Source: Limnoperna fortunei
Lineage: Eukaryota > Mollusca > Bivalvia > Mytilida > Modiolidae
Direction: 5' to 3'
Assembly (NCBI GenBank): GCA_944474755.1
Contig: OX104125.1
Coordinates: forward strand, 48,635,288 to 48,699,287
Length of the DNA: 64,000 nucleotides
The notes under the pieces are model-generated. The model was given only the letters and a program-made list of their open reading frames with translations, did no database searches and was not told the DNA's origin. Positions 1 through 64,000 of the stretch are shown piece after piece. Numbering within the stretch: position 1 is the stretch's first letter; each line of letters begins with the position of its first letter. The position numbers were made by a program, and so were the translations under genes.

Positions 1-750
1 AGTATAAGACCTGTTTATATGGTCAGTTATATGGTAATCAGTATAAGACCTGTTTATATGGTCAGTTATATGGTAATCAGTATTAGACCTGTTTATATGG
101 TCAGTTATATGGTAATCAGTATTAGACCTGTTTATGTGGTCAGTTGTATGGTAATCACTATTAGACCTGTTTATATGGTCAGTTGCATGGTAATCAGTAT
201 TAGACCTGTTTATGTGGTCAGTTATATGGTAATCAGTATTAGACCTGTTTATGTGGTCAGTAATATGGTAATCAGTATTAGACCTGTTGATGTGGTCAGT
301 TGTATGGTAATCAGTAATAGACCTGTTGGTTTTGTCATGTGTATGGTAATCAGTATTAGACCTGTTTATGTGATCAGTTGTATGGTAATCAGTAATAGAC
401 CTGTTGATTTCGTCATGTGTATGGTAATCAGTATTAGACCTGTTTATATGGTCAGTCGTATGGTAATCAGTATTAGACTTGTTTATATGGTCACTTGCAT
501 GGTAATCAGTATTAGACCTGTTTATGTGGTCACTTGCATGGTAATCAGTATTAGACCTGTTTATGTGGTCAGTTATATGGTAATCAGTATTAGACCTGTT
601 GATATTTTCAGTTGTATGGTAATCAGTATTAGACCTTTTTGTGTGGTCAGTTGTATGGTTATCAGTATTAGACCTGTTTGTGTGGTCAGTTGTATGGTAA
701 TCAGTATTAGACCTGTTGATGTGGTCAGTTTTATGGTAATCAATAATATG
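1..750. repeat. 39-bp minisatellite array A
   Basis: About 19 tandem copies of a 39-bp unit containing ATGGTAATCAGTATTAGACC; the array runs off the left edge of the window and decays near 750. Because 39 is divisible by three and the unit lacks stops in one frame, the plus strand stays open for about 300 codons with a 13-residue period. There is no start context, splice site or domain, so I do not call a protein. The unit aligns without gaps to the 39-bp unit of the larger array at 6,185-11,412 (see findings). Confidence 0.95.
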
Positions 751-1159
751 TTCTTACATATGTTTCTGGAAAAGACTGGGTTATCTTCCGTGAAATATAA
801 ATGTGTATGTCTTTTTGTGAGTGGAGCTCAGCAGAAGCAAAAAATAATGAGTGGAACATCACTTGTTTTCCTAGAAACTTATGAAAATACCTATTTCTTC
901 CTTAAACCAACAACGATTACATTGCGATGACCTATAGACTCTCCACTGTTTTATATCCCGCATCCGATCACCTGCAACAAGGACGTTAAACAAGAATATC
1001 ATAGAAGCTTGTGACATGATATCATAGGACACATAAACATTTCATTCTAACACATGTCCTCTCACCAAGTCAAAAGTCACCTAAGAGATAATTTACATCA
1101 CACGTATCTCAAGAACACATGTCATCTCTCACAATACAACTCTGGCACATTCCACATGG
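751..1159. other. Spacer between two arrays
   Basis: AT-rich sequence without a recognisable gene or element. The last part (from about 1,050) already contains degenerate pieces of the following 25-bp array. Confidence 0.6.
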
Positions 1160-2370
1160 CACCTCATAGACACATGTCACATGGAGTAATATCATCTCAC
1201 ATGACATCACACCTACACATCTCACATGACATCAAACCAACATGTCAGATGACATCACACTGACATCTCACATGACATCACACTGACACATCTCACATGA
1301 CATCACACTGACACATCTCACATGATACTGACACCTCTCATAATAACATCTTATCGACACATGTCACAAGACATCACACCTACACATCTCACATGACATC
1401 AAACCGACACATCTCACTAGATATCACACCGACAAATCTCACATGACATCACACCAACACGATCACACCGACACATCTCACATGACATCACCACGACACA
1501 TCTCACATGACATCACACTGACACATCTCACATGACACTGACACATGTCACAAGACATCACTCCGACAAATCTCACATGACATCACACCGAACCATCTCA
1601 CGTGACATCACACTGACACATGTCACATGACATCACACCGACACATCTCACATGACATCACAATGACACATCTCACATGACATCGCACCAACACATGTCA
1701 CATGACATCACACCTACACATCTCACATGACATCAAACCGACAAATCTCACTAGATATCACATGACATTGCATCGACACATCTCACATGATATCACATTG
1801 ACACATCAAACATGACATCACACTGACACATTGCACTTGACATCACACCGACACATCTCACATAACACACCGATACATCTTGCATGACATCACAGCGACA
1901 CATCTCACATGACATCACACCGACACATCTCACATGACATCATACTGACACATCTCACATGACATCGCACAGACACATCTCACATGACATCATACTGACA
2001 CATCTCACATTACATTACAGACACATCTCACATAACATGACACATCTCACATGACATCACACCAACACATCTCACATGACATCACACCAACACATCTCAC
2101 ATTACATCACACCAACACATCTCACATGACATCACACCGACACATCTCACATATCACACCAACACATCTCACAGGACATCACACCGACACATCTCACATT
2201 ACATCACACCGACACATCTCACATGACATCACACCGACACATCTCACATGACATTACACCGACACATCTCACATAACATCACTGACACATCTCACATAAC
2301 ATCACTGACACATCTCACATGATACTGACACCTCTCATAATAACATCTTAGCGACACATCTCACAATGAG
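1160..2370. repeat. 25-bp minisatellite array
   Basis: Roughly 45 copies of a 25-bp unit built around CACATCTCACATGACATCAC, with many deletions and single-base variants. The best-ordered part is 2,040-2,260. The unit length is not a multiple of three, so open frames here are short and meaningless. Confidence 0.93.
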
Positions 2371-2491
2371 ATATATCATCCCACAGGGACAGGTGTCACC
2401 TTACAGTCTAGTCTTTGGTAAAACATAACTGGAAAACCACTTTTGTGAATAAGTTACCAATTATTTTAATCATTTCATGTACACATTTTAT

Positions 2492-3544
2492 TTAAAGTGA
2501 TAGTGTCTACGATTTTGAAAATTTTTTAGTAGCGGTTTTAGTTGTTGAAATTGATTTATAATGTCATAATTAGTTGGTAAAAACGCTAAAATGTTAAAAA
2601 TTAAACATATAAATATTAAATAAACATTAAAATACATCGCTAGTCTTTCCATAACAACTAACTAATTATGCATCGGGTCCAGGTTTCCGATGATTGTCGA
2701 TTTAGCTGATTGGCGGTGCACATAAATATGGATGACGAGGTAATCACATACATTTTACAAACAGATAAAATATTTCGTTGATAACTAATTTCTGTAACTG
2801 ACAGTAACATATATTACCTACAACAGATAATAAATAATTTAATTTCAACTTGCAGAAAACGATAAAATAAAAATTTCATTCATATTGTGGGAAAATTTTC
2901 CCCTTCGGAGACCCCATAAATACCGATATTTATTTTACAGTAAACAGAACGAGTTGCGTTGTGAAAAGCGCATTTATCAAAAGAGACACTTCCAGATAGA
3001 AGTAGCTGAACGATATATATATTACAAATCTCTTCAATTCTATATGTAATTTACAGTTATTTTAATCGTTTACACACATACCCATCCAACAACAATTTTG
3101 ACAACTTCAGCATGACTGTCGACTCGAAGAATGCTCTTAATTTCATTCCAACGATTGATTTCACTTCCAATATTTATCCTTCCTAAATGATATTTGGCAA
3201 GCACTTCCTGTCTTTTTCTCTTTCATGTTGAATCGCTCAAAATTATCTTTCTCCCTCTTGCATTTTGCTGCACGTGCGACATTGTTTACATTCAAGTCTG
3301 CAACTACGCATGTGCGGTGAACCGGCAGAACAAAGGTGATGTGAATGTAGGCGGGTTTCCGATGGAATTATTGTCTACCAGACAAAATTTGATTTTGATT
3401 ACAAAACTGTATTTTTACATAAAAAGACAGTTTTAATATTACTTTTTAACCAGAGATTTGAATTTTATAACCTTTTAGAAGAAGTATAAGACTAAAATTA
3501 CAGTTTCATTTTTTTAATCAAAATCGTAGACACTATCACTTTAA
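2492..3544. mobile_element. Non-autonomous DNA transposon with TTAA ends
   Basis: A perfect 21-bp inverted repeat lies at 2,496-2,516 and 3,520-3,540 (outer bases AGTGATAGTGTCTACG). Each copy is flanked on the outside by TTAA (2,492-2,495 and 3,541-3,544), the duplication expected for TTAA-targeting superfamilies such as piggyBac or Kolobok. The 1-kb interior has no convincing transposase; the 80-codon open frame at 3,194-3,436 has no recognisable domain. The TIR does not start with CCC as most piggyBac ends do, so the superfamily is left open. TIRs and flanks are seen directly; transposon identity is inferred from them. Confidence 0.75.
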
Positions 3545-4206
3545 AGTAAATCATGTAACAGAATATTCATATTGATTACAAAAGAATATAAAATAATTGA
3601 CATCATTTTTATTACATGGTATCACTAATAAAATACATGATGTTATTGTAAAATAACCAAGACAGTGAATATAATACTTGTCATTTTAATAAAAATATGT
3701 ATATTATTTACATGATGTTATTATTAGACAGAATATTATCTTTCACTAATTCTTTACATATTCACAATATTCAATACATTCAATGAGAAGTCAGGACTAC
3801 AATTATCAATCATTACTAGACCAGTTCATGTTAAACCTATTTAAATGAGTAATTATATTGATTACAAAAGAGTACACAGAAATTGACATTACCTTTAAAT
3901 AGAAACCATTAATACAACATATCTAATTATAGATATTTAGGTCAATAGGTCAATCATTCAAAACATGTCATAATGTCAAATTTCATACTATATTGGACAT
4001 TTATTAAAGAGTTAATTAGACACATGTTAGACAGAATAGAATATTATCTTAATTCTTTATATATTCACAATATTTACGTGTAGTAATTTAATACATTGAT
4101 ACACATTATTTACATCCAGTGATCAGTAACAACAGATAAGTCAGACATATGTAAACTAGATCATCACTTCTTGGTGTCAATCAGAATATATTGTAATATG
4201 GATTAT
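3545..4206. other. AT-rich 3' flank of the NHL-repeat gene
   Basis: No coding signal seen. It lies downstream of the stop codon of the minus-strand NHL gene and may include its 3' UTR. I did not identify a polyadenylation signal with confidence. Confidence 0.5.
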
Positions 4207-5074
4207 TTATACTTTCTTATAAACATAAACACTGTCAAATCGACCAATAACAACAGATTTAGACAGTGAATTATAACATATGTATGGAAACCAATCAGAT
4301 GATGGTTTCTGTGTAATAATAACCTGACTCTGTTTACCATCAGGACTAATCCTGAGTACATTGTTAGACCTGTGACATATAACAAGTACATGTCCTTCAT
4401 CATCTGTTGCAATTCCCAGTGGTTCACTCATGTTAGAATCAGTAAATGTAAACAAAGTGTTCCCCACTGTATCAATACAGTACAACTTATCTCTGTCAGT
4501 ATAGTAGATACGTCCTGCCTCACCACCACAGATATACAAAGGTGTTACACCCACTGGAATTGTACGTGTTACCTTCCCTGACATGTTCATTACCTTTATT
4601 GTTCTATCACGACAGCCTACAAACAGCTGGTTATCTCTGTACATGATACCCCAACACATCACCTCTACATCAGTACGTTGTATAACTTGTCTATGTCTGA
4701 CATCTACTATCACTACAGTAGTAGTATAATATAATGTAACAGCTACAGTGTTGTTGTCTACCACAGCTATACGGTATGGTCCACCAGGTAATGGAATGGT
4801 ATGTTGTTGTTGTCCTGTTATATCACATGTTACTAATTGTTGACCACCATAATCAGCTATAACCAACACATCATCATGTAACACCTTTATATCCCTGATC
4901 AGTCCTACATTGACCTTGAAGTTATAATCCAGTGAATACATGTCCTGTACATGTTGTACAATGTGATATTTAGTATCTGTTGATTTTCTGTGTTGATTGT
5001 TACAGTCCTGACACATTGATCTCTGACAGCCATGACACCAGTATACAGATGGTTCCTTGTCACAGACATGACAC
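4207..5074 (-). CDS. TRIM/NHL-like protein, last exon (B-box plus beta-propeller)
   Basis: Terminal exon of a spliced gene. It begins after a polypyrimidine acceptor (CCTTTACAG at 5,075-5,083, read on the minus strand) in phase 1 and ends at a TAA at 4,207-4,209, giving about 289 residues. The first ~35 residues carry a B-box-type zinc finger (Cys-x2-Cys, then CHGC, CQDC and His ligands). The remainder has repeated strands with a beat of about 40 residues (for example the segments around GLIRDIKVL, PYRIAVVDNN, WGIMYRDNQLFVG, PLGIATDDEGHVLV), typical of NHL-type six-bladed propellers in TRIM2/3/56-like proteins. Such proteins are often E3 ligases or RNA/protein scaffolds; if there is a RING domain it must lie on an upstream exon I could not find. 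The ATG at 5,014-5,016 is internal to the B-box and is not the real start. Bivalves carry many such genes, so orthology is uncertain. Confidence 0.8.
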
Positions 5075-5287
5075 CTGTAAAGGATTTATATAAATGTAAT
5101 ATCATAATTCTGATATAAAAAACAATTGAACTTTTAATTATATAAAGTAAACAAAACACCATGTTGTGTGTCTTCCATTTAAATAGATTAAAGGATGACC
5201 TCAAGATCATCATTAATTTATATAAATGTAATATCCTAATGAATCCAGCTATTATTGTGTACAATTGTATAAAGTAAACATAATAAA
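5075..5287 (-). other. Intron 5' of the NHL terminal exon
   Basis: AT-rich sequence between the splice acceptor and the 64-bp array. It includes two copies of a short segment (TTTATATAAATGTAATATC near 5,085 and 5,217). No upstream exon was recognised. Confidence 0.5.
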
Positions 5288-5950
5288 ATAACAGTAACAA
5301 TATGTCTGTATATAAATAGGTCACATGATGACAACTTGAATCTTTAAACTTGTGCGGTAGTAAAAATGTCTGTATTTTAATAGGTCACATGATGACAACT
5401 TGAATGCTTAGACCTGTGTGTTAGTAACAATGTCTGTATTTAAATAGGTCACATCATGTCAACTTGAATGCTTTGACCTGTGTGTAAGTAACAATGTCTG
5501 TATTTTAATAGGTCACATGATGACGACTTGAATGCTTTGACCTGTGTGTTAGTAACAATGTCTGTATTTTAATAGGTCACATGATGACAACTTGAATGCT
5601 TTGACCTGTGTGTTAGTAACAATGTCTGTATTTTAATAGGTCACATGGTGACAACTTGAATGCTTTGATCTGTGTGTTAGTAACAATGTCTGTATTTAAA
5701 TAGGTTACATGATGACAATTTGAATGCTTTGATCTGTGTGTTAGTAACAATGTCTGTATTTAAACAGGTTACATGATGACAATTTGAATGCTTTGACCTG
5801 TGTTTTAGTAACAATGTCTGTATTTAAATAGGTTACATGATGACAACTTGAATACTTAAACCTGTGTGTTAGTTACAATGTCTGTATTTAAACAGGTCAC
5901 ATGATGACAACTTAAATCTTTAAAGTTGTGTGGTAGTAACAATGAAAGTG
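5288..5950. repeat. 64-bp minisatellite array
   Basis: About ten tandem copies of a 64-bp unit; successive GTCTGTATT motifs fall at 5,368, 5,432 and 5,496. The unit contains AGGTCACATGATGACAACTT. It probably lies in an intron of, or upstream of, the NHL gene. Confidence 0.93.
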
Positions 5951-6184
5951 TACAATGAAATAGACATTTAATGTAACATGTTTAGTGCCATGTGTTGATA
6001 GTCATAGTCCTGATACAGAGATGACTTCATGATTAATATCAATAAATTACACTTTAATAACTTGAATAATTAAATCTTCAAAACTTGTGGTGTCATAAAA
6101 ATGTACACAAATGTACACGCAGTGCAGTGGGGACTTACAAATGGTAATGTTCTTGAAGGGATCAAGTTAAAAGAATTAGCAGTT
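5951..6184. other. Unique spacer
   Basis: AT-rich; no gene or element recognised. Confidence 0.5.
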
Positions 6185-9100
6185 ACATTCCTTACAGCGG
6201 TCACATGGACAGGTTTTAAGTACAAATCAGTCCTTGTGACTTGCTGTAAAGTACTTAATACTGACCCTCTCCATGTGACTCCCTGTAAGGTACTTACTAC
6301 TGACCTTGTCCATGTGACTCGCTGTAAGCTACTTACTACTGACCTTGTCCATGTGACTCCCTGTAAGCTATTTACTACTGACCTTGTCTATGTGACTCGC
6401 TGTAAAGTACTTACTACTGACCCTGTCCCTGTGACCCCTGTAAGGTACTTATACTGACCCTGTCAATGTGACTCGCTGTAAAGTACTTACTCCTGACCAT
6501 GTCTATGTGACTCGCTGTAAAGTACTTACTACTGACCCTGTCCCTGTGACTCCCTGTAAGGTACTTATACTAACCCTGTCCATGTGACTCCCTGTAAGGG
6601 ACTTACTACTGACCTTGTCCATGTGACCCCTGTCAGCTACTTACTACTTATCCTGTCCATGTGACTCCCTGTAAAGTACTTACTACTGACCATGTCTATG
6701 TGACTCGCTGTAAAGTACTTACTACTGACCCTGTCCCTGTGACTCCCTGTAAGGTACTTATACTAACCCTGTCCATGTGACTCCCTGTAAGGGACTTACT
6801 ACTGACCTTGTCCATGTGACCCTTGTAAGCTACTTACTACTTATCCTGTCCATGTGACTCCTTGTAAAGTACTTACTACTGACCTTGTCCATGTGACACT
6901 CTGTAAGGTACTTACTGCTGACCCTGTCTATATGATTCCCTGTAAGGTACTTACTACTGACCCTGTCTATTTGACTCCCTGTAAGGTACTTACTACTGAC
7001 CCTGTCCATGTGACCCCTTTAAGGTACTTACTACTGACCCTGTCCATGTGACTCCCTGTAAGGTACTTACTACTGACCCTGTCCATGTGACTCCCTGTAA
7101 GGTACTTACTGCTGACCCTGTCTATGTGACTCCTTGTAAGGTACATACTACTGACCCTGTCCATGTGACTCCCTGTAAGGTACTTACTACTGACTATGTC
7201 CATGTGACTCCCTGTAAGGTACTTACTACTGGCCATGTCCATGTGACTCCCTGTAAGGTACTTACTACTGACCCTGTCTATTTGACTCTGTGTAAGGTAC
7301 TTACTATTGACCCTGTCCATATGACTCCTTGTAAGGTAATTACTACTGACCCTGTCTATGTGACTCTCTGTAAGGTAATTACTACTGATCCTGTCTATGT
7401 GACTCCCTGTAAGGTACTTACTACTGACCCTGTCTATGTGACTCCCTGTAAGGTACTTACTACTGACCCTGTCTATGTGACTCTGTGTAAGGTACTTACT
7501 ACTGGCCCTGTCTATGTGACTCCCTGTAAAGTATTTACTATTGACCCTGTCTATGTGACTCCCTGTAAGGTACTTACTACTGACCATGTCCATGTGACTC
7601 CCTATAAGGTACTTACTACTGACCCTGTCCATGTGACACCTGTAAGGTACTTACTACTGACCCTGTCCATGTGACACCTGTAAGGTACTTACTACTGACC
7701 CTGTCTATGTGACTCCCTGTAAGGTACTTACTACTGACCCTGTCCATGTGACACCTGTAAGGTACTTACTACTGACCCTGTCTATGTGACACTCTGTAAG
7801 GTACTTATTACTGACCCTGTCCATTTGACTCCCTGTAAAGTACTTACTACTGACCTTGTCCATGTGTCTCCCTGTAAAGTACTTACTACTGACCCTGTCT
7901 ATTTGACTCCCTGTAAAGTACTTACTACTGACCTTGTCCATGTGTCTCCCTGTAAAGTACTTACTACTGACCATGTCCATGTGACTCTCTGTAAGGTACT
8001 TACTACTGACCATGTCCATGTGACTCCCTGTAAGGTACTTACTACTGACCATGTCCATGTGACTCTCTGTAAAGTACTTACTACTGACCCTGTCTATTTG
8101 ACTCCCTGTAAAGTACTTACTACTGACCTTGTCCATGTGTCTCCCTGTAAAGTACTTACTACTGACCATGTCCATGTGACTCTCTGTAAAGTACTTACTA
8201 CTGACCCTGTCTATTTGACTCCCTGTAAAGTACTTACTACTGACCTTGTCCATGTGTCTCCCTGTAAAGTACTTACTACTGACCATGTCCATGTGACTCC
8301 CTGTAAGGTACTTACTACTGATCCTGTCTATGTGACTCCCTGTAAGGTACTTACTACTGACCCTGTCTATGTGACTCCCTGTAAGGTACTTACTACTGAC
8401 CCTGTCTATGCGACTCCCTGTAAAGTACTTACTACTGACCCTGTCTATGTGACTCCCTGTAAGGTACTTACTACTGATCCTGTCTATGTGACTCCCTGTA
8501 AGGTACTTACTACTGACCCTGTCTATGTGACTCCCTGTAAGGTACTTACTACTGATCCTGTCTATGTGACTCCCTGTAAGGTACTTACTACTGATCCTGT
8601 CTATGTGACTCCTTGTAAGGTACTTACTACTGATCCTGTCTATTTGACTCCCTGTAAGGGACAGACCATTTAACTTGAAGGATGCAGGCCTTGGTTATTT
8701 GTTTTGGTCAGAAAATTTTTATTTTTTGAAGGCGTCACGACAGAATATTTTTTTTTATTAAAAGCATTATTTTATAGAGGAGAAATCCTTCCAAAATATT
8801 TTTTCATCCAAAATCATTTTCAAAATATCTTTTTAGGAAAAAACCAAGGCCCCCCCCCTGCAAGTTAAATGGTCGGTCCTTAAGGTACCTACTACTGACC
8901 CTGTCCATGTGACTCCCTGCAAGGTAATTACTACTGATCCTGTCCATGTGACTCCCTGTAAGGTACTTACTACTGACCCTGTCTATGTGACACCCTGTAA
9001 GGTACTTACTACTGACCCTGTCTATGTGACTCCCTGTAAGGTACTTACTGCTGAGCCTGTCTATGTGACTCTCTGTAAGGTACTTACTGCTGATCCTGTC

Positions 9101-11412
9101 CATGTGACCCCTGTAAGGTACTTACTACTGACCCTGTCCATGTGTCTCCCTGTAAGGTACTTACTGCTGACCCTGTCCATGTGACCCCTGTAAGGTACTT
9201 ACTACTGACCCTGTCTATGTGACTCCCTGTAAGGTTCTTACTGCTGACCCTGTCTATGTGACTCCCTGTAAGGTACTTACTACTGACCCTGTCTATTTTA
9301 CCCTCTGTAAGGTACTTACTACTGACCCCGTCTATGTGACTCCCTGTAAGGTACTTACTACTGACCATGTTCATGTGACTCCCTGTAAGGTACTTACTAC
9401 TGACCCTGTCTATGTGACTCCCTGTAAGGTACTTACTACTGACCCTGTCTATTTTACCCTCTGTAAGGTACTTACTACTGACCATGTCTATGTGACTCCC
9501 TGTAAGGTACTTACTACTGATCCTATCTATGTGACTCCCTGTAATGTACTTACTACTGACCCTGTCCATGTGACTCCCTGTAAAGTACTTACTACTGACC
9601 ATGTCTTTGTGACTCCCTGTAAGGTACTTACTACTGACCCTGTCTATGTGACTCCCTGTAATGTACTTACTACTGACCCTGTCTATGTGACACCCTGTAA
9701 GGTACTTCCTACTGACCCTGTCTATGTGACTCCCTGTAAGGTACTTACTACTGACCCTGTCTATGTGACTCCCTGTAAGGTACTTACTATTGACCCTGTC
9801 CATGTGACCCCTGTCAGCTACTTACTACTGACCCTGTCCATGTGACTCCCTGTAAGGTACTTACTACTGATCCTGTCTATGTGACTCCCTGTAAAGTACT
9901 TACTACTGACCATGTCCATGTGACTCCCTGTAAGGTATTTACTACTGACGCTGTCTATGTGTCTCCCTGTAAGGTACTTACTACTGACCCTGTCTATGTG
10001 ACTCCATGTAAGGTAATTACTACTGATCCTGTCTATGTGACTCCCTGTAAGGTACTTACTACTGACCCTGCCCATGTGACTTCCTGTAAGTTACTTACTA
10101 CTGACCCTGTCCATGTGACTCCTTGTAAAGTACTTACTACTGACCATGTCCATGTGACTCCCTGTAAGGTACTTACTACTGACCCTGTCCATGTGACTCC
10201 CTGTAAAGTACTTACTACTGACCCTGTCCATTTGACTCCCTGTAAGGTACTTACTACTGACCCTGTCCATGTGACCCCTGTCAGCTACTTACTACTTATC
10301 CTGTCCCTGTCCATGTGACCCCTGTCAGCTACTTACTACTTATCCTGTCCATGTGACTCCCTGTAAGGTACTTACTACTGACCATGTCCATGTGACTCCC
10401 TGTAAAGTACTTACTACTGACCCTGTCTATGTGACTCCCTGTAAGGGGCTTACTACTGACCCTGTCCATGTGACTCCCTGTAAGGTACTTACTACTGACC
10501 CTGTCCATGTGACCCCTGTCAGCTACTTACTACTTATCCTGTCCCTGTCCATGTGACCCCTGTCAGCTACTTACTACTTATCCTGTCCATGTGACTCGCT
10601 GTAAGGTACTTATACTAACCCTGTCCATGCGACTCCCTGTAAGGGACTTACTACTGACCCTGTCCATGTGATTTGCTGTTAGGTACTTACTACTGACCAT
10701 GTCCATGTGACTCCCTGTAAAGTACTTACTACTGACCCTGTCCATGCGACTCCCTGTAAGGGACTTACTACTGACCCTGTCCATGTGATTTGCTGTTAGG
10801 TACTTACTACTGACCCTGTCCATGTGACCCCTGTAAGCTACATACTACTTATCCTGTCCATGTGACTCCCTGTAAGGTACTTACTACTGACTATGTGACT
10901 CCTTGTAAAGTACTTACTACTGACCTTGTCCATGTGACACTCTGTAAGGTACTTACTGCTGGCCCTGTCAATGTGACTCCTGTAAGGTAAATACTACTGA
11001 CCCTGTCCATGTGACCCCTGTAAGGTACTTACTACTTACCCTGTCTATGTGACTCCCTGTAAGGTACTTACTACTGACCCTGTCTATGTGACTCTCTGTA
11101 AGGTACTTACTGCTGACGCTGTCTATGTGACTCCCTGTAAGATACTTACTACTGACCCTGTCTATGTGACTCTCTGTAAGGTACTTACTACTGACCCTGT
11201 CTATGTGACTCCCTGTAAGATACTTACTACTGACCCTGTCTATGTGACTTTCTGTAAGATACTTACTACTGACCCTGTCTATCTGACTTTCTGTAAGATA
11301 CTTACTACTGACCCTGTCTATGTGACTTTCTGTAAGATACTTACTACTGACCCTGTCTATGTGACTTTCTGTAAGGTACTTACTAATGACCCTGTCCATG
11401 TGACTCTTTGTT
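6185..11412. repeat. 39-bp minisatellite array B (about 5.2 kb)
   Basis: More than 120 tandem copies of a 39-bp unit containing GTACTTACTACTGACCCTGT, with frequent 1-3-bp deletions. The array is interrupted once by a MITE at 8,658-8,880. Open frames of up to about 295 codons on both strands (13-residue periods such as VLTTDPVYVTPCK on plus) follow from the unit length and absence of stops. Local blocks are higher-order: around 7,786-8,290 a group of about three units recurs, showing unequal exchange. Confidence 0.96.
8658..8880. mobile_element. 223-bp MITE inserted in array B, TAA duplication
   Basis: Interrupts an otherwise continuous array. The ends are imperfect inverted repeats of about 38 bp (GACCATTTAACTTG then GGCCTTGGTT in both orientations). 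A TAA lies on each side (8,655-8,657 and 8,881-8,883), and removing the element plus one TAA restores the 39-bp unit. A 3-bp TAA duplication and TIRs aligned from that position fit a PIF/Harbinger-type MITE. No coding capacity. Confidence 0.85.
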
Positions 11413-12300
11413 TGTGAACCCCTGATTTTAAGTTGGAAATCAATGTCATTGCAGTTGAAATTTAAGCCAATATGAGAAAGACCACTGAACATTACTTAAA
11501 CAATCAGCATTTCAATTCTTTACTTACTTTTGTTTAAATCTGGTATCTTGAATTCCTGTAAAACACACAATATGTCAGACAGATATAACTTAACAATATA
11601 TAAATATATAAGTGTACTTCAGACAAAAACGTTTCTCTATTTCAAAGATTTTAACAAAAGAACTCTGGAGCACCTGGACTCATTCCCGTGGGGTTCCTGT
11701 TGCTTTATTGTTGGTTTTGTGTTGTGTGTTTGTTTTTGTTGTTGTCCCCTCTTTTGTGTTACCATGCCATTTTGATGGTCCTCGATTTTTCGTTTTCTGA
11801 ATACACCTCGGTATCTTCTATTCTTTTTTCTTGATTGTGGTATGTTCAATTAACTGCATATTATCAACAGCTGTTATTATGAAAACTCTTCGTAAATAGC
11901 TTTTACCTTCTGAAAACTAAATATGTTTTACCTTCCTGACGTTTTAAATTAAGCTGTGCTGGCACATAATCATCATCCTAGAAAAGGAAAATTAACAATT
12001 ATCTGAATCAACATTTACTGTTACAAGGGTTTTTGTATCAAATATTTCATTTCAACTTAGATATGTTCTTATGCAATAGTTACATTCACTTGTAAATGCA
12101 CATACGACAAAAAGAAAAAGAAAACCGAACGTAAACAGCGTCTCTTCAAAAATATGAAACAACTGGGAATCCCCAATGAGTTGACATAGTTATTAACAGA
12201 CAATTCAAAATTTTTTTATTTAGCATGTTCAGTGTATATGTACACTTTGTTTCAGACATATCCTGATTCCGAGTTGACTAGTTCTTACTTTACCTCCTTC
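11413..12300. other. Unique AT-rich region
   Basis: No supported gene. Short overlapping open frames near 11,530-11,850 lack any domain and are probably chance. Confidence 0.5.
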
Positions 12301-12309
12301 AAGCATGTT

Positions 12310-12565
12310 TAGTTTTGTTTGTTTGATTGCTTAAATGATGTTTAACACCAGCAATTACCTGATTATTCGGCTATATCATGGCATCCAGTTTTTATCTGGG
12401 AAGCCTGAGTACCCAGAGAAAACTCCCGACCTTCTGTAGGAAAACTTGCAATTCTTTTCAATTAAGATTGGAGCTGAGCACACCCTGCACACAATCTCTG
12501 TGTTGACAGACCATGTGATCAATAGTACATGAATTACCTCAACCAATCAACAACTGAGACCACAG
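12310..12565 (-). mobile_element. tRNA-derived SINE, antisense, degenerate
   Basis: Matches the reverse complement of the clear SINE copy at 62,978-63,205: tail-proximal segment (GGCATCCAG, GTACCCAGAGAAAACTCCCG), the AATTAAGATTGGAG core, then the region near the tRNA-like head (TTGACAGACCATGTGATCAA). The tRNA head itself is worn away. Confidence 0.75.
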
Positions 12566-12849
12566 CATGTTAAGTGCATTTTGTTTATAGACTGTGTTAT
12601 ACAAGTACTATTAGAAATACACTGATTCAGTGTTTACCAGTTGTGCATGTTTAGTGCAGAAGTACCAATGTTAATGGTTCTGGTTCGTCCTAATAATGCG
12701 TTCAGTTGTTAAAGATTATGTTGTCTTTTGAAGCATTAAATTAAGTACTAGTATCTGTATGTAGAAGTTACAATTATCATGATTAATTATAATAAGACGA
12801 ATATACATGTACATGTAATTAGATTCTCACAAATGTTTTTAATAGGATT
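12566..12849. other. Unique spacer
   Basis: No gene or clear repeat seen. Confidence 0.5.
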
Positions 12850-13950
12850 TTAATGCCATTTTCAGCAATTGTTTAGCTACTAGTATACCATGACATCAAG
12901 TTTTTATTTAAGAAAGCTGGAGTACCCCATGGAATTCCCTGACATTTGGTAGCTGGAGTACCCAGCGGAAACTCCTGACTTTTGGTACTAGTAGCTGGAG
13001 TTCCCAATGCAAACCCTCGACTTTTGGTAGCTTTAGTATGGAGTGGAAACCCGGATCTTTGGTAGCTCAAGCTGGAGTATCGGGTGGAAACACCAGACAT
13101 CTGGTAGCATAAGTACCCAGTAGACACCCTGCCCTTTGTTAGCTGGATTACCCAGTGGAAACCCCATACCTTTGGTAGCATGAGTACCCAGTAGATGCCT
13201 TGTCCTTTGTTAGCTGGATTACCCAGTGGAAACCCCTGACCTTTGGTAGCATGAGTACCCAGTAGACACCCTGTCCTTTGTTAGCTGGAGTATCCAGTGG
13301 AAACTATGACTTTTGGTAGTTGGAGATCCTACTGGAAACCCCTGACAATTGGTAGCTTCAGTACAGAGTGGAAACCCGGATCTTTGGTAGCTGGAGTATA
13401 CAGTGGAAACACCAGACATTTGTAGCATGAGTACCCAGTAGACACCCTGTCCTTTGTTAGCTGGATTACCCAGTGGAAACCTCTGACCTTGGGTACATGT
13501 AGCTTGAGAACCCAGTGGAAACACTTGACCTTTGATGCCACAAGTACCCAGTAGATATCCTGTCCTTTGTTAGCTGGATTACCCAGTGGAAAGCCCTTAC
13601 CTTTGATACCTGGAGTATCCAGTGGAAACCACACATCTTTGTTAGCTGGAGTATATAGTGGAAACTCCTCACCTTTGGTACCAGTAGCTGGAGTACCCAG
13701 TGGAAGCCGCAGACACTTGGTAGCTGGCCTACTTGGTGGAAACCCTCGACCTTTGGTAGCTGGTGTACTTGGTGGAAATCCCTGACCATTGAAAGCTGAT
13801 GTACCCAGTGGAAACCCCCAACCTTAGCTGCTTAGGTAGCTAAAGTACCCAGTGGAAACCCCAAATATTGGTAGCTGGAGTACCCTGTAGAAACCATTGA
13901 CATTTGGTAGCTGGAGTACCCACTGGAAACCTCTGACCTTTGTTCAGGTT
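12850..13950. repeat. 35-36-bp minisatellite derived from a SINE segment
   Basis: About 29 copies of a 35-36-bp unit (TAGCTGGAGTACCCAGTGG ... CTGACCTTTGG). The left edge (12,850-12,925) reads as the 3' part of the antisense SINE, ending in the same GCTGGAGTACCC...GAC...TTTGGTAG segment that is then repeated, so the array appears to be an amplified internal SINE segment. Short minus-strand open frames are by-products. Confidence 0.85.
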
Positions 13951-14265
13951 TTTATATCTTAACCTGTCAACCCATAATACGAAAGCCTCCCATATCTGCA
14001 ATATTAAAAACCCACAAGTCTTTATTGGTAAACATAGTGAAAGCAATGGAAACGGGAGGTTTCACATGTCAGCAAACCTGGTTTAACCCACACCCACCAT
14101 TTCTTTGAAATATTTTTGTTTTGGTTTTTAGTTCTCAAGTTTGTCAGTTTCCTTGGTCATGTTGGTGTTCGGTATTTTGTTTTTACCTTCATCATGCATG
14201 TTCATTAATCAACTTTAATTGCATTTGACATGTGTCATAGTTTTTAAAAAGAACTGACAAAATAA
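13951..14265. other. Unique spacer
   Basis: No gene or element recognised. Confidence 0.5.
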
Positions 14266-16383
14266 CTAGAGGCTCCCAGAAGCAACCCTTTTTTTATCCA
14301 GCTTTTCTTTCCTATAAGGAATTGCCCAACACTTCTGCAAAAAGTATCTTATTTTGGTAGAGGACATCCTAAAGATGATGTGTGCAATGTTTCAAAGCAA
14401 TGTCCTTTCATTGGTTAAAGAGAAGAAGATTTTTAAAAAATCAATTAAAATTTATTTAATAAATGTTCCAAGGAGAATAATTCCTAAACCGTACATCAGA
14501 CAATCTTGACCTTAAGGTCAATTTTTTAGCTCTCATAGAGTTGAACAATTAAACAATGCTAACTTTTTCTCTAGTAGTAATAATTTTCAAGATTTTGAGC
14601 CAAAAATGGCAAAAATCATCAATTTCGACAATTCATATAACTTCGAACCAATGGAGTGTTTCATAGAGCTTTAGATGCTAATGATGGCATGTCTCTTCGG
14701 TTTTCCTGTATCTTTTATACTAATTGATCTGTAAGCCGAAAACTGTATTCTGATCCCCCCCACCCCAAGTTCTATTTTTAGCCATTGAGGCCATGTTGGC
14801 TTATCTGCGGCCATGGTTTGTGCAAATTTGCTAGAGGACATTTGACGGATGACATGTACAAAGTTTAAAAGCAGTACTTTCAGTGGTTTCAGAGAAGAAT
14901 TTTTTTTAAATCAATTAAAACCCAGTCTGTGCAATAAGAATTTTAGAGTAAAGGCCATTTGGGCCTACAACATGAAGGAACTTACAGGCCCGAAGACAGA
15001 TTGAAGGCCCAAAAAATTTATTGTGAAATTTGATAAAAAGCAAATTAAGTTATTATTCATTTATTTTTATTAATATCAGTGTCCCGGTTGAAACTGTTTA
15101 ACATGCTGAATACCATGTCCTCACTCATCTCATTATCATCATCTGAAGTGTCAGAGTAACACCTTGTTAAGTCATTCTGAAAAGACAAATACAAATGTGA
15201 AAAATGACAAACGTACAAACACTGTATTTACAACATAATAGAACTTACAAATACTGTTCGTGCATTTCCGGTGTGTAAACGCGATGTTGGGTGAACTATT
15301 AATTAAAACTAAAAAATATGGTTATCCGAACTTTCTTGATTTCCCCGACCGTGAACAGAAAAGTTGCCTGAGGATTTCTAATTTACTAATTAGAAGGAAA
15401 TAAAATAACAACGATTATCTCCTTACCTAAGTGTGCACGCTTTCTTCCACGTGGAGTGTCCTTTGGAACTTGTGATGGCTTGAAACGAGGCAATCTAAGC
15501 AGCAGAGATTTTCCGATTGCACCAAATGCGCGCGCATCGTAAATCAATTAATAAATAAGGGATTTTCCACTTTTATTCACGAAAATACACAAATTTATAT
15601 AAAGAAAACATCGATTGAATGGCCGAGTGAGCAAAACGGTTTATCGATTGCACAACACAACTCGGGCGTTCTTCATATTAAAGTTGTTAGGTCCGAGTGA
15701 GTAATTATAAATAACACGCCACTCGGGCGTTCTTCCTGTTGATGTTTAGAGGCCCGAGTCGGGTTTTACACGCCTCGGGCGTCGGGCGTGTGGCTTATTT
15801 CGCACACTGAAAACCGATTAAAAAAACAGGGGTATTACTCTTTAAAAGGTTAATCAGACAATCTTGACCCTATAGCCATTATTGTAGCTCATAGGGCAGA
15901 CAATTGTAATTAAGCAATGCTAACTTTTTCTATAGTTCAAATAATTTTCAAGATTTTGAGGCAAAATCGGAAAAATCCTCGGTTTGACAATTAAAGGGCA
16001 AAATTCCTACAAGGCGTCGTCATACAACTTTGACCCGATGGAGTGTTTAGTAGAGCTTTTGATGCTAAAGATGGAAAGTCTCTTCGGTTTTTCTGTATCT
16101 GTTATACTTTTTGAACTATAAGCCAAAATCTGTATTTGACCCCCTGATCTATTTTTAGCCATGGTGGCCATGTTGGTTGGTCTGAGGCCATGATTTGTGC
16201 AAACTTAGTCATGTTGGTAGAGGACATTTTACTGAAGATGTGTGCAAAGTTTCAAAGCAATCCCTTGAGTGATTTTGGTGAAGATTTTTAAAGAAAAGTT
16301 AATGACAACAAGAAAGACAGATGACAACGACGGAAGCTAAGTGATGACAATAGCTCACATGACCCGAGGGTCAGGTGAGCTAA
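14266..16383 (+). mobile_element. Palindrome-ended non-autonomous element, copy 1
   Basis: Begins CTAGAGGCTCCCAG and ends with a near-perfect hairpin at 16,351-16,382 (TAGCTCAC, TGACCC / GGGTCA, GGTGAGCTA) followed by A. The same start and end bound copies at 32,779-33,944 and 35,951-36,918. The body is non-coding and shares phrases with the other copies (for example GAGTGTTT-TAGAGCTTTTGATGC and CTGTATCTGTTATACTTTTT). A second transposon is nested at 14,923-15,809. An AGGCTC/GAGCCT hairpin at the 5' end and a hairpin just inside a CTAA 3' end resemble Helitron ends, but a short AAC duplication fits copies 3 and 4 equally well, so the class is open. Confidence 0.75.
14923..15809. mobile_element. 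Nested 887-bp DNA transposon with 6-bp duplication
   Basis: Ends are imperfect inverted repeats (CAGTCTGTGCAATAAG left; CAGTGTGCGAAATAAG as complement of the right end). AAAACC lies on both sides (14,917-14,922 and 15,810-15,815), and the related copy at 41.6-42.5 kb has one uninterrupted AAAACC (42,378-42,383) at the same place, an empty-site comparison. Subterminal repeats include two ACTCGGGCGTTCTTC copies. On the minus strand a stop-free stretch ends at a donor (about 15,426) and another starts after a CTTTTCAG acceptor (about 15,178) and ends in TGA at about 15,056; the two do not join in frame directly. Superfamily not recognised. Confidence 0.75.
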
Positions 16384-16481
16384 AAATTATGTTCAATTAT
16401 TATACAATACATGTATGTATAACATACGGCCGTATATGTGATGCAGACACACTCACTTCATTTACCATAACAATGCAATTA

Positions 16482-17720
16482 TTATATACATGTACGATTT
16501 CCTACCTCTTTATAGTCCTCAAACCATGTTTGAAAGAAATCTTGAATGCTATGACTTTGACTATGGTCATCACAAAAGTATTCATCTTCTAAATCCAGTA
16601 ACTCACTGTAGCTATGGCGACCAGCAGACATGTGTATGTTGCCATCCGAGCACTTTGACTTCACTGTGTATGACACTGATCTTGTTTCAAATTTTTCTTT
16701 GGCTACCTCAGTTGTTCTTGTCAATTCCTCTAAAAGTGCTTTACATCTTCCTTTCTCCACATTTTTCCATTGCCATATCTGCAGTGCTATTGTGTTTTTA
16801 CAGAAACACAAAATAAATTTTCGGAACTTGGTACTGTCGAGAAAGAACACTCCCATACCATGATAAATAGCCATTCGACCATTTTGTGGTTCAGCGCACA
16901 CAGGATATTTACTGATATAATGACACAAGATATGGTTGAAAAAGTCAAATGGCATAAAATCAAACTCTATACACAACCATGGTGTTCGCTTACAGTTATC
17001 TTTCTTTGCATTAAACCTATCAATGATATCTGTCAATGAAGCTTTCTCAGAGATCATACAAGGCATATAATAAGTAGGTAAGATTTGCCTTTGTCCGTTT
17101 TCCTTTAAAGTTGTAATTTTTACTATAATACCAAATATTTCCATTACATTTAGTAAGTGACTGCTATGTTTGTTAAAGTCAAGTTCTGGTTCTTTATCAA
17201 AGAGTTTTACAATCAGAGAGGGCACAAGCTTTCCTGTGTCTTCTAGTGCTTTCCATTCATCAGTCAGCTTCAGGTTGGAATCAAATTTGTCTGAAACAAG
17301 ACATCTGAAAGCATTTGCTAACCATTTTTGGTTTAGTATAATATATTCTTTTAAACTCTCAAAATATACGACACCTCCCACTTTATGTTGATATTTCAGG
17401 AAAAGTTTTATTTCATCCTCGCTATCAATTGAACATTGAGAAGATAGTTCGACAATATCCAACCAAGATAATATGTTCATCTCAGCCTCCCTTAAAACAC
17501 CAATTGATTGTTCTAAACGTATCCAACGTAAGGGTAACTTTTCAGCAAACGTTTTGACTTGCTTTCCATATTTAAAAACTGTGTTGCGCAAATCATTAAA
17601 ATCCCCTTCGTCTGACTCAGTGTTTGAAACATAACATATCTCTCTTACATGTTTTTTCTTAGCTTCGTTTTTTAATACAGACAGTAGTTGTTTTCTGAAG
17701 TCATCTTTTCTTTCCTGCAG
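16482..17720 (-). CDS. HEPN-Ig-ROCO gene, last visible exon: COR domain
   Basis: Starts after the acceptor TTTCTTTTAG (17,721-17,730) in phase 0 and runs 412 codons to TAA at 16,482-16,484. Residues ~1-55 hold the Roc-COR linker; residues ~60-280 match the COR (C-terminal of Roc) domain: LPLRWIRLEQSI, a short helix, then HKVGGVVYFE, YIILNQKWLANAFRCLVS and later YYMPCMI, the pattern seen in ROCO proteins such as LRRK, MFHAS1 and DAPK1. In that family COR mediates dimerisation and couples to the GTPase. The C-terminal ~100 residues are charged and of no recognised fold. A possible donor (AAAGAG|GTAGGA near 16,503) shortly before the stop means the protein may continue on a further exon. The first in-frame ATG is internal, so no start is called here. 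Confidence 0.85.
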   Translation of the reverse strand: MQERKDDFRKQLLSVLKNEAKKKHVREICYVSNTESDEGDFNDLRNTVFKYGKQVKTFAEKLPLRWIRLEQSIGVLREAEMNILSWLDIVELSSQCSIDSEDEIKLFLKYQHKVGGVVYFESLKEYIILNQKWLANAFRCLVSDKFDSNLKLTDEWKALEDTGKLVPSLIVKLFDKEPELDFNKHSSHLLNVMEIFGIIVKITTLKENGQRQILPTYYMPCMISEKASLTDIIDRFNAKKDNCKRTPWLCIEFDFMPFDFFNHILCHYISKYPVCAEPQNGRMAIYHGMGVFFLDSTKFRKFILCFCKNTIALQIWQWKNVEKGRCKALLEELTRTTEVAKEKFETRSVSYTVKSKCSDGNIHMSAGRHSYSELLDLEDEYFCDDHSQSHSIQDFFQTWFEDYKEVGNRTCI

Positions 17721-18179
17721 CTAAAAGAAACAAAAATCCTAAATTTTCACCTGTTTTGCTCCTGAATATTGTTTTTGTCACAAACAATTATTTGTTAACT
17801 GACAAAAAAAATATATACTAGAAATCTTAAATTGATGATTATAGATAATATACTTTTTTTAAACGAGATGCATTTTTTCGTCCATATCTTATCGAAGGGC
17901 CACAGCCCTGAGATGAGATAACGAGAAAATGCATCAAGTTTCAAAAAACATAAATAATCTGTTTATTGCTGTTTTGGAACATTGTGATGTCACTGTCTTT
18001 ACTTAACTTGACAGATGTGCATACTAGTTAAGGATAAAGTACAATGTAAATGTTATAAATTGTTTTACTGCAGATGTCTGAATGATTTACCCTGTCTTAA
18101 TAACAAGACACATATTTTAGAGTTACGATATTACTGACTCGGTTATTAAGGTTTGCCAGCATCTTACAGAGTTTCTGAT

Positions 18180-18210
<31 letters not shown>

Positions 18211-18467
18211 CGTCTAGCAAGCAATATTTCAGCAATATTCAGGACGTTTTTGATATAATTATCAGAGGGATAGATACACAATATAACTTATTTTAATTCT
18301 ATTATCATTTAATTGGTCTTACTCCATTGAAATTTCAATGGAAATAAAAATATTTACTATTTTAAATATTTAATTGACCATATTAGACATCTATATTGTA
18401 TTCAAAACACTTATAAAATGAGATCAAAAAGTTGTTTAATAACTTAATATTTGCTCATAACACTTAC
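17721..18467 (-). other. Intron between G4 and COR exons
   Basis: AT-rich, with a (GATT)n run at about 18,180-18,200 followed by a GTTAAACGTCTAGCAAGCAA phrase also found near 55,480. No exon seen. Confidence 0.6.
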
Positions 18468-18595
18468 ATGATCTCTGCACTCGTCCATTCTGGTACAAAC
18501 AATGATTGCTGGCGGATAGAGAAGTTCTGTCTCCTCTTTCATTTCCTCCTTATTGGCACATGAGTGAATAGTATCAAGCCAGAAATCTATATACT
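18468..18595 (-). CDS. HEPN-Ig-ROCO gene: Roc exon with G4 motif
   Basis: A 128-nt exon, acceptor TTTTTATAG and donor CAT|GTAAGTG. It encodes EYIDFWLDTIHSC, a charged stretch, then PPAIIVCTRMDEC. The TRMD after a hydrophobic strand is the G4 (N/TKxD-type) guanine-specificity motif of Ras-like GTPases, in the position expected for a Roc domain. The incoming phase-1 G from the preceding exon completes the GAG of the first residue, and the exon ends on a codon boundary, matching the phase-0 start of the COR exon. Canonical N/TKxD has Lys where this has Arg, a change tolerated in several Roc proteins. Confidence 0.85.
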
Positions 18596-19738
18596 CTATA
18601 AAAATAAAGGAGTCAATTAAAAATATGAAAAAGATTTCAAGGGGGCAATACACGAATAAGGGCATTTGGAATTATTATTAATATTAGATACTTTCTAAGG
18701 ATCATTTAAAGATGGTTTAATGGTTTCACGTGTCAGAATGGCATAACATCTGAAATCCAGATATAAAACAAAGTGGATACATGTGATGCATGTGATACCT
18801 CAATAACACAAGTTAGTTTGAATATTGTTTAAAGCCACTTTCAGCAATTTTACAGCTACATCGTGGCATCCAGTGATTATTAGGGGGGAAGCCGGAGGAC
18901 CCAGAGAAAAACCCCTAACCTTAGGTAGGGAAACTGGTACTTGTTAATTAAGATTGTAGTCAAGCACACCCATTATAGTGAGACTCGAACCAGCAATCTA
19001 GGTTTTGACAGACCATGTGATCAATAGTGGATGAATTACCTTAACTACTCAGCCACCAAGGGACCTTACACAAGTTAATGAAGATCTGATATATTTGACT
19101 GATAAGTGTATGTTTAACATACATTAAATCAATGTACATGCACAGTCTATATTACAGACAAAACATTGGATATGTTGGTCATCTGGGTGGTGAAGTTAAA
19201 GAGATTTGAACATAGACCAGCACTAAGTCACGCTAACCATACCCCCACTCAACCATTTTTATGACTAATCCTTATAATAACACTGTATGGTTTCAGGAAG
19301 TAGATAACTGAATGACCTGGAAATGGGAGGCTCAGTACAACTCATCATGCTAAAGGCTTTAGCTGTATACAAATTTTGAAATCAAGCCCTATAGTAGAAG
19401 CTGAGAAATCTCTTACAAAAAATTTTCCTATTTTGTCCCTGGAAATAGTCTTAGTCGGCTCGGAAGTAGATAACTGACTGGCCCAGAAAGGGGAGGCAAA
19501 GTACAACTCATCATGCTAAAGCTGTGCACCAAATTTAAATTTATAACAAACACATGGATCCAAATAGAAAAGTTGTTCCAGAGGAGAAGATTAAAAAAAG
19601 AAAACTGGATGGCTAGATATTTAGGGGAAACAGGGTATGTGATGAAAATATCTCACCCTGACCTTTAACAAAGCTAACTAAAAAGAGAAACATTATTTGT
19701 ACCAGACTTATATTTTATCTAATTTTAAAGTTTCAAAC
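18596..19738 (-). other. Intron with SINE and short duplication
   Basis: Contains the antisense SINE at 18,832-19,066 and two related segments (about 19,298-19,380 and 19,462-19,540, sharing GAAGTAGATAACTGA and ACAACTCATCATGCTAAAG). No coding exon seen. Confidence 0.6.
18832..19066 (-). mobile_element. tRNA-derived SINE, antisense
   Basis: Reverse complement of the SINE family described at 62,978-63,205: tail (CACTTTCAGCAATTTTACAG), body (GGAGGACCCAGAGAAAAACC, TTAATTAAGATTGTAG), B-box remnant (GACTCGAACC) and head-side sequence ending in the complement of the GGTGGC tRNA-like start (GCCACCAAGGGACC). Confidence 0.85.
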
Positions 19739-20305
19739 CTCCAATTTTATCAAAGCCGTCTTCTGATCTAATTGGTTTAACATCTTTCATGATGTTTGCA
19801 ACCAGAATATGTAAGGCATTTTGATTAAGGAATATTGGGTGAGTGGCATAGTAATCTTTCTCTCCAGCAAAATCCAAAATTCCACATTCCACAAACTTAA
19901 AAGCTGGTACATCCACTTTTTCTATACCATCCAGTAAATCACCCAGACCTTGTAAAATTTTGTCAGTCAATAATTTAGTAATTGACTTGGAGTGACTATC
20001 TATTTCCACTTCAAAGTGTTCTGGAAAATTAGAAGTTGTTGCTAATGACTGGTCTTCACTTGTTCTTATCTTTCTTTTTCTTAGAGAGTCATCTTCCTGT
20101 ATATCATGGCTAGTCTTCCTTTTTCTTTCTGATCTACAATGAGAAACATTGAGAGGCTCTCTATTGCTATCTTTGCTGCCATTATCATCTTGTAAACCAA
20201 TGGTATTTAAACTGTCAGCTTTGTCTTGTAAAGTCTCGTCTTCTGCAGTACTTGAATGACTAGCTGTTTTAATTCTAGTTAACAATTCTTTCTTTTTATC
20301 TGATA
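19739..20305 (-). CDS. HEPN-Ig-ROCO gene: Roc exon with long insert and G3 motif
   Basis: A 567-nt exon (phase 1 to 1); acceptor TTCAATTGCAG, donor GGAG|GTTTGA. The first ~105 residues form a charged, low-complexity stretch rich in Ser, Asp, Lys and Arg, including ERKRKTSHD and LRKRKIRTSED, which together resemble a bipartite nuclear localisation signal. The last part resumes the GTPase fold: FKFVECGILDFAGEKDYYATH, whose DFAGxxxYYxTH is the G3 / switch II signature of Roc domains (DxxG), followed by PIFLNQNALHILVANI. Insertion of about 130 residues between switch I and G3 is unusual for a Roc domain. The donor GTTTGA is weak, but the phase match to the next exon supports it. Confidence 0.85.
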
Positions 20306-21755
20306 CTGCAATTGAAAATACCAAATTTAGTACAGATTAAGACTTGGTGAACATATGCATAAAATAGACTTACTGTCCAAGTGTTGCACTTCTTATGTAA
20401 GACATGTATCATAAAAAAATGAAAAAAACTTGTTGTACAATCAACTGATGCATTAGTCCCTCTGTGATCGAGATAAAAGAATGACAAAAACTGTATGGTA
20501 CATATTATCACTTAAGACTTAGGGGCCTCGGTGGCCAAGTGGTTAAAGAAGTTCGTCTAATATTGGGTGCACATGTACTCGACTCCAATCTTAATTGACA
20601 AGGATTGCCAGGATTTCTACCGCAGGTTGGGGGTTTTCACCGGCTACTCCGGCTTCCTCCCCAATAAAAACATGATATGGCTGAAAATTGCTGTAAGTGT
20701 TGTTAAACTCCTTTGCTCACTTGGTTAGTGACAATACTTTTTTTTCCGTTTTTAGGCCATATTTCCCCCCAAATGATATGAGGTCAAAGTCCTGTGGTCG
20801 GCCATTGACCAATGAATTAAATTTTAATAAACAGGATTCCGATAGAAGAGGGAAAATCCGAGAAATGTGGCAATTTGATTGGTTACAAAAATAACCCAAT
20901 CGGTCATAACTATATTTAATAAGTTTACAGGGAAATTATGCAGAATGTAGAAAGAAAATTGGTGGTTATTCAAGTAAAAAAAATCATTCTGGAAAAATTT
21001 TCGCAAAGTTCAACAGGACATGAAACAAACACTATAGTACAGTCAAGAGTAAAACAGACTGCGACATGCAGGCACATGGGTTCAATGTCTATCTGCGCAG
21101 TTTTCTGATCATATGCATCAAATGTGCATGTTGCACGACTTTCCCGATCACTATTATACTCTTTTGGGAATTTCCAGATCTTTTTTTTTTAGTTTTGACA
21201 TTTTTAATGACTCGTGGCAGATGGTATTTTTCTTGATCAGACAAAAAAATTTGTTTGTTGCCTGTCCTTGCTATTCAATTTTTAGATAGGACACTAGGTC
21301 CTACACGATAATTCAAATCAGCCGATCCTTAAAATAATTTTCCGGTCAAGATGGAAGGTGGGACGATTTTTGGCAACTGTGCAAATGCAACTGAACCAAA
21401 TAAGGCAAATGAATATACTATTATGTAATCTGAATCACAATAACCATCAAGGGAGACCACTATTGTTATACTGATCCACATAATTTATTAAATGAATATA
21501 TATGAAAGGTGGTTATCATTTTTTTTCAAACATTTAATATTTTTAAAGTGAAAGTACTAGCCTCAACCAATAATCTAAAGATAATGTTTATTGTCTTATT
21601 TTTTTGTGTGTTTAAGGTTTTATCCCACTTTCAGCAGCTTTTTGTTGGTCAGACACACCTTGCAGTCAGACTAATTTAAATCCAAGTAATTTTCTTTTTA
21701 AAATAATTTGTCTTAAAGGTTAATACTGTCAAACTACATCTTTTAATATAATTAC
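20306..21755 (-). other. Intron between P-loop and G3 exons
   Basis: Contains the sense SINE at 20,521-20,715. The remaining sequence (to 21,755) is AT-rich and without a supported exon. Confidence 0.6.
20521..20715 (+). mobile_element. tRNA-derived SINE, sense
   Basis: Starts AGGGGCCTCGGTGGCCAAG with an A-box-like GGCCAAGTGG, continues with CTCGACTCCAATCTTAATTG, GACAAGGATTGCCAGG, the GGCTTCCTCCCCAATAAAA segment and the GCTGAAAATTGCTGTAAGTG tail. The B box is degraded. Confidence 0.85.
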
Positions 21756-22001
21756 CCTCATCAAAGATCCATTTGCCATCCCTAAGGCGAATTTTACATC
21801 GATGTATATCAATCCCATCTGTACTTTGGACTCCTGTGGTACTCTGTTTTAGTAGCCGTCTAAGCAAACATGTTTTGCCTACACCATTTTCTCCAATTAT
21901 AACAATTCTGAGATAGTACCGTGTCTCAGTACCAGACTTGATGATGTCATTGTATAGTGCTTTATCTTCTTCACTTAAATGTTGGATAGCAGTTGGCATT
22001 T
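21756..22001 (-). CDS. HEPN-Ig-ROCO gene: Roc P-loop exon
   Basis: A 246-nt exon (phase 1 to 1); acceptor TTTTTTTATAATAG, donor GATGAGG|GTAATT. About 20 residues of linker (HLSEEDKALYNDIIKSG) lead into RIVIIGENGVGKTCLLRRLL, where GENGVGKT is a canonical Walker A / G1 motif with the Lys and Thr that bind phosphate and magnesium. It is followed by STDGIDIHRCKI, the switch I-side signature shared by Roc domains. The ATG at 21,997-21,999 sits right after the acceptor, so it could be read as a start, but the preceding Ig exon ends in phase 1 and its G completes a GAA codon, which favours an internal exon. Confidence 0.88.
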
Positions 22002-22885
22002 CTATTATAAAAAAAGTTAATAATCAAACAGTCCATTGCTCATTATTTGTAAATATTTTAATACAATAATAAAATTTGTTTAAAAAAATATTAATACAAC
22101 TTACTCGGAATAGTTCTGTAATAAATGATATTGAACTATAATTGAAGAAAGTATACTGAAATGCTACACATACAATTAAACTTAAAGTCACACCTCCACA
22201 TGGAGTGCGGTGTTTTGCTTGCATTTTTTTCATTATTCCATATTGTACCTTTTTATTAATAAATTCCAGACGGAAAAATTATCGTACGATGACCATGATG
22301 ACAGGTCCATACTTTATACAAGGCCTCCATTATTTAATTGTCACAAATCGTCCTTGAATTTTGCTACTGGAATTTTAAATGTAAAGTCAGCCATTTTGGT
22401 TCATAAAGGGATATAATATTGTTTACAAACGTTTGTCTGCTTTCCTGACGTTCAATGGACAAACCATGAGATTTTTACCCCTCAACTGCAGACGACATTA
22501 TCCTAAGGATTCTAAAAGAACAATCGACGGTACCTTCTGTACACTTTCTTTCTAGTCAAAATTTACTACAGAAAAAATGAAAATACCTTTTTGGACCTAC
22601 AAAAGAAGCATAAGCTGGACCATACGCAGTAAGCAGCTTTTATTTGTCACTCTGCAAATGTAAACCGACTTTCACTATAATCTACTGTTTACCTTGTATG
22701 CAAATGTAATACTTTGCTTTTGTATCCTGTGCATCCTGGCAATTTATCAATCCTAATTTACAGTACATTAAACCAGCAGTTGGACAAAACAAAATTCATA
22801 ATTCTTATTTTTTTTTGTGTTAAATGTCTTACTGAAATATAAAATTTCTATGTACATGTATAATCCCTGTATTTCTTAACCTTAC
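22002..22885 (-). other. Intron between Ig3 and P-loop exons
   Basis: AT-rich; no further exon or clear mobile element recognised. Confidence 0.55.
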
Positions 22886-23143
22886 CTTGAACAATAAGTT
22901 GAGAATATCGAACACAATTTTTTATCTTGACAGAGTACTCTCCCTTATCATCAAGACTTGTTTTGATTACAGCAAGCCTGTGAAGTCTTCCATGTCTATC
23001 TGCTTTATATTTCTCTGATGTGCTAACTTCAATACCATCTTTGTACCATAGGGCAGTTTGATTGTCATCCAGTACTTCACATTCAAACTGAACATTTTCA
23101 CCCTCTATACATGTCATAGTAACTAATGGTTTAGTAAAATATT
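22886..23143 (-). CDS. HEPN-Ig-ROCO gene: third Ig-like exon
   Basis: A 258-nt exon, phase 1 to 1; acceptor TTTCCTCCACAG, donor GTTCAAG|GTAAGG. It encodes one I-set-like immunoglobulin domain: EYFTKPLVT, B strand EGENVQFECEV, C strand ALWYKDGIEV with the core Trp, E strand LHRLAVIKTSLDDKGEYSVKI with the D-x-G-x-Y tyrosine corner, G strand SQLIVQ. The B-strand Cys is present, but the F-strand Cys is replaced (YSV), so no standard disulfide forms, as in many intracellular titin/obscurin-type Ig domains. It starts very like the preceding Ig exon (EYFTKxL), a sign of tandem duplication. Confidence 0.87.
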
Positions 23144-23528
23144 CTGTGGAGGAAATAGGAAATGTTTTGCCATTTTATAATATTAGTAAAATCTTGCTAA
23201 TATCTGTAGTACCAACATAAATAGTATTTGCTCTAAAACTAAAAATTAAAAAATATCAATCATCCAACTTAATATAGCCAAGAAGGGTAAAAAATAATCT
23301 CACACTGACCTTAAATATGCAAAAGGTTCATTACAGTAAGTAACACCCTGGCAACTCTGAATAAAATTACCTCATTAAAATGATTCACAATTTATTTTGA
23401 GATCAAAAACACACATTATAATACACAGTGTCATCTACTCCCCAACCACCCATATATATTTTTGAGAGAGTAGACCAAACTTCAATTATATGGGCACTGC
23501 TTCTATAACAAGGTAGAAGTTTGTTTAC

Positions 23529-23786
23529 CTATCACAACAAGAGATGTTTCTCTGACTCTGTTGTTTATACTGACTGCGTAATTGGCTGTATCATGTAACT
23601 CACAATTCTTAAAGGATAGTCTGTGAATTTTTCCTGCTTGCAAAATTTCATAGTTTTCTTTAAAAGTCAAGGGGATTCCATTTTTGTTCCAGCTAGCAAG
23701 TATGATGTCTTCTTTAACTTCACATGTGAATTCAGCTCTCTCTCCTTCAATACACTTCACACTTTGGAGGTTCTTTGTGAAGTATT
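23529..23786 (-). CDS. HEPN-Ig-ROCO gene: second Ig-like exon
   Basis: Same length (258 nt) and phase (1 to 1) as its neighbours; acceptor TTTTTGTATAG, donor GATAG|GTAAAC. One I-set-like domain: EYFTKNLQSVKCIEGERAEF, then FTCEV (B strand), ASWNKNGIPL (C strand, core Trp), KIHRLSFKNCELHDTANYAV (E-F, with the tyrosine corner) and RETSLVV (G strand). The B-strand Cys is kept; the F-strand partner is missing (YAV). Confidence 0.87.
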
Positions 23787-24334
23787 CTATACAAAAAGTA
23801 AAAAGTAAGTTATTATTTACAATATTCCATCTATCATTCAATGTATAAAATATCCATGGTTTACAGACCACATCAATGACTATCGAGGCTCTATAAAGAA
23901 ACTTTAGTTGCTCGATAGTGTTGCAAATTGGAATTCAGTATTTTTTTATTAGTTTCCATCTTGCAGTTTAGCCCTGACACATATAAATTTAAAAGAGGAA
24001 TATTCAACTCCATATTTATCTATGCCAAATATTGTTCATTTCAGGAATCAGTTTAGACATGCATGGTTCGGTGATCAACTTTGGTACCTACTGCAGTATT
24101 GAAAATATGAATGGTCCTGACTTGAAAATTGGCCTTTCCACAGATATGGTGATCGAGTTGACCCTGATTTTATGGCAGCATGCAGACCTTTCCTGTCTAA
24201 TGAACCATAACAGTCACACAAAGCTTCTAATGGGAAATTCCAAAAGAGCAGATTTTGCTGTAATTTATGTGATGTTTGTAAGTTTTAGTATTTTAATGTT
24301 TACAAATTTAAATTCAAATTATAAAATTGTTCAC

Positions 24335-24592
24335 CTTCTACATATAGATGTGCCTGTCTTTCAACGTCCTTCACCCTGACGGTGTATAGTCCTTTATCAG
24401 AGGGTAAAGTGTTTCTTATGTCCAGACTGTGGATTTTACCAGACGTTCCTGCTATAAACTTCTCAGATCTTACAATCTCCACCCCATCTTGCAACCATAA
24501 TGAGCACAGCCCACATTCCTTTGTCCTGATCTCAAAGTGAGCGTCACAACCTTCAGTAACAATGACATCACATAGATCTGTGGTCAAACATT
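24335..24592 (-). CDS. HEPN-Ig-ROCO gene: first Ig-like exon
   Basis: 258 nt, phase 1 to 1; acceptor TGATCTATCCAG, donor GTAGAAG|GTGAAC. Encodes an I-set-like domain: CLTTDLCDVIVTEGCDAHFE, C strand SLWLQDGVEIV with the core Trp, IHSLDIRNTLPSDKGLYTV (E-F with tyrosine corner), RQAHLYVE (G strand). Neither canonical Cys is in its normal place (FEI in B, YTV in F), although four other Cys residues occur. It is the most diverged of the three. The incoming G from the mini-exon at 28,271-28,307 completes a GAA codon as in the other two Ig exons. Confidence 0.84.
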
Positions 24593-25659
24593 CTGGATAG
24601 ATCAAAATGATATTCTTAAAAAAAGATCCCTCAAAACACAGCAAACATATTCTTTAAATCATGTATATTTTGCAAATGTAAACTGTAACGAGACAAAGTT
24701 GATCTTGTCAACTGGTGACCTTGACGATTGATGGAATTCCTGCAGCATCAATAGGCATCCGAGTTTTTGTCCAAAGATTTTTTTTTTACTAATTTCTAAC
24801 ATTTTTTGCCAACTGTGTCCTTGAAATTTGACAGATTTCCCCAAAAATCGATAGGCTTCTGATTATTTTTATTATTATTATTACAATTCTTATAAAGCGC
24901 TCCATCTATACAAAATAATACTCAAAGTGCTGTACACTTATAATTAAAAACAAGAGAAAGCAATATAAAAAAAAGTTACGATAATATACACAAAGACCAA
25001 TACAAAGATAATTATATCTAAAATGGTTGAATAAATATATTATAAAACAAAAGAAGAATGATTGGGTAACTGTTAAAATATAAGTTTTGCCTGAATTCAT
25101 TAAGTGACTTCAGAAGGAAGCCTTTTTAAACTTGTTTCCCTATGGTCCTACAATGTACAATGTATGTTAAACTAAGTCCCGAGGTGGTGGCCATTCTGAA
25201 TTGCTGATTTGCAAAAAAACATGACCTTTATACAGGACCATCTAATAAATACTTATAGGTTTTGTTTTTTAGATAAGTGGCCTTTTAAAACTTTTTTCCC
25301 ATAGGGTCCTATGTTTAGCTCAGTCCTGGGCTCAGGTTGCTGCCATTTTGAATTTTCAACGGCATTTACTGACCCAATTCAAAAACCTTAACATGATCAC
25401 TTGCATCAAAATTAAGGTCAAGTTAAGATGTCAACTTCCAGACTGTCATGCACTATTCATTTTAAACCCATATGCCATCCTAGAATGTATGGTAACTGAG
25501 AAACTCACTTTGTAATAAAACTAAAATTGTAACTGGACCGTGAAATAGAGGTCCAGCCCAAGTGACAGGTGACTAACTGACAGGTATTCATTATAAGCTT
25601 CCAATGCCTCAAAATCGGTGGGGGTGGAACCTACATTTTGTATGGCTTGAGTTTAAAAA
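24593..25659 (-). other. Intron, repeat-derived part
   Basis: Contains fragments of dispersed repeats (phrases about CCATTTTGAATTTTC and TTAAACTAAGTCC near 25,150-25,370 also occur inside the element at 32.8-33.9 kb) and a segment around 24,860-24,940 with AAAGCGC and AAAGTGCTGTACA, which resembles a widespread LINE/SINE tail in antisense. No exon seen. Confidence 0.5.
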
Positions 25660-28250
25660 CTAGAGGCTCCCAGGAGCCTGTATTGCTCACCTGAACCTGA
25701 AACCAAACAACCCATTTTTGTCCAGCTTTTCTTTCCTATAAGGAACTGCCCAACACTTCTGCAAACGTCATTAATTTTGACCTTTTAAGGGAAATAACTC
25801 CTATAAGGAGAAAATTTTGATGCTTAGAGGGAGAAGGGAGGTTCACTTCAAATTTGTGGTACCTGTTATACTTTTTTAACTATCAGCCGAAAACTCTCTT
25901 GACCCCCACCCCCCTTTTCTATTTTATGCCAACATAGCCATGTAGGTAGTCAGCTGTCATGATTTGCACAATTTTGGTAGAGGACATCTTAAAGACGATG
26001 TGTGCAATGTTTCAAAGCAGTCCTTTCATTGGCTGAAGAGAAGAAGAATTTTTAAAATGAATTAAAATTGATTAAAAAAAATTGAAGAATGTGTCCATGG
26101 GACACGGATGACCCGCGAAAGGAAGTCCCAAACAGGAAGTAGTTGTCCAACAGGTCTGAAAGTCGCTTAGGGCGTACTACTTGTAATACTTAACCATTCT
26201 GCCAATTTTCAAATTGTTCTAACGTACGGTTTCTGAGTAAAGCTTGACAGAAATTTTCATACTCGTGTTAACACATTTTCAAATCAGCCCAGTCGAAAAC
26301 AGGAAGTAGTTGTCCGACAGGTCTGAAAGTTGCTTAGGACGTACAACTTGTGATACTGAACTACCCTGTCAAATTTCAAGTTGTTCTTGTGTATGGCTTC
26401 TGAGAAAAGCTTGATGGAAATTTTCATACTCGTGTACACACATTTTCCTATTGGCCCAGTCGCAACAGGAAGTAGTTGTCCAACAGGTCGGAAATCACTT
26501 AGGACGTACAACTTGTGATACTAAACCACAATGCCAAATTTCAAATTGTTCTCATGTACGGTTTCTGAGAAAATCTTGACAGAATTTTCATACTCATGTT
26601 AACACATTTTCATATCAACCCAGTCCAAACAGGAAGTAGTTGTCCCACAGGTCTGAAAGTTTCTTAGGATGTACAACTTGTGATACTGAATTACCCTGCC
26701 AAATTTCAAATTGTTCTGATGTACGGTTTCTGAGAAAAGCTTGACGGAATTTTTCAAACTCATGTTAACACATTTTCATATCAGCCCAGTCCAAACAGGA
26801 ATGAGTTGTCCTTCAGGTCTGAAAGTCGCTTAGGACGTACAACTTGTGATACTGAACCACTCTGCCAAATTTCAAATTGTTCTGTTTGGTTTCTGATGAA
26901 AGCTTGACGGAAATTCGTACGGACGGACAGACAGACGAACGCACATGAGTAAAACTTAATGCCTGGCATAAAATTGAAGAATGTGTCCATGCCCCCGCTA
27001 AATGGAGTCCTAAACATGAAAAAGTTGTCCAATAGGTCTGACAGTCGCTTTTGACATAAAATTGTGATACTGAATCACCCTGCCAAATTTCAAATTGTTC
27101 TGATGTACGGTTTTTGAGAAACGCTTGACGGAATTTTTCATACTCATGTTAACACATTTTCATATCAGCCCAGTCCCAAACAGGAAGTAGTTGTCCTTCA
27201 GATCAGACAGTCGCTTAGGATGTACAACTTGTGATACTGAACCACCCTGCCAAATTTCAAATTGTTCTGATGTACGGTTTCTGATAAAAGCTTGACGGAA
27301 ATTCGTACGGACGGACAGATGGACGGACGAACATGAGTAAAACTTAATGCCCCTGACTTGTCGTTGCGGGGGGCATAAAAATCCATGGGAAACAGATGCC
27401 CCCTCTAAATGAAGTCCCAAACAGGAAGTAGTTGTCCGACAGGTCTGAAAGTTGCTTAGGACGTACAACTTTTGATACTGAACCACCCTGTTAAATTTCA
27501 AATTGTTCTCATGTACGGTTTCTGAGAAAAGCTTGAAGGAAATGCGCACATACGGACAGACGTATTTACGTACAAATGAAGTCCAAAACAGGAAGTAGTT
27601 GTCCGACAGGTCTGAAAGTCGATTAGGACATACAACTTGTGATACTGAACCACCCTGCCAAATTGCAAATTGTTCTCATGTACAGTTTCTGTGAAAATCT
27701 TGACGGAAATGTGTTAGTTCGGACATACATATATACAAACGTACATACGGACGGACAGACATGAGTAAAACTTAAAAACAGTTCAAGAAGAATAACTGAA
27801 CTCTTAAACGGTTAATCAGACAATCTTGAATCTAAAGCTATTTTTGTAGCTCTCATCATGCTCATAGAGCACCACAATTAAGCAATGCTAACGTTTTCTC
27901 AAGTTCTAATAATTTTCAAGATTTTAGGGCAAACATGGCAAAAATCATCAATTTTGACAATTAAAGGGCATTAACTCCTACAAGGAGTCATCATACAACT
28001 TTGACCTAATGAAGTGTTTTGTAGAGCATTTGATGCTGAAAAAGGAAGGTCTCTTCAGTTTTCCTATATATCTGTTATACTTTATGAAATATAAGCCAAA
28101 CATTTTTTATTTTGCCCCCCCCCCCCTGTTCTATTTTTAGCCATGGTGGCCATGTTGCAGGTTGTGCAAACTTGATAGAGGACATTTTACTGATGATGTG
28201 TGCAAAGTTTCAAAGCAATTCCTTCAATGGCTTTGGAGAATATAAAGTGC
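25660..28250 (+). mobile_element. Palindrome-ended element, copy 2, expanded, 3' end missing
   Basis: Begins CTAGAGGCTCCCAGGAGCCT exactly as the other copies and follows the family body to about 26,060, where a different repeat block (26,090-27,780) interrupts it; the family body resumes from about 27,775 to 28,250. The terminal GGTGAGCTAA hairpin is not found. It sits in the intron between the mini-exon and the first Ig exon. Confidence 0.7.
26090..27780. repeat. Repeat block of about 165 bp per unit
   Basis: Eight or so copies of a segment containing CAGGAAGTAGTTGTCC ... TACAACTTGTGATACTGAAC ... CAAATTGTTCT ... TTTCTGAGAAAAGCTTGACG. Several copies end in runs such as ACGGACGGACAGAC and TGAGTAAAACTTAATGCC. 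Spacing is near 165 bp in the regular part (26,130-26,800) and longer afterwards. Non-coding. Confidence 0.8.
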
Positions 28251-28270
28251 ATGCAAGTACATGTACATAC

Positions 28271-28307
28271 CTGGTAATGATTTCTCTGCTAAAAGTCTTT
28301 GAATTGT
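28271..28307 (-). CDS. HEPN-Ig-ROCO gene: 37-nt mini-exon
   Basis: Found by scanning for an exon able to link the HEPN exon (ends phase 0) to the first Ig exon (needs a phase-1 G). The acceptor is TTATATTTTCAG (28,308-28,319) and the donor CCAG|GTATGT (28,270 downward). The 37 nt read TIRQ-free as TIQRLLAEKSLP plus G, phase 0 to 1, exactly what the two neighbours demand. Both splice sites are strong. The peptide is too short to recognise by homology, so the call rests on splice signals and phase only. Confidence 0.6.
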
Positions 28308-28746
28308 CTGAAAATATAACTAGTTTTCTTTATTGGGTTATAAAGACAAATCAATTACATATTCCAGATTATTGGCTTATAAATTTTGTCAGCAAATTCA
28401 TAAACAAGTGATAGTAAGGTAATGTTAAGTTGTTCATTGTTACTTTGTAGCAATTTTGTCAAAGATACTAGTATGTTACAAAATTGACTATCGTAGACAG
28501 GACTTAACAGTGCACTAGCATTCAAACAAAAATATTTACAATCCAAATGACTAAAATATATTTAAGAGCTTAAAATATCATCACAAATGGAAAATGTCAT
28601 ACTCAATCCAGCTAAGCCCATCATCAGTACCAGTGAGTGTACCATGCTAATAGAAATTATTATCATTTAAAACATTTTCAAAAATAATAAAGCAGTAAGT
28701 TCAGACAATGATCACTGAATTAATCAATGATATTGCTGTCAGCACA
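28308..28746 (-). other. Intron between mini-exon and satellite
   Basis: AT-rich unique sequence; no other exon recognised. Confidence 0.5.
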
Positions 28747-30655
28747 AAAATGTGGTGATACCCATGAGACTAACAGTTCACCAGCAGAGGCATTGACACA
28801 GTGGTTGGTGGTGATACCCATGGGACTAACAGTTCACCAGCAGAGGCATTGACACAGTGGTTGGTGGTGATACCCATGGGACTAACAGTTCACCAGCAGA
28901 GGCATTGACACAGTGTTTGGTGGTGATACCCATGGGACTAACAGTTCACCAGCAGAGGCATTGACACAGTGGTTGGTGGTGATACCCATGGGACAAACAG
29001 TTCACCAGCAGATGCATTGACACAGTAGTTGGTGGTGATACCCATGGGACTAACAGTTCACCAGCAGAGGCATTGACACAGTGGTTGGTGGTGATACCCA
29101 TGGGACAAACAGTTCACCAGCAGATGCATTGACACAGTGGTTGGTGGTGATACCCATGGGACTAACAGTTCACCTGCAGAGGCATTGACACAGTGGTTGG
29201 TGGTGATACCCATGGGACTAACAGTTCACCAGCAGAGGCATTGACACAGTGGTTGGTGGTGATACCCATGGGACTAACAGTTCACCAGCAGAGGCATTGA
29301 CACAGTGGTTGGTGGTGATACCCATGGGACTAACAGTTCACCAGCAGAGGCATTGACACAGTGGTTGGTGGTGATACCCATGGGACTAACAGTTCACCAG
29401 CAGAGGCATTGACACAGTGGTTGGTGGTGATACCCATGGGACTAACAGTTCACCAGCAGAGGCATTGACACAGTGGTTGGTGGTGATACCCATGGGACTA
29501 ACAGTTCACCAGCAGAGTCATTGACACAGTGGTTGGTGGTGATACCCATGGGACTAACAGTTCACCAGCAGAGGCATTGACACAGTGGTTGGTGGTGATA
29601 CTCATGGGACTAACAGTTCACCAGCAGAGGCATTGACACAGTGGTTGGTGGTGATACCCATGGGACTAACAGTTCACCAACAGAGCCATTGACACAGTGG
29701 TTGGGGGTGATACCCATGGGACTAACAGTTCACCAGCAGAGGCATTGACACAGAGGTTGGTGGTGATACCCATGGGACTAACAGTTCACCAGCAGAGGCA
29801 TTGACAAAGTGGTTGGTGGTGATACCCATGGGACTAACAGTTCACCAGCAGAGGCATTGACACAGTGGTTGGTGGTGATACCCATGGGACTAACAGTTCA
29901 CCAGCATAGGCATTGACACAGTGGTTGGTGGTGATACCCATGGGACTAACAGTTCACCAGCAGAGGCATTGACACAGTGGTTGGTGGTGATACCCATGGG
30001 ACTAACAGTTCACCAGCAGAGGCATTGACACAGTGGTTGGTGGTGATACCCATGGGACTAACAGTTCACCAGCAGAGTCATTGACACAGTGGTTGGCGGT
30101 GATACCCATGGGACTAACAGTTCACCAGCAGAGGCATTGACACAGTGGTTGGTGGTGATACCCATGGGACTAACAGTTCACCAGCAGAGGCATTGACACA
30201 GTGGTTGGTGGTGATACCCATGGGAGTAACAGTTCACCAGCAGAGGCATTGACACAGTGGTTGGTGGTGATACCCATGGGACTAAGAGTTCACCAGCAGA
30301 GGCATTGACACAGTGGTTGGTGGTGATACCCATGGGACTAACAGTTCACCAGCAGAGTCATTGACACAGTGGTTGGTGGTGATACCCATGGGACTAACAG
30401 TTCACCAGCAGAGTCATTGACACAGTGGTTGGTGGTGATACCCATGGGACTAACAGTTCACCAGCAGAGGCATTGACACAGTGGTTGGTGGTGATACCCA
30501 TGGGACTAACAGTTCACCAGCAGAGGCATTGACACAGTGGTTAGTGGTGATACCCATGGGACTAACAGTTCACCAACAAAGCCATTGACACAGTGGTTGG
30601 TGGTGATACCCATGGGACTAACAGTTCACCAGCAGAGGCATTGACACAGTGGTTG
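28747..30655. repeat. 56-bp minisatellite array, highly homogeneous
   Basis: About 34 copies of a 56-bp unit (GGTGATACCCATGGGACTAA ... CACCAGCAGAGGCATTGACA). Most copies are identical or differ at one or two positions. It lies in the intron between the HEPN exon and the mini-exon. Confidence 0.96.
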
Positions 30656-30754
30656 CAAATATAATTTCATCAAAGATACAAGTGATACTCTACACTTTAA
30701 ACCTATATCAATATATATTTTCTTATAAAAAATGCCACTGAAGCTACAAGTAGG

Positions 30755-32779
30755 CTAGAGCAACAATAACAAGAACAAAGGGGTGGACTAACAAGAACAA
30801 AGGGGTGGATAACAAGAACAAACGGGTGGATAACAAGAACAAAGGGGTGGATAACAAGAACAAAGGATGATTACAAGAACAAAAGGGTGGATAACAAGAA
30901 CAAAGGGGTGGATAACAAGAACAAAGGGGTGGATAACAAGAACAAAGGATGATAACAAGAACACAAGGGTGGATAACAAGAACAAAGGATGATAACAAGA
31001 ACAAAGGGGTGGATAACAAGAACAAAGGATGATAACAAGAACAAAGGATGATAACAAGAACAAAAGGGTGGATAACAAAAACAAAAGGGTGGATAACAAA
31101 AACAAAGGATGATAACAAGAACAAAAGGATGATAACAAGAACAAAAGGGTGGATAACAAGAACAAAGGGGTGGACTAACAAGAACAAAGGGGTGGATAAC
31201 AAGAACAAAGGGGTGGATAACAAGAACAAAGGATGATAACAAGAACAAAAGGGTGGATAACAAGAACAAAGGGGTGGACTAACAAGAACAAAGGGGTGGA
31301 TAACAAGAACAAACGGGTGGATAACAAGAACAAAAGGGTGGATAACAAGAACAAAGGGGTGGATAACAAGAACAAAGGATGATAACAAGAACAAAAGGGT
31401 GGATAACAAGAACAAAGGGGTGGATAACAAGAACAAAGGATGATAACAAGAACAAAAGGGTGGATAACAAGAACAATGGGTGGATAACAAGAACAAAGGA
31501 TGATAACAAGAACAAAAGGGTGGATAACAAGAACAAAGGGGTGGATAACAAGAACAAAGGGGTGGATAACAAGAACAAAGGATGATAACAAGAACACAAG
31601 GGTGGATAACAAGAACAAAGGATGATAACAAGAACAAAGGGGTGGATAACAAGAACAAAGGATGATAACAAGAACAAAGGATGATAACAAGAACAAAAGG
31701 GTGGATAACAAAAACAAAAGGGTGGATAACAAAAACAAAGGATGATAACAAGAACAAAAGGATGATAACAAGAACAAAAGGGTGGATAACAAGAACAAAG
31801 GGGTGGACTAACAAGAACAAAGGGGTGGATAACAAGAACAAAGGGGTGGATAACAAGAACAAAGGATGATAACAAGAACAAAAGGGTGGATAACAAGAAC
31901 AAAGGGGTGGACTAACAAGAACAAAGGGGTGGATAACAAGAACAAACGGGTGGATAACAAGAACAAAAGGGTGGATAACAAGAACAAAGGGGTGGATAAC
32001 AAGAACAAAGGATGATAACAAGAACAAAAGGGTGGATAACAAGAACAAAGGGGTGGATAACAAGAACAAAGGATGATAACAAGAACAAAAGGGTGGATAA
32101 CAAGAACAATGGGTGGATAACAAGAACAAAGGATGATAACAAGAACAAACAGGTGGATAACAAGAACAAAGGGGTGGACTAACAAGAACAAAGGGGTGGA
32201 TAACAAGAACAAACGGGTGGATAACAAGAACAAAAGGGTGGATAACAAGAACAAAGGGGTGGATAACAAGAACAAAATGTTGACCATAAAGTTTTTGGCA
32301 CGAAAAGAGAATGTTACTTTTAACTAAGTTCAGTGCAAACATATACATGTACATGTAATGGGTGGATAACAAGAACAAAGGATGATAACAAGAACAAAAG
32401 GGCGGATAACAAGAACATAGGGGTGGATAACAAGAACAAAGGATGATAAAAAGAACAAAAGGGTGGATAACAAGAACAAAGGGGTGGATAACAAGAACAA
32501 AGGATGATAACAAGAACAAAAGGGGTGGATAACAAGAACAAAAGGTTGGATAACAAGAACAAAGGGGTGGATAACAAGAACAAAGGATGATAACAAGAAC
32601 AAAAGGGTGGATAACAAGAACATAGGGGTGGATAACAAGAACAAAGGATGATAACAAGAACAAAAGGGTGGATAACAAGAACAAAGGGGTGGATAACAAG
32701 AACAAAGGGGTGGATAACAAGAACAAAGGATGATGACAAGAACAAAGGGGTGGATAACAAGAACAAAGGGGTGGATAAC
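30755..32779. repeat. 21-bp satellite, block 1
   Basis: Tandem GGATAACAAGAACAAAGGGG units (21 bp, with 20-bp variants carrying GATGATAACAAG and 23-bp GGACTAACAAG forms). Two long segments are near-identical at a 633-bp offset (about 30,790-31,300 and 31,423-31,933), a higher-order repeat. The minus strand is open for 660 codons (FLLSTPL-type heptads) only because 21 is divisible by three. Non-satellite sequence at 32,271-32,360 is a copy of the array's right flank. Confidence 0.96.
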
Positions 32780-33944
32780 TAGAGGCTCTTAACAGCCTGT
32801 ATCGCTCACCTGACTTACAAAAAAAAATGCAAATTATGATATTAAATGCTAAATTGTTTATGTGAAGATGCTGTTTCTATGAATGTTGCCATGTTGAATT
32901 TACAATCAGCAGTAAGAGACTTTCTGAGAAGAAGCAGTTTTTATGTTTTTTCATAGGTTAGTTTGTTAAGTGTGATGTTCCATGGTGGCAGCAATCTTGT
33001 CTTTCGGGACAAAACAAAAAATCAAAATTAGTAGAATACAATATCACATATCCTAAAATCTGCCTAGCGCTTTGAGAGAAAACGAATTTTGAAATCTCAG
33101 CCAGTCAGATAGCATTTGCAGCTCCTATCGGGTCGAAACATACTTAAAATAATAAGATTACTATCTAAGATTATTTGGTTAAATTGTGTGGAACTGAGTT
33201 TCAGAGAAAAAGCTGTTTGTATGGTTTTCCCAAAGGGACCCATGTTAAGATGTGTTCTACTGTGTCCACCATCTTGGAATTTGGATCACCACAAAAAACT
33301 CAAATTTTGTAGAAGACCATCTAAGGTACATTTGTGCAATATTTCAAATCAATCTGCTATGCAGTTTGTAAAAAGAAGATTGTTGAAATTTCAGCCAATC
33401 AGAACCCATTAGTTGCCCTGGAAGCCATGTTCAATTTGCAATTGGCTCAAAAAACTCAAAATAATAAGATAAATATTCATTAATCATTTCTTCATAATTT
33501 GGCTTCATTGTGTTGAACGGTTTCAGAGAATGTTGTTTGTATGTTTTTCACGTAAGGTTCTATGTTAAACTAAGTCCTGCAATGGCAGCCATCTTGGATT
33601 TTGGATCAGCACAAAAAACTCAAACTTTGTAAAGGGCCACCTGAGGTACATTTCTGCAATATTTCAAATCAATCTGCCAAGCAGTTTATGAGAAGAAGAT
33701 TTTGAATTTCAGTCAATTAGAACGCATAAATGGCTCTGGCAGCCATGTTTTATATTTGATCAGCACCAAAAAACTCAAACTTTGTAAAGAACCACCCAAT
33801 AAACATTTCTGTCATGTTTGGTTCAAATTGGCCAAGGGGTTTTGGAGAAGAAGATTGAAATGTGAAAAGTTTAAGGCCGGCGACTAAGACAGAGGCAAAG
33901 TGATGAGAATAGCTCACACTGACCCTTTGGGTCAGGTGAGCTAA
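32779..33944 (+). mobile_element. Palindrome-ended element, copy 3, inside the 21-bp satellite
   Basis: Starts CTAGAGGCTC after GGATAA and ends in the TGACCC/GGGTCA hairpin plus GGTGAGCTAA at 33,944, after which the satellite continues in register. An AAC on each side (32,777-32,779; 33,943-33,945) is compatible with a 3-bp duplication. The interior holds two or three ~190-bp repeats (AAAAAACTCAAACTTTGTA, TTCAAATCAATCTGC, GAGAAGAAGATT). No protein. Confidence 0.82.
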
Positions 33945-35950
33945 CAAGAACAAAGGGGTGGATAACAAGAACAAAGTGGTGGATAACAAGAACAAAGGGG
34001 TGGATAACAAGAACAAAGGGGTGGATAACAAGAACAAAAGGGTGGATAACAAGAACAAAGGATGATAACAAGAACAAAAGGGTGGATAACAAGAACAAAG
34101 GTGTGGACTAGCAAGAACAAATGGGTGGATTACAAGAACAAAGGGGTGGATAACAAGAACAAAAGGGGTGGACTAACAAGAACAAAGGGGTGGATAACAA
34201 GAACAAAGGGGTTGATAACAAGAAGAAAAGGGGTGGATAACAAGAACAAAGGATGATAACAAGAACAAAAGGGTGGATAACAAGAACAAAGGCGTGGATT
34301 ACAAGAACAAAATTGTGGATAACAAGAACAAATGGGTGGATAACAAGAACAAAAGGGTGGATAACAAGAACAAAGGATGATAACAAGAACAAAGGGTGGA
34401 TAACAAGAACAAAGGGGTGGATAACAAGAACAAAGTGGTGGATAACAAGAACAAAGGGGTGGATAACAAGAACAAAGGGGTGGATAACAAGAACTAAGGG
34501 GTGGATAACAAGAACAAAGGGGTGGATAACAAGAACAAAAGGGTGGATAACAAGAACAAAGGGGTGGACTAGCAAGAACAAAGGGGTGGATTACAAGAAC
34601 AAAGGGGTGGATAACAAGAACAAAAGGGGTGGACTAACAAGAACAAAGGGGTGGATAACAAGAACAAAGGGGTGGACTAACAAGAACAAAGGGGTGGATA
34701 ACATGAACAAAGTGGTGGACTAAGAAGAACAAAGGGGTGGACTAACAAGAACAAAGTGGTGGACTAAGAAGAACAAAGGGGTGGATAACAAGAACAAAGG
34801 GGTGGACTAACACGAACAAACAGGTGCATAACAAAAACAAAGGGGTGGACTAACAAGAACAAACAGGTGGATAACAAGAACAAAGGGGTGGACCTAACAA
34901 GAACAAAGAGGTGGATAACAAGAACAAAGGCGTGGAATAACAAGAACAAAGTGGTGGATAACAAGAACAAAGGGTTGGACTAACAAGAACAAAGTGGTGG
35001 ACAACAAGAACAAAGGGGTGGACTAACAAGAACAAACAGGTGGATAACAAGAACAAACGGGTGGATAACAAGAACAAAAGTGTGGATAACAAGAACAAAG
35101 GGGTGGATAACAAGAACAAAGGGGTGGATAACAAGAACAAAGGATGATAACAAGAACAAAAGATTGGATAACAAGAACAAAGGGAGGGACTAGCAAGAAC
35201 AAAGGGGTGGATTACAAGAACAAACAGGTGGATAACAAGAACAAAGGGGTGGATAACAAGAACAAACAGGTGGATAACAAGAACAAGGGGGTGGATAACA
35301 AGAACAAAGAGGTGGACTAACAAGAACAAACAGGTGGATAACAAGAACAAAGGGGTGGACTAACAAGAACAAAGGGGTGGATAACAAGAACAAAGTGGTG
35401 GACTAACAAGAACAAAGGGGTGGACTAACAAGAACAAACAGGTGGATAACAAGAACAAAGGGGTGGACTAACAAGAACAAAGGGGTGGATAACAAGAACA
35501 AAAGGTGTGGACTAACAAGAACAAAAGGAGTGGACTAACAAGAACAAACAGGTGGATAACAAGAACAAAGGGGTAGATAACAAGAACAAAGGGGTGGATA
35601 ACAAGAACAAAGTGGTGGACTAACAAGAACAAAGGGGTGGATAACAAGGACAAAAGGGGTGGACTAACATGAACGAAGGGGTGGATAACAAGAACAAAGG
35701 GGTGGACTAACAAGAACAAAGGGATGGATAACAAGAACAAACGGGTGGATAACAAGAACAAAAGGGGTGGACTAACTAGAACCAAGGGGTTGATAACAAG
35801 AACAAAGGGGTGGACTAACAAGAACTAACAGGTGGATAACAAGAACAAAGGGGTGGACTAACAAGAACAAAGGGTGGATTACAAGAACAAAAGGGTTGAT
35901 AACAAGAACAAAGGGGTGGATAACAAGAACAAAGGGGTGGATTACAAGAA
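33945..35950. repeat. 21-bp satellite, block 2
   Basis: Continuation of the 21-bp array after copy 3; more variable units, with GGACTAACAAG and CAGGTGGATAACAAG types becoming common. Confidence 0.96.
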
Positions 35951-36918
35951 CTAGAGGCTCCCAGGAGCCTGTATCGCTCACCTGAACCTGAAACCAAACA
36001 ACCCTTTTTTATCCACCTTTTCATTGCTATAAGGAATTGCCCAACACTTCTGCAAAAATCATTAATTTTGACCTTTTAAGGGAAATAACTCAGATAAGGA
36101 TGAGCTTTTGATGCTTAGAGGGATAAGGGAAGTTCACATCAAAAATTGCAGTACCTGAAATACTTTTTTAACTATCAGTCGAAAACTCTCTGGACTTCCA
36201 CCCCCCCCCCCCCCCCCCTTTTCATTTTTTTTATTTTAAGCCAACATAGCTATGTAGGTAGTCAGGTGTCATGATTTGCAAAATTTTGGTAGAGGACGTC
36301 TAAAGATGATGTGTGCAATGTTTCAAAGCAGTCCTTTCATTGGTTAAAGAGGAGAAGATTTTTTAAAATCAAGTAAAATTGAATAAAATCAACCCAATGG
36401 AGTGTTTCGTAGAGCTTTTGATGCAGATGAAGGCATGTCTCTTCGATTTTCCTGTATCTGATACACTTTTTTAAATATAAGCCAAAAACTGTATTTTACC
36501 CCCCCCCCTCCGTCCTATTTTTAGCCATGGTGGCCATGTTGGTTAATCTGCAGCCATGGTTGGTGCAAACTTGGTTGAGGACATCATACAACTTTGACCC
36601 AATGGAGTGTTTTGTAGAGCTTTAGATGCTGAAGAAGAAAGTCTGTTCTGTTTTCCTGTATCTGTTATACTTTTTGAACTATAAGCAAAAAACTGTATTT
36701 TGACCCCCCTGTTCTATTTTTAGCCATTGCGGCCATGTTGGTTGGTCTGAGGTCATGATTTGGGCAAACTTGGTAGAGGACATTTTACTGATGATGTGTG
36801 CAAAGTTTCAAAGCAATCCCTTCAGTGGTTTTTGAGGAGAAGATTTTTGAAGAAAAGTTAACGACGACGACGGACGCCAAGTGATGGCAATAGCTCACAT
36901 TCGGGTCAGGTGAGCTAA
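35951..36918 (+). mobile_element. Palindrome-ended element, copy 4, inside the 21-bp satellite
   Basis: Same start (CTAGAGGCTCCCAGGAGCCT) and end (GTCAGGTGAGCTAA) as copy 3, again inserted in the satellite next to AAC (35,949-35,951 and 36,917-36,919). The interior includes a run of more than 15 C at about 36,193-36,217. Its body is closer to copies 1 and 5 than to copy 3. Confidence 0.82.
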
Positions 36919-37720
36919 CAAAAGGGGTGGACTAACAAGAACAAAGGGGTGGATAACAAGAACAAAAGGCTTGGACTAACAAGAACAAAAGGGGTGGACT
37001 AACAAGAACAAACAGGTGGATAACAAGAACAAAGATGTGGACTAACAAGAACAAGGGGTGGACTAACAAGAACAAAGGGGTGGATAATGAGAACAAAAGG
37101 GGTGGACTAACAAGAACAAAGGGGTGGATAACAAGAACAAAGGGGTGGACTAACAAGAACAAAAGGGGTGGACTAACAAGAAAAAAGGGATGGACTAACA
37201 AGAACAAAGGGGTGGATAACAAGAACAAAGAGGTGGATAACAAGAACAAAAGGAGTGGACTAACAAGAACCAAGGGGTGGATAACAAGAAGAAAGGGGTG
37301 GAATAACAAGAACAAAGGGATGGACTAACAAGAACAAACAGGTGGATAACAAGAACAAAGGGGTGGTCTAGCAAGAACAAAGGGGTGGATAACAAGAACA
37401 AAGGGGTGGACTAACAAGAACAAACAGGTGGATAACAAGAACAAAGGGGTGGATAACAAGAACAAATGGGTGGATAACAAGAACAAAGGGTGGATAACAA
37501 GAACAAAGGGGTGGATAACAAGAACAAACAGGTGGATAACAAAAACAAAGGGGTGGACTAACAAGAAGAAAGGGGTGGACTAACAAGAACAAAGGGGTGG
37601 ATACCAAGAACAAAGGGGTGGATAACAAGAACAAAGGGGTGGATAACAAGAACAAAGGAGTGGATAACAAGAACAAAGGGGTTGATAACAAGAACAAAGT
37701 GGTGGACTAACAAGAACAAA
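36919..37720. repeat. 21-bp satellite, block 3
   Basis: Final part of the array, ending about 110 bp from the splice donor of the HEPN exon. Confidence 0.95.
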
Positions 37721-37832
37721 ATGTTGACCGCAAAGTTTTTGGCACGAAAAGAGAATGTTACTTTTAACTAAGTTCAGTGCAAACATATACATGTACATGT
37801 AATGATGTTGACCAACATACACAATAGCATAC

Positions 37833-38536
37833 CTGCATCATTTCAACATTTTCCATCAACTTTGTTTGATACATTCTGAGGATTGTTTCATCTAAAGGAC
37901 GTACTGCAGCATCACTCAACTTTTGTTTAAATTCAGAATCTCTCCCCTGGGCCTTTGCTAGTACCATAATAGACTTTTCGATCTGTGCCTTGATTATCTG
38001 GTAATCATGATCTGAAATCTTTCCATTAGTAGCATGTCCATAGGACTCATTCCTGAACTTTATCAACTCATCAACTGCTAGGCGTTCTGGCGATCTGTCA
38101 GGAATGACAGTTGTAAAATTCAACAAGAGACATCTTGTTAGTGTCAGGTCCAACTGGTTATAATTTATATTGGGGTTGGCAGGACAACAACAGTGCTTTG
38201 TCTGACTGTTTGGGTTATGTCCTGGTAACTTGGCTGATGTATCTAGCAGGATGTCCAGTTGAGCAGGATTGAGGATTCTATTAATATGTCGGAAGACTGG
38301 TGCCCTGCTTCCTGGTGGACACATACAACATGGCTTGTTGTTATAGCATAAATGGTATATCTCATGTTGTTTTGCTTGTATAAGTTGTAACAGGGTGTGT
38401 CCTTGTTTTGTCAAATCATGGTGCAGTAACCCTGTAAAGGCTTCGTTAGTGTGATCCACTATCAAAGTGGAGTTACGATAAAAATTCTCCCTTTCTCTAC
38501 ACGTATGTGTCATACTGCTGCAGGCTTTCGCATACA
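37833..38536 (-). CDS. HEPN-Ig-ROCO gene: DZIP3-like HEPN exon
   Basis: A 704-nt exon bounded by acceptor TTATGTTTCAG and donor ATGATGCAG|GTATGC; phase 1 in, phase 0 out. About 234 residues. It contains a Cys cluster (KPCCMCPPG, then KHCCCPANPN), the helix NYNQLDLTLTRCLLLNF, and LIKFRNESYGHATNGKISD. This pattern is that of the HEPN domain found in vertebrate DZIP3 and expanded in bivalve proteins; R-N-E-S-Y-G-H fits the Rx4-6H motif of HEPN ribonucleases. Residues ~1-85 and the C-terminal helix (DETILRMYQTKLMENVEMMQ) are less distinctive. The first codon is xTG, completed by an upstream exon that was not found; an ATG split by the intron is possible. Linkage to the Ig/Roc exons is inferred through the mini-exon. 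An independent gene ending elsewhere is the alternative. Confidence 0.82.
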
Positions 38537-38690
38537 CTGAAACATAATAACATTACAATTATACTGAAACATAATAACATTACAATTACTGAAACATAAT
38601 AACATTACAATTATACTGAAACATAATAACATTACAATTACTGAAACATAATAACATTACAATAATAGGAATCAAACTCAAATGTTATTT
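38537..38690. repeat. Short tandem repeat near the HEPN acceptor
   Basis: Five copies of a 27-29-bp unit (ACTGAAACATAATAACATTA). The first copy contains the acceptor-side sequence of the HEPN exon, so the array grew from the intron's 3' end. Confidence 0.85.
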
Positions 38691-39900
38691 ATATATATAC
38701 TAGTAGAGATTCTTATTAATATACATACTAGTATAGATTCTTATTAATATACATACTAGTAGAGATTCTTATTAATATACATACTAGTAGAGATTCTTAT
38801 AAATATACATACTAGTAGAGATTCTTATTAATATACATACTAGTAGAGATTCTTATTAATATACATACTAGTAGAGATTCTTATTAATATACATACTAGT
38901 AGAGATTCTTATTAATATACATACTAGTAGAGATTCTTATTAATATACATACTAGTATAGATTCTTAATATAAATGTAGGCGCAGCCTAAATGCGAGCAT
39001 CGCACACATTGTTCCTGTCGTTACTTCAGATCCCCCTAACAGTGCCTCTACATTCCATTGATGACGTGACGTCTTTTCTAATGTGTTGGTGACGTCACAA
39101 AACTCAATTTCAAATACAGCGTTTCAGATTGAAAAAAAAATTGTTTGGCATTTTTGTAGTAATTTAAAAAATAAACACTTTAATTTTATTGATGTCAAAA
39201 TTATTTTCTTCGGATATCTCAGCTACCATCTGAAATGGATTTGTTCATATGGATCACGTGACTTTTTTTACACACACGCATGTAACCGTATAGCTCGCAT
39301 CTGCGATGCTCGCTATTAATATACATACTAGTAGAGATTCTTATTAATATACATACTAGTAGAGATTCTTATTAATATACATACTAGTAGAGATTCTTAT
39401 AAATATACATACTAGTAGAGATTCTTATTAATATACATACTAGTAGAGATTCTTATTAATATACATACTAGTAGAGATTCTTATTAATATACAAACTAGT
39501 AGAGATTCTTATTAATATACATACTAGTAGAGATTCTTATTAATATACATACTAGTATAGATTCTTAATATAAATGTAGGCGCAGCCTAAATGCGAGCAT
39601 CGCACACATTGTTCCTGTCGTTACTTCAGATCCCCCTAACAGTGCCTCTACATTCCATTGATGACGTGACGTCTTTTCTAATGTGTTGGTGACGTCACAA
39701 AACTCAATTTCAAATACAGCGTTTCAGATTGAAAAAAAAATTGTTTGGCATTTTATTAATATACATACTAGTAGAGATTCTTATTAATATACATACTAGT
39801 AGAGATTCTTATTAATATACATACTAGTAGAGATTCTTATTAATATACATACTAGTATAGATTCTTATTAATATACATACTAGTATAGATTCTTATTAAA
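38690..39900. repeat. 28-bp minisatellite with 600-bp higher-order repeat
   Basis: Units of 28 bp (ATTCTTATTAATATACATAC TAGTAGAG) at 38,690-38,970, 39,314-39,575 and 39,755-39,900. Two non-repeat inserts, 38,971-39,313 and 39,571-39,754, are copies of the same sequence; the second is truncated. The offset is exactly 600 bp. Confidence 0.93.
38985..39313. mobile_element. MITE-like insert in the 28-bp array
   Basis: Inner inverted repeat GCGAGCATCGCA (38,993-39,004) and its complement (39,302-39,313). The interior includes GACGTGACGTC and GTGACGTCAC palindromes. No coding capacity; a truncated duplicate lies at 39,585-39,754. Ends and target duplication cannot be fixed. Confidence 0.5.
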
Positions 39901-41620
39901 ATCTTCAATCTATATCTGATTATTAAAATGCAGTGATTTACAAATAAATTTATTACCTGTAAAACTTTATAACTGTATTTTCATACATTTTGTATTAATA
40001 TTGCTTTATTGAAAATTTCAGTTAGACAGAATTGTGTTTTGTCAGGCACATTATTTACAACTTATGTGAAGACTGCATGACGATTACTACAGGTCAACCA
40101 TCACAGATTCAAACCTTGACTAGGGGTGAGTTTTTCACATCCTACACCGACAACCTAATGTCATTGGTCAGACAGAGATTCAGACCTCAATTTTGTCTAG
40201 TAAAATACTAAACAGTTGTAAGAGCAACCCAACTTGTGTACCACTGTGTACTGGCAACTAAAAATCAATAACCAGAGGCACCCCAAGAGCCTCTAACCAC
40301 TCACCTGGAACACAATTTTATGACTTAAAGCTATATTAAAATTTTTGCAATTTAAAGTTTCAGTCCAGCTGTTATTGTACAGTGGTCCTTAATGGAACTA
40401 GAGGCTCCCAGTAGCCTGCAATCACTCACTATTCATGGAATTTTCGCAGAGCCATTCGAAATGGAAATTAGACTTTGTACTCCATTCATAAATAAATAGC
40501 AATTTTAACTATTTTAAGAAAACTTATTGGTCAATGCAGCTGTTTTCGTTGCATGGAAAACCTGTGAGAAAAATGGGCAAATAAATACAATGTAACATTT
40601 AGATTTATTTGAAAAATATGGCATAGATATTTGTTTGTTGTATTTTGCTTGAGAAATCATTTTTTTCGTGACACGATGAAGTTGTCATATTGGAGGGTTT
40701 AATTGGTTAATAAAATGCTTTAAAAAATTTAAGTTACCTGTCATACTTGTAGTAGCTAAGCAATAAACCTTTGTCTTGCTACCAAAGTAGCACAGCCAGG
40801 TTTGCCAGCATGTTCCAACTCTACCCAAATGTAATACCCGGCAAGACAACATATTTATTTTTTATTTGGTCTTGTAAAAGATGATTAAGTCTGGTAAAGT
40901 TTCTCAGGTTACCACACTGAATGTTCTTTAAAATCTTTTACATTTCGCGATCACTGATACTTACATGTACTATATATACTCATTTACTACCGTTTTATTC
41001 CATAGAAACAAATTTTACTGACCCCAACTGGCCAAGTGACTCTGTCAAATAAATAGATTGCTTAAGTCTAATGCTAGGGCCAACAACTAATTTTTAGGAT
41101 TTAATATATTAAAGTTAATTATTTTGTATAAATTTCTTTTAATAATGTTTCTTTACACAGAATCTACATATAATTTACATTTTAGACAAACTTGGCATTC
41201 ATTTTAATATTTCATTACACTTGGGACATTTATATCTCTCTTGTTCAATTGCTAAGTGAAGATCACAGACTCTAAAATTGTGTCATTAGCTACTAGTAAT
41301 TGTTTTTAAATCTTCCTTCTAGCTGGAGATTAGTTTTCATTTTAATATCAGATTTTTGTTTGTTAACTATAAAAAAATATTAAAAATACCAGTAAGACAA
41401 GTGTTTATTTAAGGTCTTTATTATTGTTATTGTTTATTTAGTTTAGTTTATAAGTAAGGTCTTTAAAACTTTTTTGAAGTTTATATAATGTTTCATCAAG
41501 AAAAGTCTGTTATGCAATATCAGCTTCACATTCACCGAATATCTTAGAAGCAGTGTAGAAACCATATTTAGATAAATTATCTAATATCTAACTCTAATGC
41601 TTTGTTAAACTACATGTATA
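39901..41620. other. Unique AT-rich region with element fragments
   Basis: No gene. At 40,275-40,310 and from 40,398 (CTAGAGGCTCCCAGTAGCCT) there are 5'-end fragments of the palindrome-ended family, the second breaking off after about 40 bp. Confidence 0.55.
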
Positions 41621-42465
41621 GGTTCTGCGACCTTTTAATGGAAATAACTCCTATAAGGAGGAGCTTTTGATGCTTTAAGGAGGGAGGTTCACTTCAAATT
41701 TGCTGTACATGTTATACCTTTTTAACCATCAGCAAAGAACTATCTTGACCCCGCCCCCTTTCTATTTTAAGCCAACGTAGCTACGTAGGTAGTAAACTGT
41801 CATGATTTGAACAATTTTGGTAGCATACGTCCTTGAGATGATGTGTGCAATGTTTAAAAGCAGTCCTTTCATTGGTTAAAGAGGAGAAGATATTAAAATT
41901 AATGAAAAAATGTTCGAGGAGAATAATTCTTAAATAGTTCATCAATCGAACTTTAAGTCATTTTTGTAGCTCTCATAGAGCAGAACAATTAAGCAATGCT
42001 AACTTTTTTCTCTAGTTTTAATAATTTTCAAAGATTTGAGGCAAAAATGGCAAAATCATCAATTTCCCCAATTAAAGGACAATAACTCCTATAAGGAGTC
42101 ATCATAGAACTTCTACCCAATGGAGTGTTTTGTAGAGCTTTTGTTGCTGATGAAGGCTTGTCTCTTCGGTTTTCCTGTATCTATTATACTTTTGAACTAT
42201 AAGCCAAAAACTGTATTTTGACACCCCGTTCTATTTTAAGACATGTGGGCCATGTTGGTTAATCTGCGGCCATGGGTTTGTGCAAACTTGGTAGAGGACA
42301 TTTAACGGATGATGTGTACAAAGTTTCAAAGCAGTACTTTCAGTGGTTTCTGAGAAGAAGATTTGTAAAAATCAATTAAAACCTATAAAAAAACAGTTCA
42401 AGGGGAATAACTCTTAAACGATTAATTAAGACAATCTTGACCCTAAAGCCACCTAGTTTTCAGTT
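41620..42465 (+). mobile_element. Palindrome-ended element, copy 5, both ends missing
   Basis: Family body phrases (GGAAATAACTCCTATAAGGA, GATGATGTGTGCAATGTTT, CTGTATCTATTATACTTTT) in the usual order. It has an uninterrupted AAAACC at 42,378-42,383 where copy 1 carries the nested transposon. Confidence 0.75.
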
Positions 42466-43612
42466 TCGGTACTAAAACCTGCGGCTATAGTCTTTAATTA
42501 ATTCTCACGCTTAGTTCAGGTGAATAACAGTTGTCAATATCCGAGTGAAGATGATATTATAGTAGGACCTCACGGTATCGATCTATTTATTAATCCACTT
42601 ATTTTCGTCAACCATAAACAACATATTATAAATAGACAAACTTATCTCGGTTCCCTTCTTTTGTTATATCCACTGATATTACTAGTCAATGTGTTCAATA
42701 CCATGGTAATAGTATCTAATAATAATATAATATTAGGTCAAAGGAAGTTGTTTTTAGTCTATGCTTTTATGCTCTTTTATCATGTTTATTTTATTTTGAT
42801 TGTCTTAACCTGTCTTAATCATTGGTATTTTTACTCACTAGATGCTTACTAATACTTGATTTTATGCCTTCTAAATTATTTTAACCTGCTGCTTTTTACT
42901 CGCTAGTTGCTTAGCTACATGTACCTGTGCTGTTTTTATGTATATTGCTTTAGCATGTATGTATGTATGTATGTATGTATGTATGTATATTTTAATGTTG
43001 TGTCCCTGTTGTTGTCTATGTACATGTATGTATATCATCTTAAGCGTGCTAAGCCTATGTAAACCACAGTTATTTTACAAAGTGTCCCATTAAGCTCATT
43101 TGATCATTTTGGTAGTGAATGGACTATTTTGTCAATGGGGATGAGCAGTAACAAAATATATGAATAGGTCTGATTTTATAATTCAACATATGATTGTGTC
43201 CGGTTTAAAACGTCCAAAAAATATATGAATAGTGTGGGTTTCAAATCTCCGTCCGCAGACCTGTACCTAAAAGTATCCTTAGTTTACCCCCCCCCCCTCC
43301 TTTAGTGAGAATTTTCTTAATATAAGAAAATTGTCTTTGACTAACAGAGTGATTGACAATTTGAACTGTTATATTTGTGGCTTTCATACTGGTTATTGAA
43401 ATCTGAGTAAATTGTGTATTGCTTTACCCATTATCACGCCCCTGTTGAAATGCATGTTTAATTAGATTAGATAAGGATAATGTTTGAATGCATAGATATT
43501 GAATTTTAGAAGTAAGAAAATACAAGGAGTATAAATTTATAAAAGAAATATCGGTTTAGTTTTAATTTTAATACAGAATATCTGTAAGTGAGAAAAACAG
43601 ACATTTCAGAAC
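42466..43612. other. Region without supported gene; (ATGT)n microsatellite
   Basis: A hydrophobic 110-codon open frame at 42,520-42,852 has a non-ATG first codon and no recognised domain. An (ATGT) run of about nine units lies at 42,954-42,990. Otherwise AT-rich. Confidence 0.5.
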
Positions 43613-43822
43613 AACTTGTCTGAAGAGGTGGTAAACGCTAAAAATATTATGCAATTTGAAGTTAGACTGGACAAATATTGGGAAAATAAAGAATATGACT
43701 ATACCAAAGACATCACATTACAAACCAAATCCGGAAGTTACACAAGCTTGAGCAACAAAGAGGAAGAGGTAGATGTGGATAAAGGGGCCAGAGACGCCTC
43801 CACTAATGTTCCTACGATATAA
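43613..43822 (+). pseudogene. LINE 3'-terminal coding fragment, possibly a spliced exon
   Basis: Frame beginning NNLSEEVVNAKN and continuing IMQFEVRLDKYWENKEYDY, then a charged tail to a TAA at 43,820-43,822. The pattern (LPxxVVxAxS..F..RLDKxW) is one I associate with the extreme C-terminus of reverse-transcriptase ORFs of LINE elements. The open frame is preceded by ACATTTCAG, so it could be used as a terminal exon starting at 43,610. No reverse-transcriptase sequence lies upstream. The first codon of the open frame is TTG, so it is not an independent gene. Confidence 0.4.
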
Positions 43823-44856
43823 ACTGGGCATATAAACATAAAATGTGCCTCATCTTCGATACAGTGGTAAAGTGGATTTTTAACAGATTTTTTCGCTATG
43901 TTGTAAAATTACTTGTTTACACATTTGTTTTGTTTGTCAATACAGCTAGATATACAAGACACCAATTTTATTAAAAATTACACAAACATAACAATTACTA
44001 TAGTGGGAGCATGAGTGTCCGAGTGATAAATGTAGTTAGTCATATACTCTATTCGCGTGAGTGTTGACAATGAGTTTGAGTGTCAATGCGGGCAGGGTGT
44101 GCTCGACCCTAATTTTAATTAAAAATGATTGTCAGTTTTAATGCCGAAGGTTGGGTGTTTTAGTACTCAGTCTTCTGTACAAAAATGTACTTTGATATAG
44201 CTGAATATACGATTGCTTACGTAATTAATATAACTTGTGGTCACCTTTTAATTTTTTATGAATTTTAATATAACGGTGATTAAAGATGGCATTTATTTTC
44301 ACTGTAACAGTGACGATGAGCGCCATTACGAAAAATTGCATAAAAATGACGCTCTTTAAAATTTAATAAATACAATAATAAAGAAAACATATTGAAAACG
44401 TGCAGAACCAAATATCTAGTTAATGCAGTATTCTGAAAACAAGCAACAAACTTACACATATAGACAATTCTTTTTCATTTCTGAACAAGTCGTCCTGGAT
44501 TTTTTAAACCATCGATTTGTTTTTATTTGGATTACACATGTTAAGAAAATATAAATATCTGCAGAAAGTTAGTATGTTTAATACACACAAAGCACTTTTC
44601 TACCACGTGTTGTCTACATAAATACACTGGTATTGAAATGTACGATAAAAAGTTACATATAAGTTACGGTTTACTACGTGTCACATATTAATAGTTGTCA
44701 TATAACGGAGGTCAATTGTTACTTGTTAGTTATTTTAGTTTTGTTTTAGCCGTCGGTCACTAAACATCACCTATTTGCAGTCGCGAATTAACAATGTAGG
44801 TCGCAGGTCACTCACTACACGGCATTTATTGCAGACAAACAGTCACTGTATGCGAC
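43823..44856. other. Region with a degenerate SINE
   Basis: Apart from the SINE remnant at 44,008-44,215, AT-rich without a gene. Confidence 0.5.
44008..44215 (+). mobile_element. tRNA-derived SINE, sense, degenerate
   Basis: GTCCGAGTGATAAATGTAG (A-box region), GCGGGCAGGGTGTGCTCGAC, and a decayed CCGAAGGTTGGGTGTTTTAG body match the family order. No B box remains. Confidence 0.7.
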
Positions 44857-47800
44857 AAGTGTTAGCCGTCGATTACTGTAGACCAATCAGTGTTAGAGGT
44901 CGATAACTGTAGACCAATCAGTGTAAAACATTGATTACTCTAGGCCAATCAGTGTAAGATGTTGATTACTGTAGACCAATCAGTGTAAGAGGTCGATTAC
45001 TGTAGGCCAATTAGTGTTAGCCGTCGATTACTGTAGGCCAATCAGTGTAAGACGTTGATTACTGTAGGCCAATCAGTGTAAGACGTTGATTACTGTAGAC
45101 CAATCAGTGTAAGACGTTGATTACTGTAGACCAATAAGTGTAAGACGTTGATTACTGTAGGCCAATCAGTGTAAGACGTTGATTACTGTAGACCAATCAG
45201 TGTAAGACGTTGATTACTGCAGGCCAATCAGTGTAAGACGTTGATTACTGTAGGCCAATCAGTGTAAGACGTTGATTACCGTAGGCCAATCAGTGTAAGA
45301 CGTTGATTACTGTAGGCTAATCAGTGTAAGACGTTGATTACCGTAGGCCAATCAGTGTAAGACGTTGATTACTGTAGGCCAATCAGTGTAAGACGTTGAT
45401 TACTGTAGGCCAATCAGTGTAAGACGTTGATTACTGTAGGACAAACAGTGTAAGCCGTTGATTACTGTAGGCCAATCAGTGTAAGACGTCGATTACTGTA
45501 GACCAATAAGTGTAAGACGTCGATTACTGTAGGCCAATCAGTGTAAGACGTTGATTACCGTAGGCCAATCAGTGTAAGACGTTGATTACCGTAGGCCAAT
45601 CAGTGTAAGCTGTCGATTACTGTAGACCAATCAGTGTAAGACGTTGATTACTGTAGGCCAATCAGTGTAAGACATTGATTACTGTATGCCAATCAGTGTA
45701 AGACGTCGATTACTGTAGGCCAATCAGTGTAAGACGTTGATTACTGTAGGCTAATCAGTGTAAGACGTTGATTACCGTAGTCCAATCAGTGTAAGACGTT
45801 GATTACCGTAGGCCAATCAGTGTAAGCTGTCGATTACTGTAGACCAATTAATGTAAGACGTTGATTACTGTAGGCTAATCAGTGTAAGACGTTGATTACC
45901 GTAGGCCAAACAGTGTAAGCCGTTGATTACCGAGGCCAATCAGTGTAAGACGTTGATTTCTGTAGGCCAATCAGTGTAAGACGTTGATTACTGTAGGCCA
46001 ATCAGTGTAAGCCGTCGATTACTGTAGACCAATCAGTGTAAGCCGCGTTGATTACTGTAGACCAATAAGTGTAAGCCGTTGATTACTGTAGGCCAATCAG
46101 TGTAAGACGTTGATTACTGTAGAGCAATAAGTGTAAGCCGTTGATTACTGTAGACGAATCAGTGTAAGCCGTTGATTACTGTAGGCCAATCAGTGTAAGA
46201 CGTTGATTACTGTAGACCAATTAGTGTAAGCCGTTGATTACTGTAGACCGACTATAGTTAGCCGTAGATTACTCTAGGCAAATTAGTGTAAGACGTTGAT
46301 TACCGTAGGCCAATCAGTGTAAGACGTTGATTACTGTAGACTAATCAGTGCTAGCCGTCGATTACTGTAGGCCAATCAATGTAAGACGTTGATTACTCTA
46401 GAGCAATAAGTATAAGCCGTTGATTACTGTAGACCAATCAGTGAAAGCCGTTGAATACTGTAGACCAATTTGTGTAAGCCGTTGAGTACTGTAGATCAAT
46501 TTGTGTAAGCCGTTGATTACTGTAGACCAATTAGTGTAAGCCGTTAATTACTGTAGACCGACTATAGTTAGCCGTAGATTACTCTAGGCAAATTAGTGTA
46601 AGACGTTGATTACCGTAGGCCAATCAGTGTAAGACGTCGATTACTGTAGGCCAATCAGTGTAAGACGTCTATTCTGTAGGCCAATCAGTGTAAGACGTTG
46701 ATTACCGTAGACCAATCAGTGTAAGACGTTGATTACTGTAGGCCAATCAGTGTAAGACGTTGATTACTGTAGACCAATCAGTGTAAGACGTTGATTACTG
46801 TAGACCAATCAGTGTAAGACGTTGATTACTGTAGACCAATCATTGTAAGACGTTGATTACTGCAGACCAATCAGTGTAAGACATTGATTACTATAGGCCA
46901 ATCAGTGTAAGACGTTGATTACTGTAGGCCAATCGGTGTAAGACGTCGATTACTGTAGGCTAATCAGTGTAAGACGTTGATTACTGTAGACCAATCAGTG
47001 TAAGACGTTGATTACTGTGGGCCAATTAGTGTACGACGTCGATTACTGTAGGCCAATCACTGTAAGACGTCGATTACTGTAGGCCAATCAGTGTAAGACG
47101 TTGATTACTGTAGGCCAGTCAGTGTAAGACGTCGATTACTGTAGGCCAATCAGTGTAAGACGTTGATTACCGTAGGTCAATCAGTGTAAGACGTTGATTA
47201 CTGTAGGCCAATCAGTGTAAGACGTTGATTACTGTAGACCAATCAGTGTAAGACGTCGATTACTGTAGGCCAATCAGTGTAAGACGTCGATTACTGTAGG
47301 CCAATCAGTGTAAGACGTTGATTACCGTAGGTCAATCAGTGTAAGACGTTGATTACTGTAGACCAATCAGTGTAAGACGTCGATTACTGTAGGCCAATCA
47401 GTGTAAGACGTTGATTACCGTAGGCCAATCATTGTAGGACGTTGATTACCGTAGGCCAATCAGTGTAAGTTGTCGATTACTGTTGGCCAATCAGTGTAAG
47501 ACGTTGATTACTGTAGACCAATCAGTGTAAGACGTTGATTACTGTAGGCCAATCAGTGTAAGACGTCGATTACTGAAGACCAATCAGTGTAAGACGTCGA
47601 TTACTGTAGACCAAACAGTGTAAGACGTTGATTACCGTAGGCCAATCAGTGTAAGACGTTGATTACCGTAGGCCAATCGGTGTAAGCTGTCGATTACTGT
47701 AGGCCAATCAGTGTAAGACGTTGATTACTGTAGGCCAATCAGTGTAAGACGTTGATTACTGTAGGCCAATCAGTGTAAGACGTCGATTACTGTAGGCCAA

Positions 47801-48375
47801 TCAGTGTAAGACGTTGATTACTGTAGGCCAATCAGTGTAAGACGTTGATTACTGTAGGCTAATCAGTGTAAGACGCTGATTACCGTAGTCCAATCAGTGT
47901 AAGACGTTGATTACCGTAGGCCAATCAGTGTAAGCTGTCGATTACTGTAGCCCAATTAGTGTAAGACGTTGATTACTGTAGGCCAATCAGTGTAAGACGT
48001 TGATTACCGTAGGCCAATCAGTGTAAGACGTTGATTACCGTAGGCCAATCAGTGTAAGATGTTGTTTACTGGAGGCCAATTAGTATAAGACGTTGATTAC
48101 TATAGACCAATCAGTGTAAGACGTTGATTACCGTAGACCAACTAGTGTTGTCCGTCGAGTACTGTAGGCCAGTCAGTGTAAGTCGTTGATTACTGTAAAC
48201 CAATCTGTGGAATACGTTGATTACCGTAGACCGACTAGTTTAAGCCGTCGATTACTGTAGGCGAATTAGTCTTAGCCATCGATTACTGTAGACCAATTAG
48301 TCTTAGCCATCGATAACTGTAAGCTGTCGATTACTGTAGACCAACTAGAGTAAGCCTTCGATTAGTGTAGACTGC
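44857..48375. repeat. 31-bp minisatellite array with CCAAT boxes
   Basis: About 113 copies of a 31-bp unit (GTAGGCCAATCAGTGTAAGA CGTTGATTACT). Variation is mostly C/T and G/A at a few positions (CGTT/CGTC, GGCC/GACC, ACTG/ACCG). The two edges are more degenerate than the centre. Each unit carries GGCCAATCAG or GACCAATCAG. Confidence 0.97.
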
Positions 48376-49844
48376 ATGAATTTGTGCTGACCATAAGAGG
48401 AAATAAGCTATTGTCGTAATAGAAAGTGAGCGTCTCAATGGCGTAGTGTTATGGCATTTAGGACGGCCGTACTTTAGTGTTATGGCGGCCGTACTTTGAT
48501 GCTACGAAGGTCGTACTGTAGTGTCATGGCATCGAGATTCTTGAACCGATTATAGTTCCAGTTGTACATTAGACAACAACATGCATTTGGAACCGGAAAA
48601 ATTAAACTAGTGAAAATATGTACGCCTTATACTAACAATAATTAGAACAAATACTTTTATGATAATAAAGATGTTTTGCAAGAAGTACAACAAACACCGA
48701 ATATTAATGGTTGTCTTCCCGAAGCGGCCTTTTAAATGTGACAATATTTTTGTATTGGAAGAATTTGCAAATATCCAAACAGAAGTTATTCATGTAATAA
48801 CTTGTTAACTTCTGTTTTAATCACAACACGTGCATCCCTCCCCTGCCTCCGCCTTTTTTCGAACAAAAGGCTGAAATTATTCAAATATATTTACATCTCA
48901 AAGCTCATGTACATGAAATTTCGTTATGTTGCAGAAAAGACAATTAAAGAGTTGCTACATGCACCAGTTATATATATTAAAAACATACCTGCTTACTAGC
49001 TTTAGCTGACGATCATACACAACTCCCTGCTTACTAGCTTTACCTGACGATCATACACGACTCCCTCAGAGATATTAGTAAACCTGTAATATCTTAATAT
49101 TTAGGAACGCCTTATGTTTTATATCAACATTGAAAATGTTTGATAGTTAGTCATAATGGTACTTGATATTTAACAGGATGTCAGATTTGTTAAACGGAAA
49201 CATATTTCTGTCCTTGTTAGTTGAAATAATAATCACTAAGTTTTCATTTTCCCTAACTCAATTGATATTTTTTAAATTGTTTACATAGAAATTGGGTTTT
49301 GAAAGCGTTTAAGAAATTTGCACAATATAGCCATCTTGGTTTGTATCTACGTTTTTGCAACTAATAAAATGTCGTATAAGTTTCTGTAATATTTGGGATA
49401 AAGATCTTTTCTGTTAACGTGTTATATTGGCATTTTACGTGTCTGTTTTATTAAATAAAGCAACTGTTAACTGTTATTCAACCATTAGCTGTTATCTGTT
49501 TTCAAGCATTAGCTGTTATCTGTTTTCTTAAACAATGAAATTGTTTTAACTGTTACAATGAAAATAAAAACATTGTTTGCTGTTAATAGTCACAACACTG
49601 TTACCTGTTTTACAGATTTGTTCTCTGTTATCTGTTAATTCATTTTATTCGCCACTGTTTAACGTAATTGAGTATTCCTATGGAGGGAGGAATATACATC
49701 AGACCACATACTAGTTACTACGGAAACAATGATTAATATAAGCTTCTGCTGTTAACTGTTTTTTTTTCATTTTTGACCTCGCTGTTTTCTATTTTCTCAT
49801 GTAAATTGCTGTTGTCTTTATTTTGAATTTGATAATTTGACACA
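48376..49844. other. Unique region
   Basis: No gene found. It contains short imperfect repeats of a GGCCGTACTTTAGTGTTATG phrase (48,430-48,530) and of CTGTTATCTGTTTTC (49,460-49,640). Confidence 0.5.
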
Positions 49845-50805
49845 CCGGTCATGAGCACACCCGGTCAGGTACACAACGGTCAGTTTCACGGGGTCATGTC
49901 CACACTCGGTAAATTCCATACCGGTCAGGTCCACACCTGGTCAGGTCCACACCCTGTCAAGTCCACACCAGTCAAGTCCACACTGTCCACACCGTCAAGT
50001 TCTATAACGGTCAGGTCTACACCAGTCAGACAGATCAGGTGTCCACCCGGTCAGCGCCACACCGGTTAGGTCCACAACAGTCAGGTATACACTGTCAGAT
50101 CCACACCTGTCAGTCCACACCGGTCACTCCACACCTTTCAGGTCCACACCGGTAACACCAGTCGTTTCACCCTGGTCAGTTCCTCAACGGTCAACACCGG
50201 TCAAGTTCACACTGACAGGTCTACACCAGTAAGGTCTACACCGGTCATGTCGATCCACACCGCTCAGGTCCACATATGGTCACACCGGTCGATAAGGTCC
50301 ACAACGGTCAGGTCTACACCCGGTGAGGTCCACACTGGTAAGGTCCACATCGTTCGAACCGTTCAGGTCTGCACCGTTTAGGTCCGGTCCGCAACTGGTC
50401 AGGTCTACACCAGTCACACGGGTTGTTCCACATCAGCCAGGCCTAAACCGGTTAGGTCCACACCGGTCAGGTTCACACCGGTCAGTCCACACCGTCAGGT
50501 CCACACCCGGTCAGGGCCACACAGGTTTGGTCTGCACAAGTCAGGTCTACACCGGTCAGTCCCCACCGGTCAGGTCTACACCGATCAGTCCACACCAGGT
50601 CCACACCGGTCGGTCCACACCGTCAGGTCCACACCGGTCAGGGCCACACAGGTTTGGTCCACACCAGTCAGGTCTACACCGGTCAGTCCACACCGGTCAG
50701 GTCTACACCGGTCAGTCAATACCGATCAGTCCACACGGTCAGGTCCACACCGGTCAGTCCACACCAGTCAGGTCCACACGGGTCAGATCACACCGGTCTA
50801 GATTA
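49845..50805. repeat. Irregular GTCCACACCGGTCAG array
   Basis: Tandem short units (about 13-17 bp, combined as GGTCAGGTCCACACC and variants with GGTCTACACC) with poor periodicity, about 60 in all. Open frames are by-products. Confidence 0.9.
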
Positions 50806-51250
50806 TAGTATCTAATACTGTCATATTGATAATACACGTATGTTGTATTTTGTTATAATTAGATTGTTTCAATTTTTTCATTTGTACCATTATGTTACGA
50901 AATAAACTTTCAACATCTTATAATGCTATCTAACAGGTTTTACAAAATTCTATTAAAATGCTACAACTAAAACATCAGAATATTCAAGTATTTTAATATA
51001 TGTATTCGTGAATTCAAGTCAAACCTCCACAAACAACTTTTGCCAAAAACGCCCCGACCCCACCATCTTTTCCAAAATCACCAAAATCGGGGTAGCTCCT
51101 CTCCGCTGAAGTTTGAAGGGTTAAAAATAAAATACATCATAGAATGAAAATATTGTATCCCCGTTGCCTTGTTAAAGCTGAAAAGTGCTGGAGATAACAA
51201 ATAATTAATACCGTAAACATGATTTTTTTATTCAACCAATGATTTTTTTT
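50806..51250. other. Unique AT-rich spacer
   Basis: No feature recognised. Confidence 0.5.
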
Positions 51251-51252
51251 TG

Positions 51253-51508
51253 TTTTGATAGTTTTTAACGTCACTTTCAGTAATTTTTCAGCTATATCAT
51301 GGCGTCCAGTTTTTATTGGGGGAGGAAGCTGGAGTACCTTGAGAAAACCCCCGACCAGCGGTAGGAAAACTGGCAATCCTTGTCAATTAAGATTGGAGTT
51401 GAGTACACCTTGCCTGCAGTGAGAATTGAACCCGCAATCTAAGTGTTGACAGACCACGTGATCAATAGTAGACGAATTACCTTGACCACTTGGCCACCGA
51501 GGCCCATC
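51253..51508 (-). mobile_element. tRNA-derived SINE, antisense
   Basis: Well preserved: tail (AACGTCACTTTCAGTAATTT), TATATCATGGCGTCCAG, AAACCCCCGACC, CAATCCTTGTCAATTAAGAT, GATTGGAGTTGAGTACACC, B-box complement (GAATTGAACCCGCAAT), and head complement (CACTTGGCCACCGAGGCCC). Confidence 0.9.
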
Positions 51509-51589
51509 AACCAATGAAATGCGGCATTAAAATATATTAGTCGTTTTGGTTGAAATTCAAAAAATAGGATATTTAAATAATTGGCAATT

Positions 51590-51850
51590 TATTGATCATA
51601 AGCCTGTCAACAATGTGGCTGCGGGTTCGATTCTCATTGTTGGCAGGGTGTACTCGACTTTGATTTTAATTTGATAAAGGTCCGAAGGTCGAGGGTTTTA
51701 TTGGGCCTCGGTGGCCGAGTGGTAAATGTAGTTAGCCTATTATTGATCACATGTCTGTCAACACTCAGGTTGGTGGTTCGATCGAGTCTTGAGGTGTAGG
51801 ACCACCATAGTTTTTTACTCTTCGGCTATATTAAAATTTGATAATTTTGA
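51590..51850 (+). mobile_element. Two partial SINEs in tandem, sense
   Basis: The first (about 51,595-51,700) lacks the head but has a clear B box (GCGGGTTCGATTCTC) and the GGCAGGGTGTACTCGACTTT segment. The second starts at 51,703 (GGGCCTCGGTGGCCGAGTGG) and continues through the B box (GGTTCGATC) before diverging. Confidence 0.8.
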
Positions 51851-52287
51851 CTTATCCTAGAAAATTTACCTTTGTTTCAAATTAAGTGACACTTCTGTCC
51901 CCTATAAAAATGCACTGGCTGAACATTCTTTCAAAATATCACAATATGTTTCATTGCATATGAGAAAAAACGCTCAACCTGAAGTCCACGTGGTCTAAAA
52001 ATCTACTTTCACTTTCTATTTCAGTCCAAAAATAGTGCTTGTCCCTAATTGACTCTCAACATTTTTATGTTCATTTAAAACCAATAAAACTTTATCCTCA
52101 AGTTTCCTAAAATATTCAGCTTTCCAAAAATACCAAATTTATTCTGGTATCATGTGCGGTTCAAATTCTATATGATGCAAGAGTGAACCTGTCTGTTGGC
52201 TAGTACTACTTTTACGTACAACTGGTTCCCGGTATTTGGTGGTCCTTGATGAGTTTTCCTACCGATGGTCGAAGGTCAGAGGTTTGA
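51851..52287. other. Unique spacer
   Basis: No feature recognised. Confidence 0.5.
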
Positions 52288-52518
52288 TTGGGCCTCGGTA
52301 GCCGAGTGGTTAAGGTAGTTATTCATCTACTATTGATCACGTGTCTGTCAAGATTAATGTTGCAGGTTAAAGCCCCACTGCGGGCAGGGTTTGTTCCACT
52401 CCAATTGACAAGGATTGCCAGGTCAGGAGGTTTTCATCTTGTATTAAGGCTTCCTCCCCTTTGCAATTGGACCCCAGGATACAGCTGACAAATTGTTGAA
52501 AGCTGCATTTAAACAAAA
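52288..52518 (+). mobile_element. tRNA-derived SINE, sense
   Basis: GGGCCTCGGTAGCCGAGTGG head with A box, degraded B box (GCAGGTTAAAGCCCCACTG), GGCAGGGTTTGTTCCACTCC, TTGACAAGGATTGCCAGG, GGCTTCCTCCCC, and a TTGAAAGCTGCATTTAAAC tail. Confidence 0.87.
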
Positions 52519-52949
52519 TACAAAATTAGTAAAGAAGTTTCTAAAATAAATAAATAGATTTCAAATCATTTAAAAACAGAAAAAATGTGTGTTTTGTACT
52601 TAGAACAATTTAATGCGTAAGAACAACGTAACTACAGTATTCAAACAAGTGATATTCTTTCGACAAAAACTATTAGATTTATTGAGATTCAACAGAAACT
52701 AGAAACATCTAAAGAATGTGTGTACGATTCAAGACAGCTAATAAATCAAAGACTAATTCAGATGTGAAACGAACAAAATATGAACAAATAACAGATATCC
52801 AGAGATATATGGGTAATTTTTTTTTCACACATAACTTCTTTCTAAATTGCTTTGTTAAACAGTATAATGGGGTTCATGTTTTTAAATGTGATGCGTTAGC
52901 ATGTTTTCATTGGTAGCCAATTTTTAATAATGCTGAATTTTATAGATAT
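52519..52949. other. Unique spacer
   Basis: AT-rich; no gene supported. Confidence 0.5.
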
Positions 52950-54850
52950 TTAATGCTTTGATGTGATAACAACAGATGGCGTCCTACTGGCGTATCGTAA
53001 TGCTTTGACTTGATAACAACAGATGGCGTCCTACTGACGTATCGTAATGTTTTGATTTGATAACAACAGATGGCGTCCTACTGGCGTATCGTAATGCTTT
53101 GATTTGATAACAACAGATGGCGTCCTACTGACGTATCGTAATGTTTTGATTTGATAACAACAGATGGCGTCCTACTGGTGTATCGTAATGCTTTGATTTG
53201 ATAACAACAGATGGCGTCCTACTGACGTATCGTAATGCTTTGATTTGATAACAACAGATGGCGTCCTACTGGCGTATCGTAATGCTTTGATTTGATAAAA
53301 ACAGATGGCGCCCTTCTGGCGTATCGTAATGTTTTGATTTGATTACAACAGATGGCGTCCTACTAGCGTATCGTAATGTTTTGATTTGATAACAACAGAT
53401 GGCGTCCCACTGGCGTATCGCAATGCTTTGATTTGATAACAACAGATGGCGTCCCACTGGCGTATCGTAATGCTTTGATTTGATAACAACAGATGGCGTC
53501 CCACTGGCGTATCGTAATGCTTTGATTTGATAACAACAGATGGCGTCCTACTGACGTATCGTAATGCTTTGATTTGATAACAACAGATGGCGCCCTTCTG
53601 GCGTATCGTTATGCTTTGATTTGATTACAACAGATGGCGTCCTACTGGCGTATCGTAATGTTTTGATTTGATAACAACAGATGGCGTCCTACTGGCGTAT
53701 CGTAATGCTTTGATTTGATAACAACAGATGGCGTCCCACTGGCGTATCGTAATTCTTTGATTTGATAACAACAGATGTCGCCCTACTGGCGTATCGTAAT
53801 TCTTTGATTTGATAACAACAGATGGCGTACTACTGGCGTATCGTAATGCTTTGATTTGATAACAACAGATGGCGTCCTACTGGCGTATCGTAATGCTTTG
53901 ATTTGATAACAACAGATGGCGTCCCACTGGCGTATCGTAATGCTTTGATTTGATAACAACAGATGGTGTCCTACTGGCGTATCGTAATGCTTTGATTTGA
54001 TAACAACAGATGGCGTCCTACTGACGTATCGTAATGCTTTGATTTGATAAAAACAGATGGCGCCCTTCTGGCGTATCGTAATGTTTTGATTTGATTACAA
54101 CAGATGGCGTCCTACTAGCGTATCGTAATGTTTTGATTTGATAACAACAGATGGCGTACTACTGGCGTATCGCAATGCTTTGATTTGATAACAACAGATG
54201 GCGTCCCACTGGCGTATCGTAATGCTTTGATTTGATAACAACAGATGGCGTCCTACTGGCGTATCGTAATGCTTTGATTTGATAACAACAGATGGCGCCC
54301 TTCTGGCGTATCGTTATTCTTTGATTTGATTACAACAGATGGCGTCCTACTGGCGTATCGTAATGTTTTGATTTGATAACAACAGATGGCGTCCTACTGG
54401 CGTATCGTAATGCTTTGATTTGATAACAACAGATGGCGTCCCACTGGCATATCGTAATTCTTTGATTTGATAACAACAGATGTCGCCCTACTGGCGTATC
54501 GTAATTCTTTGATTTGATAACAACAGATGGCGTACTACTGGCGTATCGTAATGCTTTGATTTGATAACAACAGATGGCGTCCTACTGTCGTATCGTAATG
54601 CTTTGATTTGATAACAACAGATGGCGTCCTACTGGCGTATCGTAATGCTTTGATTTGATAACAACAGATGGCGTCCTACTGGCGTATCGCAATGCTTTGA
54701 TTTGATAACAACAGATGGCGTCCTACTGGCGTATCGCAATGCTTTGATTTGATAACAACAGATGGCGTCCTACTGACATATCGTACTTTATAGATATTAA
54801 ATGCTTCGATTTGATAACAACAAATGGCGTCCTACTGGCGTATCGTAATG
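52950..54850. repeat. 47-bp minisatellite array
   Basis: About 40 copies of a 47-bp unit (TTTGATTTGATAACAACAGA TGGCGTCC ... GGCGTATCG). A longer block recurs: the variant order around 53,280-53,830 (AAAACAG, GCCCTTCTGG, TTACAACAG, ATGTCGCCC) reappears around 54,050-54,540, a higher-order duplication of roughly 760 bp. Confidence 0.95.
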
Positions 54851-55998
54851 GAGAGGGAACCCTGTTTTGTGTGTCGTAATGATTTCTATTTAAATTGATG
54901 CAGCAAATAAAATATATAAAATATAATTTTTAAAAATGTTTCACTTTCTTGTTTTTTCTACAGAACCGAGATTCCTTCTGTAGTATGTTTTGTATATTCC
55001 TACGCTTTCCTGCCCAGGTACATTTTAAGGCCTAGATGGTTTCTTGAGTAAGGACAAAATCTTTTTCGTATAATTTAGCATAGGCGGACATATCCCCCCT
55101 GTAAAATTGACAAGGCAGACAAAATCCTTCCAGAATCTGATTATGATAATGCCGAAAAGTATCGTACATTTGTACTTGTCTAGTTCAATAGTTCTCTACG
55201 TGGTACTTGAAATGATGAACGAAACAAAGAAAAAACATGTTTTATTAATTTTTCATTGGGACATAGAGTTGGTAAATAAATAAAACTGTTTGTATAGTTT
55301 TTTACAATATATTTATTAATTTAGCATCCTATAAGGCGTCGCCCCGTTTGATCCTTTGAATAATATTTTATTAAATTATAACTTAGTAATTAAAGCCATA
55401 CGCGTTTCATTGTCCACAACATGTACAGGTTAAGCGATATTCGTTTGATCAATGTGAGTCTACAAACACACTAATAGATTGATTGTTTGTTGTTTTACGT
55501 CCAGCAAGCAATATAATAATAATAATAATAAATAATAATTTATTTATTTATTATAGTGTCACATATCAGATTATCAATAAATATTACCAAATTGAATACA
55601 TACATGTACAACTCACGCATTAAAACAATAATCTTACATAAAACACATTAGATAAAATAGAGACAAGTAAATCTGATACCCGGCCACTATGACACTTGTT
55701 AACAAATCTCTATCGTTAAAATGTAACGTACTGGAAGTGGCTAAAAACGGACGATGAAATAATAATAATGAAATTAATATATTTAGAAAAAGATATATAT
55801 ATACATAATAAGTGAATAGTAAATAAAATAAATTTTAAAAATTCACAAGAACGAAAACTAAATGATTAGGAAGAACTAATTATCATATTAAAATTACAAT
55901 TAAATCGCATTAATGAAAAAAATTAGAATAATATAAATAATAGAAATAATAAAATTAGAAACTAAAGGTATACAAAAAACAATAAAAATTTAAAAAAA
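54851..55998. other. Unique AT-rich region with microsatellite
   Basis: No gene. (ATA)n / (TTTA)n simple repeats at about 55,510-55,555 follow a GTTGTTTTACGTCCAGCAAG phrase shared with 18,200. Confidence 0.55.
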
Positions 55999-57270
55999 TC
56001 ATCTGACTAATAAGGCACGACGTCTCTTTATTATATTGAATATTAAAATACCAAGGCTATACTGCATTTCACACTTGTGTAAAATAAAAGTAAATTTCTC
56101 AATATATGACATAAAAGCAAATGTAGGTTCGATAATCACAGCTTGCTCGATCAAAGTTGATTTATGGTCACTATTTACATCACAGTTTATCAAAAATGGA
56201 CTTCATCCTTTATTTCATTACGACAGAACGGACAAGTTCTTTGACATAAGGACGTAGGAGGATTATTATAACATCCCGTTTCAACGGCTGGCCGTAAAGT
56301 CCCACATCTAACCTTTGCTATACAACTTCGGAGGTGGCGCGGTAAAGAGTTAATCACATAATGTTCAGGAATAAGGTCCTTTTTAACACGTCTATAAAGT
56401 CTAAGTTTATTTCCATTCATGTTGTTATTGTCATTCCAAAGTTTGGTGAACCAAGATTGTTCTTCAACATTGTTCATTATGATCTATTTTCCATAAGTCC
56501 ACTTGACAACACACGTTCGAGAAAATAGTCATTTACCATCTTGACAACCAAAGCGTCCCAAGATCGACGTTTTCATTTAGACCAAACATTACTTCAAGTA
56601 TCACTTCAAGTCTATGTTTATAAATGCAAGACGTCCATCCTGGTTCACCGTGTGCTCCGATTTTACTTATGTTTTTCGGTAGACCAAGAAATAGTTTTGC
56701 TGCTCTGTTTTGTACTTTGTTAATCAATTTGCTCGGATAGTCCCCATATAGACGCACCATATAATAAAATAGGCTGCACAAGACTTTCATAGAGCTTAGT
56801 AAAGACATGATAGTCCATACCACCACAACTGTCAAATTTCGTAGTCAGATATCATAACGCACGACTAGCTGATTTTGACAGTTCTGTAATTGCTTTATCT
56901 CATGTTACATGTTCGTTGAACCATACGCCAAGATATTTATAGGAATCAACATAACTGACAGTTTTATCGCCACAATTGAAACAAGACCTGAAGACGGAGA
57001 TAGTTCAGTAGAAACGGGTCTAAAGTATACAATCTGACTTATCACAGTTTATACTAAGGCGCCATTTATAATACCAATTATGCACACAATTGAGCATACA
57101 TTGTAAGTCATGTTCTGATGGCACAAGTAAAACAATATCATCTGCATAAAGCAAAATGCTAACATTAACACTATCAACATCAATACTCTTGTTCAGTGCC
57201 TTTATATCTGTAGCCAGATCATGTATATAAATTGCATAAATCTTGTTTTACCCCACTATGAACAGGAAAC
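55999..57270 (-). pseudogene. Non-LTR retrotransposon (LINE) reverse-transcriptase pseudogene
   Basis: Broken remains of a LINE pol ORF read on the minus strand. From 5' to 3': HSGVKQD (about 57,250), INDL-like HDLATDIKALN, the catalytic SILLYADDIVLLV (57,120-57,160) with the YADD box, KWRLSINCDKS, YKYLGVWFNE (about 56,935), then NKVQNRAAKLFLGLPKN, GEPGWTSC, and the C-terminal KLRLYRRVKKD, LPRHLRSCIAKVRCGTLRP, CPFCRNEIKDE. The frame shifts several times, with stops and deletions near 56,190, 56,530, 56,840 and 57,000, so it is dead. A final segment runs to a stop at 55,999. No endonuclease domain is visible: the copy is 5' truncated, as usual for LINEs. Confidence 0.85.
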
Positions 57271-57604
57271 ATAGACTGATGTAAGTTTGTTTTTGACATG
57301 AATACTACAAGTAATATCCAGGACGGCAAACACATTAATTAAATGTAATCAATCAAGCACTGCAGACGAGACAAACGATTATATAACTATAAGACTGTTC
57401 GGTTGGACATTATTAAAAATGTATCTTAAAAAGTCACTTTCTGGAGGGATTTTGTCCGTCTTGTATTTGTACATCGTCTAACTATGCTAATTATACGGAA
57501 GCGATTTTGTCCGTGTGTGTGTGGGGGGGGGGGGGGGGCGGTTGATTGTCCTACACTCGGATATCTGTAACTGTTTTTGTGTTGTAGTCTGGTTTTCCAG
57601 CAGT
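57271..57604. other. Spacer with long G run
   Basis: A (GT)n run then about 16 G at 57,510-57,538, a mutable or assembly-sensitive spot. No gene. Confidence 0.6.
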
Positions 57605-58130
57605 TATAAAAGACATCAGGTAGGCAACAATCATAGTTACCGACATCAGGTAGGCAACTATTATTTTGCCGAAATCAGGCAGGCAACTATTGCACTTGTT
57701 GACATCAGATAGGCAAATATTAAACTTGCTGACATCAGTTAGGCAACTATTATTCTTGTTAAAATCAGGTAGGCAGCTATTATTCTTGTCAAAATCAGGT
57801 AGGCAACTATTGCATTTGTAGACATCAGGTAGGCAACTATTATACTTGCCGACATCAGGTACACTACACCTTCCAATTTGGGATAAGTAATTATTACACT
57901 TGTCGACATCGGGTAAGTAAATATAACACTTGTCATCGACAGGAAACTATTGCACTTGTCGACATCAGGTAGATAACTAACACACTTGTCAACATGTAAA
58001 TGATTACACCTCTCGACATCAGCTAGGTAGCTAACTAAAACACTTGTCGACATCGTGTAGGTAACTTTTATACTTGTCGACATCATGTAGGTAACTAATA
58101 CACTTGTCGGCATCGTGTAGGTAACTATGG
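57605..58130. repeat. 30-bp minisatellite array
   Basis: About 17 copies of a 30-bp unit (GACATCAGGTAGGCAACTAT TATACTTGTC), increasingly degenerate to the right. The 142-codon minus-strand open frame here is a by-product. Confidence 0.92.
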
Positions 58131-60425
58131 TAACGTATTTAGGACATTTACTTGTTGTTTTCGACATAATTCAGCATTTTTATCTCGCAATATCCTCATC
58201 TTCCGCAAGAAACGGGGTTTTAAATACAATAAAAGGCATTAATGTGTCTTTGTCGATATAATTTATGTCGCAATGATGAAATTCATTAATTTTATGTTGA
58301 TATGAGTTTTATTAATTTTTATTATATGCTTATGAAACAAATCGACATTTTTAGGTCGATATATTTTATATTGAATTGTTATAGAACAAGTCAAGATGTC
58401 GATAAGAAAGATATCCTCAGCACGCGAAATGAATCTCGACAGCGACTAAGCTTAATACGATTACACGGGTGGTTTTTCTTCAACGTTTTTCGTAACTCAA
58501 ATCATTGCATTGTATCACACGTGGGGTTATAACTAATTTCAGGTACGGCTTACTGAGCTATTGCGAGATAATATAGTTCGATGTTTGATTTACCGAAGTA
58601 AGTGCTTTCTATCTGTAATATTGTTTTGATTATTTTTCAGGTGAAAAACAGTATGTTTTGTATTGCGAAATGTAATAATTTTGTTCTTTGCATTTGAATA
58701 AAAATATAATTCTGTTCATATATTCTTACGCGATCAAGCTGGCTAGGTGAACGATCATATTGTTGTATTCATTACATTATGTGCACGTGATTATGTGTGA
58801 TAATCACTTATTGTAAATGTGTTGAACAAATAAACATTTCGTACTATTTCGTACTATTATCATAAATGCACATTAAATCTGCTCTCATCTGAATTTAATT
58901 ATATAATTAACGCATTGTAAATATGTCCAATATTATATCATAAATGCACATTCAATCTGCTTTCAACTGAATTGTTAATTGTATAATTAACGCATTGTAA
59001 GTATGTCTAACAATAATGAACTTCTTGCTACTGTTTTAATGGTGTATTAAACAATTTTCGTGATGTAAACAGTTAATATTCCAGTGCTGCTGCAGCTGAT
59101 CATCATGATGTCCTAACAGTAAACACGATTTACACATGTACATCTTTGCAAAATAAAATAATACATAAATCAATGTATTCAGAATTTCGAATATTTTTAA
59201 AACAAAGGTAAACCAGTCCTTTATCCAAATTCGGATTGCAGATTTAACAAACGGTACAAATGTAAATAATTTGGGACAAAGATGGCGTTGATGAGGTCTC
59301 ATTCCATCGTAAATGTTGCATTTTAAAGAAAAACATGTCGTCAAACTTTCAAGTCGAATATTTATTCTGTGAACACTGAAAGTCTCAATTAATTATTTCT
59401 TGTACAGAAAATGTATCAATGTCGATGTTTTGGAGACGAAAGGTTCACCCAATCTTGACATTTGAGTTTTGACCTTGCATACATTACTTTTAATAGTTGT
59501 GTACAGTACTGCTCAAATTTACCATGTCGCTTTCTTGCATCAAGTACTTTTGAGTTTATAAATAATCATTAAACACACCCGGAAAATATTCTTTTGATGA
59601 TTTTTCTTATTAATAAATGGTTGTATTGTATGAAGACCGAAATAGTCTCGATAAAAGTTGTTATTTGTTACAAAATATGTGGCCTTGATTGCATGTCGTC
59701 AAAAACCTATTAATGTAGGTAACAAAACTCCTGAACATAACTGAAATACTGCCCGCTGAACATAAAGCAAACATCCATCCAAACAATCAATCTATTCAAA
59801 GCATGACCAATACACGTTTATTGACGTTCTTTTATTGGTTTTAGATTAAGTTGAATCCAATTATCATCATAACAAATGCTTATCTATGTTTAATTTAAAT
59901 TGTTGTCAGAAACGAATAAAACAGCGAAATTTATTGTGTCACGTTTAAGAAATTAAGGTCCGTAACACCGTTTGTGAGCGCTGAAACACTAAAGACATTT
60001 AAATAATGTGTCATAACTGCTAAAATACATTGCAAAGCACTTCAGAACATCATTAATATATTACTTATATTTAGCACCTAAAGGCAAAATAATTTAAAAT
60101 GCAGTGCCTTTATTGTACGTAACATATAATGTACGTAATGTTAATGTATGTAACGGTAATTTACGTTACATTACATGTGATGTTATATATTATTTTCCAT
60201 TACACTATTTATTGTAGATGAGTTTGAGCCAATAAAATTATTTATATTTGTATTTGTATTGTATTATTCTCTCATATTACAATATAAAATGGGTTCCTGT
60301 TTTAATCCTCCATTTACTTTAATTGAGTTTCCCCGATATGGTTCAACCATATCTTCTCTTGTTTACTTAGTATCCCGGAGTGTTTTGGTTTGTGATGGAG
60401 TTTTAGGAACTGTGGCTCTTTAAGG
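58131..60425. other. Unique AT-rich region
   Basis: No gene supported. An imperfect direct duplication of about 80 bp (CATAAATGCACATT ... TATAATTAACGCATTGTAA) lies at 58,860-59,005. A (TAATGTACGTAA)-like short repeat occurs at 60,115-60,180. Confidence 0.5.
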
Positions 60426-60785
60426 TGTCATGAAGGCAATAGTTAGCAGATTCTGTTATGCAATTGTTTTGGGTCACTAGACTGTATAATTAACGAAATT
60501 GCTTAAATGACCTATGTCAGACACATCATTCGATAATTAAGTTTATGTCTAGCACCTGGTCATCTTTGAATCTTTCTTCCCCAGTCAAAATAAATAATGT
60601 CCTGCCTTAATTTTATGAGTTTGAGAGTTTAATGAAAGTTGAGGTACCTCTGCATGAGAGAGCAGATGTGAAAGTGAACGGACGTCTATTTATAATTATT
60701 TTGTATATTGGAATATGTATATAATAAATATGTATATAGAAACATTAGTGTTTATGACAATGAAACCAGTAGCTACCCTGTGACA
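60426..60785 (+). repeat. 5' LTR of Ty3/Gypsy-like element
   Basis: 360 bp, starts TGTCATGAAG and ends CTGTGACA (TG...CA with a short TGTCA/TGACA inverted end). It is preceded by AAGG (60,422-60,425). It is followed after 3 bp by TGGTGGCAGCGGCGGG, a plausible primer-binding site. Confidence 0.88.
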
Positions 60786-61801
60786 TTTATGGTGGCAGCG
60801 GCGGGATAATGAAATCGGTGGAATGATGCAATTCATGGAAACGAAGAGCGGTGTGATGATGAAATCGTGGAATTGGTAGGACGAGATTGATCAGATTCGT
60901 GGAATTATCTATTAAACAAACTTTGTATAAACATCCGAAATGCCTAGAAAAAGACCCAACTTATTCACATGACATTTTCAGACTCGTGTCCCCTGCCGAG
61001 AAGATGCCGAGTTAATTTTAACCCAGGAGGAAGCTTTGGAAGTACCAAGAGAATTTGCGCACTACTGATAGTAGAACGATATGATATTTGTATGAAAGTC
61101 GGACATATTGAAAGAAGCTGTAATAAAAAGATGAAAAGTTCGGTAGACTAGTAGCTGCTTCTTTGAAGGGAGGGAATGCAGCAGTAACTGTGAAACCGCC
61201 AGAGAGTGCTATTGGAAATTCTTCTTTCGCGAAGTCTTTGCCAATTGAGCCGAATATAAATGAAAATTCTTGTCTCGCCAAGAATGTTTCATTTGGAATG
61301 ATATACGAAAATATTATCACGTGTGCATCAAATCCTAAATTTTGTGCCGCCAAAATTTGTGGATTTATAAATGGAAAGAGTGATTCCTTATCAGTTGATA
61401 CGGAATCTACCATGAGTATTGTCAACGATAGCTTTATTGATGTAGCGAAAGTGTCGAAAATCAGTAATGTGCAAATTACGTCAGCTTCGTGTGATAAAAT
61501 TATTATAATTAGGAAAGCTAATGTTTGTTTCGAAATAGGAAGCACGAGTAAATTTTCTTACGATGTGTATTTAACTTCTAATTTTCCATACAAGTGTATT
61601 TTAGTATTAGACATTTTACTCGTAATTCGTGTAGCATAGATTTGGGAGATAATCGCGTTTTCTTTAATGACGAATGTATTGAATTCTATATTGATGATAA
61701 AAATATATGTGAAAACAATTGCTCGCAATTAAAAGAATTATATAGAAGGAATTCAGTTAAATGTTCATTCCACTAGTGAAAGTTATTCATTCAATATAAA
61801 T

Positions 61802-62152
61802 GTGAATTTAATTGTAAATGAACATGAAAAGTTAAATGTCTTGTTAGAAAAGTACAAAAATGTGTTTGCTATCCATGATAATGAATTAGGATCTACTTCT
61901 GTAGTCGAGCATTCCATCGATTTGGGAAATAACAAGCCAATTTTTCAAAGGCCGTATAGAATTCCATATAGTCAAAGGGAAATTGTAGAAACTAAATTCA
62001 AGGAATTGTGTGACCGTGGATTTATTAGACCTTCATTGGCTTCAAATAGTCCGTATTCCTCGCCATTGGTTCTTGTTCCGAAAAAAGACGGTTCGTTAGG
62101 ACTATGTGTGGATTTTAATTTAGAAGAATTAATGCAGTTACTAAGAAGGTAG
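61802..62152 (+). pseudogene. Gypsy reverse-transcriptase N-terminal fragment
   Basis: 116 open codons ending in a stop soon after the CVDFN motif. The pattern SPYSSPLVLVPKKDGSLG is the conserved RT domain 1-2 start of Ty3/Gypsy polymerases (W.SPVVLVKKKDG in intact copies). The catalytic YxDD region and everything downstream is deleted. The upstream frame (61,163-61,639) holds the protease remnant and is separated from this one by a stop and frame change. Confidence 0.85.
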
Positions 62153-62545
62153 AACTGAGTATGCTGATGACTAGGATATTATAATGTTGAGGAAATAGAA
62201 AGCGGTGACGTTCTTGAAGTATTTGATATGCCATAATCTAGGAATGAATCGAAGAGACTTGAAAAACACTACTAAATGCGGTATAGAAAGTGGCGAAACG
62301 CAGTGGGTGAAGAAGTGCGAAATTACGAAATATAAACTGATAAATGACTATCGTCAAGGTGTAAAGAAAAGCTAATTTTTAATATTTTTAACTTTTAACA
62401 TTTATAAAAACTAAATATAGACAATAAGTCCTTTTCATTTATATACATGTTAATATTTTTATTATGTATTGTGTTGTATTTCTTGTTTGAGAGTGTGATA
62501 TGTTTGAACTTGTGTGTCGTGACGCCACACTAGGAGGGGAAGGTA

Positions 62546-62916
62546 TGTCATGAAGCCAATAGTTAGCAGATTCTGTTATGCAATTGTTTTGGGTCACTAG
62601 ACTGTATAATCAACGAAATTGCTTAAATGACCTATGTCAGACACATCATAAGATAATTAAGTTTATGTCTAGAACCTGGTCATCTTTGGATCTTTCTTCC
62701 CCAGTCAGAATAAATAATGTCCTGCCTTAATTTTATGAGTTTGAGAGTTTAATGAAAGTTGAGGTACCTCTGTATGAGAGAGCAGTTATGTAAACAATGT
62801 GAAAGTGAACGGACGTCTATTTATAATTATTTTGTATATTGGAATATGTATATAATAAATATGTATATAGGAACATTAGTGTTTATGACAATGAAACCAG
62901 TAGCTACCCTCTGACA
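62546..62916 (+). repeat. 3' LTR of Ty3/Gypsy-like element
   Basis: 371 bp, nearly identical to the 5' LTR apart from a handful of substitutions and an 11-bp extra segment (TTATGTAAACA near 62,786). Ends CTCTGACA, followed by AAGG. Confidence 0.88.
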
Positions 62917-62977
62917 AAGGTACTCGAGCTTTTGTTCGCTTTTTCCTTTCCAGCGACATTTTTCTTCTTGTGTTCAG

Positions 62978-63205
62978 AGGGACCTCGGCGTCCGAGTGGT
63001 TAAGGCGATTCGTTTACTATTAATCACGTTGTCTGTCAACACTGAGATTGCGGGTTCGAGTCTCACTGCAGGCAGGGTGTACTTGACTCCAATCTTAATT
63101 GACAAGGATTGCCAGTTTTCTCCGGGTATCCCGGCTTCCTCCCCAATGAAAACTGGCCACCATGAAACAGCTAAAATAATACTGAAAGTGGCGTTTAACC
63201 CCATT
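62978..63205 (+). mobile_element. tRNA-derived SINE, sense, best-preserved copy
   Basis: Head GGACCTCGGCGTCCGAGTGG TTAAGGCG carries an RNA polymerase III A box, and GCGGGTTCGAGTCTC (63,050-63,064) is a good B box; the head resembles a Leu/Ser-type tRNA. Body: GGCAGGGTGTACTTGACTCC, TTGACAAGGATTGCCAG, GGCTTCCTCCCCAATGAAAA. Tail: ACTGAAAGTGGCGTTTAACC. This copy serves as reference for the other copies in the window. Confidence 0.9.
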
Positions 63206-63330
63206 CTTGTATTCAGCAAATCCCATCTTAATCGGGCTGGCCCAGGCGGAAGATCTGGTACTGCACTGTAACCAGAGCCAGGTTCAAGCTTCAGCGGGAT
63301 AGCCTCAAAATTATATTTTGTTTATTAGGG

Positions 63331-63944
63331 TTACGGGACGGTGGGGTTTGTACAGCGGTTAAAAATCATTAACATGTGCATTCTGCATGCCGAGAGTTTT
63401 CTCAAGAAACTCCCTGACGAGTATATTTGTCGTTTTTTTGGGAACTCTCTAACATCAGAGTGGCATTTTATTCCACAAATAATTAAATTAAACTTACGTC
63501 CCCATAACTCAAGCTTGATCCTTTCGTTGTGTTCAGCTTCTAGTTGTGCTTCTAAGTTGAGCATCAGCTTGTTGTAAAGGTACTTACATTCTGCATTAAA
63601 GAATTCAATCTGTTTTTGACTACGTCTACTCGTTTGATGAACTCACTATGCTCAAACTTTATTACTACAATTTCAGTTTTTATGTGACTGTGGAGGCGTT
63701 TAAAACATGCAACAATATCTGTAAAGTCTTTACACTCGTATTTTGATCTTTCTGTTGACATTTCAATTGATTGTTTATGTTTATGTTTACAAAATCTCTG
63801 TGCTGCGGCGGTAGGGGCGGTGGGAACAAAACAAAACATTCCTGGTCTGTATTTATTTTGGCATAAAGTCTTATCTAGCTTCCTAAATTCACAAAATTTC
63901 ATATTATTGTGCAGTCTACCGTTAAAATAGTTATATCCGGTCAC
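63331..63944 (-). pseudogene. LINE ORF1-like remnant (coiled coil plus RRM-like start)
   Basis: Two overlapping minus-strand frames, 63,564-63,944 and 63,331-63,590, appear to be one ORF with a frameshift near 63,580. The first has a helical, charged stretch (FKRLHSHIKTEIVVIKFEHS, RVDVVKNRLNSLMQNV). The second continues NKLMLNLEAQLEAEHNERIK and LELWGRKFNLIICGI, which resembles the coiled-coil to RNA-binding junction of L1-type ORF1 proteins (LE...RR.NL...GI). At the break the sequence AGAAT|GTAAGTACC looks like a splice donor, so a real intron is an alternative. Weak match: function not certain. Confidence 0.4.
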
Positions 63945-64000
63945 GCTTTTAGGCAGTAGTTAGTAGAAAATTAGGATTGAAGTTTGCCACCAGTAATACC

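What the first reader, a model, noticed from the sequence alone, without database searches (positions are those of the whole stretch)
16482..38536. A HEPN - Ig - Ig - Ig - Roc - COR protein: a combined nucleic-acid/GTPase sensor-like architecture
Seen in sequence: eight phase-compatible exons joining a DZIP3-like HEPN domain, three I-set-like Ig domains and a complete Roc GTPase (GENGVGKT, DFAGEKDYY, TRMD) with COR. Established: HEPN domains with Rx4-6H often are RNases or non-catalytic nucleic-acid-associated helical bundles in immunity and stress systems; ROCO proteins are dimerisation-controlled GTPase scaffolds. Inference: fused together, a GTP-regulated COR dimer could control a HEPN effector, with Ig repeats as a target-binding or spacer module. 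I do not recognise this exact domain order as a named family.
Basis: partly seen in the sequence, partly recalled or inferred. Interest (0 to 1): 0.87.

Follow-up and report, generated by a model that had tools for sequence, protein, structure and literature searches.

The report
Mussel HEPN-ROCO receptors with hypervariable propellers
A mussel-like bivalve genome carries a large family of genes that join a predicted RNA-cutting domain, Ig domains, a GTPase switch and a ring-shaped propeller whose one face differs strongly from copy to copy, which looks like a big inherited set of immune sensors.

Summary
The observed gene is real and larger than described. On the minus strand, 12 exons (38513-4207) splice in frame into 1529 aa: HEPN - 3 Ig - Roc - COR - B-box - six-bladed NHL-type propeller. 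The missing HEPN-Ig link is a 37-nt mini-exon, also present in a paralogue whose HEPN is only 51% identical. It belongs to a huge family: 77 of 103 scored COR exons have a HEPN exon upstream on the same strand within 60 kb, none on the opposite strand; 67 of 103 also have the propeller exon downstream. HEPN, Roc and COR are under purifying selection. The propeller exon is not: pN/pS 1.48 over 23 copies (bootstrap 1.17-1.86), above 1 in 11 of 11 disjoint pairs against 0 of 11 for HEPN. Its 31 most variable residues all lie in the two loop sets of one face. I read it as an NLR-like receptor family: HEPN effector, Roc-COR switch, hypervariable sensor. Architecture, expansion and selection are shown from sequence; splicing, ligand, RNase activity and expression are inferred. 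Partial parallels are published (fungal NWD, brown-algal ROCO, oyster HEPN-Ig-TRADD-N); my paper searches listed none with this combination.

The parts
37833..38513 (-). exon 1: start codon and DZIP3-like HEPN domain with R154-x5-H160
   Evidence: PF18738 3.6e-7; Rx5H in 23 of 23 sampled copies; AlphaFold mostly helical model, mean pLDDT 83; donor GTATGC. Start codon inferred
28271..28307 (-). exon 2: 37-nt mini-exon TIQRLLAEKSLP, phase 0 to 1
   Evidence: same exon in A and C (TIKRLLAEKSLP) and in B (TIKQLLGEKKLP); not found in the held part of D
24335..24592 (-). exon 3: Ig 1, 258 nt, phase 1-1
   Evidence: I-set 4.7e-7
23529..23786 (-). exon 4: Ig 2, 258 nt, phase 1-1
   Evidence: I-set 3.6e-12
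22886..23143 (-). exon 5: Ig 3, 258 nt, phase 1-1
   Evidence: I-set 5.7e-13
21756..22001 (-). exon 6: Roc part 1 with P-loop GENGVGKT
   Evidence: Roc 2e-6; P-loop in 5 of 5 copies; pN/pS 0.16 in 5 copies
19739..20305 (-). exon 7: Roc part 2, long insert and DFAGEKDYY
   Evidence: Roc 0.0038, below cut-off; matched in A, B, C, D, E
18468..18595 (-). exon 8: Roc part 3 with TRMD
   Evidence: no Pfam hit alone; frame and splice sites; matched in A-E
16506..17720 (-). exon 9: COR
   Evidence: COR-A 2.9e-14; 103 scored copies in own genome; pN/pS 0.21 in 5 copies
11932..11977 (-). exon 10: linker, 46 nt, phase 0 to 1
   Evidence: matched in A, C, D with the same donor CAGGAAG/GT; not found in the held DNA of B or E
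11528..11555 (-). exon 11: linker, 28 nt, phase 1 to 2
   Evidence: identical in window, A, C and D; not found in the held DNA of B or E
4207..5074 (-). exon 12: B-box zinc finger and six-bladed NHL-type propeller, stop
   Evidence: ANCHR-like B-box 1.6e-6, SGL 6.2e-6, NHL 7e-4 just below its cut-off; Foldseek Brat NHL 3.6e-14; 142 matches in own genome, 135 used
4237..4905 (-). span of the 31 hypervariable codons (exon-12 residues 58-280), all nearest to D-A or B-C loops

Best explanation
The gene encodes one member of a large germline family of intracellular, NLR-like immune receptors built on a ROCO switch. The C-terminal NHL-type propeller is the variable sensor: each copy carries its own set of residues on one face and binds a different non-self or danger ligand (protein or RNA). 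Binding relieves restraint on the Roc-COR GTPase/dimerisation module, which brings the N-terminal HEPN domains together or frees them to cut RNA, giving translation arrest, cell death or antiviral RNA decay. The Ig repeats are a scaffold whose number varies between loci. Shown from sequence: the open 12-exon frame, the family, the module order, the intact Rx5H and P-loop, purifying selection on HEPN/Roc/COR, diversifying selection centred on one propeller face. Inferred: splicing, intracellular location, GTP control, RNase activity, immune role, ligand class.
For: In-frame 12-exon gene. Recurrent architecture: HEPN upstream of 77/103 COR within 60 kb, propeller exon downstream of 82/103 within 40 kb, both at 67/103; the propeller exon is upstream of none and on the opposite strand once. 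Mytilus proteins with overlapping parts: HEPN-like-Ig P0010 (HEPN by alignment, 40% identity; Pfam below cut-off), Ig-Roc-COR P0009, Ig-Roc-COR-B-box-propeller P0029. Rx5H in 23/23 and P-loop in 5/5. Selection: propeller exon pN/pS 1.48 (1.17-1.86), COR 0.21, Roc exon 1 0.16, HEPN 0.28-0.29; 11/11 against 0/11 disjoint pairs. 31/31 hypervariable residues in loops of one face. Two genes that differ at 2/681 HEPN bases differ at 23/31 sensor residues. Analogues: fungal NWD propellers (PMC4986451, passages), brown-algal LRR-ROCO (PMC11378527, passages), oyster HEPN-Ig-TRADD-N (PMC8195603, passages).
Against: No transcript, protein, ligand or assay. 26 of 103 scored COR exons have no scored HEPN within 60 kb, 72 of 150 scored HEPN exons have no scored COR within 60 kb, 53 of 135 propeller exons have no scored COR within 40 kb, and P0029 has no HEPN; some of this is the scoring cap, but separate or HEPN-less forms may exist. 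Mini-exon not found in the held part of D, linker exons not in that of B or E. Foldseek found no PDB match for the HEPN model. No RING. Copy A has a stop in HEPN and one in Roc exon 2. Selection was measured with Nei-Gojobori counts, not a recombination-aware codon model. Haplotype duplicates may inflate the copy count.
Confidence: 0.68

Rival explanations
1. Same architecture, but the variable propeller face recognises self or partner proteins (allorecognition, gamete or tissue compatibility) rather than pathogens, like HET-D/E/R incompatibility NLRs of Podospora.
For: Positive selection on the interaction surface and concerted evolution are published marks of NWD incompatibility genes (PMC4986451, passages); here background divergence of the propeller exon is low and face divergence high.
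Against: Dozens of loci on several chromosomes suit a repertoire better than a few compatibility loci; nothing here tests it directly.
Confidence: 0.12
2. The propeller is an RNA-binding NHL domain, so the protein is a sequence-directed RNA surveillance nuclease: propeller picks RNA motifs (viral or transposon), HEPN cuts them.
For: Best structural matches include the NHL domains of Brat, TRIM71 and Mei-P26, some solved with RNA; NHL domains recognise RNA in divergent ways (PMC5908797, passages); HEPN has Rx5H.
Against: Hypervariable positions take acidic, aromatic and small residues as well as basic ones (residue lists, not counted), which does not single out RNA; structural matches are at 10-19% identity in the 50 rows listed.
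Confidence: 0.2
3. HEPN and Ig-Roc-COR are neighbouring but separate genes, or HEPN is joined only in some isoforms.
For: 26 of 103 COR exons lack a scored HEPN within 60 kb; P0029 starts with Ig; the window introns around the mini-exon are about 9.5 and 3.7 kb of satellite-rich DNA; a loose scan gave 46 mini-exon candidates; none found in the held part of D.
Against: Strand and order bias 77 to 0; a phase-correct mini-exon in the window, A, C and B, that is 4 of the 4 loci where the whole stretch is held, one of them with a 1.3 kb gap; P0010 is a deposited HEPN-like-Ig protein.
Confidence: 0.07
4. The family is mostly a by-product of subtelomeric duplication (relaxed pseudogenes), and the propeller pattern is mutation or assembly noise.
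For: 67 of 102 COR copies lie within 5 Mb of a contig end, about 12% expected by length; satellites fill the introns; copy A has stops.
Against: 100 of 103 COR rows, 143 of 150 HEPN rows and 142 of 142 propeller rows are listed without stops; purifying selection on HEPN/Roc/COR; noise would not fall 31 of 31 times on one face.
Confidence: 0.05

Closest known systems
Crassostrea gigas HEPN-Ig-DED-TRADD-N (-WD40 or -Mab21) expansion (PMC8195603; passages)
   Same: bivalve-specific expansion, N-terminal HEPN followed by Ig repeats, propeller at the C-terminus in some
   Different: DED-TRADD-N where this protein has Roc-COR; no hypervariable face in the passages I saw
Mytilus californianus LOC127729668 (P0029), deposited protein, no function given in the listing
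   Same: Ig - Roc - COR - B-box-like - propeller-like in the same order
   Different: no HEPN; about five Ig-like segments by eye, two I-set stretches by Pfam
Fungal NWD/HNWD NLRs such as HET-E (PMC4986451, passages)
   Same: effector - NTP switch - propeller with a few positively selected positions per repeat on the interaction surface, concerted evolution, N-terminal domain swaps
   Different: NACHT instead of Roc-COR, WD40 instead of NHL, HET instead of HEPN, incompatibility function, highly similar repeats within a gene
Brown-algal LRR-ROCO candidate immune receptors (PMC11378527, passages)
   Same: ROCO switch with a sensor module under diversifying selection and exon shuffling
   Different: LRR sensor; [quoted passage not shown]
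Pinctada fucata HEPN-NACHT proteins (PMC9646362, passages)
   Same: DZIP3-like HEPN with Rx4-6H at the N-terminus of an NLR-like protein, expanded in a bivalve; TPR or WD40 at the C-terminus of some NACHT proteins
   Different: NACHT switch
Bacterial AP-GTPase(Roc)-COR conflict systems (PMC8195603, passages)
   Same: Roc-COR as switch with rapidly evolving sensor repeats and variable effectors
   Different: bacterial, N-terminal LRR sensor, other effectors such as GT4

Membership tests
ROCO | Roc GTPase directly followed by COR | tested here: met
   PF08477 and PF16095 over cut-off on exons of one frame; Mytilus Roc-COR relatives at 29-42% identity
ROCO | intact P-loop and later G motifs | tested here: met
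   GENGVGKT in 5 of 5 copies; DFAGEKDYY, and TRMD in the place of NKxD, read in the window; motif names recalled
ROCO | GTP-regulated dimerisation | not testable with these tools
   needs biochemistry
HEPN (DZIP3/hRUL138-like) | profile match | tested here: met
   PF18738 30.5 bits, cut-off 27
HEPN (DZIP3/hRUL138-like) | Rx4-6H active-site motif | tested here: met
   Rx5H in 23 of 23 sampled own-genome copies; R154, N155 and H160 invariant in 11 of 11 aligned rows
HEPN (DZIP3/hRUL138-like) | fold like solved HEPN domains | tested here: inconclusive
   mostly helical model, mean pLDDT 83, but best Foldseek match in PDB has E 4.3
TRIM-NHL | B-box and NHL propeller | tested here: met
   B-box over cut-off, NHL profile 19.9 bits against 20; 24-strand propeller matching TRIM-NHL structures
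TRIM-NHL | RING finger and E3 activity | tested here: not met
   no RING in the Pfam scans of the large exons, and the linker exons are too short for one; E3 activity not testable; not filed as a TRIM protein
NLR / STAND receptors | NACHT or NB-ARC NTPase | tested here: not met
   Roc-COR instead; weak NACHT hit (0.0017, 18.7 bits, cut-off 26.7) covers only the P-loop. Works like, is not a member
NLR / STAND receptors | effector - switch - repeat sensor layout with diversifying sensor | tested here: met
Fungal NWD | several positively selected positions per propeller repeat on one face | tested here: met
   2 to 3 hypervariable residues per loop, two loops per blade, six blades
Fungal NWD | NACHT and WD40 | tested here: not met
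   Roc-COR and NHL-type propeller instead
Oyster HEPN-Ig-TRADD-N | DED and TRADD-N | not tested
   no death-fold domain appeared in the Pfam scans, but TRADD-N was not searched with its own profile

The most novel reading that the evidence does not exclude
A marine bivalve has an anticipatory immune repertoire on a ROCO scaffold: at least 67 genes with HEPN, Roc-COR and NHL propeller in order, and probably many more, each with its own 31-residue recognition face. The face is diversified faster than the rest of the gene by a dedicated process, such as gene conversion from the much larger pool of propeller exons (1432 first-look candidates) or focused mutation, while the propeller framework is homogenised. 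It would be an animal counterpart of fungal NWD receptors, possibly with individual-specific or even somatic variation.
Probability: 0.35. Interest if true: 0.95.

Novelty: new variant of a known kind. Interest (0 to 1): 0.86.

Why it matters
Invertebrates lack lymphocyte receptors, and how long-lived filter feeders recognise so many microbes is an open question. A family of dozens to hundreds of receptors with a diversified binding face on a conserved propeller gives a concrete, testable candidate. It also adds an animal case, with a GTPase (Roc-COR) in place of NACHT, to the pattern 'effector - NTPase switch - variable sensor', and pairs that switch with a predicted RNase. If the face is diversified by a targeted process, it would be a new mechanism of receptor diversification in animals.

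Tried and rejected
Scans of the window alone for the HEPN-Ig link: 8 candidates, the later accepted one among them; a stricter scoring left 2, both satellite; a looser one gave 46. Only comparison with paralogues singled out 28307-28271. A 71-nt version of linker exon 10 (11977-11907) was dropped because its donor is kept only in window and A, while the 46-nt donor is kept in window, A, C and D. Foldseek of the HEPN model found nothing. PDB sequence search with COR gave one weak hit to a Roc-COR-type chain, 3dpt, E 0.15 (identity of 3dpt as a Roco protein recalled). The idea that the Ig repeats are the variable recognition part was set aside for Ig2 and Ig3 (pN/pS 0.34 and 0.45 in 5 copies); Ig1 (0.69, 0.35-1.46) is undecided. 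The idea that HEPN and propeller travel together: Mantel r -0.05 (p 0.72) over 23 genes, 0.40 (p 0.03) within HEPN type 1, 0.12 (p 0.29) within type 2, so linkage is weak but not absent in type 1. A genome-wide count of mini-exons by pattern and a search with the Ig exon did not complete.


Full report
What is there. The window lies at G000:C15:48635288-48699287, near the end of a 51.28 Mb contig of a 1.335 Gb genome without a name. Most of its deposited protein relatives, and all of the closest, are from Mytilus, so I call it mussel-like; the species was not identified. The gene is on the minus strand. The three Ig exons are each exactly 258 nt and phase 1-1, the kind of exon that can be duplicated without breaking the frame.

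The missing links. HEPN ends in phase 0 and the first Ig begins in phase 1, so an exon is required between them. In three loci (window, A at C15:49.93 Mb, C at C5:3.33 Mb) the same 37-nt exon with good splice sites fits. In a fourth (B at C9:1.23 Mb), whose HEPN is only 51% identical and whose gap is only 1.3 kb, the corresponding exon reads TIKQLLGEKKLP in place of TIQRLLAEKSLP, with the same length and phase. It was not found in locus D, where about 0.6 of 3.8 kb is not held; locus E has no scored HEPN nearby. At the other end the COR exon has a donor at 16506. An ORF at 5074-4207 holds a B-box and a propeller. Deposited M. californianus protein P0029 carries Ig-Roc-COR and then a region alignable with this exon at 39% identity (its B-box is below Pfam's cut-off). 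The same exon lies downstream of COR in A (93% identity), C (86%) and in part in E (80%). Two short linker exons join it in frame; the second, 28 nt, is identical in the window, A, C and D; neither was found in the held DNA of B or E. The joined gene is 12 exons, 4590 nt, 1529 aa, one stop, GT-AG throughout. The start codon and any upstream untranslated exon are inferred.

A large family. Searching the own genome exon by exon gave 103 COR matches (527 first-look candidates, 103 scored), 150 HEPN matches (319, 150 scored) and 142 propeller-exon matches (1432, 135 scored), of which I used 135 and left out seven rows that are second fragments of others. These are lower bounds because only the best candidates are scored. 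Rows with stops: 3 of 103 COR, 7 of 150 HEPN, 0 of 142 propeller (counted). Pairing: 77 of 103 COR exons have a HEPN exon upstream on the same strand within 60 kb, 66 within 40 kb; at 60 kb, upstream opposite strand 0, downstream same strand 8, downstream opposite strand 0. Random shifts of the HEPN positions by up to 2 Mb gave a mean of 7.9 and a maximum of 15 at 40 kb in 500 trials. Seen from HEPN, 78 of 150 have a scored COR downstream within 60 kb, 32 of 59 among those at 70% identity or more. The propeller exon lies downstream on the same strand of 69 of 103 COR exons within 20 kb and 82 within 40 kb, upstream of none, once on the opposite strand at 40 kb; 82 of 135 propeller exons have a scored COR upstream within 40 kb. 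Both partners: 67 of 103 COR; HEPN only 10, propeller only 15, neither 11. Some copies may be uncollapsed haplotypes. Copies sit near contig ends: 67 of 102 COR exons on contigs of known length lie within 5 Mb of an end, where about 12% would be expected by length.

Modules move independently. I sampled 23 genes: 20 of the 67, chosen by hand to spread over contigs, plus the window, A and C. Two HEPN types (14 and 9 of the 23; mean nucleotide distance 0.43 between types, 0.09 and 0.13 within) are attached to the same kind of body. HEPN and propeller distances are uncorrelated over 23 genes (Mantel r -0.05, p 0.72), weakly correlated within type 1 (r 0.40, p 0.03) and not within type 2 (r 0.12, p 0.29). 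Ig number also varies: locus D has nine Ig-like segments, two of them split, perhaps by frameshifts.

Selection. Among five loci, pN/pS is 0.21 for COR (0.16-0.27), 0.16 for the P-loop exon, 0.34 and 0.45 for Ig2 and Ig3, 0.69 (0.35-1.46) for Ig1; HEPN is 0.29 (14 copies) and 0.28 (9 copies). The propeller exon in 23 copies is 1.48 (codon bootstrap 1.17-1.86), with the propeller part at 1.71 (1.34-2.19) and the B-box part at 0.61 (0.35-1.05); dN exceeds dS in 229 of 253 pairs. Pairs are not independent, so I also took 11 disjoint nearest pairs: propeller pN exceeds pS in 11 of 11, HEPN in 0 of 11. In 31 codons (five or more residues seen; a threshold I set after looking) diversity at codon positions 1, 2 and 3 is 0.488, 0.468, 0.253, against 0.046, 0.046, 0.045 in the other 258. 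The pN/pS of 2.74 for those 31 codons is circular, because they were chosen for variability; the whole-exon and disjoint-pair figures are not. The remaining 258 codons give 0.88 (0.67-1.16), so by this measure the framework is not strongly constrained, but its absolute divergence is low (pS 0.053 against 0.20 and 0.30 for the two HEPN types), which suggests recent homogenisation.

One face. AlphaFold models the propeller with 24 strands, which I read as six blades of four; 197 of 289 residues have pLDDT 90 or more, while residues 1-42 (the B-box) are below 50. Foldseek ranks Brat NHL first (E 3.6e-14), with Thin, NHL-2, Mei-P26, TRIM2 and TRIM71 NHL domains in the 50 rows listed, beside other propellers. 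All 31 hypervariable residues are nearest to D-A or B-C connections, none to A-B or C-D; 132 of 242 residues are nearest to the first kind, hypergeometric p 1e-9 if residues were independent. D-A and B-C loops lie on the same face of a propeller (general knowledge of the fold, recalled). No two of the 23 sampled genes have the same set of these residues; the median pair shares 8 of 31 and the closest (window and A) 23. The window gene and the copy at C15:48.49 Mb differ at 2 of 681 HEPN bases but at 23 of 31 face residues.

Mechanism. The layout matches effector - switch - sensor. HEPN carries Rx5H in 23 of 23 sampled copies; for DZIP3-like HEPN proteins of pearl oyster this motif has been read as a sign of RNase activity (PMC9646362, passages). 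Roc keeps GENGVGKT in 5 of 5 copies. That ROCO proteins are GTP-regulated, dimerising switches is established knowledge (recalled; titles and abstract starts). I therefore propose: ligand on the propeller face, change in Roc-COR nucleotide or dimer state, HEPN activation. Only the anatomy and the selection pattern are shown.

Comparison. HEPN-Ig is known in oyster with DED-TRADD-N (PMC8195603, passages). HEPN with NACHT is known in pearl oyster (PMC9646362, passages). ROCO proteins with a diversifying, exon-shuffled sensor are known in brown algae (PMC11378527, passages). Hypervariable propellers on NLRs, with positive selection at four positions per repeat on the interaction surface and concerted evolution, are known in fungi (PMC4986451, passages). 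Roc and COR in TIR proteins of Aplysia are known (PMC9334734, passages). None of the entries listed by my searches (one search found no paper) is described there as HEPN-Ig-Roc-COR-NHL or as a hypervariable NHL face; several searches listed only part of their hits, and most subscription papers are not in that library, so this is not proof of absence.

Limits. No expression data, no population data, no biochemistry. Counts are lower bounds. Foldseek did not confirm the HEPN fold.

Noticed in passing
window 30766-37720, 28752-30655, 26128-27711, 38685-39899, about 6000-11500: Introns and upstream DNA of the gene are filled with minisatellites (units of 21, 56, about 165 and 28 bp, and a repeat near 39 bp whose reading frames stay open)
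   Followed up: partly
window 61733-62152 +: Retroelement fragment (weak spumavirus-type protease profile hit; gypsy-like by eye)
   Followed up: no
locus A, C15:49.93 Mb: One TAG inside the HEPN exon and one stop in Roc exon 2: a decaying or allelic copy
   Followed up: partly
locus D, C9:85.740-85.754 Mb: Nine Ig-like segments with alternating Ig1/Ig2-like units instead of three; two of them split, perhaps by frameshifts
   Followed up: partly
locus B, C9:1.2509-1.2541 Mb: The 3' end of the Ig2 exon (about residues 64-86) recurs in 25 further tblastn rows inside the next intron, as a minisatellite
   Followed up: no
Mytilus proteins P0002, P0005, P0007, P0031, P0033: A second ROCO form by eye: Cys-rich ectodomain, probable transmembrane stretch, Roc-COR, then a propeller-like end; P0013 is Roc-COR-CARD and P0001 EF-hand-coiled coil-Roc-COR
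   Followed up: no
Mytilus proteins P0014-P0017, P0019-P0025: Many of the closest HEPN relatives are fused to nSTAND3, so the same HEPN module is shared between different switch types
   Followed up: no
own genome, many places on C11-C14: Many partial Roc-profile hits (about positions 21-93 of 119) in open frames of 140-360 aa; may be another expanded GTPase family or an element
   Followed up: no
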